Of a stretch of DNA of 47,601 bases, positions 1-47,601 are shown one piece after another. This DNA is from an uncultured Pelagibacteraceae bacterium (GTDB taxonomy: Bacteria; Pseudomonadota; Alphaproteobacteria; Pelagibacterales; Pelagibacteraceae), in NCBI GenBank assembly GCA_902597175.1, contig CACJWN010000009.1, positions 1 to 47,601 of the forward strand, in the 5' to 3' direction. The notes under the pieces were generated by a model. The model had not been told where the DNA came from, searched no databases, and saw only the letters and a program-made list of their open reading frames with translations. Every line of letters starts with the position of its first letter. The stretch's first letter is position 1. A program made the position numbers and the translations under genes.

Positions 1-1
1 A

Positions 2-715
2 ATTATAGATAAAAATCTTAGTATCTTTGCTTCAGAAGTCCCAAATGTTGATAAAAATCAAATCATATCAGAAATGTGGAAAAACTATGGAATGACATTT
101 ATCGAGTATATGTTTTTAAATACTTTTAGAAAAAATTCTTCCCATATAGAAGTTAAGGGTGATGAAAATTTAAATATTGCAATCTCTAAAAAAAAGCCTT
201 TGATCTTTGTGTCAGGTCATTTTGCAAATTTTGAATTGATGTCTATGGAAATAACAAAAAGAAATATTAAATTAGCTACAATCTATAGGCCTTTGAATAA
301 CATTTTCTTAAATCCATTTATGGAGATTCTGAGGAAAAAGTTTATTTGCAAGAATCAAATAAAAAAAGGATTGAACGGGGTAAGAGATGCTATTGAATAC
401 ATAAAAAATGATTTTAGTATTGCTTTGATGATTGATCAAAGAGTAAGTGAGGGAGTAAAAATCAATTTTTATAAGACACCAGCTTTAACCACTACTCTTC
501 CAGCTCAACTAGCATTAAAATATAAATTATCAATTGTTCCAGTTTTTATTCAACGAAAATCAAATAGTAAATTTGTATTAGAGTTTCATAATGAGATAAA
601 GTCTGAAGACTTTCATGATAAACTAGAGCTTACAAAAAAGTTGAATGAAGTTCTTGAAAAAATGGTAGCAAGAAATCCAACTCAATGGATTTGGACTCAT
701 AATAGATGGAAATAG
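2..715 (+). CDS. Lipid A biosynthesis acyltransferase (LpxL/HtrB family), 5'-truncated
   Basis: The reading frame is open to the left edge of the window, so the true start lies outside; about 237 residues are visible against roughly 300 for the family. The visible part begins with the segment that precedes the catalytic region in LpxL/HtrB proteins (MWKNYGMTFIEY). It contains the H-x4-E acyltransferase motif in GHFANFELM, followed by a conserved IDQR stretch and a C-terminal QWIWTHNRW that is typical of the family. These inner-membrane enzymes add a secondary acyl chain to Kdo2-lipid A. The gene is convergent with the next one, with one base between the two stop codons. LpxL, LpxM and other paralogues cannot be separated from this fragment. 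Confidence 0.85.
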   Translation: MIDKNLSIFASEVPNVDKNQIISEMWKNYGMTFIEYMFLNTFRKNSSHIEVKGDENLNIAISKKKPLIFVSGHFANFELMSMEITKRNIKLATIYRPLNNIFLNPFMEILRKKFICKNQIKKGLNGVRDAIEYIKNDFSIALMIDQRVSEGVKINFYKTPALTTTLPAQLALKYKLSIVPVFIQRKSNSKFVLEFHNEIKSEDFHDKLELTKKLNEVLEKMVARNPTQWIWTHNRWK

Positions 716-716
716 T

Positions 717-911
717 TTATTTATTTAATTTTTGGTATTTTTTGTCTACCTCAATAGGAGAATAATAAGCTTCTTGTAAATCTACATTCCAATAATTTAA
801 ATCTTGTAATTTAATTTTTTTTCCTGAAACAGCACACAAGACATAATCTCCTTCTTCGATAATCTCAAAAGAATTGTGTTTGAAAAGAAGTTTAGCTTTT
901 TTTTCATTCAT
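717..911 (-). CDS. DUF2093 family protein
   Basis: A 64-residue protein if started at the second methionine (911); an alternative ATG at 926 adds five residues (MYNLN). The pattern FEIIEEGDYVLCAVSGKKI followed by LNYWNVDLQEAYYSP matches the small alphaproteobacterial DUF2093 family, whose function is unknown. I prefer 911 because homologues start close to the K-A-K-L-x-F segment and because a TATAAT sits six bases before that ATG. The gene is divergent from purD, with only 28 bases between the two start codons. I do not assign a function. Confidence 0.75.
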   Translation of the reverse strand: MNEKKAKLLFKHNSFEIIEEGDYVLCAVSGKKIKLQDLNYWNVDLQEAYYSPIEVDKKYQKLNK

Positions 912-917
912 GTTTAA

Positions 918-932
918 ATTATACATTATATC
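918..932. promoter_or_regulatory. Divergent -10 elements between DUF2093 and purD
   Basis: On the minus strand TATAAT lies at 923-918, six bases before the DUF2093 ATG at 911, and a second TATAAT lies at 930-925. On the plus strand TATATC lies at 927-932, seven bases before the purD ATG at 940. This spacing would put both transcription starts at or next to the start codons. There is no Shine-Dalgarno sequence and no clear -35 hexamer. The call rests on -10 matches only, in an AT-rich background. Confidence 0.4.
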
Positions 933-939
933 TACAGAT

Positions 940-2202
940 ATGAATATTGGATTAATAGGGAGTGGAGGAAGAGAACATGCTTTATGTCAAAAACTGTTTA
1001 AGTCCCGGTCCTCAAAAAAAATCTTTTGTTTTCCAGGCAATGCCGGCACCGCAGATTTAGCAACTAATATTGACGTAGATATTCTAAACTTTAATAAGAT
1101 TTATAAACTTATAAAGTTTCATAAAATTGATATTGTTATTATTGGACCAGAAGAACCTTTGGTAAAAGGGTTAGTAAACTTCCTAAATAAAAAAAAAGTG
1201 AAGGTTTTTGGACCAAATAAATATGCTTCAAAATTAGAAGGGTCAAAGGCATTTATGAAAAATTTATGCAAAGCTAATAAAATTCCAACTGCAAATTTTA
1301 AAATTTGTAGATCTTTAAATCATGTCAAAAATTTTTTAAAAATTAGTAAATTTCCAATAGTAGTAAAAGCAGATGGTCTTGCTGCTGGAAAGGGTGTAGC
1401 GATTTGCAAAAACAAAAAAGCAGTATTAAAGATCTCGGATGAAATTTTTAAAGGTAAGTTTAAATCTTCAAAAAAGGTTGTTTTAGAGGAATTTCTTAAA
1501 GGCGAGGAAGCAAGCTATTTTTTGATCGTGGACAAAAATGATTTTAAATTTTTCGGTACAGCACAAGATCATAAACGTGTAGGAGAAAAAGATAGAGGGC
1601 CCAATACAGGGGGGATGGGCGCATATTCTCCAGCACCTATCATAAATAAAGAAGTAGAAAATAAAATTATTGAAAAAATTGTTAAGCCAACTTTAACTGC
1701 GCTAAAGAAAAAAAAACAACCTTACAAAGGTATTTTATACGTGGGCTTAATGATAAAAAATAACGAGCCTTATTTAATAGAATATAATGTGAGAATGGGA
1801 GACCCAGAGTGTCAAGTAATTTTACCAAGATTAAAAACAGATTTAGTTTCAATTATCAAAAATACTATTAATGACAACTTAAAAAATATTAAAATTAAAT
1901 GGCGAAAAGAAAAAAGTATGACAATAGTTTTATGTTCAAAGGGTTATCCAGGAAAGTATAAAAAAAATATTAGAATTAATAATCTTAACAATTTAAAATT
2001 AAGAAAAAATAGTTTTATTTTTCATGCTGGTACTAAATTTTTCCAAAATAAGATTTATTCAGTTGGTGGAAGGGTTCTCAATATTACATCTATTGGAAAT
2101 AATCTAGCCAAAGTAAGAAACGATATAATTAAAATTATAAAAAAGATTAATTGGAAATCCGGTTTTTTCAGAAAAGATATAGGTTGGAAGATAATAAATT
2201 AA
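940..2202 (+). CDS. purD: Phosphoribosylamine--glycine ligase (GARS)
   Basis: 420 residues if started at 940 (MNIGLIGSGGREHAL), which fits the usual N-terminus; an upstream in-frame ATG at 874 would add 22 residues running back over DUF2093 and is unlikely. The enzyme joins glycine to phosphoribosylamine using ATP in de novo purine synthesis. The sequence shows the GSGGREHA nucleotide-binding start, the ATP-grasp segment VVKADGLAAGKGV, the loop GPNTGGMGAYSPAP and the metal-binding signature RMGDPECQ. The gene is followed after one base by rsmD, so the two are probably co-transcribed. A role in tetrahydrofolate metabolism is indirect only. Confidence 0.96.
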   Translation: MNIGLIGSGGREHALCQKLFKSRSSKKIFCFPGNAGTADLATNIDVDILNFNKIYKLIKFHKIDIVIIGPEEPLVKGLVNFLNKKKVKVFGPNKYASKLEGSKAFMKNLCKANKIPTANFKICRSLNHVKNFLKISKFPIVVKADGLAAGKGVAICKNKKAVLKISDEIFKGKFKSSKKVVLEEFLKGEEASYFLIVDKNDFKFFGTAQDHKRVGEKDRGPNTGGMGAYSPAPIINKEVENKIIEKIVKPTLTALKKKKQPYKGILYVGLMIKNNEPYLIEYNVRMGDPECQVILPRLKTDLVSIIKNTINDNLKNIKIKWRKEKSMTIVLCSKGYPGKYKKNIRINNLNNLKLRKNSFIFHAGTKFFQNKIYSVGGRVLNITSIGNNLAKVRNDIIKIIKKINWKSGFFRKDIGWKIIN

Positions 2203-2203
2203 A

Positions 2204-2761
2204 ATGAGGATAATTAGTGGTAAATTAAAAGGTAGACAAATACAATTTATAAAATCAAAGATTACTAGACCTTTAAAAGATTCGGTGAAAGAAAATATTT
2301 TTAATATTTTGAAACACTCTAACAAAATTGATATCCAAATTAATAAAGCAAAAATATTAGACTTATATTCAGGTATCGGATCTTTTGGAATAGAGTGTAT
2401 ATCTCGTGGGGCTGAAAATGTAACCTTTGTTGAAAAAGAACAAAAAACAATTAATTTATTGAGAGAAAATTTAATTAATTTGTCAATCACTAACCAAGCG
2501 CAAGTTTTCAATCAAGAAATAAAAAATACAAATAATTTTTTTAAATATAAATATGATTTACTTTTTCTTGACCCTCCTTTTAGGGAGAATGATTTTATTA
2601 AGGTTCTACAAAAATTAAAAAAGAATAAATCTTTCAACAACAAACATCTTGTTATCATTCATCGAGAAAAAAATACTCACGATAAATTTGATGAAATTTT
2701 AAATATTTTAATGGTACGTCAATATGCACGTTCTAAGATTATATTTGGCAAATTTAATTAA
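2204..2761 (+). CDS. rsmD: 16S rRNA (guanine(966)-N2)-methyltransferase
   Basis: 185 residues, the normal length for RsmD. The N-terminus MRIISGKLKGR and the TRPLKDSVKENIFNIL segment are typical of the family. The SAM-binding motif is ILDLYSGIGSFGIE, and the catalytic DPPF motif lies near residue 122. The enzyme methylates G966 of 16S rRNA. It starts one base after the purD stop codon. Its 3' end overlaps the convergent pgi gene by eight bases, so transcription of the two genes must run into each other. Confidence 0.93.
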   Translation: MRIISGKLKGRQIQFIKSKITRPLKDSVKENIFNILKHSNKIDIQINKAKILDLYSGIGSFGIECISRGAENVTFVEKEQKTINLLRENLINLSITNQAQVFNQEIKNTNNFFKYKYDLLFLDPPFRENDFIKVLQKLKKNKSFNNKHLVIIHREKNTHDKFDEILNILMVRQYARSKIIFGKFN

Positions 2762-3971
2762 GATTAATTTTTGTAATTTTTTTTACTTGCTCAACTGCTG
2801 GTTGATCAAATGGGTTAATACCCAATATTTTTCCAACAATAGAAATTTCTAAAATAAAATAAGAGAATAATTGACCTAGAGTTTCTTCATCACATTTTTT
2901 TATTTTAAGTTCCCTGAAAGGAATTTTATTTTTTTTAAGCGTTTTTATTAACGCCTCTTTTTGTGCATTTCTAATTTCAATTAAATCTTTGTTATGGAGA
3001 TAGTTTATATGTTTAGAGACTTTTTTTACATTAATTTTTTTTTTTGTATTCTCTTCTAAGCTAAAAATATGAAATAATTTATCTTTTGGTCCATCAAGGT
3101 ATAGTTGTAACGCACTATGGTGGTCTTTCGGGGTTGAAGATATTACAGGCATTAGTCCCTTTCCTTTTTTGCCTAAACTTTCAGCAATAAGTTGCTGACA
3201 CCAATACAGAAATTTTTCTAATCTTGGTGAGTAATTCAAAAATATAAGGCTATTCAATTTTTTGTGGTAAACTATATTAGCAATTTTAACGCTACTCTCT
3301 TTGAGAAAAGTTTTTTTTATTGATAAAAAGAAATTTTTTAGATTTTTTCTAAAAGAAAAAATATTTACTCCCATAAGATATGCTGGCAAAATACCAACTT
3401 CGGACAAAACTGAATATCTCCCCCCAATAAAATGTTTATGTTCAATATGAAATAAATTATATTTTTTTGATATTTCAAATAATACATTATTTTTTTTTTC
3501 CGAAATTAAAATTAAATTTTTTTGATTTTTTTTTATTTTATTTATGAAAAAGAAATTTGAAATGGTTTCAATAGTATTACCTGATTTTGAAATTACGATA
3601 AAAAGAACAGATTTTTTATTTATTTTTCGTTTAAAATCCAAGACTTTCTCATAATCGATGTTATCAAAAAAAAATAAGTTTTTTTGAATTTTTTTTTCTA
3701 AAAATTTAAATATTGCATTAGATCCAAGAACTGAACCTCCCATTCCAATAATCGCGATATTTTTGTACTTTTTAAATTTTTGCAAATCTTTTATTTTGAA
3801 ACTTAATCTGAATTTTTCACTTAAAATATTATAAACATTCTCAGGTTCGTCAATTTGAGCTGTTACTTCTTTTTCAATTTTAAAATATCTTCTATAAAAT
3901 TTTTTAGATAATTTTTTGCTTAAATATTTTGGATTTATATTATTTTCGAATATGAATTTATTATTTTTCAC
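2754..3971 (-). CDS. pgi: Glucose-6-phosphate isomerase
   Basis: 405 residues, short compared with the E. coli enzyme (about 550) and nearer the compact form of the family. Both classical signatures are visible: FIGGRYSVLSEVG in the middle and GINPFDQPAVEQVKK at the C-terminus. The sugar-phosphate-binding SIS region carries IGMGGSVLGSNA and SKSGNTIET. The enzyme interconverts glucose-6-phosphate and fructose-6-phosphate. The downstream lipoprotein start overlaps four bases of this gene's start region (3968-3971), as in a tight operon with lspA and ileS. Lysine- and phenylalanine-rich composition reflects the AT-rich genome. Confidence 0.94.
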   Translation of the reverse strand: MKNNKFIFENNINPKYLSKKLSKKFYRRYFKIEKEVTAQIDEPENVYNILSEKFRLSFKIKDLQKFKKYKNIAIIGMGGSVLGSNAIFKFLEKKIQKNLFFFDNIDYEKVLDFKRKINKKSVLFIVISKSGNTIETISNFFFINKIKKNQKNLILISEKKNNVLFEISKKYNLFHIEHKHFIGGRYSVLSEVGILPAYLMGVNIFSFRKNLKNFFLSIKKTFLKESSVKIANIVYHKKLNSLIFLNYSPRLEKFLYWCQQLIAESLGKKGKGLMPVISSTPKDHHSALQLYLDGPKDKLFHIFSLEENTKKKINVKKVSKHINYLHNKDLIEIRNAQKEALIKTLKKNKIPFRELKIKKCDEETLGQLFSYFILEISIVGKILGINPFDQPAVEQVKKITKINLN

Positions 3972-4279
3972 TTACGTATTCTATCTATTATAGCGTCCTC
4001 AACTGAAGATGATTTATTTTCTTTTGGTTTATTTGAGCTTGGGGATTTTAAAATTTTCTTAATTCTATTCTCATCTTCGTCCTCTTTTTTTTTAGACAAA
4101 GAACCTGGCTCTGGAATTTTATTAAAATCTGGTGGTAAAACTAAAGGCTCTTTTTTCTTCACTAAAAATTCATCTGTAGACTTTATTTTTTCATTTCTTA
4201 AAACTTTTCCTGCTTCCTGAAAGCTAGCACAAGAAAGCAGGATAAAAGGTAAAAATAAAGTTAATATAATTTTTTTCAT
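3968..4279 (-). CDS. DUF3035/BamF-like lipoprotein
   Basis: 103 residues with a lipoprotein signal: positive MKK, a hydrophobic stretch, and the lipobox LLSC with Cys17. After the signal comes DEFLVKKKEPLVLPPDF, which resembles the conserved core of DUF3035 proteins; one member was described in Caulobacter as BamF, a lipoprotein of the outer-membrane beta-barrel assembly complex. The remainder is charged and low in complexity. The gene sits directly after lspA, whose product would process such a lipoprotein, and runs into pgi with a four-base overlap. The BamF assignment is based on the short core only. Confidence 0.65.
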   Translation of the reverse strand: MKKIILTLFLPFILLSCASFQEAGKVLRNEKIKSTDEFLVKKKEPLVLPPDFNKIPEPGSLSKKKEDEDENRIKKILKSPSSNKPKENKSSSVEDAIIDRIRK

Positions 4280-4756
4280 TTATTTATCTTTTATAAAAAA
4301 GCCTTTTATTATGAAACATATAACGCCAATTGTAATAAAAATATCTGCAATATTGAAGGTAAACCAGTGAAAATTCCCATAATAAATATCAATAAAATCT
4401 GGCACAGCATTAAAAAAAATTCTATCGTAAAAATTTCCAAGTGCTCCACCGATTATTAGAGAAAATACAGTTTTATCAAACTTGTCCGATTTTAATGAAA
4501 TATAAATTAAAGCAACTATAATTATTCCCACTATTATCGAAATAGTATTATATATTAAGCTAGAGCTAGAACTTAAAAAGCCAAATCCAATTCCAGTGTT
4601 CCAAACTAAATCAAAATTTATAAAATCGTTTATGTAAATGAGATTTTCATTTAAATTACTAAGCATGAAGTTTTTGGAGTACCTATCTAAAAAAAAAACA
4701 AGAATAATTAGAAAAAACATTAAAATGTTTTCTTTTAAAAAAATAACTTTATTCAT
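4280..4756 (-). CDS. lspA: Lipoprotein signal peptidase (signal peptidase II)
   Basis: 158 residues if started at the ATG at 4756, which overlaps the ileS stop codon in a TAATG junction; an upstream in-frame ATG at 4810 lies inside ileS. Four hydrophobic segments are visible. Family motifs are the D-R-x-x-K segment near the N-terminus (LDRYSK), GGALGNFYDR, the VPDF aspartate (about residue 120) and FNIAD (about residue 138); the last two provide the catalytic aspartates. The enzyme cleaves prolipoprotein signal peptides in the inner membrane. Coupling of ileS and lspA is a common bacterial arrangement. Confidence 0.93.
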   Translation of the reverse strand: MNKVIFLKENILMFFLIILVFFLDRYSKNFMLSNLNENLIYINDFINFDLVWNTGIGFGFLSSSSSLIYNTISIIVGIIIVALIYISLKSDKFDKTVFSLIIGGALGNFYDRIFFNAVPDFIDIYYGNFHWFTFNIADIFITIGVICFIIKGFFIKDK

Positions 4757-7485
4757 TATATGTTTACTTTTTGACAACGATCGCATTTTGTTTCTAAAAT
4801 TTTCCAACATCTAGGACATTTAGACCCCTCTGCTTTTTTTACTTCAATTTTGAGATCATCTTTTTTATCAGTTTTTTGTTTTACAGCTTTAGAGGTAATG
4901 AAGTATTCCGCTAAATCTAATCCCTCTAAAAAATTAAAATTTTTCTCATCAATAGAAATAGTTAAGTCAGCTTCTAAACTAGAACCTATTATTTTTTTTG
5001 ATCTTTTTTCCTCAATAGCTATGTTTGCAGCTTGTTTTATTTTGAACAAATTTATCCATTTTTCATTTAATTTTGGATTTTCCCAAACCTTTGGAATTAT
5101 TGGAAAATTTTTCTCGTGAATACTATTTTTTTCGTTTCCTACCAAATTATAAATTTCCTCTGAAGTGAAGACTAATATCGGAGCAAACCATTTTAAAAGA
5201 CATTCTAAAATAATGTTTAAAACAATTACACAATTTTTTCTTTTTTTTGAATTTAAACTATCACAATAAAGAGAGTCTTTTCTGATATCAAAGTAAAATG
5301 ACGATAGATCTAAAGTACAAAAATTTATTAGCTCTTTATAAAGCTTATGGAAATTATATTTATAAAAATTTTCCTTAAAAGATTTTTCTATTTCAAATAA
5401 TCTATGCAATATAAACTGTTCCAACTCGTCAAATTCTTTGAATTTTATCTCTTGAAAATTTTGTGGATTAAACTCATCTTTTAAATTTCCAAGCATATAC
5501 CTAAAAGTATTTCTAATTTTTCTATAAGACTCCGCGTGTTGAGATAGTATAGTCTTGTCAATTCTTATATCTTCAGCATAATCGGAAGCCGCAACCCAAA
5601 GCCTAAGTATATCTGCTCCATAGTTTTTAAGAATATCTTCAGGGGAAATTACATTGCCTAATGATTTTGACATTTTTAACCCTTTTCCGTCTACAACAAA
5701 ACCATGCGATAAAATATTTTTAAAGGGTGCTTTTCCTCTAGTTCCACATGACTCTAACAATGAAGAATGAAACCAGCCTCTATGTTGATCGGAGCCTTCT
5801 AAATACATGTCTGCTGGCCATTTTAATTCTTTTCTTTTTTCAAGAACAAAGCTGTGAGTAGAACCACTATCAAACCACACCTCGACAATATCATTCAATT
5901 TTTCATAATCAGCAGGATTATAATCTTCCCCAAGAAAAATTTTTGGATCATCTGAGAACCAGCAGTCTGAACCTTGTTTTTCATAAATAGTTGCAATTCT
6001 ATCTATAACTTTTTGATCTTTTAAAGGTTTTTTGGTTTTTTTATTTATAAAAATTGGTAATGGAACTCCCCAAACTCTTTGTCTTGAAACACACCAATCT
6101 GGCCTTCCCTCGATCATAGATAACAATCGTTCTTTTCCTTTGTTAGGGTAAAAAGTAGTTTCATTGATAGCTTTTATCGCTTTAGATCTTAAATCATTTT
6201 GCTTCATTGAAATAAACCATTGAGGTGTCGCCCTATAAATTAGAGGGGCTTTTGATCTCCATGAGTGTGGGTAGCTATGGTTTAACTTTCCATCTTTAAG
6301 TAATTTATTTTGCTCTTTTAATTTTTCAATCACAACTTTATCTGCTTTAAAAATATGTGTATTTTGGAAGTAAGGTATTTCGTTAGTATAAAGTCCTGAA
6401 CTATCAACAGTATAGAGTGAAGGAATATTATTTTTTAAACATAAATTAAAATCATCAGGACCATGGCTTGGGGCGCAGTGTACAATTCCAGTTCCTTGTT
6501 CTAAATTAACAAACTGGGCATCTAGCATGGGTATATCATAGTCAAATTTCATATTAAAAAATGGATGATTGCAAATAGCTCCTGTGAAGTCTGAGCCTTT
6601 AAAGGTTTTAATTTCTCTGTAGTTTTTAATATCACAATCTTTTACAATTGAATTAATCAAGTTTTTTGCAACTACAATTTTCTTTTCCTTGAAGTTTTCA
6701 AGCTCATCTATTTGTAAAACGGAATATTCGATATTGCTATTAAATGCTAAAGCTTTATTTGCAGGGATAGTCCATGGAGTCGTGGTCCAAATTACTACGT
6801 TAGCATCTTTTAAATAGTCTTTGTTGGATGACTTAATCTTAAAAGCAGCGTAAATTGTATTTGAAGTATGATCCAAATATTCGACCTCTGCATCAGCCAA
6901 GGCAGTTTTTTCCACTGTTGACCATAAAACAGGCTTGAAACCCTGGTATAAACTTCCATCTAAAAGAAACTTTCCAAGCTCTCTGACTATTTGGGCTTCA
7001 GCTTCAAAACTCATCGTAGAATAATAATTTTCAAAGTCGCCGACTACGCCAAGTCTTTTAAATTCTTTAATGTGAACACCTATCCAATTTTTTGCAAATT
7101 CCCTACATTCTTGTCTAAAATCTTTAATTGGAACATCATCTTTATTTCTCTTCTTTTTTTTGTACTGCTCCTCGATTTTCCACTCTATGGGCAATCCATG
7201 GCAATCCCACCCGGGCACGTAAATTGAATCTTTACCATCCATTTGATGAAAGCGAGAAATCATATCTTTCAATATTTTATTAAGGGCAGTTCCCATATGT
7301 ATATGACCATTGGCATATGGAGGGCCATCATGTAGGACAAATTTTTCTTTTCCTTTTGAAATTTTTCTTAATTTTTCAAAAATTTTATTTTGATCCCATT
7401 TTTTTAAAATTTCTGGTTCCTTAGTTGGCAAACTAGCTTTCATAGAAAAAGCTGTTTTAGGTAATTGTAAAGAATCTTTAGACAT
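4756..7485 (-). CDS. ileS: Isoleucyl-tRNA synthetase
   Basis: 909 residues, a normal length for the zinc-containing bacterial form. The HIGH-type motif appears as PYANGHIHMG near residue 60 and the KMSKS loop as GLKMSKSLGNV near residue 600. The editing (CP1) domain carries WTTTPWTIPANKALA. The C-terminus ends in a four-cysteine zinc element, CPRCWKILETKCDRC. The enzyme charges tRNA-Ile and hydrolyses mischarged valine. It forms a tight operon with ribF upstream (one shared base) and lspA downstream (TAATG). Confidence 0.97.
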   Translation of the reverse strand: MSKDSLQLPKTAFSMKASLPTKEPEILKKWDQNKIFEKLRKISKGKEKFVLHDGPPYANGHIHMGTALNKILKDMISRFHQMDGKDSIYVPGWDCHGLPIEWKIEEQYKKKKRNKDDVPIKDFRQECREFAKNWIGVHIKEFKRLGVVGDFENYYSTMSFEAEAQIVRELGKFLLDGSLYQGFKPVLWSTVEKTALADAEVEYLDHTSNTIYAAFKIKSSNKDYLKDANVVIWTTTPWTIPANKALAFNSNIEYSVLQIDELENFKEKKIVVAKNLINSIVKDCDIKNYREIKTFKGSDFTGAICNHPFFNMKFDYDIPMLDAQFVNLEQGTGIVHCAPSHGPDDFNLCLKNNIPSLYTVDSSGLYTNEIPYFQNTHIFKADKVVIEKLKEQNKLLKDGKLNHSYPHSWRSKAPLIYRATPQWFISMKQNDLRSKAIKAINETTFYPNKGKERLLSMIEGRPDWCVSRQRVWGVPLPIFINKKTKKPLKDQKVIDRIATIYEKQGSDCWFSDDPKIFLGEDYNPADYEKLNDIVEVWFDSGSTHSFVLEKRKELKWPADMYLEGSDQHRGWFHSSLLESCGTRGKAPFKNILSHGFVVDGKGLKMSKSLGNVISPEDILKNYGADILRLWVAASDYAEDIRIDKTILSQHAESYRKIRNTFRYMLGNLKDEFNPQNFQEIKFKEFDELEQFILHRLFEIEKSFKENFYKYNFHKLYKELINFCTLDLSSFYFDIRKDSLYCDSLNSKKRKNCVIVLNIILECLLKWFAPILVFTSEEIYNLVGNEKNSIHEKNFPIIPKVWENPKLNEKWINLFKIKQAANIAIEEKRSKKIIGSSLEADLTISIDEKNFNFLEGLDLAEYFITSKAVKQKTDKKDDLKIEVKKAEGSKCPRCWKILETKCDRCQKVNI

Positions 7486-8396
7486 TATTGTTTTTTTGCA
7501 TGTTTAATATCAATCTTTATTTGCTTTTTAAGATATTCAATATCTTTAAATTTTTTCTCACCTCTTATAAATTTTCTAAAACTTACGCTAATTACTTTAT
7601 TATATAAATTTTTATTAATTCCAAAGATATTTGTTTCTAGTAATAAATTTTGACCATTGAAAGTGGGTCTGTAGCCAATATTAGCCACACCCTTTTTATT
7701 GAAATCACTTGATTTTACTTTTACCGCATAGACACCAAGTCTTGGAATTACATAATTTCCCATTTTAAGATTGCATGTTGGGAAACCAATTTTTCGACCC
7801 CTTTTATTTCCTTTGATAACCTTGCCATCTACAACCCAATTTCTATTAAGAAGTTTGTTTACATCTTTAATTTTTCCCTCTCTTATTTTTTTTCTTATTA
7901 AGGTTGAAGAAATAACTTTTTTTTTCTTTTTGTAAGGTTTGATGATTAAATTTTTGTAATTAAATTTGTTTTCAAATTTTTTGAGTGTTTTTATATTTCC
8001 TCTTCTTTTGAAACCAAATCTAAAATTTTTACTAACGTACAAGTATTTACATTTTGTTTTTTTAAATATTATTTTTTCAATAAATTGCTCAGCTGATAAT
8101 TTTGAAAATTTTTTGTTAAATTTTATAATTATGAGAAAATCAAGTTTAAATTTTTTAAATTGATTTATTTTTTGGTACAAAGAATTAATTCTGTGACTTT
8201 TAATTCTCTTATCAAAAAACATGACGGGTACTGGCTCAAAAGTCATTATGCCAAATGGTAATTTATTTTTTATTGCCTTTTTTTTTGCATCTTGAATAAC
8301 TTTCTGATGACCTAGATGTATTCCATCAAAATTTCCAATTGCAAGAACGCCTTTTTGATGTTTTCTTATTAAATTTGCGTTGTTATATATTTTCAT
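7485..8396 (-). CDS. ribF: Bifunctional riboflavin kinase/FAD synthetase
   Basis: 303 residues with two domains. The N-terminal FAD synthetase half carries AIGNFDGIHLGHQKVI and the STLIRKKIREG segment. The C-terminal flavokinase half begins with RGRKIGFPTCNL and contains IPRLGVYAVKV and GVANIGYRPTF. The protein converts riboflavin to FMN and then FAD. It lies between the HAD phosphatase gene and ileS, one base from each. The ribF-ileS-lspA order is common in bacteria. Confidence 0.94.
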   Translation of the reverse strand: MKIYNNANLIRKHQKGVLAIGNFDGIHLGHQKVIQDAKKKAIKNKLPFGIMTFEPVPVMFFDKRIKSHRINSLYQKINQFKKFKLDFLIIIKFNKKFSKLSAEQFIEKIIFKKTKCKYLYVSKNFRFGFKRRGNIKTLKKFENKFNYKNLIIKPYKKKKKVISSTLIRKKIREGKIKDVNKLLNRNWVVDGKVIKGNKRGRKIGFPTCNLKMGNYVIPRLGVYAVKVKSSDFNKKGVANIGYRPTFNGQNLLLETNIFGINKNLYNKVISVSFRKFIRGEKKFKDIEYLKKQIKIDIKHAKKQ

Positions 8397-8397
8397 A

Positions 8398-9204
8398 TTA
8401 CCAGATTAGTTCTTTTTGAAAAAAATCAATTTTTACGTTGTGTGTTTCTAAAAGTTTATTTAAATCAGAAATTTTATTCATCTCATCTCTATGAACTCCA
8501 TCTGTAATAAATATACAATCTAAATTTAAATTATTTGCACCTTTAATGTCAGTTCTTAAATTATCTCCTATAGCAAGAACTTTTTCTTTTTTATTAAAGC
8601 ATAGGTTATAAACTTCAGGATGAGGTTTTCCAAAATATGAAACTTTACCTCCAAGCTCTTCAAAGACTTTTGCTATTGAACCTGCACACAATTCCTCAAT
8701 ATTACCTCTATGAACAGTTAAATCAGGATTTGTGCAAATAAATTGTTTTGAAATATATTTTTTTAAAAATTCTCTATAAAAATTTAAGTCATTATCGTAA
8801 TCATCAAATAAACCAGTGCACAAAATAAAATCACATTGATCGATATTAGTTTTATTTTCTTTTACCTTTTCAAAAACCGACGTATCTCTTGGTGGTCCTA
8901 AATGAAAAAAAGTTTTACCAAATTTATTCTGGTTAATTGCATACATTGCAGCTTCGCCAGAGGTTATTACATTTGATAAATATTTTTTATCCATTCCCAT
9001 TTTTAGTAAAAAATTTATTACTTTTAAACTAGGCCTTGGAGCATTAGATAGGAAAACAATTTTTTTTGAACTGTTGGTCAAGTTTTCTATCGCTTCTATT
9101 GCGTTAGAATTCAATTTGATTCCATCATGCATGACGCCCCAAAGGTCGATTATAAAAGTGTCGTAGTTGTTGGATATTTCTGACAGGTGATTAAGCTTTC
9201 TCAA
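8398..9204 (-). CDS. HAD superfamily class IIA hydrolase (TIGR01459-like)
   Basis: 268 residues. HAD motif I appears as DLWGVMHDG near residue 20, motif II as FLSNAPRPS, and motif III/IV as GKPHPEVY and AIGDNLRTDIKGANN. The NagD/class IIA cap lies between them. This matches the alphaproteobacterial class IIA group found next to ribF. The substrate is unknown; sugar or nucleotide phosphates are typical for relatives. It is the first gene of the run leading to ribF-ileS-lspA, and its promoter must lie in the 139-base gap it shares with groES. Confidence 0.8.
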   Translation of the reverse strand: MRKLNHLSEISNNYDTFIIDLWGVMHDGIKLNSNAIEAIENLTNSSKKIVFLSNAPRPSLKVINFLLKMGMDKKYLSNVITSGEAAMYAINQNKFGKTFFHLGPPRDTSVFEKVKENKTNIDQCDFILCTGLFDDYDNDLNFYREFLKKYISKQFICTNPDLTVHRGNIEELCAGSIAKVFEELGGKVSYFGKPHPEVYNLCFNKKEKVLAIGDNLRTDIKGANNLNLDCIFITDGVHRDEMNKISDLNKLLETHNVKIDFFQKELIW

Positions 9205-9277
9205 TTTATTTATCTTTCTATTCTTTTAAAATAATCAAAAAAATATTGTATTTTCAGGGTATTTTAATGATTTTTGC

Positions 9278-9308
9278 CCCTTGAAAAATCGTTAAAAACA
9301 CACCATAT
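9278..9308 (+). promoter_or_regulatory. Heat-shock (sigma-32 type) promoter of groESL
   Basis: CCCTTGAA at 9278-9285 and CACCATAT at 9301-9308 are separated by 15 bases. This fits the sigma-32 consensus (CCCTTGAA, 13-15 bases, CCCCATNT) closely. It lies about 35 bases before the groES start codon, with a good ribosome binding site (AGGAGA, 9330-9335) between. I see no CIRCE inverted repeat, so RpoH rather than HrcA control is inferred. Confidence 0.75.
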
Positions 9309-9343
9309 CAGCACTACATTAAAATTTATAGGAGAAAATACAT

Positions 9344-9640
9344 ATGAAATTTAGACCTTTACATGATCGCGTGCTTATTAAAGTATTGGATAGTGAAGAA
9401 AAGACAGCAGGCGGAATTATAATTCCTGATACAGCAAAAGAGAAGCCTCAAGAAGGTGAAGTCGTTGCAGTTGGACCTGGTTTAAAAAATGACAATGGTA
9501 AAGTTGCTCCAATGGATGTGAAAGTTGGAGATATTGTTCTTTTTGGAAAGTGGTCTGGAACTGATGTAAAAATCGACGGTAAAGAATATAGCATTATGAA
9601 AGAGTCTGACATAATGGGAATTTCAAAAAGTAAAAAATAA
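9344..9640 (+). CDS. groES: Co-chaperonin GroES (Hsp10)
   Basis: 98 residues, the usual length. Typical elements are [13 protein letters not shown], the mobile-loop segment [16 protein letters not shown], and the C-terminal [18 protein letters not shown]. It caps the GroEL cylinder during protein folding in the cytoplasm. It has a clear ribosome binding site, unusual in this window, and is followed after 15 bases by groEL. Codon choice is less A/T-extreme than in neighbouring genes, as expected for a highly expressed gene. Confidence 0.98.
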
Positions 9641-11314
<1,674 letters not shown>

Positions 11315-11316
11315 TT

Positions 11317-11997
11317 TCACCTACCTAAAGATTTTAAAAAAGGCTGCAGTTTCGCAGCCTTTTTTTTTGCAATAAATAAACACGCTTTAGAGCTAAGTAT
11401 CAATCCATCTTTAAGAACTCTTAGATTATTATCAGCCAAAGTTTTCCCTGTAGATGTAATATCAGTAATTATTTCTGAAGAGCCTATAAAAGGATATGTT
11501 TCTGTAGCACCAAGACTAGGTATTAATTTGTACTGGGTAACTCCTTTTGAAATCAAAAAATCATTAGTTAAATTTGGATACTTAGTTGCTACTCTCAGCC
11601 TGGTATTTCTTTTTGATTTTATGTCAAATGATATTTCTTCAAGATCAGCTATTGTCTGTACATCTATCCAGTCGTCTGGCACAGCAATAACTAGATTAGC
11701 ATTTCCATAACCAAGTTTTTTTTGGATATTTATTTTACCTTGTAAATTTTTGTCTGACTCTTTTAACAGATCTAAACCAGATACACCAATATCTAGAGTT
11801 CCATCTCCTAATCTTTGAATAATTTCTTTAGCGTGTAGAAAAATAATTTTAATGTTGGGATTATTTTCAATAGTGCCAAAATAATTTCTTTCTTTTTCAT
11901 TTTGTACAATCTTAAATCCTTTATCGTTAAAAAATGATAGTGATTTCTCTTTTAATCGTCCTTTACTTGGCAAACCTATGGTAATCAAATCTCTCAT
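11317..11997 (-). CDS. hisG: ATP phosphoribosyltransferase, short form catalytic subunit
   Basis: 226 residues, the short HisG form without the C-terminal histidine-binding regulatory domain; such forms need HisZ, which is encoded directly upstream. Visible family features are LPSKGRLKEKS near the N-terminus and GDGTLDIGVSGLDLL in the phosphoribosyl-transfer region. It carries out the first step of histidine synthesis (ATP plus PRPP). It overlaps hisZ by four bases. The last 17 or so codons include the groEL terminator hairpin, so the C-terminal KKKAAKLQPFLKSLGR is shaped partly by that structure. Confidence 0.92.
   Translation of the reverse strand: MRDLITIGLPSKGRLKEKSLSFFNDKGFKIVQNEKERNYFGTIENNPNIKIIFLHAKEIIQRLGDGTLDIGVSGLDLLKESDKNLQGKINIQKKLGYGNANLVIAVPDDWIDVQTIADLEEISFDIKSKRNTRLRVATKYPNLTNDFLISKGVTQYKLIPSLGATETYPFIGSSEIITDITSTGKTLADNNLRVLKDGLILSSKACLFIAKKKAAKLQPFLKSLGR
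11341..11368 (+). terminator. Intrinsic terminator of groESL, embedded in hisG
   Basis: The arms AGGCTGC (11341-11347) and GCAGCCT (11354-11360) enclose a six-base loop and are followed by eight T residues (11361-11368). On the minus strand the same hairpin is followed by six T residues, so it could act both ways. It lies wholly within the last codons of hisG (KKKAAKLQPF). Confidence 0.8.
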
Positions 11998-13031
11998 ATA
12001 TTTTTTAAGTTTATTGCTGCACCGACGGCAGGTATTTTTTTTTTAGCTCCTAAGCTTTTAAGCAAATCATCATAACGACCACCTGAAGCAATTTCTTTTT
12101 TGCCGGAAAATACTTCAAAGACAATTCCAGTATAATATTCAACGTCCCTGCCAAAATTTGTAACGAAATTTATATCATAATTAAGTTTTTTAAAATTTTG
12201 AAAAGATTTAAAGTCTTTAAATATATTTATTTTAAGGTTGTTTTTTTTTGCAAAATTTAATAGCTCATCATCTAGTTTTGAAAGTTTACAATTAATTTTT
12301 AAAAAAGCTTTAATAATTCTTACAATTTTTTTTCCATCTACAAACGATCTTGGATCTTTAATTTTTTTATCAAATCTTTTTAAAATTTCTGAAATTGACC
12401 TCCCAGCAATTACTTTATTTTGATCAAATTTTTTCATTTCATAAAATCTTTTCTTATCTGTATCAAAAGTTACGGCATCAATATCTGTATTATTTTCTAA
12501 TCGTTTTAAAAGTTCTTCAAAGTAACCTGGTCTCCAAAAGTGTCTTATTAATCTTAGCTTCCATCTCTCGGGCATCTCAAGAGAATTGATCAAGCTCTTA
12601 AATAAACTTATGTCGCCTATTTTAATTTTAATTTTTTTTATTTTAATTTTTTTTACTGAATTTAAGATTGTACTGATTACTTTAAAATCATCGTTAATGA
12701 GATTTTTTGAACCTAGGATTTCGATACCTAATTGATCATTAATGAAGTTTGCGCCTTTGTCGGATGATCTTCTATAAGCTTGTCCAGAGTAATAAATTTT
12801 AGAGGAAGACCTGTTTTGTAAGAAACTTATACATGATGCAACTGTTAAGTCTGGTCTTAAGCACATTGTTTTTCCATCTTCTCTATCAAAAGTTAGCATT
12901 GAGCTTCTAAATTTTTCACCCGACCTTTCAATGATATAATTTGAGTCTAAAAGAACATCAGGTTCTGATAAAACAAAACCATTACTCTTAAAGGTCTTAA
13001 TTATTACTTCAGATAATTTTTTTGATTTCAT
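11994..13031 (-). CDS. hisZ: ATP phosphoribosyltransferase regulatory subunit
   Basis: 345 residues, related to the catalytic core of histidyl-tRNA synthetase. It shows the class II-like segments CLRPDLTVASCISF, YYSGQAYRRS, YYTGIVFEVF and ASGGRYDDLL, but no C-terminal anticodon-binding domain. With short HisG it forms the hetero-octameric enzyme and gives histidine feedback. The start ATG at 13031 lies 23 bases inside the end of hisS; no later methionine fits the N-terminus better. Its place between hisS and hisG supports the assignment against a second HisRS. Confidence 0.9.
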   Translation of the reverse strand: MKSKKLSEVIIKTFKSNGFVLSEPDVLLDSNYIIERSGEKFRSSMLTFDREDGKTMCLRPDLTVASCISFLQNRSSSKIYYSGQAYRRSSDKGANFINDQLGIEILGSKNLINDDFKVISTILNSVKKIKIKKIKIKIGDISLFKSLINSLEMPERWKLRLIRHFWRPGYFEELLKRLENNTDIDAVTFDTDKKRFYEMKKFDQNKVIAGRSISEILKRFDKKIKDPRSFVDGKKIVRIIKAFLKINCKLSKLDDELLNFAKKNNLKINIFKDFKSFQNFKKLNYDINFVTNFGRDVEYYTGIVFEVFSGKKEIASGGRYDDLLKSLGAKKKIPAVGAAINLKNI

Positions 13032-14343
13032 TCACTAATTCTTTTATTTCAATTGATTTTTCTTCACCTGAACTTAAATTTCTCAAAGTCGGCATCCCTG
13101 ATTTAATTTCATTTTCACCATATAAAATTACTGCCGGAGATTTTATTTTGTTCGCATACTCCATTTGTTTTTTTAGTTTACTTTCTCCAGGATAAATTTC
13201 AGCGCTGACACCAGCCTCTCTTAATATCGCTTGAACATTTATATAATCTTTCATTGATTTTTTGTCAAAAACACAAATTACGATTGGTTTAGATTGTTTT
13301 ACTTTAAATTCTTTTTTTTGCATCAATGCATAAACTAAACGATCCAAACCAATTGATATCCCTGTAGCAGGCGCATCATAATTACCAAAATTACTCACTA
13401 GATTATCGTACCTCCCACCACCGCCTATAGATCCAAATTGAATGACTTGCCCTTTATTGTTTTTTACATCGAATTTTAAATTCACTTCAAAAATTGCTCC
13501 TGTGTAATATTCAAGTCCCCGTATGACTGATGGATCGAATTCAAAATTATTAAAATTGTAATCCTTAAAAATTTTTAATATTTCAACTAAATCTTCTGTT
13601 TCAGGTGAATTCTTCTTAAGTGTTTCTTCTATTATTTTTATATCCTTAGGATTTAATTTTGCCCCTTTTGTGAAATCACCTGATTTATCTTTTCTTCCCT
13701 CACCTAATAATTCTTTTACTCCACTCCAACCAAGTCTATCTATTTTATCTAGAGCTCTAAGGGCAATTAGCCTTTGTTGATTATCATTTATATTTACCTT
13801 TTTAAATAATTCTTCAGTGATTTTTCTTGATGAGATTTTGATTATATATTCTGATTTAGTAAGCCCGCATTTTTCAAGAATTTCTGAAATCATGACACAT
13901 AATTCGGCATCTGCCTGCAAACTTTTTGTTCCAACATAATCTGCATCAAATTGTAAAAACTCTCTAAACCTACCAGGTCCCGGCTTTTCATTTCTCCAAA
14001 CAGTTCCTAGTTGGTATCTTTTAAATGGTTTAGGAATTTCTAAATAATTTTTTGCTACATACCGAGCAAGTGGAGCTGTAAGATCGTATCTCAAAGATAA
14101 CCATTTATTTTCATCTTTGAATGAAAAAACCCCTTCATCTGGTCTTTCTTTATCAGGTAAAAATTTTCCAATACTGTCTGAATACTCAAAACTAGGAGTT
14201 TCGAGATACTGAAATCCGTATTTAATCATAACCTCTTTAATATTTGAAATTACGAAATCTCGTACGAGTAATTCTTTTTCTTGTCTGTCTACAAAACCTA
14301 ATGGAAGCTCTTTAGAAGGTTTGTTATTTTTTTCTTTTGTCAT
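13009..14343 (-). CDS. hisS: Histidyl-tRNA synthetase (alphaproteobacterial type)
   Basis: 444 residues with the start at 14343 (MTKEKNNK); the reading frame stays open upstream, but that part is the tRNA-His gene read through. Motif 2 is VWRNEKPGPGRFREFLQFDAD (about 115-135), unlike the common bacterial form with YERPQKGRYRQF; this form is known from alphaproteobacteria whose tRNA-His lacks G-1. HisA-like GLEYYTGAIFEV, GGGGRYDNLV and the motif 3 GISIGLDRLVYAL follow, then the anticodon-binding domain. Only four bases separate the start codon from the tRNA 3' end, and no Shine-Dalgarno sequence is possible outside the tRNA. Confidence 0.95.
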   Translation of the reverse strand: MTKEKNNKPSKELPLGFVDRQEKELLVRDFVISNIKEVMIKYGFQYLETPSFEYSDSIGKFLPDKERPDEGVFSFKDENKWLSLRYDLTAPLARYVAKNYLEIPKPFKRYQLGTVWRNEKPGPGRFREFLQFDADYVGTKSLQADAELCVMISEILEKCGLTKSEYIIKISSRKITEELFKKVNINDNQQRLIALRALDKIDRLGWSGVKELLGEGRKDKSGDFTKGAKLNPKDIKIIEETLKKNSPETEDLVEILKIFKDYNFNNFEFDPSVIRGLEYYTGAIFEVNLKFDVKNNKGQVIQFGSIGGGGRYDNLVSNFGNYDAPATGISIGLDRLVYALMQKKEFKVKQSKPIVICVFDKKSMKDYINVQAILREAGVSAEIYPGESKLKKQMEYANKIKSPAVILYGENEIKSGMPTLRNLSSGEEKSIEIKELVNEIKKII

Positions 14344-14347
14344 TGTT

Positions 14348-14424
14348 TGGTACAGCAGGGTGGATTCGAACCACCGACCCCTAGTTCCACAAACTAGTGC
14401 TCTAACCAACTGAGCTACTGCTGC
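14348..14424 (-). tRNA. tRNA-His (GTG anticodon)
   Basis: A full cloverleaf can be folded on the minus strand: acceptor GCAGCAG with CTGCTGT, D stem GCTC/GAGC, anticodon stem CTAGT/ACTAG around the loop TTGTGGA (anticodon GTG), T arm GGTGG-TTCGAAT-CCACC, and an encoded CCA. The discriminator base is A73 and position 1-72 is a G-U pair. The base before position 1 in the genome is T, so no G-1 is encoded. The normal tRNA-His pair G-1:C73 is therefore absent, as reported for some alphaproteobacterial groups including Pelagibacter. Confidence 0.95.
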
Positions 14425-14665
14425 ATCCCTATTATTTTTATCTCAATTTTAATTAAATTTATATATTTTTGATTATAAGCTAAGCAATAGCCTAGCATGC
14501 ATTCTGTGCGAATGTGATCTTGATGTTGAAATGTTTCTCATTTTTATAATCATGATTCTAAATTTAGAAAATAATTGTGACTTTTTCAAGATGAAATTAG
14601 CGGGACAAAGAAAATAGTATAGACTAATTTAATGTCCCGATAATCAGTGATTTTGGAAATTTAGA
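14425..14665. other. Gene-free stretch between cspA and tRNA-His
   Basis: About 240 bases without a plausible gene. On the minus strand a TATAAT at 14477-14472 could be the -10 of the tRNA-His/hisS unit, though no good -35 is seen. A hairpin with arms CGGGACA (14601-14607) and TGTCCCG (14633-14639) and a 25-base loop lies just downstream of cspA. A weaker hairpin, GCTAAGC with GCCTAGC, lies at about 14479-14496. None is followed by a clear T-run. Confidence 0.5.
14601..14639 (-). repeat. Inverted repeat downstream of cspA
   Basis: CGGGACA and TGTCCCG form a seven-base perfect stem with an AT-rich 25-base loop. It begins 27 bases after the cspA stop codon. It lacks the T-run of an intrinsic terminator in this orientation, so it may be a 3' stabiliser or a loose terminator; the sequence alone does not decide. 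Confidence 0.4.
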
Positions 14666-14878
14666 TTAAGATGTTTTCTGCAGTTTGACTGCTGAAGGAC
14701 CTTTTTCTGTGCTCTCCACTTCAAACGTTAACTCATCACCCTCGTTTAAATATTTTAAACCAGCTTCTCTAACCGCAGAAGAATGGACGAACACGTCTTT
14801 CTCTTTGTCTTCTCTTTCAATGAAACCATATCCTTTAGTACCATTGAACCACTTTACTTTACCTTTTAGTGTACTCAT
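14666..14878 (-). CDS. Cold-shock domain protein (CspA family)
   Basis: 70 residues forming a single cold-shock domain. RNP1 is KGYGFIE and RNP2 is VFVHSSAV, after the conserved start [11 protein letters not shown]. Such proteins bind single-stranded RNA and DNA and melt RNA structure; in streamlined genomes they are often constitutively abundant. It is a single gene with about 130 bases upstream, containing a promoter-like pair (14940-14966) and a leader inverted repeat (14912-14928). Several csp paralogues exist in most genomes, so no number is assigned. Confidence 0.93.
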
Positions 14879-14911
14879 ATTTACTTTATTTCCTTATTAT
14901 TATTAACTTTA

Positions 14912-14928
14912 ACTAACCAAAAGTTAGT
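14912..14928 (-). repeat. Inverted repeat in the cspA leader
   Basis: ACTAAC (14912-14917) and GTTAGT (14923-14928) can form a six-base stem with a five-base loop. It lies between the promoter-like elements and the cspA start codon. Cold-shock leaders are often structured, but this stem is short. Confidence 0.35.
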
Positions 14929-14939
14929 CTTGATCACCA

Positions 14940-14966
14940 TTAATAGATTTGCTTTGTAAAAGTCAA
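14940..14966 (-). promoter_or_regulatory. Possible cspA promoter
   Basis: On the minus strand TTGACT (14966-14961) is a five-of-six match to the -35 consensus, followed after 15 bases by TATTAA (14945-14940). This is one of the few recognisable -35 hexamers in the window. The transcript would have a leader of about 55 bases with the inverted repeat. Confidence 0.4.
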
Positions 14967-15011
14967 TAGCAGAAATATATTATTTGACGCAATTGTTTTT
15001 TTGCAACAATA

Positions 15012-16118
15012 TTAAGTAATAAGCGCTATTAATGCGGCTAAAGCTACTAATCCTAAGCCTCCATAGACTAATTTATTTTTTTGTATGTGATTACTTAATT
15101 TTCTTGCTGGTGAGTCTTTATAGGTTAAGTTGCCCTCACTTGAAGTTGAAGATTTATTAAATCCTTGATCTCTTCCGATCTGAAGAAACTTTGATTTTCT
15201 ATGATCATATATCTCTTCTTTGGTCAGGCTTTCAAAATTTTTTAAATTTTTTATGATAGAATACTTTATATCGGCAGCAATACTATCTGGATCTCTATGC
15301 GCTCCACCAAGTGGCTCTGGAACTACTTCATCTATAATTTTTAATTTTAGTAAATCATTAGCTGTTAACTTCATTGCTTCAGCTGCCTGTAAAGATTTAC
15401 TAGGGTCTCGCCAAAGTATGGAAGCACATCCTTCCGGTGAAATAACTGAATAAATTGAATTCTCTAACATTATTACTTTGTTTGAAGATGCAAGTGCTAT
15501 CGCTCCACCTGAGCCGCCTTCACCAATAATTATAGAAATATTTGGAACTGTTAGTGACATGCAGCACTCTATCGAATTAGCTATAGCTGAAGCTTGTCCT
15601 CTTTGTTCAGCTCCAATACCTGGATAAGCTCCAGGTGTATCAATAAAACTTATAACTGGTATTTGAAATCTATCAGCTAACTTCATTAGTCTGATACACT
15701 TCCTGTATCCCTCTGGTCTCATCATACCGAAATTTCTTTCTATCCTACTATTTAAGTCTTCACCTTTTTCTTGCCCAATAACTAAAACTGATTTGTTGTC
15801 TATTAATCCAAATCCAGCGATAACAGATTTATCATCACCAAAATATCTATCACCTGATAACAAAGTAAATTGAGAAAATATTTTTTTGATATAAAAATTA
15901 GCTTTCGGACGATCTTCGTGTCTAGCTACTTGAGTTCTTTGCCAGCTGTTTAAGTTAGAATAAATTTCTTCTAATTTTTGATTAATTTCTTGTTGAGTGT
16001 TTTTAATCTTATCAGTGTCAACTTCGGATATCCCCTCTGAACCAAAAGGGCTTTTTAAACCATCAACTTCTTGCTCTAATGCTTTAATTTCTTTTTCAAA
16101 ATCTAAATAATTTTTCAT
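15012..16118 (-). CDS. accA: Acetyl-CoA carboxylase carboxyltransferase subunit alpha, with C-terminal membrane segment
   Basis: 368 residues, about 50 more than the usual 320. The N-terminus (YLDFEKEIKALEQEVDGLK) and the carboxyltransferase core (PVISFIDTPGAYPGIGAEQRGQ, then GEGGSGGAIAL and SVISPEGCASILWRD) are normal. The typical end of the family lies near RKSKFLQIGRD. After that comes a polar linker and a hydrophobic tail at about 348-368 (LVYGGLGLVALAALIALIT). With AccD it transfers the carboxyl group from biotin to acetyl-CoA for fatty acid synthesis. The tail could anchor the complex to the membrane; this is inference. It is divergent from glcB. Confidence 0.93.
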   Translation of the reverse strand: MKNYLDFEKEIKALEQEVDGLKSPFGSEGISEVDTDKIKNTQQEINQKLEEIYSNLNSWQRTQVARHEDRPKANFYIKKIFSQFTLLSGDRYFGDDKSVIAGFGLIDNKSVLVIGQEKGEDLNSRIERNFGMMRPEGYRKCIRLMKLADRFQIPVISFIDTPGAYPGIGAEQRGQASAIANSIECCMSLTVPNISIIIGEGGSGGAIALASSNKVIMLENSIYSVISPEGCASILWRDPSKSLQAAEAMKLTANDLLKLKIIDEVVPEPLGGAHRDPDSIAADIKYSIIKNLKNFESLTKEEIYDHRKSKFLQIGRDQGFNKSSTSSEGNLTYKDSPARKLSNHIQKNKLVYGGLGLVALAALIALIT

Positions 16119-16180
16119 AAAAAATGGTACAATAAGTACAGTATTATTATATTATAGAATAATGTAAAGGTCGGCTCGAT

Positions 16181-18325
16181 ATGAAAATGATTGAAAAAAA
16201 TGAGTTAAAAATAAGCTCAACATTGTTTGAATTCATTAATAATGAAGCAATTCCAGGTACTAATGTGGACTCAGATAAGTTTTGGTCAAATTTTTCAAAA
16301 ATCGTTCACGAGCTGACTCCAATAAATAAGGATTTAATTAAAAAGAGAGAATCAATACAGAAAAAAATTGATGATTGGCATAAATCTAAGAAAGGTTCTG
16401 AATTTGATAAAAACGAATATTTTAGTTTTTTGAAATCAATTGATTATTTAATTGAAGAAAAAAATAACTTTAACATTGAAACTTCAGATGTGGATGAAGA
16501 AATATCATCTATAGCCGGACCACAACTTGTTGTTCCAGTTGACAACGCTAGGTATGCGCTTAATGCTGCAAATGCGAGATGGGGTAGTCTTTACGACGCG
16601 CTATATGGTACTGATGTGATACCAGGTGACAAATTTAAGGAATATAACAAGTTAAGAGCTTCAAAGGTTGTTGATTATGTGAGAATTTTCTTCAATAAGA
16701 ATTTTTCACTTTCCAAATTTGATTGGAAAGAAATTACAAAAATTGAAGTTGAGAATGAAAAATTAGTTGTTAAGAAAGGCTCAGATCAAGATTATCTAAA
16801 AAACAATAATCAATTTATAGGCTTTAATGGGGATAAAAACAATCCAAAGTCAATCTTGTTAAAAAATAATAATTTACACATTGATATCATAATTGATCCG
16901 AACAGTGTTGTAGGTAAGAACGATCAAGCATCTATTTCTGATGTAGTTGTTGAGTCAGCTTTATCTACAATTATAGATAATGAGGACTCGGTTGCCGCGG
17001 TTGATGCTGAAGATAAAGTGAAATGTTACAGAAATTGGTTAGGCCTTATGAAAGGTGACTTAGTGGCAAATTTCGAAAAAAATGGAAAAAAGTTTACAAG
17101 AAGATTAAATCCAGACAAAAATTATATTTCAAAAGAAGGTAAGAAAATTATTTTACACGGCCGCGCTTTGCTTTTAAATAGAAATGTCGGACATTTAATG
17201 ACGAACCCTTCAGTTATATTAAGAGATGGATCTGAAATTCCTGAAGGCATATTAGATGGATTTGTTTCCAATTTATGTGCTTTGCATGATTTTAAAAATA
17301 AAAAAAATTCAAGGACTGGATCCACTTACATAGTTAAACCAAAAATGCATGGTCCAAAGGAGGTGGCTTTCACAGATAAGTTATTTGAAAAAATAGAGGA
17401 AGTCCTAGGTATGAAAAAATATTCTATAAAAGTTGGTATAATGGATGAAGAGAGAAGAACAACGGTGAACTTAAAGGAGTGTATAAGGCAAGTAAAAAAT
17501 AGAATTGTTTTTATAAACACAGGTTTTTTAGATAGAACTGGGGATGAGATGCATACCTCTTTTGAAGCTGGACCAATGATATTTAAAGGGGATATGAAAA
17601 AATCAAAATGGTTGAATGCATATGAAAATTGGAATGTCGATGTTGGACTTGAGTGTGGTTTTTCCGGTAAGGCTCAAATTGGTAAAGGCATGTGGGCTAT
17701 GCCAGATCAAATGGGAAATATGATGAAACAAAAAATTGGTCATCCTAAATCAGGTGCAAACTGTGCTTGGGTACCATCTCCAACTGCAGCCACTCTTCAT
17801 TCGCTTCATTATCATGAAATAAATGTATTTGAGGAACAAAAAAAAATTAAATCACGGGCTAAAGCGCAAGTGAAAGATATTTTAGAAATACCAACAGCTG
17901 ATAGACCCAACTGGTCCTTAGAAAATATTAATCGTGAATTAGAAAATAATGCTCAAGGTATTTTAGGATATGTTGTTAGATGGATTGATCAAGGTGTTGG
18001 ATGTTCTAAAGTTCCAGATGTAAATAATGTAGGCCTTATGGAAGATAGAGCTACATTAAGGATATCTTCTCAACATATTGCTAATTGGTTGTTTCATGGG
18101 ATTTGTAAAGAAGAGCAAGTAAAGAGTATTATGAAGAAGATGGCAAAAATAGTAGATGAACAAAACAAAGATGACCCCAATTACAAAAAAATGTCGGATG
18201 ATTTTGAAAAATCAATAGCATTTTCAGCTGCCTGCGATTTGATTTTTAAAGGTAGAGTTCAGCCCTCTGGATATACTGAGCCTTTATTGCACCAGAAAAG
18301 ATTAGAAGCAAAAAAAACAAATTAA
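16181..18325 (+). CDS. glcB: Malate synthase G
   Basis: 714 residues, matching the long G isoform (about 720). Recognisable pieces are QLVVPVDNARYALNAANARWGSLYDALYG, the active-site region KMHGPKEVAF, GIMDEERRTTVNLKECI and FINTGFLDRTGDEMHTS, and the C-terminal GVGCSKVPDVNNVGLMEDRATLRISSQH. It condenses glyoxylate with acetyl-CoA to malate, closing the glyoxylate route. A weak ribosome binding site (AAAGG) lies about ten bases before the ATG. Only 62 bases separate it from divergent accA, so the glycine riboswitch known before glcB in Pelagibacter ubique has no room here. The 3' end overlaps recR by four bases. Confidence 0.96.
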   Translation: MKMIEKNELKISSTLFEFINNEAIPGTNVDSDKFWSNFSKIVHELTPINKDLIKKRESIQKKIDDWHKSKKGSEFDKNEYFSFLKSIDYLIEEKNNFNIETSDVDEEISSIAGPQLVVPVDNARYALNAANARWGSLYDALYGTDVIPGDKFKEYNKLRASKVVDYVRIFFNKNFSLSKFDWKEITKIEVENEKLVVKKGSDQDYLKNNNQFIGFNGDKNNPKSILLKNNNLHIDIIIDPNSVVGKNDQASISDVVVESALSTIIDNEDSVAAVDAEDKVKCYRNWLGLMKGDLVANFEKNGKKFTRRLNPDKNYISKEGKKIILHGRALLLNRNVGHLMTNPSVILRDGSEIPEGILDGFVSNLCALHDFKNKKNSRTGSTYIVKPKMHGPKEVAFTDKLFEKIEEVLGMKKYSIKVGIMDEERRTTVNLKECIRQVKNRIVFINTGFLDRTGDEMHTSFEAGPMIFKGDMKKSKWLNAYENWNVDVGLECGFSGKAQIGKGMWAMPDQMGNMMKQKIGHPKSGANCAWVPSPTAATLHSLHYHEINVFEEQKKIKSRAKAQVKDILEIPTADRPNWSLENINRELENNAQGILGYVVRWIDQGVGCSKVPDVNNVGLMEDRATLRISSQHIANWLFHGICKEEQVKSIMKKMAKIVDEQNKDDPNYKKMSDDFEKSIAFSAACDLIFKGRVQPSGYTEPLLHQKRLEAKKTN

Positions 18326-18924
18326 TCAGTCACAGGCACTCTGTTTTTAAATGCTGAAAATAAAGTCCCATCATCGAGTTGTTCTATTTCACCTCCCACT
18401 GGGAGACCTTGGGCTAATTTAGTTATTTTAATTTTGTCGTTTTTAATTGTATCTTCAATATAATGTGCAGTTGTCTGACCTTCAACAGTGGCACTAGTAG
18501 CTATAATTACCTCTTTAAGATTATTTTTTTTTATTCGCTTTATTAAAGATTTGATCAGTAAATTTTTTTGTTCATAGTTTTCATTGGAATTCATTGTCCC
18601 GCCTAAAATATGATAGTGACCTTTAAATATATTAGCTGAGTCTATTACCCACATGTCTGCTAAATTTTCTACTACACATATTTTATCATACGAATTATCT
18701 GATGAGCATATACAAATCTTATCAATTAGTTTCAAATTTCCGCAGTCTTCACAGCGAACAACTTTTTTATATACTTGTGCCAATGACTTAGCTAAAGGCT
18801 TAATCATATTTTCTTTGTTATTAATTAATTTTAAAATTATTCTTTTTGCAGATTTAGGGCCTAAACCGGGAAGTTTTGAGAATTGCCTTATTAATTCTTT
18901 GATTTCAGGAATATCGTTATCCAT
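18322..18924 (-). CDS. recR: Recombination mediator RecR
   Basis: 200 residues, the normal length. It contains the N-terminal helix-hairpin-helix (LPGLGPKSAKRI), a zinc element with CEDCGNL and the following C-I-C pair, and a Toprim domain beginning ICVVENLADMWVID, with ATSATVEGQTTAHYI. It helps RecF/RecO load RecA at gaps. It is the last gene of the dnaX-ybaB-recR unit, its ATG sharing a base with the ybaB stop codon, and it is convergent with glcB with a four-base overlap. Confidence 0.95.
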   Translation of the reverse strand: MDNDIPEIKELIRQFSKLPGLGPKSAKRIILKLINNKENMIKPLAKSLAQVYKKVVRCEDCGNLKLIDKICICSSDNSYDKICVVENLADMWVIDSANIFKGHYHILGGTMNSNENYEQKNLLIKSLIKRIKKNNLKEVIIATSATVEGQTTAHYIEDTIKNDKIKITKLAQGLPVGGEIEQLDDGTLFSAFKNRVPVTD

Positions 18925-19244
18925 TAAAAAGGTAATTTAAAATCCAACGGCAGATTTAAACCACCTGTAACTTTAGATAATTCCTCTGCCGATTTTTTTT
19001 TTAAGTTTTCTTTTGCATTATTAAATGCTGCAATGATTAGATCGTTTATTATTTCCTGACTTTCTTTTTTTGCAGCATCTGTAATTTCAATTGATTTAAT
19101 TTCATAGTCCCCAGTCAAAGTAACTTTAACTAAATTACCCCCTGACACTCCGTGAACTTCGATTTTTTTAATTTGATCTTGAGCCTCCTTCATTTTTGTT
19201 TGCATTTCTTTAGCTTTAGATAACATTTCTGAAAAATTATTCAT
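18924..19244 (-). CDS. YbaB/EbfC family nucleoid-associated protein
   Basis: 106 residues, with an N-terminal amphipathic helix (MLSKAKEMQTKMKEAQDQIKK) and the typical GVSGGNLVKVTLTGDYEIKSIEI strand region. Members bind DNA as dimers. The dnaX-ybaB-recR order is a well-known conserved block, which supports the assignment. It follows dnaX without a gap. Confidence 0.92.
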   Translation of the reverse strand: MNNFSEMLSKAKEMQTKMKEAQDQIKKIEVHGVSGGNLVKVTLTGDYEIKSIEITDAAKKESQEIINDLIIAAFNNAKENLKKKSAEELSKVTGGLNLPLDFKLPF

Positions 19245-20912
19245 TTACTCCTCCTCTTTAATTTCTAAAAGTTTAGCGTCTGGAAAAGCAGTCTCTAAAT
19301 CTTTTGCAATTTTACTTTTTTTAAATTCCTCAATTGTTTTATTTTGATTTTCTAAATTCTTTTCATAAATACTTTTTGCCTCTACATTTTTACTCAACGA
19401 AATTATCCATCTTTCACCAGTCCATTGAAGTAATTTTTCAGTTAAATTCTTAATGAAATTTTTATTTAACTTTTCATTGAAGCTTATATCAATTTTACCT
19501 TTATTAAAACTTACTAACTTAACATTTCTCTCTAAATCATATTTGAGCTCTATTTCTTTTTCTTTGTTCGATTGATCAATTAAATCCTGAAAGCTTGTTA
19601 TTTCAATTTTTGGATTTTGATTTTTTTCGTTAATTTTTTTTATTGGGCTAGTCTTTATTTGGTTCGTGCTTTTTAACTGACTTTTTGTTCCATTAGATAA
19701 TTTCGTTTCTATGTTTTTTTCTTCAATCTTTTCATCTGAATAGTTTTCTCGACTTAAAATATCCTGTTCATTTCTATCGCTATCTTTTTTTTCCATACCA
19801 AGGCCTTTCAAATGAACTAGTTGTATAATGTACATCTCTAAAGTTAAATTTTCATTACTTACGATTCTGAGATCATCGATTGTCTTTATTGTGAGTTGCC
19901 AAAATAATGATATGTCTTGTATGTCTATATTTTTAGAATATTTGTCAACCATTTCAACTTCTGTTTCTGAAATTGATAAATCTTTTTCAATTGGTCCTAA
20001 ATTTATTCTTCTTGAAAAAAGGTAGAGAACTTCTAAAATATCGTTGAGAAAATTTTTTGCATCTAATCCATCACTTATAAGTTCGTTCAAAGATCTAATA
20101 GCTTCTTTCTCATTTCCACTTAAAATTTCCTTAAATAAACTAATTACTTTGCTTTTGTCGGCAAGACCTAACATTTTTCTAACATCTTGCTCAGTTATTT
20201 TTTTATTTGGATTTATTGACTGAGAAATTAAGGCACGATCAAGCAAAGAGATCGCATCTCTCACTGATCCCTCAGAAGTTCTAGCAATCAGTTGGATCGC
20301 TTCGTCTGATATATTTCCTGTCTCATTATTAGATATATTTTTCAAATGATCACAAATTTTATTAATGCTCACTCTTTTTAGATCAAATCTTTGACATCGA
20401 GATAATATTGTAACAGGAATTTTTCTAACTTCTGTCGTGGCTAATATAAATTTTAAACTTGGTGGTGGTTCCTCTAAAGTTTTCAATAAGCCATTAAAAG
20501 CTTGTTTTGATAGCATATGTACTTCATCAATAATAAATATTTTATATTTTGCACTTGTAGGGCTATATTTTGAATTCTCAATTAATTCTCTGATATCGTC
20601 TATTCCAGTTTTAGAAGCTGCATCCATTTCTAAAACATCCATATGATTTGAGTTTACGATCTCTGCGCAATGGCAGTTTTCATCAGATTTACACTTTTCA
20701 CCCTTAGAAAAATTTTTTGTACAGTTTAATGCTTTGGCTATTAATCTTGCTGTAGTAGTTTTCCCTACACCTCGTATTCCAGTCAACAAATATGCATTAG
20801 GAGTTTTGTCAAGTTTAATAGCATTAGTAATAGTTTCAGACATTACCTCTTGGCCAATTAAATCTTTAAATTCTTGAGGTCTATATTTGAGTGCTAAAAT
20901 TTTATTTTTCAT
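19245..20912 (-). CDS. dnaX: DNA polymerase III subunits gamma/tau
   Basis: 555 residues from the ATG at 20912 (MKNKILALKYRPQEF); an in-frame ATG upstream lies within the SRP RNA. Walker A is GIRGVGKTTTARLI, followed by a cysteine-rich zinc element (CKSDENCHC), Walker B IIDEVHMLS and the SRC motif ILSRCQRFD. The AAA+ core and domain III extend to about residue 370; the rest is a lysine/asparagine-rich tail (domains IV and V). Codons 374-376 (GAA AAA AAA) form an A8 run followed by GAT AG; a -1 slip would end the protein after one codon, giving a 377-residue gamma-like form. It loads the sliding clamp. Confidence 0.95.
   Translation of the reverse strand: MKNKILALKYRPQEFKDLIGQEVMSETITNAIKLDKTPNAYLLTGIRGVGKTTTARLIAKALNCTKNFSKGEKCKSDENCHCAEIVNSNHMDVLEMDAASKTGIDDIRELIENSKYSPTSAKYKIFIIDEVHMLSKQAFNGLLKTLEEPPPSLKFILATTEVRKIPVTILSRCQRFDLKRVSINKICDHLKNISNNETGNISDEAIQLIARTSEGSVRDAISLLDRALISQSINPNKKITEQDVRKMLGLADKSKVISLFKEILSGNEKEAIRSLNELISDGLDAKNFLNDILEVLYLFSRRINLGPIEKDLSISETEVEMVDKYSKNIDIQDISLFWQLTIKTIDDLRIVSNENLTLEMYIIQLVHLKGLGMEKKDSDRNEQDILSRENYSDEKIEEKNIETKLSNGTKSQLKSTNQIKTSPIKKINEKNQNPKIEITSFQDLIDQSNKEKEIELKYDLERNVKLVSFNKGKIDISFNEKLNKNFIKNLTEKLLQWTGERWIISLSKNVEAKSIYEKNLENQNKTIEEFKKSKIAKDLETAFPDAKLLEIKEEE
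19785..19792 (-). promoter_or_regulatory. Candidate slippery site in dnaX
   Basis: Eight consecutive A residues on the coding strand contain the heptamer A AAA AAA in the correct frame. In the -1 frame the following codons are AGA and TAG. An internal GAAAGG about 12 bases upstream resembles the stimulatory Shine-Dalgarno sequence seen before the E. coli dnaX slip site. No convincing downstream stem-loop is visible. Confidence 0.5.
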
Positions 20913-20918
20913 TTTAAA

Positions 20919-21008
20919 GAGGCAGGCAACAACCTGAATAATTTTCACTACGGCTGCTTCTTTTCAGACCTGACCGGGTTTATGAAACATCCACCTGATG
21001 CCAACCTC
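20919..21008 (-). ncRNA. ffs: Signal recognition particle RNA (4.5S type)
   Basis: The minus strand carries the conserved SRP RNA core GGTCAGGTCTGAAAAGAAGC followed by AGCC, closely matching the E. coli 4.5S core; the tip is a GAAA tetraloop instead of GGAA. Outer helices can be formed by GAGG (21008-21005) with CCTC (20922-20919) and by GGCA with TGCC. It forms SRP with Ffh for co-translational membrane targeting. The dnaX ATG follows only six bases (TTTAAA) after the helix end. Exact ends are inferred from pairing. Confidence 0.93.
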
Positions 21009-21014
21009 AATAGG

Positions 21015-21044
21015 AGTATATCAAGATAAAATTAAATACTACAA
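21015..21044 (-). promoter_or_regulatory. Promoter of SRP RNA/dnaX
   Basis: TATACT (21020-21015) is a strong -10 match, placed so that transcription would begin at the first paired base of the SRP RNA (about 21008). TTGTAG (21044-21039), 18 bases upstream, is a three-of-six -35. It lies in the short gap after the pheA stop codon. Confidence 0.55.
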
Positions 21045-21066
21045 GACTTGATTTGAATTTTGTGGA

Positions 21067-21909
21067 CTATTTTTGCCTAAATGAGGAAGCCTCGTAAACA
21101 CCCAGAATATCTAAAGTTTCAGTATGAAAACCTAGTTCCTCAAGAGCTTTTTTTACCCCAGGTTGTTCAATATGGCCTTCGAGATCCAAATAAAAGTTTG
21201 CCTGATCGAAAGTATTTTTTACAGAGAAACTTTCGAGTTTTGTTAAATTTACTTGATTTGTAGCAAATCCACCTAAACACTTATAAAGTGCTGAAGGCTC
21301 ACTTTTTACTCTAAAAATACAACTAGTTATAAACTTTTTGTTTTTAGAAAATTCAGGTTGCTCAATATTTTTTCCCATTATTAAAAAACGAGTAACGTTA
21401 CCTTTCTCATCCTCTATGTTTTTTTCTAAAATCTTTAAATTATAAATTTTTGCTGAAAGCTCTGAAGCAATTGCTGCAATCGATTTGTCTTCTCCTTCAG
21501 CCAAATCTTTTGCAGATCCAGCTGTGTCAGCAGAAATTATTGGTTTAAATTTTCTTTTATTAATTATGTTTTGGCATTGGCCAATAGCTTGCGCGTGACT
21601 TCTTACAAATTTGATATCGTCGATGCTAGCCTCTAGTTTACACAACAAATTATGTTCAACAGCTTGGAAGTGCTCACCATGAATTTGTAATTTATATTTA
21701 GGTAGTAAATAATGTATATCAGCAACTCTCCCTGCTAATGAATTTTCTATCGGTATCACTACTTTAAAGTTCTGATCGTTATATGCACATTTGAACGTCT
21801 CCTCAAATGTTGCGCACGTTTTTATTTCAGCCTCTTTATAAAGGCTCTCAGCTGCAATATGTGAGTATGCTCCGAGTTCACCTTGTATAGCTATTTTCGT
21901 TTTACTCAT
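21067..21909 (-). CDS. pheA: Prephenate dehydratase
   Basis: 280 residues, a stand-alone dehydratase without a chorismate mutase domain. The N-terminus IAIQGELGAYSHIAA, the catalytic region PIENSLAGRVADIHYLL and the TAGSAKDLAEG segment (near residue 128) are typical. The C-terminal ACT domain contains LTKLESF, equivalent to the phenylalanine-binding ESRP region. It makes phenylpyruvate from prephenate. Its start overlaps the end of kdsB by eight bases, a gene order common in alphaproteobacteria. Confidence 0.93.
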   Translation of the reverse strand: MSKTKIAIQGELGAYSHIAAESLYKEAEIKTCATFEETFKCAYNDQNFKVVIPIENSLAGRVADIHYLLPKYKLQIHGEHFQAVEHNLLCKLEASIDDIKFVRSHAQAIGQCQNIINKRKFKPIISADTAGSAKDLAEGEDKSIAAIASELSAKIYNLKILEKNIEDEKGNVTRFLIMGKNIEQPEFSKNKKFITSCIFRVKSEPSALYKCLGGFATNQVNLTKLESFSVKNTFDQANFYLDLEGHIEQPGVKKALEELGFHTETLDILGVYEASSFRQK

Positions 21910-22639
21910 TTTTTTCCATAAGTTTTTTTATTTTTATTAAATCTTTTTCTGTATCTACACTTAAAGGTGAGGAATTGATATAGCCAACGTGTATGGACAT
22001 CTTATTTTCCATAGCTCTAAGCTGCTCTAATCTTCTCTCTAACTCAAGTTTTGATCTTTTCAAGCTCACATACCTTAATAAAGCTTTATTAGTAAAGGCA
22101 TATATACCTACATGATGATAAACTTGATGTTCTTGATTGGTTTTACTTCTCACAAAATCTAAAGCTTTTGTAAAAATTCCTGGACTCATTTTTTTCTCTA
22201 CTACTACTTTAACAACATTATGATCTTTGAGTTCAGTTTCTGAATTAATTTCACTCGCTAATGTCCCTATCTCACATTTTCCTAAAGTCATATATTTAAT
22301 TAAACCTTTTATATCTTGAGGGTCAATATTAGGCATATCTCCTTGTAGATTAATAATTATTTCAGCTTCACTATTTAAAGTTTCCTTAAAAACTTCAAAA
22401 ACTCGATCTGTTCCTGTTTCATGATTATCTTTTGTCAATATACCTTTCCCACCAAATTTTTTAACTAGATCTACAATTTTTTCATCAGGTGATGCTACAA
22501 AGACTTCACCTGAATTAGACCTCATTGCTGCTTCGTAAACATGGAGAATCATCTCTTTATTGTTTATAAGTTTAAGAGGTTTATTTGGTAATCTCTGAGC
22601 GTCTAATCTTGATGGTATTATTATTGCAGTTTTATTCAT
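21902..22639 (-). CDS. kdsB: 3-deoxy-manno-octulosonate cytidylyltransferase
   Basis: 245 residues, normal length. The nucleotidyltransferase start IIPSRLDAQRLPNKPL, the INLQGDMPNIDP metal site and the HHVGIYAFTNKALLRY segment are characteristic. It makes CMP-Kdo for lipopolysaccharide, consistent with the lipid A acyltransferase at the window start. A 15-base hairpin (22646-22660) ends six bases before its ATG, where a ribosome binding site would normally lie. Confidence 0.95.
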   Translation of the reverse strand: MNKTAIIIPSRLDAQRLPNKPLKLINNKEMILHVYEAAMRSNSGEVFVASPDEKIVDLVKKFGGKGILTKDNHETGTDRVFEVFKETLNSEAEIIINLQGDMPNIDPQDIKGLIKYMTLGKCEIGTLASEINSETELKDHNVVKVVVEKKMSPGIFTKALDFVRSKTNQEHQVYHHVGIYAFTNKALLRYVSLKRSKLELERRLEQLRAMENKMSIHVGYINSSPLSVDTEKDLIKIKKLMEKNE

Positions 22640-22645
22640 AATTAT

Positions 22646-22660
22646 GCGTCTTAGAGACGC
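22646..22660 (-). repeat. Hairpin before kdsB
   Basis: GCGTCT and AGACGC form a perfect six-base GC-rich stem with a three-base loop, ending six bases before the kdsB start codon. A third copy of the core, ACGTCT at about 22708-22713, could pair with the AGACG arm instead. It could influence translation of kdsB; this is inference. Confidence 0.5.
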
Positions 22661-22667
22661 AAAAAAA

Positions 22668-22729
22668 TTTGGTAATTTTAAGTTTTTTTTTAAAAACTCA
22701 TGTTATACGTCTAAATAATATTTACCAAA
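22668..22729. repeat. Long-range inverted repeat in the kdsB-cytochrome c gap
   Basis: TTTGGTAA (22668-22675) and TTACCAAA (22722-22729) are perfect eight-base arms separated by 46 bases. Nested inside are AGTTTTT and AAAAACT (22681-22698). The right arm ends three bases before the cytochrome c ATG at 22733. It may be an operator pair or an mRNA structure. Confidence 0.4.
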
Positions 22730-22732
22730 ATT

Positions 22733-23278
22733 ATGGATAGTTTTGAAATAAATAAAATAATAGCTGCAGTGCTTCTAACTGCTTTAATTGTTATTGGTAT
22801 TGGAAAATTTACCGACATATTATTTCATGTAAAAAAACCAGAGCAGTCAGCTTATAAAGTTGAAGGTTTGGAGGTCGCCACAGCTAATGTAGCAACAGAA
22901 ACAGATGCAATGACACCTGAAGTTGTTGACATAAAAGCACTACTGGCTATGGGAGATTTAGCTCATGGAGAAAAAGTTTTTAAAAAATGTAGCGCTTGCC
23001 ATATGATTGCAGCGGGTGGAAAAAATATGATAGGTCCAAATTTGTGGAATGTGATTGGAAGAACAGCTGGATCAGTAAGTGATTATAAATATTCCAAAGC
23101 AATGGTTGCTTATGCTAAAGAATGGTCTTTTGAAGAAATGAATAGTTACTTAATTAAGCCACAAGCCTATATTAAAGGAACTAAAATGGCATTTGCTGGA
23201 CTTAGAAAAGAAAAGGATAGAGCCTCAGTTATTTTATATATGAATTCAAAAGGTGATAATCCAAAACCTCTACCTTAA
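22733..23278 (+). CDS. Membrane-anchored c-type cytochrome (CycM/c552-like)
   Basis: 181 residues. An uncleaved N-terminal transmembrane helix (about 8-28, IIAAVLLTALIVIGIGKFTDILF) is followed by an acidic/alanine linker and one class I cytochrome c domain. The heme-binding motif is CSACH; the likely axial methionine is in KGTKMAFAGL, after NVIGRTAGSV. Such proteins carry electrons from the bc1 complex to the aa3 oxidase in alphaproteobacteria. The position opposite kdsB-pheA is conserved in many of them. The 3' end overlaps argF by four bases. Confidence 0.9.
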   Translation: MDSFEINKIIAAVLLTALIVIGIGKFTDILFHVKKPEQSAYKVEGLEVATANVATETDAMTPEVVDIKALLAMGDLAHGEKVFKKCSACHMIAAGGKNMIGPNLWNVIGRTAGSVSDYKYSKAMVAYAKEWSFEEMNSYLIKPQAYIKGTKMAFAGLRKEKDRASVILYMNSKGDNPKPLP

Positions 23279-24201
23279 TCAAGACACCATTTGATAATAC
23301 TTTTTTGAGCGTGAACTCTATTTAGCGCTTGTCTCCAAACTACTGATTGCTTTCCATCTATTACTTCATTTGTAACTTCTTCTCCTCTTCCTACTGGAAG
23401 ACAATGCATAAAAATTGCATCTGAATTGGCTTTGCTCATTAGTTTCTTGTTAACTTGGTAAGGTTTTAAAGTTTTCTTTTTAGAAACTTTATTTACTTTA
23501 TCATTCATTGAAACCCATTTGTCGGTCATTACACAGTCCGCGCCAGTAACTGCTTCTAAAGGTTTTGAAGTGATTGTAAGTTTTACTTTTTCTTTTTTAG
23601 CAAGTTTTAAAATCCTCTTATTTGGAGAATATTTTTTTGGACAACCAATTTTGAGTTTAAAATTGAATTTAGCTGCAGCTTCAATTAAAGAATTTGACAT
23701 ATTATTATTACCATCTCCAATCCAAGAAACAGTTTTACCTTCAATAGAGCCATTGCTTTCTTCGTAAGTGAGAATATCAGACATAATCTGACATGGATGA
23801 CTAACATCAGAAAGACCGTTGATAATCGGAATATCCAAATGTTTTCCAAACTCTTCCAAATTTTTGTGGGAGGAAGTTCTCAGCATAACGATATCGACAT
23901 ACTCAGATAAAACTTTTGCTGTATCTTTTAAAGTCTCTTCTCCCTTGCCGTAATGTATGCCATCTGGATTTAAAATAATTGATGATCCACCTAATTGTTT
24001 AATAGCGATGTCAAATGACATTCTTGTTCTTGTTGAGGGTTTCTCAAAAATCATAGCCATAGACTTACCTTCAAAGGGCTTATCTTCATCAGGCGCAGAT
24101 TTATTTAGTCCAGATCTATTTTGTTTTCTCTTTTTTGCTTCTTCAATAATCGCTCTAAGCTCTGTTGAAGAACAGTCAGAGATATTTATAAAATTTTTCA
24201 T
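23275..24201 (-). CDS. argF: Ornithine carbamoyltransferase
   Basis: 308 residues. The carbamoyl-phosphate-binding motif STRTRMSFD, the segment DVSHPCQIMSDI with the conserved HPxQ, and the ornithine-loop motif HCLPVGRGEEVT are present. It makes citrulline from ornithine and carbamoyl phosphate. It follows argD without a gap, so the two arginine genes are one transcription unit, probably starting with the ABC-2 permease upstream. HxLP with a cysteine (HCLP) favours ornithine over aspartate as substrate. Confidence 0.95.
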   Translation of the reverse strand: MKNFINISDCSSTELRAIIEEAKKRKQNRSGLNKSAPDEDKPFEGKSMAMIFEKPSTRTRMSFDIAIKQLGGSSIILNPDGIHYGKGEETLKDTAKVLSEYVDIVMLRTSSHKNLEEFGKHLDIPIINGLSDVSHPCQIMSDILTYEESNGSIEGKTVSWIGDGNNNMSNSLIEAAAKFNFKLKIGCPKKYSPNKRILKLAKKEKVKLTITSKPLEAVTGADCVMTDKWVSMNDKVNKVSKKKTLKPYQVNKKLMSKANSDAIFMHCLPVGRGEEVTNEVIDGKQSVVWRQALNRVHAQKSIIKWCLD

Positions 24202-25365
24202 TTAAAATGTTTTGCAAACTTTCTCTATTATTTTTAAACCTAAGTTTATCTCGCTCTTTGTTACATTTAAAGGAGGCAAAAGTCTGACAACATTTTCAGC
24301 AGCTCTTACTGTCAATAAATTATTATCTAAAAGTTTTTGAATAAATTTAGTTTGATTTACATGAAGACAAAGACCGATGAGTAGTCCTTTGCCTCTAACC
24401 TCTTTAATAATTTTAGGATACTTATTTTTAATTTTATCAAGTTGATTTAAAAAATATTTTCCATTTTTACTTACATTATTTAAAAAACCTTTTTTAAACA
24501 TCACATCCATAACTGCGTTTCCAGCGCTCATTGCTAAAGGGTTTCCACCAAATGTTGAACCGTGTGTTCCTGGCTTCATACCTGAGGCTACTTTTTTATT
24601 AACTAATACTGCACCTATGGGAAAACCACCTCCAATACCTTTTGCTATTGGTACAATGTCTGGTTTAATTTTTGCGTATTCAAAAGCAAAAAATTTACCG
24701 CTTCTTCCAATTCCACATTGCACTTCATCAAGAATTAATAAAATTTTTTTCTTGTTACATAGTTTTCTTAAACCTTTGAGGCAAAAATCTGGAATAACTT
24801 TAATGCCCCCTTCTCCCATGATTGTCTCAACCATGATAGCGGCGGTTCTGCTAGTTATCGCTTTTTCTAAACCCTTATGATCGCCAAAGTTAAAGTGATC
24901 AAAACCGTCAACTTTAGGTTTAAAACCTTCAATAGCTTTTTTACTGTTACTAGCAAAAATAGCTGCGATAGTTCTTCCATGAAAACTATTATTAATACAG
25001 AGAACTCTATTTTTTCTTGGTTGACCTTTTGAATAAAAATACCTTCTAGCAAATTTAATAGCTGCTTCTGTCGCTTCAGCACCAGAGTTTTGAAAAGTTA
25101 CATAATCTGCAAATGTTTTTTGAGCTAATCTTTTTGCCAGTCTTTCTTGCTCAGGAATTGTAAAAACGTTTGAAACGTGCCATAATTTTTTAGATTGTTT
25201 ATTAATAGATCTAATTAAGTAGTCATTAGCATGGCCTAGGCAATTAACAGCGATTCCTTGTACAAAATCTAAATATTTCTTGCCATTCGTTGTATATAAA
25301 AAACTTCCTTTTCCTTTAGAAAAAGAGATTTTCTTTCTGTTATAAGTATTTAAAATTTTACTCAT
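24202..25365 (-). CDS. argD: Acetylornithine aminotransferase
   Basis: 387 residues, a class III PLP-dependent aminotransferase. FQNSGAEATEAAIK binds the cofactor phosphate, LILDEVQCGIGRSG carries the PLP-ring aspartate, and PIAKGIGGGFPIGAV holds the Schiff-base lysine. It forms N-acetylornithine in arginine synthesis; many homologues also act on succinyldiaminopimelate for lysine. Its start overlaps the stop codon of the ABC-2 permease (ATGA). Confidence 0.94.
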   Translation of the reverse strand: MSKILNTYNRKKISFSKGKGSFLYTTNGKKYLDFVQGIAVNCLGHANDYLIRSINKQSKKLWHVSNVFTIPEQERLAKRLAQKTFADYVTFQNSGAEATEAAIKFARRYFYSKGQPRKNRVLCINNSFHGRTIAAIFASNSKKAIEGFKPKVDGFDHFNFGDHKGLEKAITSRTAAIMVETIMGEGGIKVIPDFCLKGLRKLCNKKKILLILDEVQCGIGRSGKFFAFEYAKIKPDIVPIAKGIGGGFPIGAVLVNKKVASGMKPGTHGSTFGGNPLAMSAGNAVMDVMFKKGFLNNVSKNGKYFLNQLDKIKNKYPKIIKEVRGKGLLIGLCLHVNQTKFIQKLLDNNLLTVRAAENVVRLLPPLNVTKSEINLGLKIIEKVCKTF

Positions 25366-26174
25366 GATTTTATTTTATAACCTTTTTTATACAATAAATA
25401 ACAAACAAGCCAGCTTACAAAGCTTAAGGCAGTTAAATAAACCAAACCAATAGTGATTGAGCCGTCTGACGTGCCAATAAAACTATATCTAAAACCATCA
25501 ATCATATAAAAAAATGGATTAACTTTACTTACTATTTGCAAAAAGTCAGGGAGTCTCTCAATTGAATAAAAAGTGCCTGATAAGAAAGATAAAGGAACTA
25601 TTACAAAATTAGTGACTGTTGCCATATGATCAAATTTTTCAGCCCATAGTCCAGCGATTATTCCAATATTTCCTAAAACAAAAGAAGAAAGCAAAGTAAA
25701 GGCTATAAGTGTTAAATAGTTTTTGATTTGAATATCTATAATTAATTTAAATACAATAATTGAAACTATTCCAATTACGACACTTCTTGTGACAGCTCCG
25801 AGTGAAATTGAAATAATAACTTCTCCTGGAGATAAAGGGGCAAATAATAAATCAACTATAGTTCCATCAATTTTTTTAATCATAAAAGATGAAGAAGAAT
25901 GAGAAAAAGATTGTTGAATTACTTGCATAGAAATCAACCCTGGCGCTAAAAAAGTAATAAAAGGTACGCCAAGAACATCTCCTCTATCGGCACCAATGGC
26001 TAAAGATAAAACAAGTAAAAAGAGTAAAGATGAAACTAGTGGAGAAAAGATAGTTTGTATCCACACAATTAAGAATCTAAGAACTTCTTTTTTGTATAAA
26101 GTCCATGTTCCGTACCAATTAACTAATCCGAATCTTCTTTTTCCAATTTTATATTTTTTCGAAATTTCAACCAT
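25362..26174 (-). CDS. ABC-2 type transporter permease
   Basis: 270 residues with about six hydrophobic segments and the ABC-2 signature region around IVPLSFLSGTFYSIERLPDFLQIVSKVNPFFYMIDGFRY. This family exports lipids, polysaccharides or drugs with a separate ATPase subunit. No ATPase gene lies beside it here, so it must pair with one encoded elsewhere. It overlaps argD by four bases and may be co-transcribed with argD-argF. The substrate is unknown. Confidence 0.8.
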   Translation of the reverse strand: MVEISKKYKIGKRRFGLVNWYGTWTLYKKEVLRFLIVWIQTIFSPLVSSLLFLLVLSLAIGADRGDVLGVPFITFLAPGLISMQVIQQSFSHSSSSFMIKKIDGTIVDLLFAPLSPGEVIISISLGAVTRSVVIGIVSIIVFKLIIDIQIKNYLTLIAFTLLSSFVLGNIGIIAGLWAEKFDHMATVTNFVIVPLSFLSGTFYSIERLPDFLQIVSKVNPFFYMIDGFRYSFIGTSDGSITIGLVYLTALSFVSWLVCYLLYKKGYKIKS

Positions 26175-26243
26175 TGATAGTCTTATAACCTGTTATTAAA
26201 AAAACTGTGCAAAACTAAATCTACTCACAGCTTTAATGCGTTT

Positions 26244-26266
26244 TAATGTTTTAAACCCCAACATTA
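26244..26266. repeat. Inverted repeat in the gcrA upstream region
   Basis: TAATGTT (26244-26250) and AACATTA (26260-26266) are perfect seven-base arms around a nine-base loop. They lie about 45 bases before the gcrA start, upstream of the second dyad. Role unknown. Confidence 0.35.
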
Positions 26267-26281
26267 TGTCCTAAGTTTTTC

Positions 26282-26305
26282 ATAATTACTAAATATTGTA
26301 ATTAT
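26282..26305. promoter_or_regulatory. Dyad directly before gcrA
   Basis: ATAATTAC (26282-26289) and GTAATTAT (26298-26305) are perfect eight-base arms separated by eight bases, ending five bases before the gcrA ATG. The 16-base centre-to-centre spacing would place the half-sites 1.5 turns apart, and as RNA the structure would mask the start region. It does not match the CtrA box (TTAA-N7-TTAA) or a DnaA box. Confidence 0.45.
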
Positions 26306-26310
26306 ATACA

Positions 26311-26805
26311 ATGAGTTGGACAGAAGAAAAAGTCGCTAAATTAAAAGAACTCTGGTCTAAAGGCCATACTGCAAGTCAGATCGCTGAAGCATTAGGTGAC
26401 ACCACTAGAAACGCAGTCATTGGAAAAGCTCATAGGTTAAATTTAGAAGCTAGAGCCCCTTCTAAGCAATCTAATTCACCTAGAACAAGTGATAACAAGC
26501 AGATTAGAAGAGGACCAGCCCCAACATCAAGAAAAGCTAAATTTCAATCAATATTATTAGATAAAAACTTCGAGCCAGAAAACCCGAAATCCCTTGAAGA
26601 ACTTACAGATGAAACTTGCAAGTGGCCTATAGGTCATCCTAATGAAGAAAAATTCTATTTTTGCGGTAGAAAACCTGAAGGAGATTTTCCTTATTGTAAA
26701 CTTCATGTTTTGTATGCCTTTCAACCTAAAAACCAAAAAGACGATGATCTTGGTGATGAGATACCAGAATTTATCGAGAAAAAAGTTAAAGCCTCGTCTG
26801 GTTAA
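26311..26805 (+). CDS. gcrA: GcrA cell-cycle regulator
   Basis: 164 residues. The N-terminal DNA-binding helix-turn-helix MSWTEEKVAKLKELWSKGHT, then ASQIAEALGDTTRNAVIGKAHRL, is diagnostic of GcrA. The C-terminal sigma-70-interacting region has the conserved CKWPIG, FCGRKPEGDFPYCKLH cysteines. In Caulobacter GcrA works with sigma-70 at promoters methylated by CcrM at GANTC sites. A reduced oceanic genome that keeps GcrA probably also keeps CcrM, but ccrM is not in this window. The gene is preceded by two inverted repeats. Confidence 0.95.
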   Translation: MSWTEEKVAKLKELWSKGHTASQIAEALGDTTRNAVIGKAHRLNLEARAPSKQSNSPRTSDNKQIRRGPAPTSRKAKFQSILLDKNFEPENPKSLEELTDETCKWPIGHPNEEKFYFCGRKPEGDFPYCKLHVLYAFQPKNQKDDDLGDEIPEFIEKKVKASSG

Positions 26806-26838
26806 CAAAACTTTAACATTACAATCATATAATTGACT

Positions 26839-27066
26839 ATGAAGTTTATTAAAAAATACCTTAAATGGTTAAGTACTTTTTTAGTACTTACAGGTATTTT
26901 ATTAACAAATTTGAATATGTATCCAATAAATATAATGTTTCATGGAGCGGGAGTTGTTGGTTGGACTATTGCAGGTTTTATTTCTAAGGATAAAGCAATA
27001 TTAACCAATTTTGGGTTACAGATTCCATTATTTATTATTGGTTTTTATCAAATTTTGGTTCCGTAA
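26839..27066 (+). CDS. Small three-helix membrane protein, possibly DUF6552
   Basis: 75 residues from the ATG at 26839 (MKFIKKYLKW); an earlier TTG at 26833 is less likely. Three hydrophobic segments are predicted (about 9-25, 30-48, 55-73). The segment YPINIMFHGAGVVGWTIAGF and LTNFGLQIPLFIIGFYQ recall a small conserved marine proteobacterial family (DUF6552), but I hold this only tentatively. The function is unknown. It lies between gcrA and arsC on the same strand. Confidence 0.65.
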   Translation: MKFIKKYLKWLSTFLVLTGILLTNLNMYPINIMFHGAGVVGWTIAGFISKDKAILTNFGLQIPLFIIGFYQILVP

Positions 27067-27092
27067 GTTCGGGACACTTCAATACATTTTTT

Positions 27093-27536
27093 ATGAGGAA
27101 AATAAAAACAATATTATTTGTTTGTACTGGAAACTCTGCAAGAAGCATAATAGCGGAAAGTATTGTAAACAATAATTTCCGAAATCAATTCATCGCATTT
27201 AGTGCTGGAAGTAATCCTTCAGGGAAAATCAATCCCTACATTAAAGAGTATCTTGAAGGAAAAAAATTTAATTTAGCCACGTATTATTCGAAAAATTTTG
27301 ATGAATTTTTAAAAAATGATATTGATATTGATTACGTGATTACAGTTTGTAATAACGCCAATAAAGAAGTTTGTCCTGTATGGCCCAAAAAAAAGACCAT
27401 TACGCACTGGGACATCGCGGACCCTGTTGAAAAAATTAAAAAAACTAAAAATAAAGATAAAATAAATTTAATAGCTGAAGAAACTTATAATATAATTAAT
27501 GAAAAAATTAAACATTGGGTAAAAAATGAAAAGTAA
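27093..27536 (+). CDS. arsC: Arsenate reductase, low-molecular-weight phosphatase type
   Basis: 147 residues. The P-loop VCTGNSARSIIAES carries the nucleophilic cysteine in C-x5-R-S. A second cysteine pair (VCNNANKEVCPVWP, seven residues between) fits the redox cascade of alphaproteobacterial ArsC proteins, and WDIADPVE supplies the catalytic DP aspartate. It reduces arsenate to arsenite. The reading frame overlaps the aquaporin gene by 11 bases, indicating translational coupling. A plain tyrosine phosphatase is less likely because of the extra cysteines and the neighbour. No arsR is nearby. Confidence 0.85.
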   Translation: MRKIKTILFVCTGNSARSIIAESIVNNNFRNQFIAFSAGSNPSGKINPYIKEYLEGKKFNLATYYSKNFDEFLKNDIDIDYVITVCNNANKEVCPVWPKKKTITHWDIADPVEKIKKTKNKDKINLIAEETYNIINEKIKHWVKNEK

Positions 27537-28173
27537 AAAGATATTTATTGGTGAATTTATAGGAAGTTGTTTTTTAGTCATGATTATTGTTGGTTCAGGT
27601 ATTATGGCTCAAAATCTAACTGATGATATCGCTGTAATGTTAATAGCGAATACTTTAGCTACAGGCGCAGGATTATTTGTTCTGATTACTTCAATCGGTG
27701 ATATCTCCGGCGCACATTTCAATCCTGTCGTTACTTTAGCAATGTATTTTACCAACAAGATTAAAAAAAATTTAATTATCACTTATATCTCTGCTCAAAT
27801 CTTAGGTTGCATGTTAGGGGTAATGTTAGCAAATTTTATGTTTGATCTTCCTTTGTTGCAGCTTTCACAGAAGATTAGACCTGGAATAAATATTTTTACA
27901 GCTGAGATCATTGCAACTTTTGGATTAATTTTTGTGATATTTGGATCTTTAAAGAGCGGCAAACTTGCGGTCGCTTCATCAGTAGCTACTTTTATAACAG
28001 CGGGGTATTGGTTTACCTCTTCAACTTCTTTTGCAAATCCAGCGGTAGCAATCGCAAGAACTTTTACAGACACATTTACTGGAATTAATTACTTAAATAC
28101 TCCTAGCTATATCATTGCTGAGATGCTTGGTGGAATATTGGCTGTCTATTTAATCAGAAAAATTATTTTGTAA
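27526..28173 (+). CDS. MIP-family aquaglyceroporin (AqpS-like)
   Basis: 215 residues with six transmembrane helices and two half-helix motifs: GAHFNPVVTLAMYF (NPV in place of NPA) and FANPAVAIARTFTDTF (NPA followed by the arginine filter). Coupling to arsC matches the aqpS-arsC arrangement of Sinorhizobium meliloti, where the channel lets arsenite leave the cell after arsenate reduction. The substrate is inferred from that context; water or glycerol conduction is not excluded. Confidence 0.85.
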   Translation: MKSKKIFIGEFIGSCFLVMIIVGSGIMAQNLTDDIAVMLIANTLATGAGLFVLITSIGDISGAHFNPVVTLAMYFTNKIKKNLIITYISAQILGCMLGVMLANFMFDLPLLQLSQKIRPGINIFTAEIIATFGLIFVIFGSLKSGKLAVASSVATFITAGYWFTSSTSFANPAVAIARTFTDTFTGINYLNTPSYIIAEMLGGILAVYLIRKIIL

Positions 28174-28181
28174 TTGGAGGC

Positions 28182-28212
28182 CAGCCCAAGGAAATATTGA
28201 TACCTTGGGCTG
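28182..28212. terminator. Hairpin between aqpS-like gene and ppx
   Basis: CAGCCCAAGG (28182-28191) and CCTTGGGCTG (28203-28212) form a perfect ten-base stem with an 11-base loop, starting eight bases after the aquaporin stop codon. No T-run follows on either strand. A second, weaker hairpin (ACAGT 28234-28238 with ACTGT 28245-28249) follows. The position between convergent genes suggests transcript ending or 3' protection. Confidence 0.5.
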
Positions 28213-28313
28213 ATGGGCTAATTAATTAACAACACAGTTGGGAGACTGTTAATCAGTTAATAATATATAAATGCTTAAAAAATATTTAAATTAAGTTAAA
28301 GATTTATTAATTT

Positions 28314-29819
28314 TCAAGAATAAATGATATTGGAGTCGACATTCATCTCTCTTGCCAGGTTTTTAAGTCTTTTAGTTACTTGTTTTGAGACAATATCGCT
28401 ATGATTGTTAGGTATTTTCAAAAAAATAGTCTTATTTCTTTTATAAATTTTAAATTCATCTAACAACAAAGAAGACATGCTAGTGAGTGACTCTGCTAAT
28501 CTTAAAGCAGATCCCACTTGCTTTGAGGATAAAATTTCGTTGTTATTTAATAAGGATAAAAACTGATAATTCGGATTATATTTTAAGCCACAATGTCTCC
28601 AAAAACTTGCTGATGCAACTTTTACTCTATCTCTATGTTCTAGTTTTAGTAATGGAGTATTTAACACTTCCATAAAAACTAATTCTGCTTTTTGAAAAGC
28701 TCCTAGGCCCCAATCCATTTTACTTAAGATGCAAGCCAAGGTTAGTAATCTTCGATTAAAATATTCGTTGTCTTCAAATAATGGTGAAATAAAATTAAAA
28801 TATTTCTCAAAACTCTTTCCATAGTCCCCTTTTTTAAAAGATATACCGTCAGTTTTTAATTTGAAAATTTCATCCTCGCTCATTCCTTGGTTTATAATTG
28901 TATTCATATGTCCCTCTCTCAGTCCACTGATTGAGCAAATAACTTTTGAGGGGCTTGCTGCTTCAATTATTTTGTTTAGTATTATAGAGCTAAAAGGTAA
29001 ATAGGGAGTTCTAGATTTAGTAATATATTCCATTGATTTCAAAGATGATTTATTAAATTTTGAAATTCTATTTAAGTATTTTACTGCTACATCTTTTGAG
29101 AGTTTATATTGATGCAAAATATGTAATGGGTGTTTTTCTTTAAAGAGATGATATTTAAATAATGATCTCCAAGTCCCTCCTACCAAATAAATATTTTTAA
29201 ATTTCTTTTTAGAAAGCCATTTTTCATCTCTTAAAAGTTTTCTAACATATTTTCCCAAATTTCTTTTTTTTATAATAGGATTATTTTCAAGTCTTAATAC
29301 TCCAAGAGGTAAAGAGGTTGTTTCAAAAATTTGATTTTTAGAAACTCTGGCAAGTTCTAAACTTCCACCTCCTAAATCTGCAACTAATCCATCTACTTCA
29401 TCAAATCCTACCATTACACCATTTGCTGATGTTCTTGCTTCTTCCTCGCCAGATAATACTAGTGGTTTTTTATTAAATATTTTTTCAATTTCTCTTAAAA
29501 ATTCACTTGCATCAGTGGCCTCTCTAAAAGCTGCTGTTGCAATAATTTCTAAATCTTGAACGTCTGAAATATCTAAAATTTCTTTAAATCTATTTAGAAC
29601 TTTTAAAGAACCTTTAATTCCATCGGGATTTAGTTTTTTAGATTTATCTAAATTTTTTCCAAGTTTGCAAACTGCTTTTTCATTAAAGACTGGGATTGGA
29701 GAAATTTTAAAATTATCGTATATGAGCATTCTTACTGAATTTGATCCAAGATCTATTATGGCTTGCTTAGACTTTTTATTAGACTGAAATTTAAAAAGAT
29801 TTTTTAATTCTGGTTTCAT
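28314..29819 (-). CDS. ppx: Exopolyphosphatase (Ppx/GppA family)
   Basis: 501 residues. The actin-like ATPase fold is marked by AIIDLGSNSVRMLIYD near the N-terminus, SGEEEARTSANGV and LVADLGGGSLELARV, followed by a C-terminal all-helical region. It removes terminal phosphate from polyphosphate; the family can also cleave pppGpp. It overlaps ppk by four bases (ATGA), so synthesis and breakdown of polyphosphate are encoded as one unit. Confidence 0.92.
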   Translation of the reverse strand: MKPELKNLFKFQSNKKSKQAIIDLGSNSVRMLIYDNFKISPIPVFNEKAVCKLGKNLDKSKKLNPDGIKGSLKVLNRFKEILDISDVQDLEIIATAAFREATDASEFLREIEKIFNKKPLVLSGEEEARTSANGVMVGFDEVDGLVADLGGGSLELARVSKNQIFETTSLPLGVLRLENNPIIKKRNLGKYVRKLLRDEKWLSKKKFKNIYLVGGTWRSLFKYHLFKEKHPLHILHQYKLSKDVAVKYLNRISKFNKSSLKSMEYITKSRTPYLPFSSIILNKIIEAASPSKVICSISGLREGHMNTIINQGMSEDEIFKLKTDGISFKKGDYGKSFEKYFNFISPLFEDNEYFNRRLLTLACILSKMDWGLGAFQKAELVFMEVLNTPLLKLEHRDRVKVASASFWRHCGLKYNPNYQFLSLLNNNEILSSKQVGSALRLAESLTSMSSLLLDEFKIYKRNKTIFLKIPNNHSDIVSKQVTKRLKNLAREMNVDSNIIYS

Positions 29820-31942
29820 TTTACTAATCTTAAATTTTGAGGTTTAGCTCTTAAAATTGACTTACCACGACCTGATAAACTTGGGTTCTTCATGAAATAG
29901 GAATGTGCGGAAAAGCCTTTTTCTTGTTCTTTATGATAGTTTCCCAAACTATCTAAATACCATGTTTCTGATTTATCTTTAAAGTTAGCTAACATAATTT
30001 GATCTAAAATTTGCTCATGCACAGTATTGTTTTCTATCGGAATTATAATTTCAATTCTTCTATCTAAATTTCTAGGCATTAAATCTGCAGATGAAATATA
30101 TACCTGATTCTCTCGAGAGGGCATAGAACTACCATTTGCAAAACAATAAATTCTTGAGTGTTCTAAAAATCTGCCAATAAGGCTTTTTACTTTTATATTT
30201 TCAGATTGACCTTTAATTCCAGGTCTTAAGCAACACACTCCTCTTACTGATAAATTTATTTTTACTCCTGCGTTTGAAGCTTCATAAAATTTCTTAATAA
30301 TTCCAGGGTCTACAAGAGAATTCATTTTTGCCCATATTTCTGCAGGTTTTCCTTTACTTGCATTTACAATTTCATTTTCAATTTTTTCTTCAAAAAAATT
30401 CCTGCTATTTAATGGAGACATAAAAATTTTATTCAATTTTTTTGGTTTTGCATAACCAGTTACATAATTGAAAAATTTTTCGACATCTTTGGCCAAGTCT
30501 TGATTAGAGCTAAACAGTGATAAGTCAGTATAAATTTTTGCGTTAATTGGATGATAGTTTCCTGTACCTAAGTGAACATAGCTTCGCGTTTTAGCTCCCT
30601 CTTTTCTTAAAACTAAACTTGCCTTTGCATGCGTTTTATATTTTGCGAATCCGTAAACAATTTGAACGCCAGCTTTCTCTAGTTTCCTAGATAATTCAAT
30701 ATTAGCTTCCTCATCAAATCGAGCTTTTATTTCTATTACGGCTGTAACAACTTTTCCGTTTTCTGCTGCTCTACTTAGTGCTTTTACGATAGGAGAGTCA
30801 GGTGTGGTTCGATACAAAGTTTGTTTGATACCGATAACTTTGGGATCTTTTGCTGCAGCTTCTAAAAATTGAATTACTACATCAAAAGTTTCAAAAGGGT
30901 GGTGTACAACAAAATCTTTACTTCTTATAGCTGAAAAAAATTTATCATCAAATTCCTTCAATCTTTCAACTTCTCTAGGATTAAACTTTTTAAATCTCAG
31001 CTTTGGATCTTTCTTTTTACAAATTTCATCTATATCTTGTATTCCAACCAATCCTTCAACCTCATAAATATGATCTTCATCCATTTTAAATTTTTTTGAA
31101 ATAAAATTTAAAAGTTTTTTGTTTGAATTAGTGATTACTTCGAGTTTAACTACGTTTCCCCTTCTTCTTTTCTTAATTGCTTTTTCAAAATATCTCACAA
31201 GATCAGCAGCTTCATCATCTATTTCAATTTCGCTGTCTCTAATTATTTTAAACTGCAAACTTGCCTCGATATTATGGTCTGGAAATATTTCATTAGCAAA
31301 TTTACAAATTACGTCATCAATTGTGACAAATTCATTTATTGTTTCAGAATTGTTTAGAGATACAAATTTTGGAAGTGCTCTTGGTATAACTATAATTGCA
31401 TTTAGTTCTCTTTTTTTTTTTATTCTAGTCATTCTTAGTAAAATTGCTTGGCCTTTATTTGGTATAAAAGGAAAGGGATGTGATGGGTCAATGGCAGTAG
31501 GTGTTATTATAGGATAAATTGTTTCCTGAAAATATTCTCTTAGATACATAAGATCCTTCTTATTTAGTTCTGACATTTTTCGAATGAAAATTTTTTCTTT
31601 CGATAGCTCTTTTTTCAACTCTAGGAATGCTTCGTTTTGCTTCTTTAATAGATCTTTAGTTTTTAATACGACCCTATTCAATTGATCCTCTGCAGTTAAT
31701 CCATCTGCGCTTAATTCGTCAAAACCATCTTTAATTTGATTAAAAAGTCCAGCGACTCTTACCATAAAAAATTCATCTAAATTTGTACCTGCGATTGATA
31801 AAAATTTTACTCTTTCAAATAGAGGATTTGTTTTATCTTTTGATTCTTCTAAAACACGATCATTAAACTGAAGCCAAGATAATTCTCTGTTTATGAGTTG
31901 ATTGCTAATATTAGCGTTTTCTGAAAATGATGCTTTCGACAT
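29816..31942 (-). CDS. ppk: Polyphosphate kinase 1
   Basis: 708 residues, normal PPK1 length. The N-terminus INRELSWLQFNDRVLEE, the segment DPKVIGIKQTLYRT, the catalytic region RSYVHLGTGNYHPINAKIYTDLSLF and the C-terminal SSADLMPRNLDRRIEI are all family hallmarks; the autophosphorylated histidine lies in the catalytic half. It builds polyphosphate from ATP. The ATG lies 22 bases from the divergent sixA start, so promoters must overlap coding sequence. No Pho box is visible there. Confidence 0.96.
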   Translation of the reverse strand: MSKASFSENANISNQLINRELSWLQFNDRVLEESKDKTNPLFERVKFLSIAGTNLDEFFMVRVAGLFNQIKDGFDELSADGLTAEDQLNRVVLKTKDLLKKQNEAFLELKKELSKEKIFIRKMSELNKKDLMYLREYFQETIYPIITPTAIDPSHPFPFIPNKGQAILLRMTRIKKKRELNAIIVIPRALPKFVSLNNSETINEFVTIDDVICKFANEIFPDHNIEASLQFKIIRDSEIEIDDEAADLVRYFEKAIKKRRRGNVVKLEVITNSNKKLLNFISKKFKMDEDHIYEVEGLVGIQDIDEICKKKDPKLRFKKFNPREVERLKEFDDKFFSAIRSKDFVVHHPFETFDVVIQFLEAAAKDPKVIGIKQTLYRTTPDSPIVKALSRAAENGKVVTAVIEIKARFDEEANIELSRKLEKAGVQIVYGFAKYKTHAKASLVLRKEGAKTRSYVHLGTGNYHPINAKIYTDLSLFSSNQDLAKDVEKFFNYVTGYAKPKKLNKIFMSPLNSRNFFEEKIENEIVNASKGKPAEIWAKMNSLVDPGIIKKFYEASNAGVKINLSVRGVCCLRPGIKGQSENIKVKSLIGRFLEHSRIYCFANGSSMPSRENQVYISSADLMPRNLDRRIEIIIPIENNTVHEQILDQIMLANFKDKSETWYLDSLGNYHKEQEKGFSAHSYFMKNPSLSGRGKSILRAKPQNLRLVK

Positions 31943-31964
31943 ATTTAAATGTTAAATTAAAAAT

Positions 31965-32489
31965 ATGTTTAAATTATATGCGATGAGACATGCTAAATCT
32001 AGTTGGGATTTTCCAGATTTAGATGATCATGACAGGCCATTGAATAAAAGAGGGGAAAATTCAGCAAAATTAATTTGTGAATTTTTTATTAAAAAGAAGT
32101 TAAAATTTGATTTAGTTTATTGCTCATCCTCAAAAAGGACAATACAAACATTAAATATATTGTCAGAAAAAATCAGTTTTAAGAAAATTATTAAAAAAAA
32201 AGCGCTTTATCATGCTAGTGAGGATGAAATTATTCATATCTTAAAACAAACAGTTGATAATTATAAAACTTTACTTTTAATCAATCATGAACCTTCAATT
32301 AGTGAACTCATAAATCGAATCTGTCTTAAAGAAAACTCCGAACAATTTGAAAATTTAAAAAGAAAATTTCCTACTGCAGCCGTTGCTGAAGTAAGTTTTA
32401 ATTTCAATGATTGGGAAAAGTTATCAAAAGTTAAAGGAAAATTAATATCATTTATAAAGCCAAAAGATCTTCAAACATCTAAGGAATAG
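31965..32489 (+). CDS. SixA-type histidine phosphatase
   Basis: 174 residues of the histidine phosphatase (phosphoglycerate mutase-like) superfamily: RHAKSSWDFPDLDDHDRPLNKRG near the N-terminus carries the RH nucleophile, and LLINHEPSISELI carries the second catalytic histidine. E. coli SixA dephosphorylates phosphohistidine in phosphorelay or PTS proteins. The position between ppk and phoB hints at a role in phosphate signalling or polyphosphate metabolism, but no substrate can be read from sequence. Its 3' end overlaps phoB by 19 bases. Confidence 0.82.
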   Translation: MFKLYAMRHAKSSWDFPDLDDHDRPLNKRGENSAKLICEFFIKKKLKFDLVYCSSSKRTIQTLNILSEKISFKKIIKKKALYHASEDEIIHILKQTVDNYKTLLLINHEPSISELINRICLKENSEQFENLKRKFPTAAVAEVSFNFNDWEKLSKVKGKLISFIKPKDLQTSKE

Positions 32490-33154
32490 CCAGCAGATCT
32501 TACTGTTCTGATAAGATCTTTCTTGCCATCAATATTTATTGCTTTTCTTAGTCTTCTTATATGAACATCTATAGTTCTGGACTCAACATAAATATCATCT
32601 CCCCATACAGAATTTAGAAGTTGCTCACGCGAATATACTCTTTTTGGATTCTTTATTAAAAAATCAATTAGTTTAAATTCGGTTGGGCCGACTATAACTT
32701 GTTTATCTGCTCTATAAACTCTTCGTTGAACTCTATCTACTTTAAGATCCTCAAATACTACAACATCAGCGGCAACACTTGGTTTAGATCTCTTTAATAA
32801 AGCGTTAACTCTTGCAATAAGTTCTTTTTGGCTGAATGGCTTAGTTACGTAGTCATCAGCTCCTGTTTCAAATCCTTTAAGTTTGTCTTCTTCCTCACCT
32901 TTGGCTGTTAACATAATGATTGGGATATTTTTGTGAAGATTGCTTCTTTTCAAATTTTTACAGACTTCAACACCTGAAATATCTGGCAACATCCAATCTA
33001 ATAAAATTAAATCAGGATTTTTTTCCTTTATATTTCTAATAGCGTCTTCTCCATTGACTGCATAATCAACTTTGTGACCCTCTTTTTCTAAATTGTATTT
33101 AAGTAAAGTTACGATGGGTATTTCATCTTCAACAATGAATAAATTTGCCCTCAT
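32471..33154 (-). CDS. phoB: Phosphate regulon response regulator PhoB
   Basis: 227 residues: an N-terminal receiver domain with phospho-acceptor Asp53 in LILLDWMLPDISG, the conserved lysine in DDYVTKPFSQKEL, and a C-terminal winged-helix DNA-binding domain (EFKLIDFLIKNPKRVYSREQLLNSVWG, then RTIDVHIRRLRKAI). It binds Pho boxes when phosphorylated by PhoR. It is the last gene of the pst run and shares one base with phoU. Confidence 0.94.
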   Translation of the reverse strand: MRANLFIVEDEIPIVTLLKYNLEKEGHKVDYAVNGEDAIRNIKEKNPDLILLDWMLPDISGVEVCKNLKRSNLHKNIPIIMLTAKGEEEDKLKGFETGADDYVTKPFSQKELIARVNALLKRSKPSVAADVVVFEDLKVDRVQRRVYRADKQVIVGPTEFKLIDFLIKNPKRVYSREQLLNSVWGDDIYVESRTIDVHIRRLRKAINIDGKKDLIRTVRSAGYSLDV

Positions 33155-33834
33155 TATCCTTTTGGTCGGTCTCCCTCTAAATAATCTCCTGTAATCAGAA
33201 AATAAACTTGCTCTGCAATATTGGTTGCATGATCTCCAATCCTCTCAATATTTTTAAGCATGAAAAGTAGTTGGGTTACTTTTTGTATATCGTTTTTATT
33301 TTTTTCTAAATGCTTTACTGCAGCTTCCATATTAGAATTAGTCATTTGATCTATTTCTTCATCAGAATTCCAAACATTTTCTGCTGTATCTTTAGCTCTA
33401 TGTAAATACGAATTTAAAACTGCATTGACTTGTTTTGATGCTTTTAAACCAGCTATTTCGAAATTTTTAGTAATATCATTAGGTAAATCAGTTCCAATTT
33501 TAGTTAATCGTTTTGAGATGTTTTTTGCTAAATCACCAATTCTCTCTAAGTCTGAAGAAACTTTTAAGGCAACAACTGTTTCTCTTAAATCTATTGCCAT
33601 AGGTTGCCTTAAGGCAATCAAATTTACAACTTGCTCTTCTATATTTATTTCATACTTATCAGTCAATTCGTCATCTTTGATAGATTTTTCTGCTAAACTA
33701 ATGTCTTTTTTAACTAAAGATTGAATAGTGTTTTCAAGCTGTTTCTCAACTCCAGTTCCCATTTTCACTATTGTATCTTTTAATAACTGAAGTTGCTCTT
33801 CGTAAGATTTTACAATGTGCGGTTTTTCACTCAT
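33154..33834 (-). CDS. phoU: Phosphate signalling protein PhoU
   Basis: 226 residues, all-helical, with two PhoU repeats; the segments VALKVSSDLERIGDLAKNISK and LLFMLKNIERIGDHATNIAEQV are the two copies of the E-R-I-G-D metal-binding motif. PhoU links the Pst transporter to PhoR and lowers phosphate uptake and signalling when phosphate is sufficient. It shares single bases with pstB and phoB on either side. Confidence 0.95.
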   Translation of the reverse strand: MSEKPHIVKSYEEQLQLLKDTIVKMGTGVEKQLENTIQSLVKKDISLAEKSIKDDELTDKYEINIEEQVVNLIALRQPMAIDLRETVVALKVSSDLERIGDLAKNISKRLTKIGTDLPNDITKNFEIAGLKASKQVNAVLNSYLHRAKDTAENVWNSDEEIDQMTNSNMEAAVKHLEKNKNDIQKVTQLLFMLKNIERIGDHATNIAEQVYFLITGDYLEGDRPKG

Positions 33835-34589
33835 TAACCAAACCTTCCTGTAATATAATCCTGAGTTTGCTGATTATCAGGATTTTTAAATATTTTATCT
33901 GTTGGTCCAAATTCTATAAGTTTTCCCAAATGAAAGAAACCTGTTTTTTGAGATACCCTAGCTGCTTGTGACATTGAGTGGGTAACTATCACAATTGTGA
34001 CCTCTTTTTTAAGATCATCTATAAGTTCTTCAATTTGAGCTGTTGCTATTGGGTCAAGCGCTGAACATGGTTCGTCCATAAGAATCACTTCTGGACTTAC
34101 AGATATAGCTCTAGCAATACATAGTCGTTGCTGTTGACCTCCTGATAAGCCAGTTCCGATTTCATCAAGTCTATCTTTAACTTCGTTCCACAAGGCAGCT
34201 TTTTTCAAACTTGTTTCAACTATTTGATCCATTTCTTCTTTGCTCTGTGCAATACCGTGAATAGTAGGACCATAAGCTACATTTTCATAAATTGTTTTAG
34301 GGAATGGATTGGGTTTTTGAAAAACCATACCAACGTTCTCCCTAAGTCTCACAACATCTAACTTTCTAGAATTCAGTTCTAGGTTGTCCATTTTAATACT
34401 GCCTTCAACTTTACAAATTTCTATGACGTCGTTCATCCTGTTCAAGCATCTTAAGAAAGTAGACTTTCCACACCCAGATGGTCCAATTAAAGCTGTAACT
34501 TCTTTTTCTGCTATATCTATAGAGACGTCAAATAATGCCTGTTTGGATCCGTAATAAACATTTACATTTTCCGCTTTTATTTTACTCAT
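33834..34589 (-). CDS. pstB: Phosphate ABC transporter ATP-binding protein
   Basis: 251 residues. Walker A is [14 protein letters not shown], the signature [14 protein letters not shown], and Walker [14 protein letters not shown], with the H-loop in VIVTHSM. The [26 protein letters not shown]-loop region is typical of PstB rather than other ABC ATPases. It powers phosphate import with PstC and PstA. It abuts pstA without a gap and shares one base with phoU. Confidence 0.97.
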
Positions 34590-35861
34590 TTAACTCCATT
34601 TCTTTTCAAATTTGTGTCTAACGATTTGAGCTGCCAAGTTCATTAAAATTAAAAAAGCTAGAAGCACCATAATACATGCAGATACTTTTTCAACGAAACC
34701 CCTCTCAGCACTTTCTGACCATATATATATCTGAACTGGTAAACTTGCAGCAGGATCAACTGGCGTACCAGGTATTGTATTCACAAAAGCAACCATTCCT
34801 ATTAAAATTAAAGGGGCTGTTTCCCCTAAAGCTTGAGCCAAGCCAATTATCGTTCCAGATAAAGTTCCAGGCATTGATAGTGGCACAGTATGATGCATGG
34901 TTGTTTGCATATTACTTGCACCCATCGCTAAAGCAGCTTCTCTTATACTTGGGGGAACAGCTTTTAAAGAAGCTCTTGCAGCAATAATTATTGTTGGTAA
35001 TGTCATAAGAGACAAAGTAATTCCTCCAACAAGTGGTGTCGATCTTGGTAAATTAAAAACTGCTAATAAAACACCAAGACCTAGCAAACCAAATACTATC
35101 GATGGAACAGCTGCTAAATTATTAATGTTTACTTCTATAAAATCTGTAAATTTATTTTTTGGTGCGAATTCCTCGAGATAAATTGCAGCTAACACTGCAA
35201 CAGGAAATGAAAACGCTAAACATACTAGTATACTAAAAACTGTTCCCATAAACGAGCTAGCTATACCTGCTAGTTCTGCCTCTCTTGAATCAGGACTTGT
35301 AAAAAAACTAATGTTAAACTCTGATAAAATATCTCCTCTTTCATTAAGCATATCGTAAATCTGCAACTGGTAATCATTTACTCTTCTATTCTGCTCAGGA
35401 ATATCTCTTGGATAATTTCCCTTATGAACTTGATCAACATCATCAGAAGCTGTTAATTTTATGGGCACTATTTTACCTAGATAGTCTGGATTTTTTAAAA
35501 GTAGATCTTTAACCTCTGCCTCATATTTATACGAAACCATTTGTATCAATTGACGATCCTCTTCTTCAGGAAGTCCAGGATCTAATGAGGTCATAGCTTT
35601 GTAAGCAACGTCATAATAGTCTGCATTTTCTAAATCATCTTTTGATGGGCTTTCTGCATCGATTAAAAGTAATTCTTTATCATAATGAACTTCTGTTACT
35701 ATCCAAGTTTTTTGGAAAGCTGAGTAACCTTTTGAAAATATCTGAAACATAAAAACTGCTAAAAAGCTTAAAGCTAATCCTATAGCTATTTTGCCATACC
35801 ATTGAAATCTTCTTTCAGCGTTATATCTTTTTTTTAATAAATTTTTCTTAAAACTATTCAT
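34590..35861 (-). CDS. pstA: Phosphate ABC transporter permease PstA
   Basis: 423 residues from the ATG at 35861 (MNSFKKNLLKKR); this start is preferred over 35885 because an AGGGA lies just before it and the overlap with pstC is then eight bases. The protein is longer than E. coli PstA (about 300) owing to a roughly 180-residue insertion after the first transmembrane helix, predicted to be periplasmic. The C-terminal permease part holds the EAALAMGASNMQTTMHHTVP coupling loop and AQALGETAPLILIG. Extended PstA proteins occur in other alphaproteobacteria. Confidence 0.94.
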   Translation of the reverse strand: MNSFKKNLLKKRYNAERRFQWYGKIAIGLALSFLAVFMFQIFSKGYSAFQKTWIVTEVHYDKELLLIDAESPSKDDLENADYYDVAYKAMTSLDPGLPEEEDRQLIQMVSYKYEAEVKDLLLKNPDYLGKIVPIKLTASDDVDQVHKGNYPRDIPEQNRRVNDYQLQIYDMLNERGDILSEFNISFFTSPDSREAELAGIASSFMGTVFSILVCLAFSFPVAVLAAIYLEEFAPKNKFTDFIEVNINNLAAVPSIVFGLLGLGVLLAVFNLPRSTPLVGGITLSLMTLPTIIIAARASLKAVPPSIREAALAMGASNMQTTMHHTVPLSMPGTLSGTIIGLAQALGETAPLILIGMVAFVNTIPGTPVDPAASLPVQIYIWSESAERGFVEKVSACIMVLLAFLILMNLAAQIVRHKFEKKWS

Positions 35862-37230
35862 ATTTTTCCCTATATTTTTTAACAACTGAAAGAGCGATTA
35901 CATTTAAGAATAAAGTTACTATAAATAAAGATATTCCTAATGCAAAAGCTGATTGAGTTTTTGGATCTCCAAATTGTTGGTCTCCAATTAAAATTACTAC
36001 AATTTGCGCTGTAATGGTAGAAGTTGACTCAAGTGGATTCATTGTAAGATTAGCCGCTAGTCCTGAGGCCATTACAACAATCATTGTTTCTCCTATCGCT
36101 CTCGATACTGCTAAAAGTATCGAACCTACGATACCAGGTAGGGCTGCTGGAAAAATTACTTTTTTTACAGTTTCAGATTTTGTTGCGCCCATTGCGTAAC
36201 TCCCATCTCTTAAATTTTGAGGTACTGCCGTCATAACGTCATCGCTTAGACTTGAAATAAAAGGAATTATCATTACTCCCATAACTGCTCCTGCAGCTAA
36301 AGCGCTCTCCGCTGAAACTTGTAAACCCATAGCGTTACCAATTTCTTTAACAAAAGGACCGACGGTTAAAGCTGCAAAAAAACCATATACCACTGTTGGA
36401 ATACCAGCTAAAATCTCAATAATAGGTTTCGCATATTTTCTTACGCCTCTTCCAGCATACTCAGATAGATATATCCCACTCAGCAAACCTATGGGGATGG
36501 CAACACACATTGCAATAAAAGCAATAAAAAAAGTTCCAGCAAATAAAGGCACAGCTCCGAAAGCATCCTTCATTAATTCAGGATCTGGTTGGCCATCTCT
36601 TACAAAAGTTTTAGCAGGATACCAATGAGTTCCGAATATAAAGTCAAAGATTTTTACTGCTTGAAAAAACCTAATCGCTTCGAATAAAAGTGAAAAAACT
36701 ATTCCGATTGTAACTAAAACTGCGCCTAATGATGCAACAAATAACACCCATTTAAGAAAAATTTCTACTGGTTCTCTCATTCGATCATTTTTCTGAACAG
36801 ATCTATACGCAAAACTCAGAGAGAAAATTAAAATTGCTAAAATAATTGCTACTTTAGCGCTGTTAGCTATTCCTTTTAATTGAATGTACTTATTAGCAGA
36901 CTCATCTAGAAAATTAGTAATATTTCCCGTGTAAGTTCCTGCGGCTAATGCTTTAACCTTCGTGTAAATAAGCTGAAGCTCATTTTTAGTTAAGTTCTGA
37001 TCAGTGTAATCTTGTAAAATAAATGTTTTAACTATTGATGGTTCAAAAACTGACCAAAGAGCAAAAATTATTAATGCTGGTGCAGCACACCAAGCAGCTA
37101 AATAATATCCATAAAATTTTGGTAATGCCGTAAGTCTTTGTGATGATTGAATAACTAGAGCTTTTTTTCTACCGAAATAATAACTTGTGAAAGCTAAGAG
37201 AATAATAAAAGTTACAAGTATTAAATTCAT
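35854..37230 (-). CDS. pstC: Phosphate ABC transporter permease PstC
   Basis: 458 residues, also longer than the E. coli protein (about 320). A first transmembrane segment is followed by a periplasmic stretch and a second set of helices; the core shows GIPTVVYGFFAAL, the coupling loop GSYAMGATKSETVKKVIFPAALPGIV and RAIGETMIVVMASG. It forms the channel with PstA. A strong hairpin (37248-37274) separates it from pstS upstream, so its transcript level may be lower than that of pstS. Confidence 0.94.
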   Translation of the reverse strand: MNLILVTFIILLAFTSYYFGRKKALVIQSSQRLTALPKFYGYYLAAWCAAPALIIFALWSVFEPSIVKTFILQDYTDQNLTKNELQLIYTKVKALAAGTYTGNITNFLDESANKYIQLKGIANSAKVAIILAILIFSLSFAYRSVQKNDRMREPVEIFLKWVLFVASLGAVLVTIGIVFSLLFEAIRFFQAVKIFDFIFGTHWYPAKTFVRDGQPDPELMKDAFGAVPLFAGTFFIAFIAMCVAIPIGLLSGIYLSEYAGRGVRKYAKPIIEILAGIPTVVYGFFAALTVGPFVKEIGNAMGLQVSAESALAAGAVMGVMIIPFISSLSDDVMTAVPQNLRDGSYAMGATKSETVKKVIFPAALPGIVGSILLAVSRAIGETMIVVMASGLAANLTMNPLESTSTITAQIVVILIGDQQFGDPKTQSAFALGISLFIVTLFLNVIALSVVKKYREKYE

Positions 37231-37247
37231 ATTGAGCTTCCAGAGAT

Positions 37248-37274
37248 AAAAAGGGGGTAAAATACCCCCTTTTT
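37248..37274 (-). terminator. Attenuating hairpin between pstS and pstC
   Basis: AAAAAGGGGGTA and TACCCCCTTTTT form a 12-base perfect stem with a three-base loop, and the minus-strand 3' side ends in five T residues. It lies 15 bases after the pstS stop codon and 17 bases before pstC. It is likely a partial terminator or 3' stabiliser that lets pstS be made in excess of the membrane components. Confidence 0.75.
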
Positions 37275-37289
37275 GTTTAATTGATACTA

Positions 37290-38294
37290 CTACTTCTTAG
37301 CAGGCATGTTAACTAACTTCGTAGCGTTAGTTCTAGATGTTTTGTATAACTTGCCATCTAGAGGTACTAGCCCGATATCAGTTAAATAACCTTTATTACC
37401 CATAGCTTTTTTACTTGTGAACTCTTTTACGAATTCATGTAAGCCAGGTACAACGCCCACGTGAGCTTTTTTCACATAGAAGAATAAAGGTCTTGCAACT
37501 GCGTAACTGTAATCTTGAATCGAAGATAGACTTGGTTGACCACCTTCAATGCTTGCAGCTTGCAATTTATCTTTTGCAGCTAAGAAATAACTGAAACCAA
37601 AGAAACCGAACATTTCTTTGTCCGCAGCTAATTTTTGAATAATAAGTGAGTCGTTCTCACCAACTTCAATTACCGCACCATCTTCTCTTAACGCTTTATA
37701 TTTAGCGCCAGCTTTTTTAGAAGCATCATCGATACCTTTTTTCATTACTAATGAATTCCAAGCATCTCTTGTTCCTGATGTTCCTGGAGGCACCATAACT
37801 TTGATAGGGTAGTTTGGTAATGATGGGTCGATATCACTCCAATTTTTATATGGATTTGGTACTAACGCACCATCTTTAGCAACCTCTTTTGCTAATGCTG
37901 CCCATAATTGTTTTTTTGTAAAGTTTACTGGTTTAGCATCTTTAGAATAAGCTAACGTTATTCCGTCGTTACCAACTGTAATCTCTACGATTTCTTCAAC
38001 ACCATTTTTTTGACATAGCGCATACTCTTTAGCCTTCATAGCTCTAGATGCATTTGTTATGTCTGGGTGCTCTGTACCAACTCCAGCACAGAATAATTTA
38101 GCTCCACCACCTGTTCCTGTTGACTCGATTACTGGTGTTTTAAATTTACCAGACGAACCAAATCTTTCAGCAACGATTGTTGCATAAGGGAATACAGTTG
38201 AAGAACCTACGATTTTAATCTGATCTCTAGCTTGAGCAGAAGTTACAACTAACATTGCAACTAATGAAGCTAAAGCGATTGATAGTTTTTTCAT
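37290..38294 (-). CDS. pstS: Phosphate-binding periplasmic protein PstS
   Basis: 334 residues with a cleavable signal peptide (MKKLSIALASLVAMLVVTSAQA, cleaved after A22). The mature protein shows IKIVGSSTVFPYATIVAERF, ESTGTGGGAKLFCAGVG and the phosphate-contacting GTSGTRDAW region. It captures phosphate in the periplasm for PstCAB; it is among the most abundant SAR11 proteins in phosphate-poor water. A Pho-box-like site lies 69-86 bases upstream, immediately beside a 20-base dyad. Codon choice is less extreme, consistent with high expression. Confidence 0.97.
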   Translation of the reverse strand: MKKLSIALASLVAMLVVTSAQARDQIKIVGSSTVFPYATIVAERFGSSGKFKTPVIESTGTGGGAKLFCAGVGTEHPDITNASRAMKAKEYALCQKNGVEEIVEITVGNDGITLAYSKDAKPVNFTKKQLWAALAKEVAKDGALVPNPYKNWSDIDPSLPNYPIKVMVPPGTSGTRDAWNSLVMKKGIDDASKKAGAKYKALREDGAVIEVGENDSLIIQKLAADKEMFGFFGFSYFLAAKDKLQAASIEGGQPSLSSIQDYSYAVARPLFFYVKKAHVGVVPGLHEFVKEFTSKKAMGNKGYLTDIGLVPLDGKLYKTSRTNATKLVNMPAKK

Positions 38295-38342
38295 TGTTTA
38301 TCCTTTCATTTATTAATTAATTAACAAACATTGGATTCATAA

Positions 38343-38362
38343 AATTAAGAGGACTCTTAATT
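38343..38362. promoter_or_regulatory. 20-base dyad beside the pstS Pho box
   Basis: AATTAAGAG (38343-38351) and CTCTTAATT (38354-38362) are perfect nine-base arms with two bases between. The dyad touches the downstream edge of the Pho box and covers the place where a -10 element is expected. Such close arms favour a protein-binding operator over an RNA hairpin. No known regulator is assigned. Confidence 0.55.
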
Positions 38363-38380
38363 ATTACAGATATGTTACAA
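38363..38380 (-). promoter_or_regulatory. Pho-box-like site before pstS
   Basis: On the minus strand TTGTAAC-ATAT-CTGTAAT shows two seven-base direct repeats with a four-base AT spacer, the architecture of the PhoB site (CTGTCAT-N4-CTGTCAT), with A for C at the fifth base of both repeats. It lies upstream of pstS, the expected PhoB target. Confidence 0.7.
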
Positions 38381-38401
38381 ATTTATTAAAATGATAACTT
38401 T

Positions 38402-39013
38402 TTAGTTGAACTTTCTAGTTATCTCGATTTGTTGATAATCAGAGGCTAAAGACCCTCCGCAACTAAAAGGTCTTACTTTATTTTTAACTGCGTAGGATTG
38501 AGTTGGCTTTAATGTAACTTCTAGTTGTACAAAGTTAACTAATTTTTGTGTAAAACTTTTATCATATCTCCAAGCATTCCATTGTGTTGGAGCGGTGAAT
38601 ACTTCACTTAAATAAGATGCAGCTTTTGAGTGAATCATATTGCTCTCGTTTTGTCCTTTTAAAAGATTATTTTTAACTTTTTCAAAAATTTTTCTACATT
38701 TAATTGAGTCCACCATGTACGAGTTAGCATTTAAATGAGTGCTCATCGGTGCTGACACAATTAATTGAATTCCATCGTCTCTTCTAGAAAATATAGCTTC
38801 AGTATAAATTGTAGATACATTTTTATTATCTACTTCAAGAACTAAATCGTTTTTAGCTTGCCTAAGATCGTTTTTAAGTCTTAAAAGTCCAAGATCAAAA
38901 ACTGTAAGAGGTTGAGAACGTAAAGTTTTCTCAATTAAGTTTACATCTGCCTTAACAGTTGTAAAAATTAAAGTTAATAAAACCAGACTTATATAATTCA
39001 TTAATCTAGTCAT
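38402..39013 (-). CDS. Unrecognised secreted protein in the pho/pst cluster
   Basis: 203 residues; ATG at 39013, or possibly the next methionine (MNYISLVLL). A signal peptide ends about VKA at residue 22. The mature part is about 180 residues, mostly hydrophilic, with two cysteines (IKCRKIF and PFSCGGS) that could form a disulphide. Strand-like segments include YTEAIFSRRDDGIQLIVSAP and LVNFVQLEVTLKPTQ, the latter near the C-terminus. I recognise no family. It lies between phoR and pstS on the same strand, ends 21 bases before the Pho box, and so may be exposed in the periplasm under phosphate stress. Confidence 0.8.
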   Translation of the reverse strand: MTRLMNYISLVLLTLIFTTVKADVNLIEKTLRSQPLTVFDLGLLRLKNDLRQAKNDLVLEVDNKNVSTIYTEAIFSRRDDGIQLIVSAPMSTHLNANSYMVDSIKCRKIFEKVKNNLLKGQNESNMIHSKAASYLSEVFTAPTQWNAWRYDKSFTQKLVNFVQLEVTLKPTQSYAVKNKVRPFSCGGSLASDYQQIEITRKFN

Positions 39014-39076
39014 ACTAAAACTTTAACTATTTTGCCGTTTATCTCAAGATATAATTTAATAAAATTGTGATATTTG

Positions 39077-40273
39077 CTAAAATTTAGAAAAGTGAACCTT
39101 TATTTCGGTGCCCCTTTGAGTCTCACTTTTTATTTCTAACTCACCTCTATGCTGATTAACAATGTGCTTCACGATCGCCATTCCAAGTCCAGTGCCACCA
39201 ACTTTTTTACTTTTAGCTGCATCAACTCTAAAGAATCTTTCTGTAATTCTCGGAAGTTGTTCAGTTGGAATTCCAATACCATTATCTTTAATGGACACGG
39301 TATAAGAGTCTCCTATTACTTTTCCGTTACCTTGCCCACAATTAACTTCGATCTTTTTATTTTTTTCTGAATATTTTATACTGTTATCAATAATATTTGA
39401 AAAAACTTCAATTAATTTTTCATGATCGCCTTTAATAAAGAAATCATCTTTTATATTATTTTTAAATTCAAAAGATTTTAAATTTTTTTGATGGATGTCT
39501 TCAACGTTACTTAAAATTTCTTTTAAATTTACTTTATCTTGAGGCTGTATATGTTCCTCTAACTCAATTCTACTTAATGAAAGTAAATCTTTAATTAAGC
39601 TTTCCATCCTATCAGCTTGCTCAAGCATTATCGGTATGAATTTTTTTTGTGCTTCTAAATCATCTTTCGCATGTCCGCTTATAGTTTCTAGAAATCCTTT
39701 AATAGAAACTAAAGGCGTTTTAAGTTCATGGCTTACATTGGCTACAAAATCAGATTTGAACCTTTGCGCTTTTATAATATCAGTTAAATCTTTTAGAAAT
39801 AAAACAACTGAGTCAGGATCATCGACATATGAGGTCGGTCCAGAGAATAGATGAACTTTAAAGAACTGAAATGAGGGAGAGGATAATTCTAAATCCATAG
39901 TAATTGTCTCTTTTTTTAAAAGCACTAAATCAATATTTTGGAGTAAATCAGGAACTCTCAATAAAGTAGCCACGTGCTTATTTAAATTATTTTCTCCAAA
40001 TTTTTTTTTTGCACTACTATTAAAAAATTTGATATTTTTAAATTTATCTACAATTAAAATTAGATCATCGATTTGATTTATAATCTTTACTTGCTCATTA
40101 GTTTTTTCAATATTTTCATTGGTGATGTCTTCTATTCCCTCTTCATTATTACTTGGTTTGTTCTCTCTCTTAATATCGGATCTTGCCTCCATACCTGCTA
40201 CAATTGATTTTCTGGATACTGCAATTACTACGATCACAATTATTCCAGCAAGAGAGTAAAATAATAATTCCAT
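39077..40273 (-). CDS. phoR: Phosphate regulon sensor histidine kinase PhoR
   Basis: 398 residues. One N-terminal transmembrane helix (about 4-20) is followed by a PAS-like region, a dimerisation domain with phospho-acceptor His182 in VANVSHELKTPLVSIKG, and an ATPase domain with DNGIGIP and GGTGLGMAIVKHIV. There is no large periplasmic sensor, as expected for PhoR, which reads Pst/PhoU. It phosphorylates PhoB. A TATAAT lies six bases before the ATG, suggesting a leaderless transcript. It is separated from phoB by the pst genes. Confidence 0.92.
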   Translation of the reverse strand: MELLFYSLAGIIVIVVIAVSRKSIVAGMEARSDIKRENKPSNNEEGIEDITNENIEKTNEQVKIINQIDDLILIVDKFKNIKFFNSSAKKKFGENNLNKHVATLLRVPDLLQNIDLVLLKKETITMDLELSSPSFQFFKVHLFSGPTSYVDDPDSVVLFLKDLTDIIKAQRFKSDFVANVSHELKTPLVSIKGFLETISGHAKDDLEAQKKFIPIMLEQADRMESLIKDLLSLSRIELEEHIQPQDKVNLKEILSNVEDIHQKNLKSFEFKNNIKDDFFIKGDHEKLIEVFSNIIDNSIKYSEKNKKIEVNCGQGNGKVIGDSYTVSIKDNGIGIPTEQLPRITERFFRVDAAKSKKVGGTGLGMAIVKHIVNQHRGELEIKSETQRGTEIKVHFSKF

Positions 40274-40279
40274 GATTTG

Positions 40280-40285
40280 ATTATA
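40280..40285 (-). promoter_or_regulatory. -10 element directly before phoR
   Basis: TATAAT on the minus strand lies six bases upstream of the phoR ATG, so transcription would begin at or beside the start codon. No clear -35 hexamer, Shine-Dalgarno sequence or Pho box accompanies it. Confidence 0.4.
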
Positions 40286-40315
40286 CTTTAAAGATATAGA
40301 CTAAAGAAATATTTT

Positions 40316-41323
40316 TTAGCGGTTTGATACCGCACTATTTAAAAAGATTTTTGCGCAATTTTCCCAGGTATATTTTTTTGCATGCTCAATGCAAGCGCTT
40401 CTATCTGACTTAAGAGCTTCAAGTGCTGCTTTTTTAAGATCGTTGTTTAACGAGCCAATATTTGTGCCGTTAAAAATATCTTTTGGTCCAGCAACAGGGT
40501 ACGCTGCTACTGGCAATCCACATTTTAAAGCTTCTATAATTACAATTCCAAAAGTATCTGTTTTGCTCGGGAAAACAAAAACATCAGAAGAAGCAAAGTA
40601 ACTTGCAAGCTCACCATTTGTTCTCTCTCCTTTAAATATCGCTTCAGGATATTCTTTTTTTAGTTTATCTAAATCAGGTCCTTTACCGACAACTAATTTC
40701 GTACCTTCTAAATCTAAATCCAGAAATGCTCTTATATTCTTTTCAATAGATACTCTTCCCACATAAAGATAAATTGGTCTTTTATACTCTAAATTAATCT
40801 TTTTAGGCTTTTGAAATGCCCCGTGGTTTGCTCCTCTAGTCCAAACAACCATCTTATCCTTTTCAAAACCAATTTCTTGAAGTTCATTTTTCATCGACTG
40901 AGTTGTTACTAAAATTTTTTCCGCCTTTGAGTGAAATCCTTTAAGGAACTTTTGAGCAAGCTTAATTGGCAAATAAGGATAGTATAGCTTCAAATATTTA
41001 TCAAATTGAGTATGGTAAGACGTGGTAAACTTAAGCTTACTTTTTACACAATATCTTTTTGCAAATATTCCTATCGGACCTTCTGTAGCTATGTGAATTA
41101 TGTCAGCATCAGCTTTAGAAATTAATCTGCCTACTCTAGGCCAAACATTAATAGAAAGTTTTATTTCATTATATTTTGGCATTGGCACAGTAAAAAATTG
41201 ATTAGGTTCAATATATTCAACCTGATGTCCAATTTTTTTTAATTCATCGCCAAGATTTTTTAAAGTTCTACAAACACCGTTCACTTGCGGATACCAGGCA
41301 TCAGTAACGATTAAAATCTTCAT
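40316..41323 (-). CDS. agt: GT4 glycosyltransferase, probable diacylglycerol glucosyltransferase (Agt)
   Basis: 335 residues with the GT-B fold of family GT4: N-terminal ILIVTDAWYPQVNGVCRTL, linker TRGANHGAF, then PIYLYVGRVSIEKNIRAFL and the C-terminal EX7E-type region DVFVFPSKTDTFGIVIIEALKCGLPVAAYP. Relatives make mono-glycosyl-diacylglycerol. It follows the PlcP-type gene without a gap, matching the plcP-agt pair described in marine bacteria that replace phospholipids with glycolipids under phosphate starvation. Sugar specificity cannot be read from sequence. Confidence 0.82.
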   Translation of the reverse strand: MKILIVTDAWYPQVNGVCRTLKNLGDELKKIGHQVEYIEPNQFFTVPMPKYNEIKLSINVWPRVGRLISKADADIIHIATEGPIGIFAKRYCVKSKLKFTTSYHTQFDKYLKLYYPYLPIKLAQKFLKGFHSKAEKILVTTQSMKNELQEIGFEKDKMVVWTRGANHGAFQKPKKINLEYKRPIYLYVGRVSIEKNIRAFLDLDLEGTKLVVGKGPDLDKLKKEYPEAIFKGERTNGELASYFASSDVFVFPSKTDTFGIVIIEALKCGLPVAAYPVAGPKDIFNGTNIGSLNNDLKKAALEALKSDRSACIEHAKKYTWENCAKIFLNSAVSNR

Positions 41324-42139
41324 TTATTTATTTACTACTTTTAGATACGGCTCGTAATCAACAACATCACCTCTGATTTTGTCCCAGTCAATAACTTCCA
41401 TGCGACCATCAAAATGTTCTACTAAGAAAGTTGCACCTTCTACCCAATCACCACAATTTAAATATCTCACACCATCTAAGACTTGATCGGCAGAATGATG
41501 AATATGGCCGCAAATTATGCCATCAACATTTTTTCTTTTAGCATAAATTGCTAAAGTTTTTTCATAATCACCTATATATTTTACAGCGTTCTTTACTTTG
41601 TGTTTTAAATATTTTGCTAAAGACCAATTACCCTTTTTAAATAATCTTCTAAAAACATTGATAACAACATTAAACTCAAGTAAAAAACTATAAGCGACAG
41701 CTCCTACTTTTGATAACCATGGAGCATATTTCATGACTCCATCCCAGGCATCACCATGAACAACAATATACTTTTTATTATCTGAGCTTACATGTATGGC
41801 TTTATTTACAACTTCAATATCGCCAAAATGTAATGGTAAAAATTTTCTGAAGACATCATCATGATTTCCAACAATATATTTTACTTTTGTTCCATGTCTT
41901 GCTTTTCTTAATGTTTTTTGAATCACATCATTATGTTCTTGAGGCCAGTAAAATTTTGTTTTTAAAGCCCAAACATCAATGATATCACCAACAAGGTATA
42001 AATTCTCTGACCTTGAATGTTTGTAAAATTCTAATAATTTGTTCGCTGCACTTTTTCTATGCCCAAGGTGCAAGTCGGAAATAAAGATGCTTTTGTAATT
42101 TAAAATCTTTCCCTTAGATTTAGTTTGAATTGTTTCCAT
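41324..42139 (-). CDS. plcP: PlcP-type phospholipase C (metallophosphoesterase)
   Basis: 271 residues from the ATG at 42139 (METIQTKSKG); an ATG at 42178 would add a hydrophobic stretch that runs toward the Pho box. All metallophosphatase motifs are present: FISDLHLGH, VGDIIDVW, VGNHDDVF, VHGDAWDG and ICGHIHHS. The family includes LpxH-like enzymes and PlcP, which cuts phosphatidylcholine and phosphatidylglycerol to diacylglycerol. PlcP is preferred because of the adjacent glycosyltransferase, the pst/pho context and the Pho box; an LpxH role in lipid A synthesis is the alternative. Confidence 0.82.
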   Translation of the reverse strand: METIQTKSKGKILNYKSIFISDLHLGHRKSAANKLLEFYKHSRSENLYLVGDIIDVWALKTKFYWPQEHNDVIQKTLRKARHGTKVKYIVGNHDDVFRKFLPLHFGDIEVVNKAIHVSSDNKKYIVVHGDAWDGVMKYAPWLSKVGAVAYSFLLEFNVVINVFRRLFKKGNWSLAKYLKHKVKNAVKYIGDYEKTLAIYAKRKNVDGIICGHIHHSADQVLDGVRYLNCGDWVEGATFLVEHFDGRMEVIDWDKIRGDVVDYEPYLKVVNK

Positions 42140-42184
42140 ATTTTTTATAAAACGAATCTCTAGTAAAAGTAGAATCATAAATAT

Positions 42185-42202
42185 GTTACAGAATTGTTAA
42201 AA
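42185..42202 (-). promoter_or_regulatory. Pho-box-like site between plcP and the kinase gene
   Basis: On the minus strand TTTTAAC-AATT-CTGTAAC has the same 7-4-7 direct-repeat layout as the pstS site. It is oriented toward plcP, 46 bases before its start codon, and ends one base before the divergent kinase ATG at 42204. Confidence 0.6.
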
Positions 42203-42203
42203 T

Positions 42204-43100
42204 ATGAATAAAAAATTGAATTTTGCGGTGATATTTAACGCAAATGCAGCAGGTGGTAGAAAACTTAAATTAATTAACAAGGTCATTAATCTTTTAGAAA
42301 AAAATCATATTGTAGATCTTTTTAAAACTGAAAGCGAAGATCATGCAAGGAATGTATTTAAAGAATTGTCTAATAAAAAATTTGATCGGTTAGTATTTGC
42401 TGGCGGTGACGGGAGCGTATGTTTTGGTATTAATGAAATGTTTAAAAGTGATAATCTAAAAGACAAATTAGTTGGATACATACCTGCTGGCACTGCAAAT
42501 ATTTTACAAATAGAAACTCAAATTAAGAAAAAGGCGGAGGAGATTTACAACGTCCTAGTATCAGATAATCATAAGAAAATTTCATTAGCAAAAATAAATG
42601 ATAAGTACTTTTTCTTGATGGCTGGTGTAGGTTTTGACTCTCGAATTGTTGAGTCCATAAATACTAATATTAAAAAGTATCTTGGAAAAGTAATTTTCGC
42701 TTTAAAAGGTTTTCAGCATTTTTTATTTTTAAAAAATAATAAAATGGAGGTTGAGGTAGATAATGAAAAAATTATGGCTGATTGGATTTTATGTACTAAT
42801 TCAAAATACTATGCTGGTCCCCATTCTATAACAAATGATACCAATATATTTGAAAACAGGATAGTAGCTTACATATTTAAAGACCTGACCAGAATAAAAT
42901 TACTTTATTATGTTTGGTTAATTTTAACCAAAGGCGACTTAACTCCTGCAAAAAGTGTAATTAAAAAAGAATTGAACAGATTAAAAATAAATGGTGTAAA
43001 CAATAAAGTTCTATCACAGGTTGATGGTGAAAATTGTGGTTACGTAAACAGTCTTGAGATCCAAAAAACAGACAGATTTATAAATTTATTAGTTCCGTAG
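42204..43100 (+). CDS. Diacylglycerol kinase family lipid kinase
   Basis: 298 residues. The N-terminus AVIFNANAAGGRKLKLINKV, the GGDGS loop in VFAGGDGSVCFGINE, and VGYIPAGTANIL followed by LMAGVGFDSRIVE are the hallmarks of the DAGK/YegS/LCB5 family, which phosphorylates diacylglycerol, sphingoid bases or related lipids. It is divergent from plcP-agt with a 64-base gap and no visible ribosome binding site. It could return diacylglycerol released by PlcP to phosphatidic acid when phosphate returns; substrate and role are inferred from context. Confidence 0.85.
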   Translation: MNKKLNFAVIFNANAAGGRKLKLINKVINLLEKNHIVDLFKTESEDHARNVFKELSNKKFDRLVFAGGDGSVCFGINEMFKSDNLKDKLVGYIPAGTANILQIETQIKKKAEEIYNVLVSDNHKKISLAKINDKYFFLMAGVGFDSRIVESINTNIKKYLGKVIFALKGFQHFLFLKNNKMEVEVDNEKIMADWILCTNSKYYAGPHSITNDTNIFENRIVAYIFKDLTRIKLLYYVWLILTKGDLTPAKSVIKKELNRLKINGVNNKVLSQVDGENCGYVNSLEIQKTDRFINLLVP

Positions 43101-43191
43101 GATTTTCTAAATTTTTTCAACTTTTAGTTTAAAAGATTTTTCTTAATTTCATTTGAAAAATTTTTTAGATTATTTTAGATTTTTCTTTTTT

Positions 43192-43196
43192 GGAGG
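43192..43196 (+). promoter_or_regulatory. Perfect Shine-Dalgarno before the lysine-rich gene
   Basis: GGAGG lies six bases before the ATG at 43203, the ideal spacing. Most starts in the window have weak or no such signal, so it decides the start and supports the reality of this small gene. Confidence 0.75.
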
Positions 43197-43202
43197 AACA
43201 AT

Positions 43203-43400
43203 ATGAAAAAAAAGTTAAAAAAAAACGAAAAGAAAAAGAAAAAAATACTAAAATCAATCGATAAGCTTAAAAATAAGATAAGCACTAAACAAAAAAAACT
43301 ATCAAAGATTGATCTAAAGATAGCTAGTATCGAGAAAAAAATCGCTGAAAAAAGAGCTAATAAAAATAAAGAACCTATCACAGCATCTTTAAATAATTAG
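43203..43400 (+). CDS. Small lysine-rich coiled-coil protein
   Basis: 65 residues, 24 of them lysine, very basic, with heptad-like leucine and isoleucine spacing through ILKSIDKLKNKISTKQ and ASIEKKIAEK, suggesting a coiled coil. A perfect GGAGG (43192-43196) six bases before the ATG, rare in this window, argues that it is truly translated. It is followed by an intrinsic terminator at 43420-43442, making it a short independent unit. I recognise no family. A nucleic-acid- or polyphosphate-binding role would suit the charge but is speculative. Confidence 0.75.
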   Translation: MKKKLKKNEKKKKKILKSIDKLKNKISTKQKKLSKIDLKIASIEKKIAEKRANKNKEPITASLNN

Positions 43401-43419
43401 TTTATAAATAAATTAAATG

Positions 43420-43442
43420 CCCCTGATTTAAAAAATCAGGGG
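43420..43442 (+). terminator. Intrinsic terminator after the lysine-rich gene
   Basis: CCCCTGATTT and AAATCAGGGG form a ten-base stem with a three-base loop, followed by TTTATTTG. It starts 20 bases after the stop codon. The reverse strand also has a short AT-rich tail, so it may serve the convergent glycerophosphodiesterase gene too. Confidence 0.75.
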
Positions 43443-43483
43443 TTTATTTGCACGACGATAAATATATTTTCAAGTTTTCAAGC

Positions 43484-44416
43484 TTAAAACCAAGAGATAT
43501 TTTTGGATTTACAAATTTCTTGAACTTTTTTTGGATAGTCAGTGATAATTCCATCAACTCCGTACTCGATCATTCTAATAATATCTTTTTCTCTATTCAC
43601 TGTCCAAACACAAGTAGCTAAACCATGTTTGTGTGCTAATTCTACATTTTGTTTAGTCACATCACGGTAGAAAACACTCCATACATGTCCCTCTAGCGAT
43701 TTAATAATATTTGGTAGCAAAAATAATTCTTCCATAGGATAATTTTTAACCATCCATGGAGAGTTCTCGTAAATATTCTTTTTAGTTATTGAAAGTCCTT
43801 GTTGTAGAGTAATAAATCCTCTTAGGATATTTGGGTTTTGTTTTTTAAGAGCATACAAAATTCTAAAATCATAAGAAGTGATTAAAGTTCTATCCTCAAG
43901 ATTATAGTCTTTTATATCTTTAAGAATTAAAGAAACCATTTTCTCTGGATCTGGTGTTACGTTTTCTTGTGTTGGAGTTGATTTAATTTCTAAATTTAAA
44001 AATACATCTTTATATTTATCTTCCGTCACTAATTTAAAGAAATCAGTTAATTTTGGTATTTTTTCACCTGTAATAGGTTTTTGATTTTTAAATCTTTTTG
44101 CGTACTTTGTTTCGGGCTTTATACTTCCAATACTATACTTACTTATTTCATCATAATTCAGTTCTACTAATTTCATGCTTTTATCTGTGATCCAGTTCCC
44201 TGAGGCATCTTTAACTAAATCAGGATTTAATCTGTAATCATGAAATATTGTTGGAATATTATCTTTTGAAATTACAACATCGAACTCAACAGCTTTGATA
44301 CCAAGATCAAAAGTATATTTAAAACCGGAGATTGAGTTTTCAACAATATCACCTCTAGCTCCCCTGTGGCCGTAAATTCTTATGTAGTTAGGTTTCGTTA
44401 AAAATGGATTGATCAA
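43484..44416 (-). CDS. Glycerophosphodiester phosphodiesterase (UgpQ/GlpQ family)
   Basis: 310 residues, no signal peptide, so probably cytoplasmic like UgpQ. The GDPD catalytic start is RIYGHRGARGDIVENSISGF, then AVEFDVVISKDNIPTIFHDY with the metal-binding E-x-D and catalytic HD. C-terminal GVDGIITDYPKKV is typical. It releases glycerol-3-phosphate from glycerophosphodiesters such as glycerophosphocholine. It overlaps ugpC by four bases, so it is translated with the importer of its substrates. Confidence 0.92.
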   Translation of the reverse strand: MINPFLTKPNYIRIYGHRGARGDIVENSISGFKYTFDLGIKAVEFDVVISKDNIPTIFHDYRLNPDLVKDASGNWITDKSMKLVELNYDEISKYSIGSIKPETKYAKRFKNQKPITGEKIPKLTDFFKLVTEDKYKDVFLNLEIKSTPTQENVTPDPEKMVSLILKDIKDYNLEDRTLITSYDFRILYALKKQNPNILRGFITLQQGLSITKKNIYENSPWMVKNYPMEELFLLPNIIKSLEGHVWSVFYRDVTKQNVELAHKHGLATCVWTVNREKDIIRMIEYGVDGIITDYPKKVQEICKSKNISWF

Positions 44417-45468
44417 TTAATCCTCAAATCAGTATTAGTATCAAACAGGTGTAGTTTGTCATTTTGAATGGAAAGATTAATATTTTTTCCAATAGTATCT
44501 TCTTTAACAACACCTGAGATACTTGCAACTAAAATTTCATTACTATTTTCAAGTTTACCATGAATAAGTGTATTAGCTCCGATCAGCTCTACGAGTTCAA
44601 CTTTTAACTTGATTGGACCATTTTGATCTAATTCAAAATCTTCAGGTCGCATACCTATATTAACAGGTCCATTAAATTTTGAATTCACTGAAAGTGAAGC
44701 TTTGTTTGCTAAAATCAATTTGTTGCCTCCACAATTACCTTTTAAAATATTCATTGCAGGACTTCCAATAAATTGAGCCGTGAATAAAGTTTTAGGTTTC
44801 GTATAGACTTCTAAAGGTGTTCCAATATGTTCTACATTACCTTCATTCATTACAATCATTCGATCAGCTAAAGTCATCGCTTCAACTTGATCATGTGTTA
44901 CATAAAGAGAAGTAGTTTTTAATTGAGTTTGAAGTTTTTTAATCTCTAATCTCATTTGAACCCTCAATTTGGCATCAAGGTTTGATAAGGGTTCATCAAA
45001 TAAAAAAGCCACGGGGTTTCTAACAATGGCTCTTCCCATAGCAACTCTTTGTCTTTGTCCACCAGATAATTGATTGGGTTTTCTCTCTAATAATTCTCCA
45101 AGCTCTAAAATTTCAGCAGCTTTTTGAACTCTAGACTCAATTTCTTCTTTTGGCACTTTCGCAATTTTTAAACCATAGGCCATGTTACCAAAAACAGTCA
45201 TGTGAGGATAAAGAGCGTAATTTTGAAATACCATTGCAATATTTCGCTCCATGGGTTCAAGCTCGTTTACTTTTTTATTATCAATTAAAATATTTCCTTC
45301 ATTAGCATCTTCTAAGCCTGCCACCATTCTTAATAAAGTTGATTTTCCGCAACCTGATGGTCCAACTATTACAATCAGCTCACCATCTTTAACATCAATA
45401 CTCAGATCGTGAATAACCTGAGTTTTTCCGAAAGATTTCTTTAAATTTTGTAAACTAATTTGAGACAT
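44413..45468 (-). CDS. ugpC: sn-glycerol-3-phosphate ABC transporter ATP-binding protein
   Basis: 351 residues, the MalK/UgpC type with an N-terminal ATPase and a C-terminal TOBE domain. Walker A is [14 protein letters not shown], the signature LSGGQRQRVAMGRA, Walker B FLFDEPLSNLD. The C-terminal domain begins at FIGSPAMN and contains VNIGMRPEDFEL. Its place in a ugpB-A-E-C run ending in a phosphodiesterase supports the Ugp assignment over a sugar transporter. It shares one base with ugpE. Confidence 0.92.
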   Translation of the reverse strand: MSQISLQNLKKSFGKTQVIHDLSIDVKDGELIVIVGPSGCGKSTLLRMVAGLEDANEGNILIDNKKVNELEPMERNIAMVFQNYALYPHMTVFGNMAYGLKIAKVPKEEIESRVQKAAEILELGELLERKPNQLSGGQRQRVAMGRAIVRNPVAFLFDEPLSNLDAKLRVQMRLEIKKLQTQLKTTSLYVTHDQVEAMTLADRMIVMNEGNVEHIGTPLEVYTKPKTLFTAQFIGSPAMNILKGNCGGNKLILANKASLSVNSKFNGPVNIGMRPEDFELDQNGPIKLKVELVELIGANTLIHGKLENSNEILVASISGVVKEDTIGKNINLSIQNDKLHLFDTNTDLRIN

Positions 45469-46322
45469 TATTTATCGCTTTCTAATAATCCTTTAACAAA
45501 AAACTTTTGCATACTAATTACTACTATGACTGGAGGAACCATAGCTAACATCGCAGTTGCCATAACCGTTGGCCAGTGTGCATAGTCATCGCCCGTAGGT
45601 ATCATTGAGTCAATAGCCATCACAATAGTTCTCATGTCAGGATCAGTCGTCATTAATAGCGGCCATAAATATTGATTCCAACCAAAAATAAATAAAATAA
45701 CAAATAAAGCTGCAATATTAGTTTTACTAATTGGAACTAATATATCAAAAAAGAAACGCATTGGACTACAGCCGTCCATTCTAGCTGCTTCAACCATTTC
45801 ATCAGGTATGGTCATAAAAAATTGTCTAAATAAAAAAGTTGCTGTGGCTGATGCAATTAATGGGAAGATTAATCCTGTGTAAGAGTTAAGTAGATTTAAA
45901 TTTGCAACAACTTCATAAGTTGGCACTATTCTTACTTCTACTGGTAGCATTAGAGTAATAAAAATTAACCAAAAACATAAATTCCTGAAAGGAAATCTGA
46001 AATAAACAAATGCAAAAGCTGATAATAATGAGATAATAATTTTTCCAACTGTGATGCCGATTGCCATGATTGCTGAGTTCATCATCATTTTTATAACAGG
46101 CACTTTTGCACCATACCCTTCTGGTGAGCCTCTAAATAATGCATTAGCATAATTTTCAAAGAACTCTGTTCCTGGTAACATTGGTAATGGAGGATAAATA
46201 ATTGCATCTTGAGTAACAGTGGATGCAACGAAAGTAAGCCACACCGGAAAAAATATGAATAATACCCCAAGAATTAAACCAAGGTGAGTTAACCAATAAC
46301 CTGATTTCTTTTTTTCAACCAT
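45468..46322 (-). CDS. ugpE: sn-glycerol-3-phosphate ABC transporter permease UgpE
   Basis: 284 residues, six transmembrane helices, carbohydrate-type permease of the MalG group. The coupling motif appears as EMVEAARMDGCSPMRFFFDILVP. The segment LMTTDPDMRTIVMAIDSMIP is close to UgpE proteins. It overlaps both neighbours by one base. With UgpA it forms the channel for glycerol-3-phosphate or glycerophosphodiesters. Confidence 0.92.
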   Translation of the reverse strand: MVEKKKSGYWLTHLGLILGVLFIFFPVWLTFVASTVTQDAIIYPPLPMLPGTEFFENYANALFRGSPEGYGAKVPVIKMMMNSAIMAIGITVGKIIISLLSAFAFVYFRFPFRNLCFWLIFITLMLPVEVRIVPTYEVVANLNLLNSYTGLIFPLIASATATFLFRQFFMTIPDEMVEAARMDGCSPMRFFFDILVPISKTNIAALFVILFIFGWNQYLWPLLMTTDPDMRTIVMAIDSMIPTGDDYAHWPTVMATAMLAMVPPVIVVISMQKFFVKGLLESDK

Positions 46323-47203
46323 TAGTAATGAACCTTTCTCTCTATATATTTAAATTGAATGACGGTTAAAATTCCGACTAAAACTAGTAGGATTACAGAC
46401 TGAGCGGCACTTGATCCAAGATCTTGGCTCACAAACCCATCAGAGAATACTTTATATACTAGTATAGTAGTCGATTGTTCAGGTCCGCCTGAAGTTATTG
46501 TATGAATTACTCCAAAAGTATCAAAAAAAGCATAAACAATATTTACTACTAATAAAAAGAATGTGATGGGTGAAAGTAGAGGTATTACAATCGTTCCAAA
46601 CCTTTTCCAAAAACTAGCACCATCTATTGCAGCCGCCTCAATAATGGATTTTGGAATAGCTTGTAGTCCTGCTAAAAAAAATAAAAAGTTATAACTTATT
46701 CTTCCCCATGACGAAGCTAAAATAACTAGAAACATTGCTTGATCACCTTTTAAAGTATGATTCCATTCATAACCTAAAGCTTTAAGATAATAAGAAGCTA
46801 ACCCAATGTTTCCATTGAACATAAATAACCATAGAACACCTGCGATAGCTGGTGCTATAGCGTAAGGCCAAATTAATAATGTTTGATAAACTCCTGCACC
46901 TTTAATTAATCGATCGGCTAATGCTGCTAAGTATAAACCTAAAGCCATTGATGAAACTGATACTGCAGTTGAAAAAATTACTGTCGTTTTAAAACTTGCT
47001 AAATAATAAGGGTCGGACAATAAAAATCTAAAATTATCTAAACCTACAAATTCTGTCTTTAGACCAAAAGGATCTGGTAGAAATAAAGAATTCCAAATCG
47101 CTTGGCCGGAAGGATAAAAAAAGAAAACAAAAGAAATGAGTAGCTGAGGTGCAACTAGCAGCGCTGGTAACCACCAGCCTTTAAAAAAAACTCTTTTTTC
47201 CAT
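46322..47203 (-). CDS. ugpA: sn-glycerol-3-phosphate ABC transporter permease UgpA
   Basis: 293 residues, six transmembrane helices, permease of the MalF group. The N-terminal LPALLVAPQLLISFVFFFYPSGQAIWNSL, and the coupling motif SIIEAAAIDGASFWKRFGTIVIPLL, are typical of UgpA; VIHTITSGGPEQSTTILVYKVF follows. A hairpin lies in the 52-base gap to ugpB upstream, probably limiting its expression relative to the binding protein. Confidence 0.93.
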   Translation of the reverse strand: MEKRVFFKGWWLPALLVAPQLLISFVFFFYPSGQAIWNSLFLPDPFGLKTEFVGLDNFRFLLSDPYYLASFKTTVIFSTAVSVSSMALGLYLAALADRLIKGAGVYQTLLIWPYAIAPAIAGVLWLFMFNGNIGLASYYLKALGYEWNHTLKGDQAMFLVILASSWGRISYNFLFFLAGLQAIPKSIIEAAAIDGASFWKRFGTIVIPLLSPITFFLLVVNIVYAFFDTFGVIHTITSGGPEQSTTILVYKVFSDGFVSQDLGSSAAQSVILLVLVGILTVIQFKYIERKVHY

Positions 47204-47216
47204 TTGATCTTTAGAA

Positions 47217-47244
47217 GTATACCAGGGGCTTTCGCCCCTGATAC
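47217..47244 (-). terminator. Hairpin between ugpB and ugpA
   Basis: CAGGGGC and GCCCCTG form a perfect seven-base stem closed by a GAAA tetraloop (minus strand), extended by GTAT/ATAC after a two-base bulge. There is no T-run, so it looks like a 3'-end stabiliser for ugpB mRNA more than a full terminator. Confidence 0.65.
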
Positions 47245-47255
47245 GTTAAATTGAT

Positions 47256-47600
47256 TTATTTGTTTGCTCTCTCAAATCTTCTTAAAAGAACGTTACCTCT
47301 TCTAACAGCATTGTCTAAAGCTACTTGAGCAGTTTTGCTGCCGTTGTAAACTCCTTCCATCTCTTCATCGATAATACCTCTTATCTGATCAAAAGATCCA
47401 AGACGTAACCCTTTTGAGTTTTGAGTAACTTTATTTCTCATCATCTGTATTCCAGCTAAATCAGTTCCAGGATTTGCTTTATAAAAACCTGAACTTTTAG
47501 TTTTTTTAGCTGCAGCAGTTGTAACACCTAAGTAACCAGTATCTTGGTGCCACTTAGCTTGAATATCAGTTTTAGATAAGAAAGCTAAGAACGCAGCTGT
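47256..47600 (-). CDS. ugpB: Glycerol-3-phosphate-binding protein UgpB, N-terminus beyond the window
   Basis: Only the last 114 codons are visible; the frame is open to the right edge. The visible part reads FLAFLSKTDIQAKWHQDTGYLG, then GFYKANPGTDLAGIQMMRNKV, NSKGLRLGSFDQIRGIIDEEME and a C-terminal NVLLRRFERANK, closely like the end of UgpB proteins. It would bind glycerol-3-phosphate or glycerophosphocholine in the periplasm. The gene continues outside the window, as does any Pho box before it. Confidence 0.9.
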   Translation of the reverse strand, partial: TAAFLAFLSKTDIQAKWHQDTGYLGVTTAAAKKTKSSGFYKANPGTDLAGIQMMRNKVTQNSKGLRLGSFDQIRGIIDEEMEGVYNGSKTAQVALDNAVRRGNVLLRRFERANK

Positions 47601-47601
47601 T

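Follow-up and report, generated by a model that had tools for sequence, protein, structure and literature searches.

A probable replaceable phosphate island in a SAR11-like genus with evidence for its exchange between species

The block of phosphorus, arsenic and lipid genes at positions 27093–47601 of the DNA analysed here (the window, which is one whole contig of 47,601 bases) is very probably a variant of a replaceable phosphate island that occupies a fixed slot in a SAR11-like genus and is exchanged, whole or in part, between species. Similarity between genomes is greater in the island than in their remaining sequence, as represented by the backbone genes of the window. The cassette probably allows growth where phosphate is very scarce, in bacteria of an abundant marine kind: few cells in the ocean are as numerous as those of SAR11.

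Genes were named from Pfam curated cut-offs and NCBIfam profiles applied to the open reading frames (ORFs) of the window. According to the ORF list and its translations, the named genes of the block are intact with the sole exception of ugpB (Table 1). Those above the Pfam curated cut-off are LMWPc, MIP, ppx, ppk, His_Phos_1, phoB, phoU, pstB, pstA, pstC, pstS and phoR, along with agt (Glyco_transf_4/Glycos_transf_1), plcP (Metallophos), DAGK_cat, GDPD and the ABC components ugpC, ugpE and ugpA. The near-unbroken run from arsC to ugp described in an earlier note on this DNA is present and confirmed by Pfam, and the families bear out its reading as an island with genes for phosphorus, arsenate and lipids; one gene has no family, ugpB is a C-terminal fragment and both strands are used, with arsC-aqp, sixA and dagK on the forward strand and the remaining units on the reverse. 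The ugpB gene is reduced to its last 114 codons because the contig ends there, and its SBP_bac_8 score is 21.3 against a cut-off of 27. Pfam cannot separate ugp from sugar-type ABC transporters of other kinds, and the ugp name was given because GDPD is a neighbour. At this locus, neither arsR nor an arsenite pump (arsB/ACR3) lies beside arsC, whose neighbours are DUF6552 and the aquaporin. The window contains one tRNA (14348–14424), none of its scanned ORFs encodes a transposase, and the right border of the slot lies outside it.

Table 1. Features of the phosphate island and its left flank in the window.
Feature	Position	Strand	Evidence and remarks
gcrA	26311–26805	+	Pfam GcrA; left anchor of slot; adjoins slot in Pst- and permease-type relatives
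DUF6552 small protein	26833–27066	+	Pfam DUF6552; left edge of near-identical segment in several relatives
arsC, candidate LMWP-type arsenate reductase	27093–27536	+	Pfam LMWPc; NCBIfam arsC_pI258_fam 2.7e-18, under its cut-off
aquaporin (aqpS-like), candidate arsenite exit	27526–28173	+	Pfam MIP; adjoins arsC as described in PMC6426599
ppx, exopolyphosphatase	28314–29819	-	Pfam Ppx-GppA
ppk, polyphosphate kinase	29816–31942	-	Four PP_kinase domains
sixA-like histidine phosphatase	31965–32489	+	Pfam His_Phos_1; NCBIfam sixA 2.3e-15, under cut-off
phoB response regulator	32471–33154	-	Pfam
phoU	33154–33834	-	Pfam
pstB	33834–34589	-	Pfam
pstA	34590–35885	-	Pfam
pstC	35854–37230	-	Pfam
pstS	37290–38294	-	Pfam
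Pho-box-like direct repeat upstream of pstS	38363–38380	-	21.2 bits
hyp203, 203-aa protein between pstS and phoR	38402–39013	-	No family match
phoR sensor kinase	39077–40273	-	Pfam and NCBIfam
agt-type glycosyltransferase	40316–41323	-	Pfam; cf. PlcP-Agt pair of HTCC7211 described in PMC4796936 and PMC8231724
plcP-type metallophosphoesterase	41324–42178	-	Pfam Metallophos
Pho-box-like direct repeat upstream of plcP	42185–42202	-	14.9 bits
dagK, YegS/diacylglycerol-kinase-like lipid kinase	42204–43100	+	Pfam DAGK_cat; right end of recently exchanged cassette
gdpd, glycerophosphodiester phosphodiesterase	43484–44416	-	Pfam GDPD; separate module
ugpC-like ABC ATPase	44413–45468	-	Pfam
ugpE-like permease	45468–46322	-	Pfam
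ugpA-like permease	46322–47203	-	Pfam
ugpB-like binding protein, C-terminal part	47256–47600	-	ORF; SBP_bac_8 under cut-off

The hyp203 protein belongs to no Pfam family at 0.001 and to no NCBIfam family. An N-terminal hydrophobic stretch, judged by eye, suggests that it is probably secreted, and two cysteines are invariant in an alignment of 13 sequences. A comparison with PDB sequences gave two matches (E about 0.9), Foldseek reached a best E of 0.007 with a TM of 0.18, and the best VIA-align result (Z = 6.4 over 108 residues, sex-pheromone precursors) lies in a range common for that tool. None of the fold matches is convincing.

From these predicted enzyme and transport functions, the 16-kb cassette from arsC to dagK would act as a high-affinity phosphate-scavenging package. 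Uptake by PstSCAB would be controlled by PhoR, PhoB and PhoU, while PlcP and Agt, with a lipid kinase alongside, may swap phospholipids for glycolipids. Polyphosphate could be stored and released by Ppk and Ppx. Arsenate that enters with phosphate would be reduced by ArsC and then passed out as arsenite through the aquaporin. Phosphate starvation may induce the cassette, and low phosphate may select for it. The gdpd-ugpCEAB module, which would handle glycerophosphodiesters, shares the slot and has a divergence history separate from that of arsC to dagK. The earlier description of a functional island is partly supported, gdpd-ugp being a separate module. Cells of the genus would hold this cassette, a smaller Pst-PhoBR cassette or a PiT-like permease, with whole cassettes or parts swapped between species by homologous recombination.

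The proposal of a SAR11-like host is supported by the rRNA of same-genus genomes, with none found in the window's own genome. Two named single-cell genomes of SAR11 match the 16S of one of them, G006, at 91–92% identity, and a 5S gene is absent within 1.5 kb of the 23S in both G006 and G020; the f2 genome G038 has one. A HIMB59 host, suggested by 16S-23S adjacency, was rejected from the missing 5S in G006 and G020 together with the 16S identities.

In same-genus genomes, the slot is flanked by gcrA-DUF6552 on one side and an SMR-epimerase-rnd-kdsD backbone on the other. The same flanks are present in genomes with and without the cassette, marking a fixed chromosomal position. Pst cassettes, in large and small (Pst-PhoBR) versions, occur in all 20 PhoU-bearing genomes of the genus, that of the window included, and a PiT-like permease occupies the slot in all nine PhoU-less same-genus genomes where gcrA was found. 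Across 61 genomes, 35 have PhoU, 13 have the permease, 13 have neither and none has both (Fisher p = 1.6e-6, without correction for kinship). In a related group, the GCA002718135 family, 55 of the 67 genomes with pst also have Pit according to PMC10734472; therefore, mutual exclusion is not general and the exclusivity is limited to the genomes examined. Neither PhoU nor the permease was found in eight of 37 same-genus genomes, six of which are 57–75% complete. The other two (G011 and G028) are 85–86% complete and count against an either/or reading.

The tentative assignment of the permease as PiT-like comes from Pfam PHO4, which eight of nine members match (best 2.6e-7) with the genome matches under the cut-off; the permease protein of L187 gave 0.28–0.33, its score also under the cut-off. 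Neither a single sequence nor a profile of the permease matched a solved structure. In the f2 sample, where nine of the 15 PhoU-positive genomes were compared, a PiT-like gene lies beside a TMEM164-like gene in G038 and G042, and in G037 that gene is between pstS and phoR, an arrangement that is suggestive only.

Among the 80 best PstC loci, the arrangement arsC-aquaporin-ppx-ppk-sixA-phoB-phoU-pstBACS-hyp-phoR-agt-plcP-dagK is found repeatedly; 45 of them carry the complete gene set and many others are cut. Since this order recurs in many other genomes, it is not a product of chance. The linkage, considered unusual in the earlier note, proved to be common among these loci. The arsC-aqp pair is missing from 12 of the 80 even though over 2.3 kb is available there; thus, the arsenic part is optional. 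As to carriage by phages, PstS was found at six loci in viral contigs, with 47–49% identity and no close relatives. A transfer of the cassette between orders was considered for loci L109–L168, which have the same gene order and a PstC identity of mostly 72–74%. This was rejected as IleS identity tracks the cassette: it is 66–70% in six of the eight genomes of this type where IleS was found, compared to 52–53% in four f2 genomes. Ordinary descent therefore suffices.

A scan for CTGTCAT-N4-CTGTCAT returned one match, under the 4.25 expected by chance and outside the block. A Pho-box matrix was learnt from ten distinct sites in pstS upstream regions (L105 onward), with plcP and other upstream regions left out of the training. 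The site before pstS is the maximum of the window, and no score above 17.0 bits arose in 40 simulated order-1 Markov sequences. All 77 loci examined have such a site upstream of pstS, a partly circular count given that the matrix was trained on pstS sites; for plcP, the count is 35 of 62. The repeats before these two genes are predicted to be PhoB-type sites. Similar sites were found upstream of arsC in one of 54 loci, upstream of ppk in none of 72 and near ugpB in none of five genomes (G010, G036, G034, G002 and G024). No site linking arsC, ppk or ugp to PhoB was thus found, and a single regulon for all units is not supported.

These results bear on the possibility that the block is a stable and unusual 20-kb island, induced as one regulon, that marks a low-phosphate ecotype. 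While the gene content fits and the frequencies of arsC and plcP follow low phosphate according to PMC6426599 and PMC4796936, this explanation is improbable given the common linkage among the best 80 PstC loci examined, the separate history of gdpd-ugp, the swapping of versions within the genus and the distribution of Pho-box-like sites. The idea of an ecotype marker is partly supported. As the cassette moves across species, and genomes of a single genus have Pst or the permease in one shared location, it is better seen as the mark of a swappable allele than of a lineage.

The evidence for recent exchange comes from four-fold sites. Of the 19 further PhoU-bearing genomes of the genus, 14 have a four-fold difference of 0.4–15.1% from arsC to dagK. 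For those 14, the core cassette has a median difference of 2.4% (range 0–22%, 144 gene comparisons) and the backbone a median of 55% (range 15–74%, 161 gene comparisons), where the backbone consists of the window's own genes and is represented by none in G018 and three each in G010, G020 and G035. The DUF6552 gene differs by 8–20% in seven genomes (G034, G020, G021, G014, G015, G009 and G035) in which gcrA differs by 42–72%. Across 14 named loci (L091–L104), the difference from ppx to phoR is 0.2–10.7%. In L101 and L102, this segment differs by 10.7 and 8.3%, and the GcrA, ArsC, Aqp, Agt, PlcP and DagK proteins are 61–70% identical; IleS of L101, encoded on the same contig as the cassette, is 69% identical with a four-fold difference of 64%. 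From the low difference in the cassette and the high difference in its neighbours, it follows that the cassette spread recently, presumably by homologous recombination. The backbone genes hisG and hisZ, away from the slot, differ by 20–24% in G034 and G021. As these are less diverged, exchange is not confined to the slot.

The named loci are mostly AG- and SAG-MED records, taken as single-cell genomes, and some are titled 'MAG:'. Single-cell amplification can create chimeras, and the near-identity might be an artefact in which an abundant cassette contaminated other samples or was joined to them during amplification. This is quite unlikely, however, since in many genomes, from many plates, the cassette is embedded in long contigs (as large as 376 kb) with diverged genes as neighbours, has borders at homologous places and is present in copies that differ rather than being identical. 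Vertical inheritance under very strong purifying selection, where the proteins cannot change and the cassette looks identical, would agree with the conserved order and the 95–100% protein identity of most cassette genes in 14 species, yet it is highly implausible because silent four-fold sites are near-identical in the cassette while most of the backbone is close to saturation at them, GroEL is 95–99% identical with a 34–56% four-fold difference, four genomes have a UgpE protein with 100% identity and a 29–38% four-fold difference, and silent sites of the cassette have diverged in G007, G031, G024, L105–L108 and L110. With a four-fold difference of 44–58% in the first three of these, the cassette genes are not slow-evolving.

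Recent exchange between species is the preferred reading. A broader proposal, favoured with some reservation, is that the phosphate lifestyle itself is swappable: one slot would hold Pst or the PiT-like permease, and one allele would have swept through at least 14 other species by homologous replacement via conserved flanks, its 11-kb core even reaching a lineage with 96% 16S identity. If adaptation to phosphate shortage is a mobile cassette, marker genes such as arsC, plcP or pstS would reflect selection in the local environment and not descent, and species trees can be a misleading basis for models of ecotypes. With their diverged flanks, the near-identical copies also offer a well-defined natural example in which sweeps across species can be measured, and the cassette suggests why genes for arsenate detoxification, polyphosphate and lipids travel with high-affinity uptake.

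Phosphate islands have been published for HIMB59 and partly for SAR11; new here is the clearer evidence of cross-species exchange. The fGIp island of HIMB59, as described in PMC10734472, also has a fixed chromosomal place, several versions and a proposed origin by homologous recombination. Shared genes include pstSCAB-phoU, phoBR, ppk, ppx, sixA, a glycosyltransferase ('RfaG'), a phosphoesterase ('LpxH') and a diacylglycerol kinase, and the tyrosine phosphatase 'Wzb' and 'GlpF' may be read as an arsC homologue and an aquaporin, respectively. Island identity is reported there to exceed genome identity except in version C, the one most like the present block. In contrast, the host here is SAR11-like, its relatives G006 and G020 do not match the single 16S-23S-5S operon of HIMB59, and the block is without alkaline phosphatase and has optional gdpd-ugp and acyltransferase genes. 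Two genomes of the HIMB59 family have Pit as an insertion within the island, whereas here the PiT-like permease is the alternative to Pst in the slot; a permease version without pst is a departure from the fGIp kind.

Offshore Pelagibacteraceae genomes without pst-phoBR appear reliant on pitA alone according to PMC12636525; here, the two alternatives share a single slot. A SAR11 flexible island with pstSCAB-phoU and phoBR is described in PMC7318151; the present block also holds ars, ppk and lipid genes and has near-identical copies in several species. The LMWPc_ArsC-aquaporin pair of SAR11 1a.3, reported in PMC6426599 with a frequency inverse to phosphate, consists of the same two adjacent genes on one strand, and here the pair is found in a phosphate island. 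In SAR11 HTCC7211, agt is downstream of plcP and plcP clusters have putative Pho boxes (PMC4796936, PMC8231724); here, this module is linked to pst, ppk and ars. HTCC7211, a cultured strain, is also reported to have ArsC and Pst. Finally, while the sweep of the SAR11 nar operon was described within one species (PMC12374537), the proposed sweep of the phosphate cassette would cross species.

All of the genes that the earlier note named at 27093–47601 are present, with ORFs, translations and Pfam scans in agreement; ugpB is truncated where the contig ends, and the remaining fragment scores under the SBP_bac_8 cut-off. The window is one entire contig (G000:C9) of a genome that comprises 988,276 bases on 19 contigs (86% complete), and no rRNA was found in this genome. 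Two genomes of the same genus, G006 and G020, have a 16S gene adjoining the 23S with no 5S within 1.5 kb, and the 16S of G006 shares 91–92% identity with those of two named SAR11 single-cell genomes and 84% with that of G038, a genome of the more distant f2 group in which the 5S lies next to the 23S. Excerpts of PMC7318151 describe split rRNA genes in bona fide Pelagibacterales and unsplit ones in subclades IV and V. From the separated 5S of G006 and G020 and the 16S identities of G006, the host genus is judged to be SAR11-like.

Features of the window and of related loci (L handles, loci fetched from relatives)
Feature	Location	Strand	Remark
Cassette, arsC to dagK	27093–43100		
Putative Pho-box-like site, pstS	38363–38380		21.2 bits
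hyp203	38402–39013		203 aa
Putative Pho-box-like site, plcP	42185–42202		14.9 bits
Lysine-rich 65-aa ORF	43203–43400	+	between dagK and gdpd; no Pfam match
gdpd-ugp module	43484–47600		
75–78-aa ORF	L187:7046–7282	-	same place in L186, L188, L189, L190, L193, L194
ZnuA-like (His-rich stretch), ABC ATPase, permease and Fur-like genes	L188:10667–13753		extra genes in DUF6552–gcrA interval

The earlier note took the linkage of these genes to be unusual, which comparison of gene order did not bear out. A PstC search of genome contigs returned 577 relatives, and the best 80, mostly AG- records titled Pelagibacteraceae and some prefixed 'MAG:', were kept, a sample biased toward pst carriers and best matches. 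Among these 80 the order DUF6552-arsC-aqp-ppx-ppk-sixA-phoB-phoU-pstBACS-hyp203-phoR-agt-plcP-dagK recurs, with the full set in 45, arsC and aqp in 54 (12 lack the pair although more than 2.3 kb is available for it) and agt, plcP and dagK in 62; this trio was missing from none of the loci with 5 kb of room past phoR. In the f2 group, aqp-arsC adjoins phoB-phoU-pst in 8 of the 9 genomes fetched (of 15 PhoU-positive) and ppx lies past phoR, in a different arrangement, in 6 of 9; linkage of these functions is therefore old.

For the hyp203 protein, neither Pfam (at 0.001) nor NCBIfam gave a match, and comparison of its predicted structure (mean pLDDT 84) turned up no convincing relative. An alignment of 13 copies presents two invariant cysteines and, judged by eye, a hydrophobic N-terminal stretch. 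Some loci hold two extra genes between phoR and agt, which in G030 match Acetyltransf_5 and Acyltransf_2, a pair presumably olsBA-like, so that these genes are perhaps for ornithine lipids. The inserted genes were found by tblastn in L099, L128 and L152, and G018, G030, G031, G035 and G024 have a gap of 1.7–1.8 kb at this place. After dagK, G006 and G030 contain a stretch that, going by eye from the ORF on its opposite strand, resembles the 65-aa ORF of the window.

The cassette occupies a slot between gcrA-DUF6552 and SMR-epimerase. Among the other genomes of the genus PhoU occurs in 19, all of which were compared: the large version is present in 17, in several of them truncated at contig ends, and a small one (phoB-phoU-pstBACS-phoR; PhoU 42–43% identical) in G002 and G016, while G024 holds both kinds, each on its own short contig. 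Of 17 same-genus genomes without PhoU, gcrA was found in nine, and all nine place a membrane protein of about 322–326 aa in the gcrA–SMR slot (seven by reading the ORFs, all nine by placing matches; no DUF6552 detected in G005, and the G017 stretch ends after SMR). The match of this PiT-like permease to Pfam PHO4 is weak (best 2.6e-7; obtained for 8 of the 9 aligned sequences, three of which are f2 proteins), and its repeats look like PiT signatures. Across 61 genomes, 35 have PhoU, 13 the permease, none both and 13 neither (Fisher p = 1.6e-6, ignoring kinship). The exclusion is not general, because excerpts of PMC10734472 report that, of 67 genomes with pst in the GCA002718135 family, 55 also have Pit. 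According to parts of PMC12636525, pst-phoBR occurs in 55% of offshore genomes, with reliance on pitA otherwise. In the portions of the literature surveyed, no statement was found that Pst and PiT share one SAR11 slot.

Beside the permease lies the 75–78-aa ORF, 43% identical in the one copy compared to the start of the window PhoR, which may be left over from a Pst cassette since lost or may be a separate small protein. In the permease-type slots of L186, L188 and L193 an aquaporin adjoins DUF6552, with no arsC match. The extra genes of L188 resemble, by eye from translations, a zinc uptake set, and an ABC gene occupies the same place in G009, G014, G015 and G021 (25% match). In the f2 genome G039, where no PhoU was found, a PhoB homologue and a PiT-like gene share a 5.9-kb contig (L236).

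Recent exchange is evident from four-fold-degenerate sites compared between the window and relatives, each a separate species in the collection. From arsC to dagK the differences are 0.4% (G010), 0.8 (G008), 1.9 (G036), 2.3 (G034), 3.4 (G023), 3.5 (G006), 4.7 (G020), 5.3 (G021), 6.7 (G018), 9.6 (G009), 12.8 (G015), 12.9 (G030), 13.2 (G035) and 15.1 (G014), with G023, G018 and G009 spanning only part of the cassette; old versions differ by 44% (G031), 51% (G007) and 58% (G024). In the 14 near-identical species the core cassette has a median difference of 2.4% (144 comparisons, 0–22%) against 55% for backbone genes (161 comparisons, 15–74%; none from G018 and three each from G010, G020 and G035). 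The three of G010 differ by only 20–33%. Low backbone values adjoin the slot (gcrA, abc2), as expected if exchanged tracts run past the cassette; hisG-hisZ is also less diverged (20–24% in G034 and G021). In the named loci L091–L104, ppx to phoR differs by 0.2–10.7%. Exchange borders also fall inside the cassette, since this stretch differs by 10.7% in L101 and 8.3% in L102 while protein identity is 61–70% for their gcrA, arsC, aqp, agt, plcP and dagK. On the same contig, L101 IleS has 69% identity and a 64% four-fold difference; the 16S of that genome is 96% identical to G006.

The gdpd-ugpCEAB genes are a separate module, given their four-fold differences and a distribution across both PhoU genomes (5 of 19, some cut before the module) and permease genomes (7 of 9). 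In G010, G036, G034 and G002 the proteins are 93–100% identical to the window, with four-fold differences of 15–38% for ugp and 0–24% for gdpd; in G024 protein identity is 60–81%.

A conserved direct repeat of 7-4-7 form (CTGTAAY, 11-base period) lies upstream of pstS. With a matrix from ten distinct training sites at other loci, 40 simulated order-1 Markov sequences of window length reached no more than 17.0 bits and averaged 0.35 sites of at least 14 bits; the plcP site of the window thus stands on position and recurrence. At a threshold of 11.5 bits, a site lies in the roughly 160 bases before pstS in 77/77 loci (partly circular), plcP in 35/62, dagK in 16/62 (a gap shared with plcP) and arsC in 1/54, with none at ppk (0/72) or hyp203 (0/74) and none found near ugpB. 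Phosphate control is supported for the uptake and lipid units, where putative sites precede pstS and plcP; for the arsenic, polyphosphate and ugp units it is unproven.

Judging from protein families and papers, phosphate shortage would act through PhoR-PhoB to raise PstSCAB and PlcP-Agt. PlcP would take off the phosphate head group, leaving diacylglycerol for Agt to glycosylate, as described in parts of PMC4796936 and PMC8231724. Ppk and Ppx may buffer phosphate, and incoming arsenate would be reduced by ArsC and leave via the aquaporin, as proposed in an excerpt of PMC6426599.

Of more interest than the claimed rarity of the linkage is the phosphate slot, whose content can be swapped and has recently spread across species; the block belongs to an island kind already described. 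Excerpts report a within-species nar sweep (PMC12374537) and high recombination (PMC7542561) in SAR11; no mention of near-identity of this cassette across SAR11 species was found in the portions of the literature surveyed. A SAR11 counterpart of the pst-phoBR part appears in excerpts of PMC7318151. The HIMB59 phosphate islands, as presented in parts of PMC10734472, share almost all of these genes, though differently named, and have a fixed position and several versions, with homologous recombination proposed for them and island identity exceeding genome identity in all but version C.
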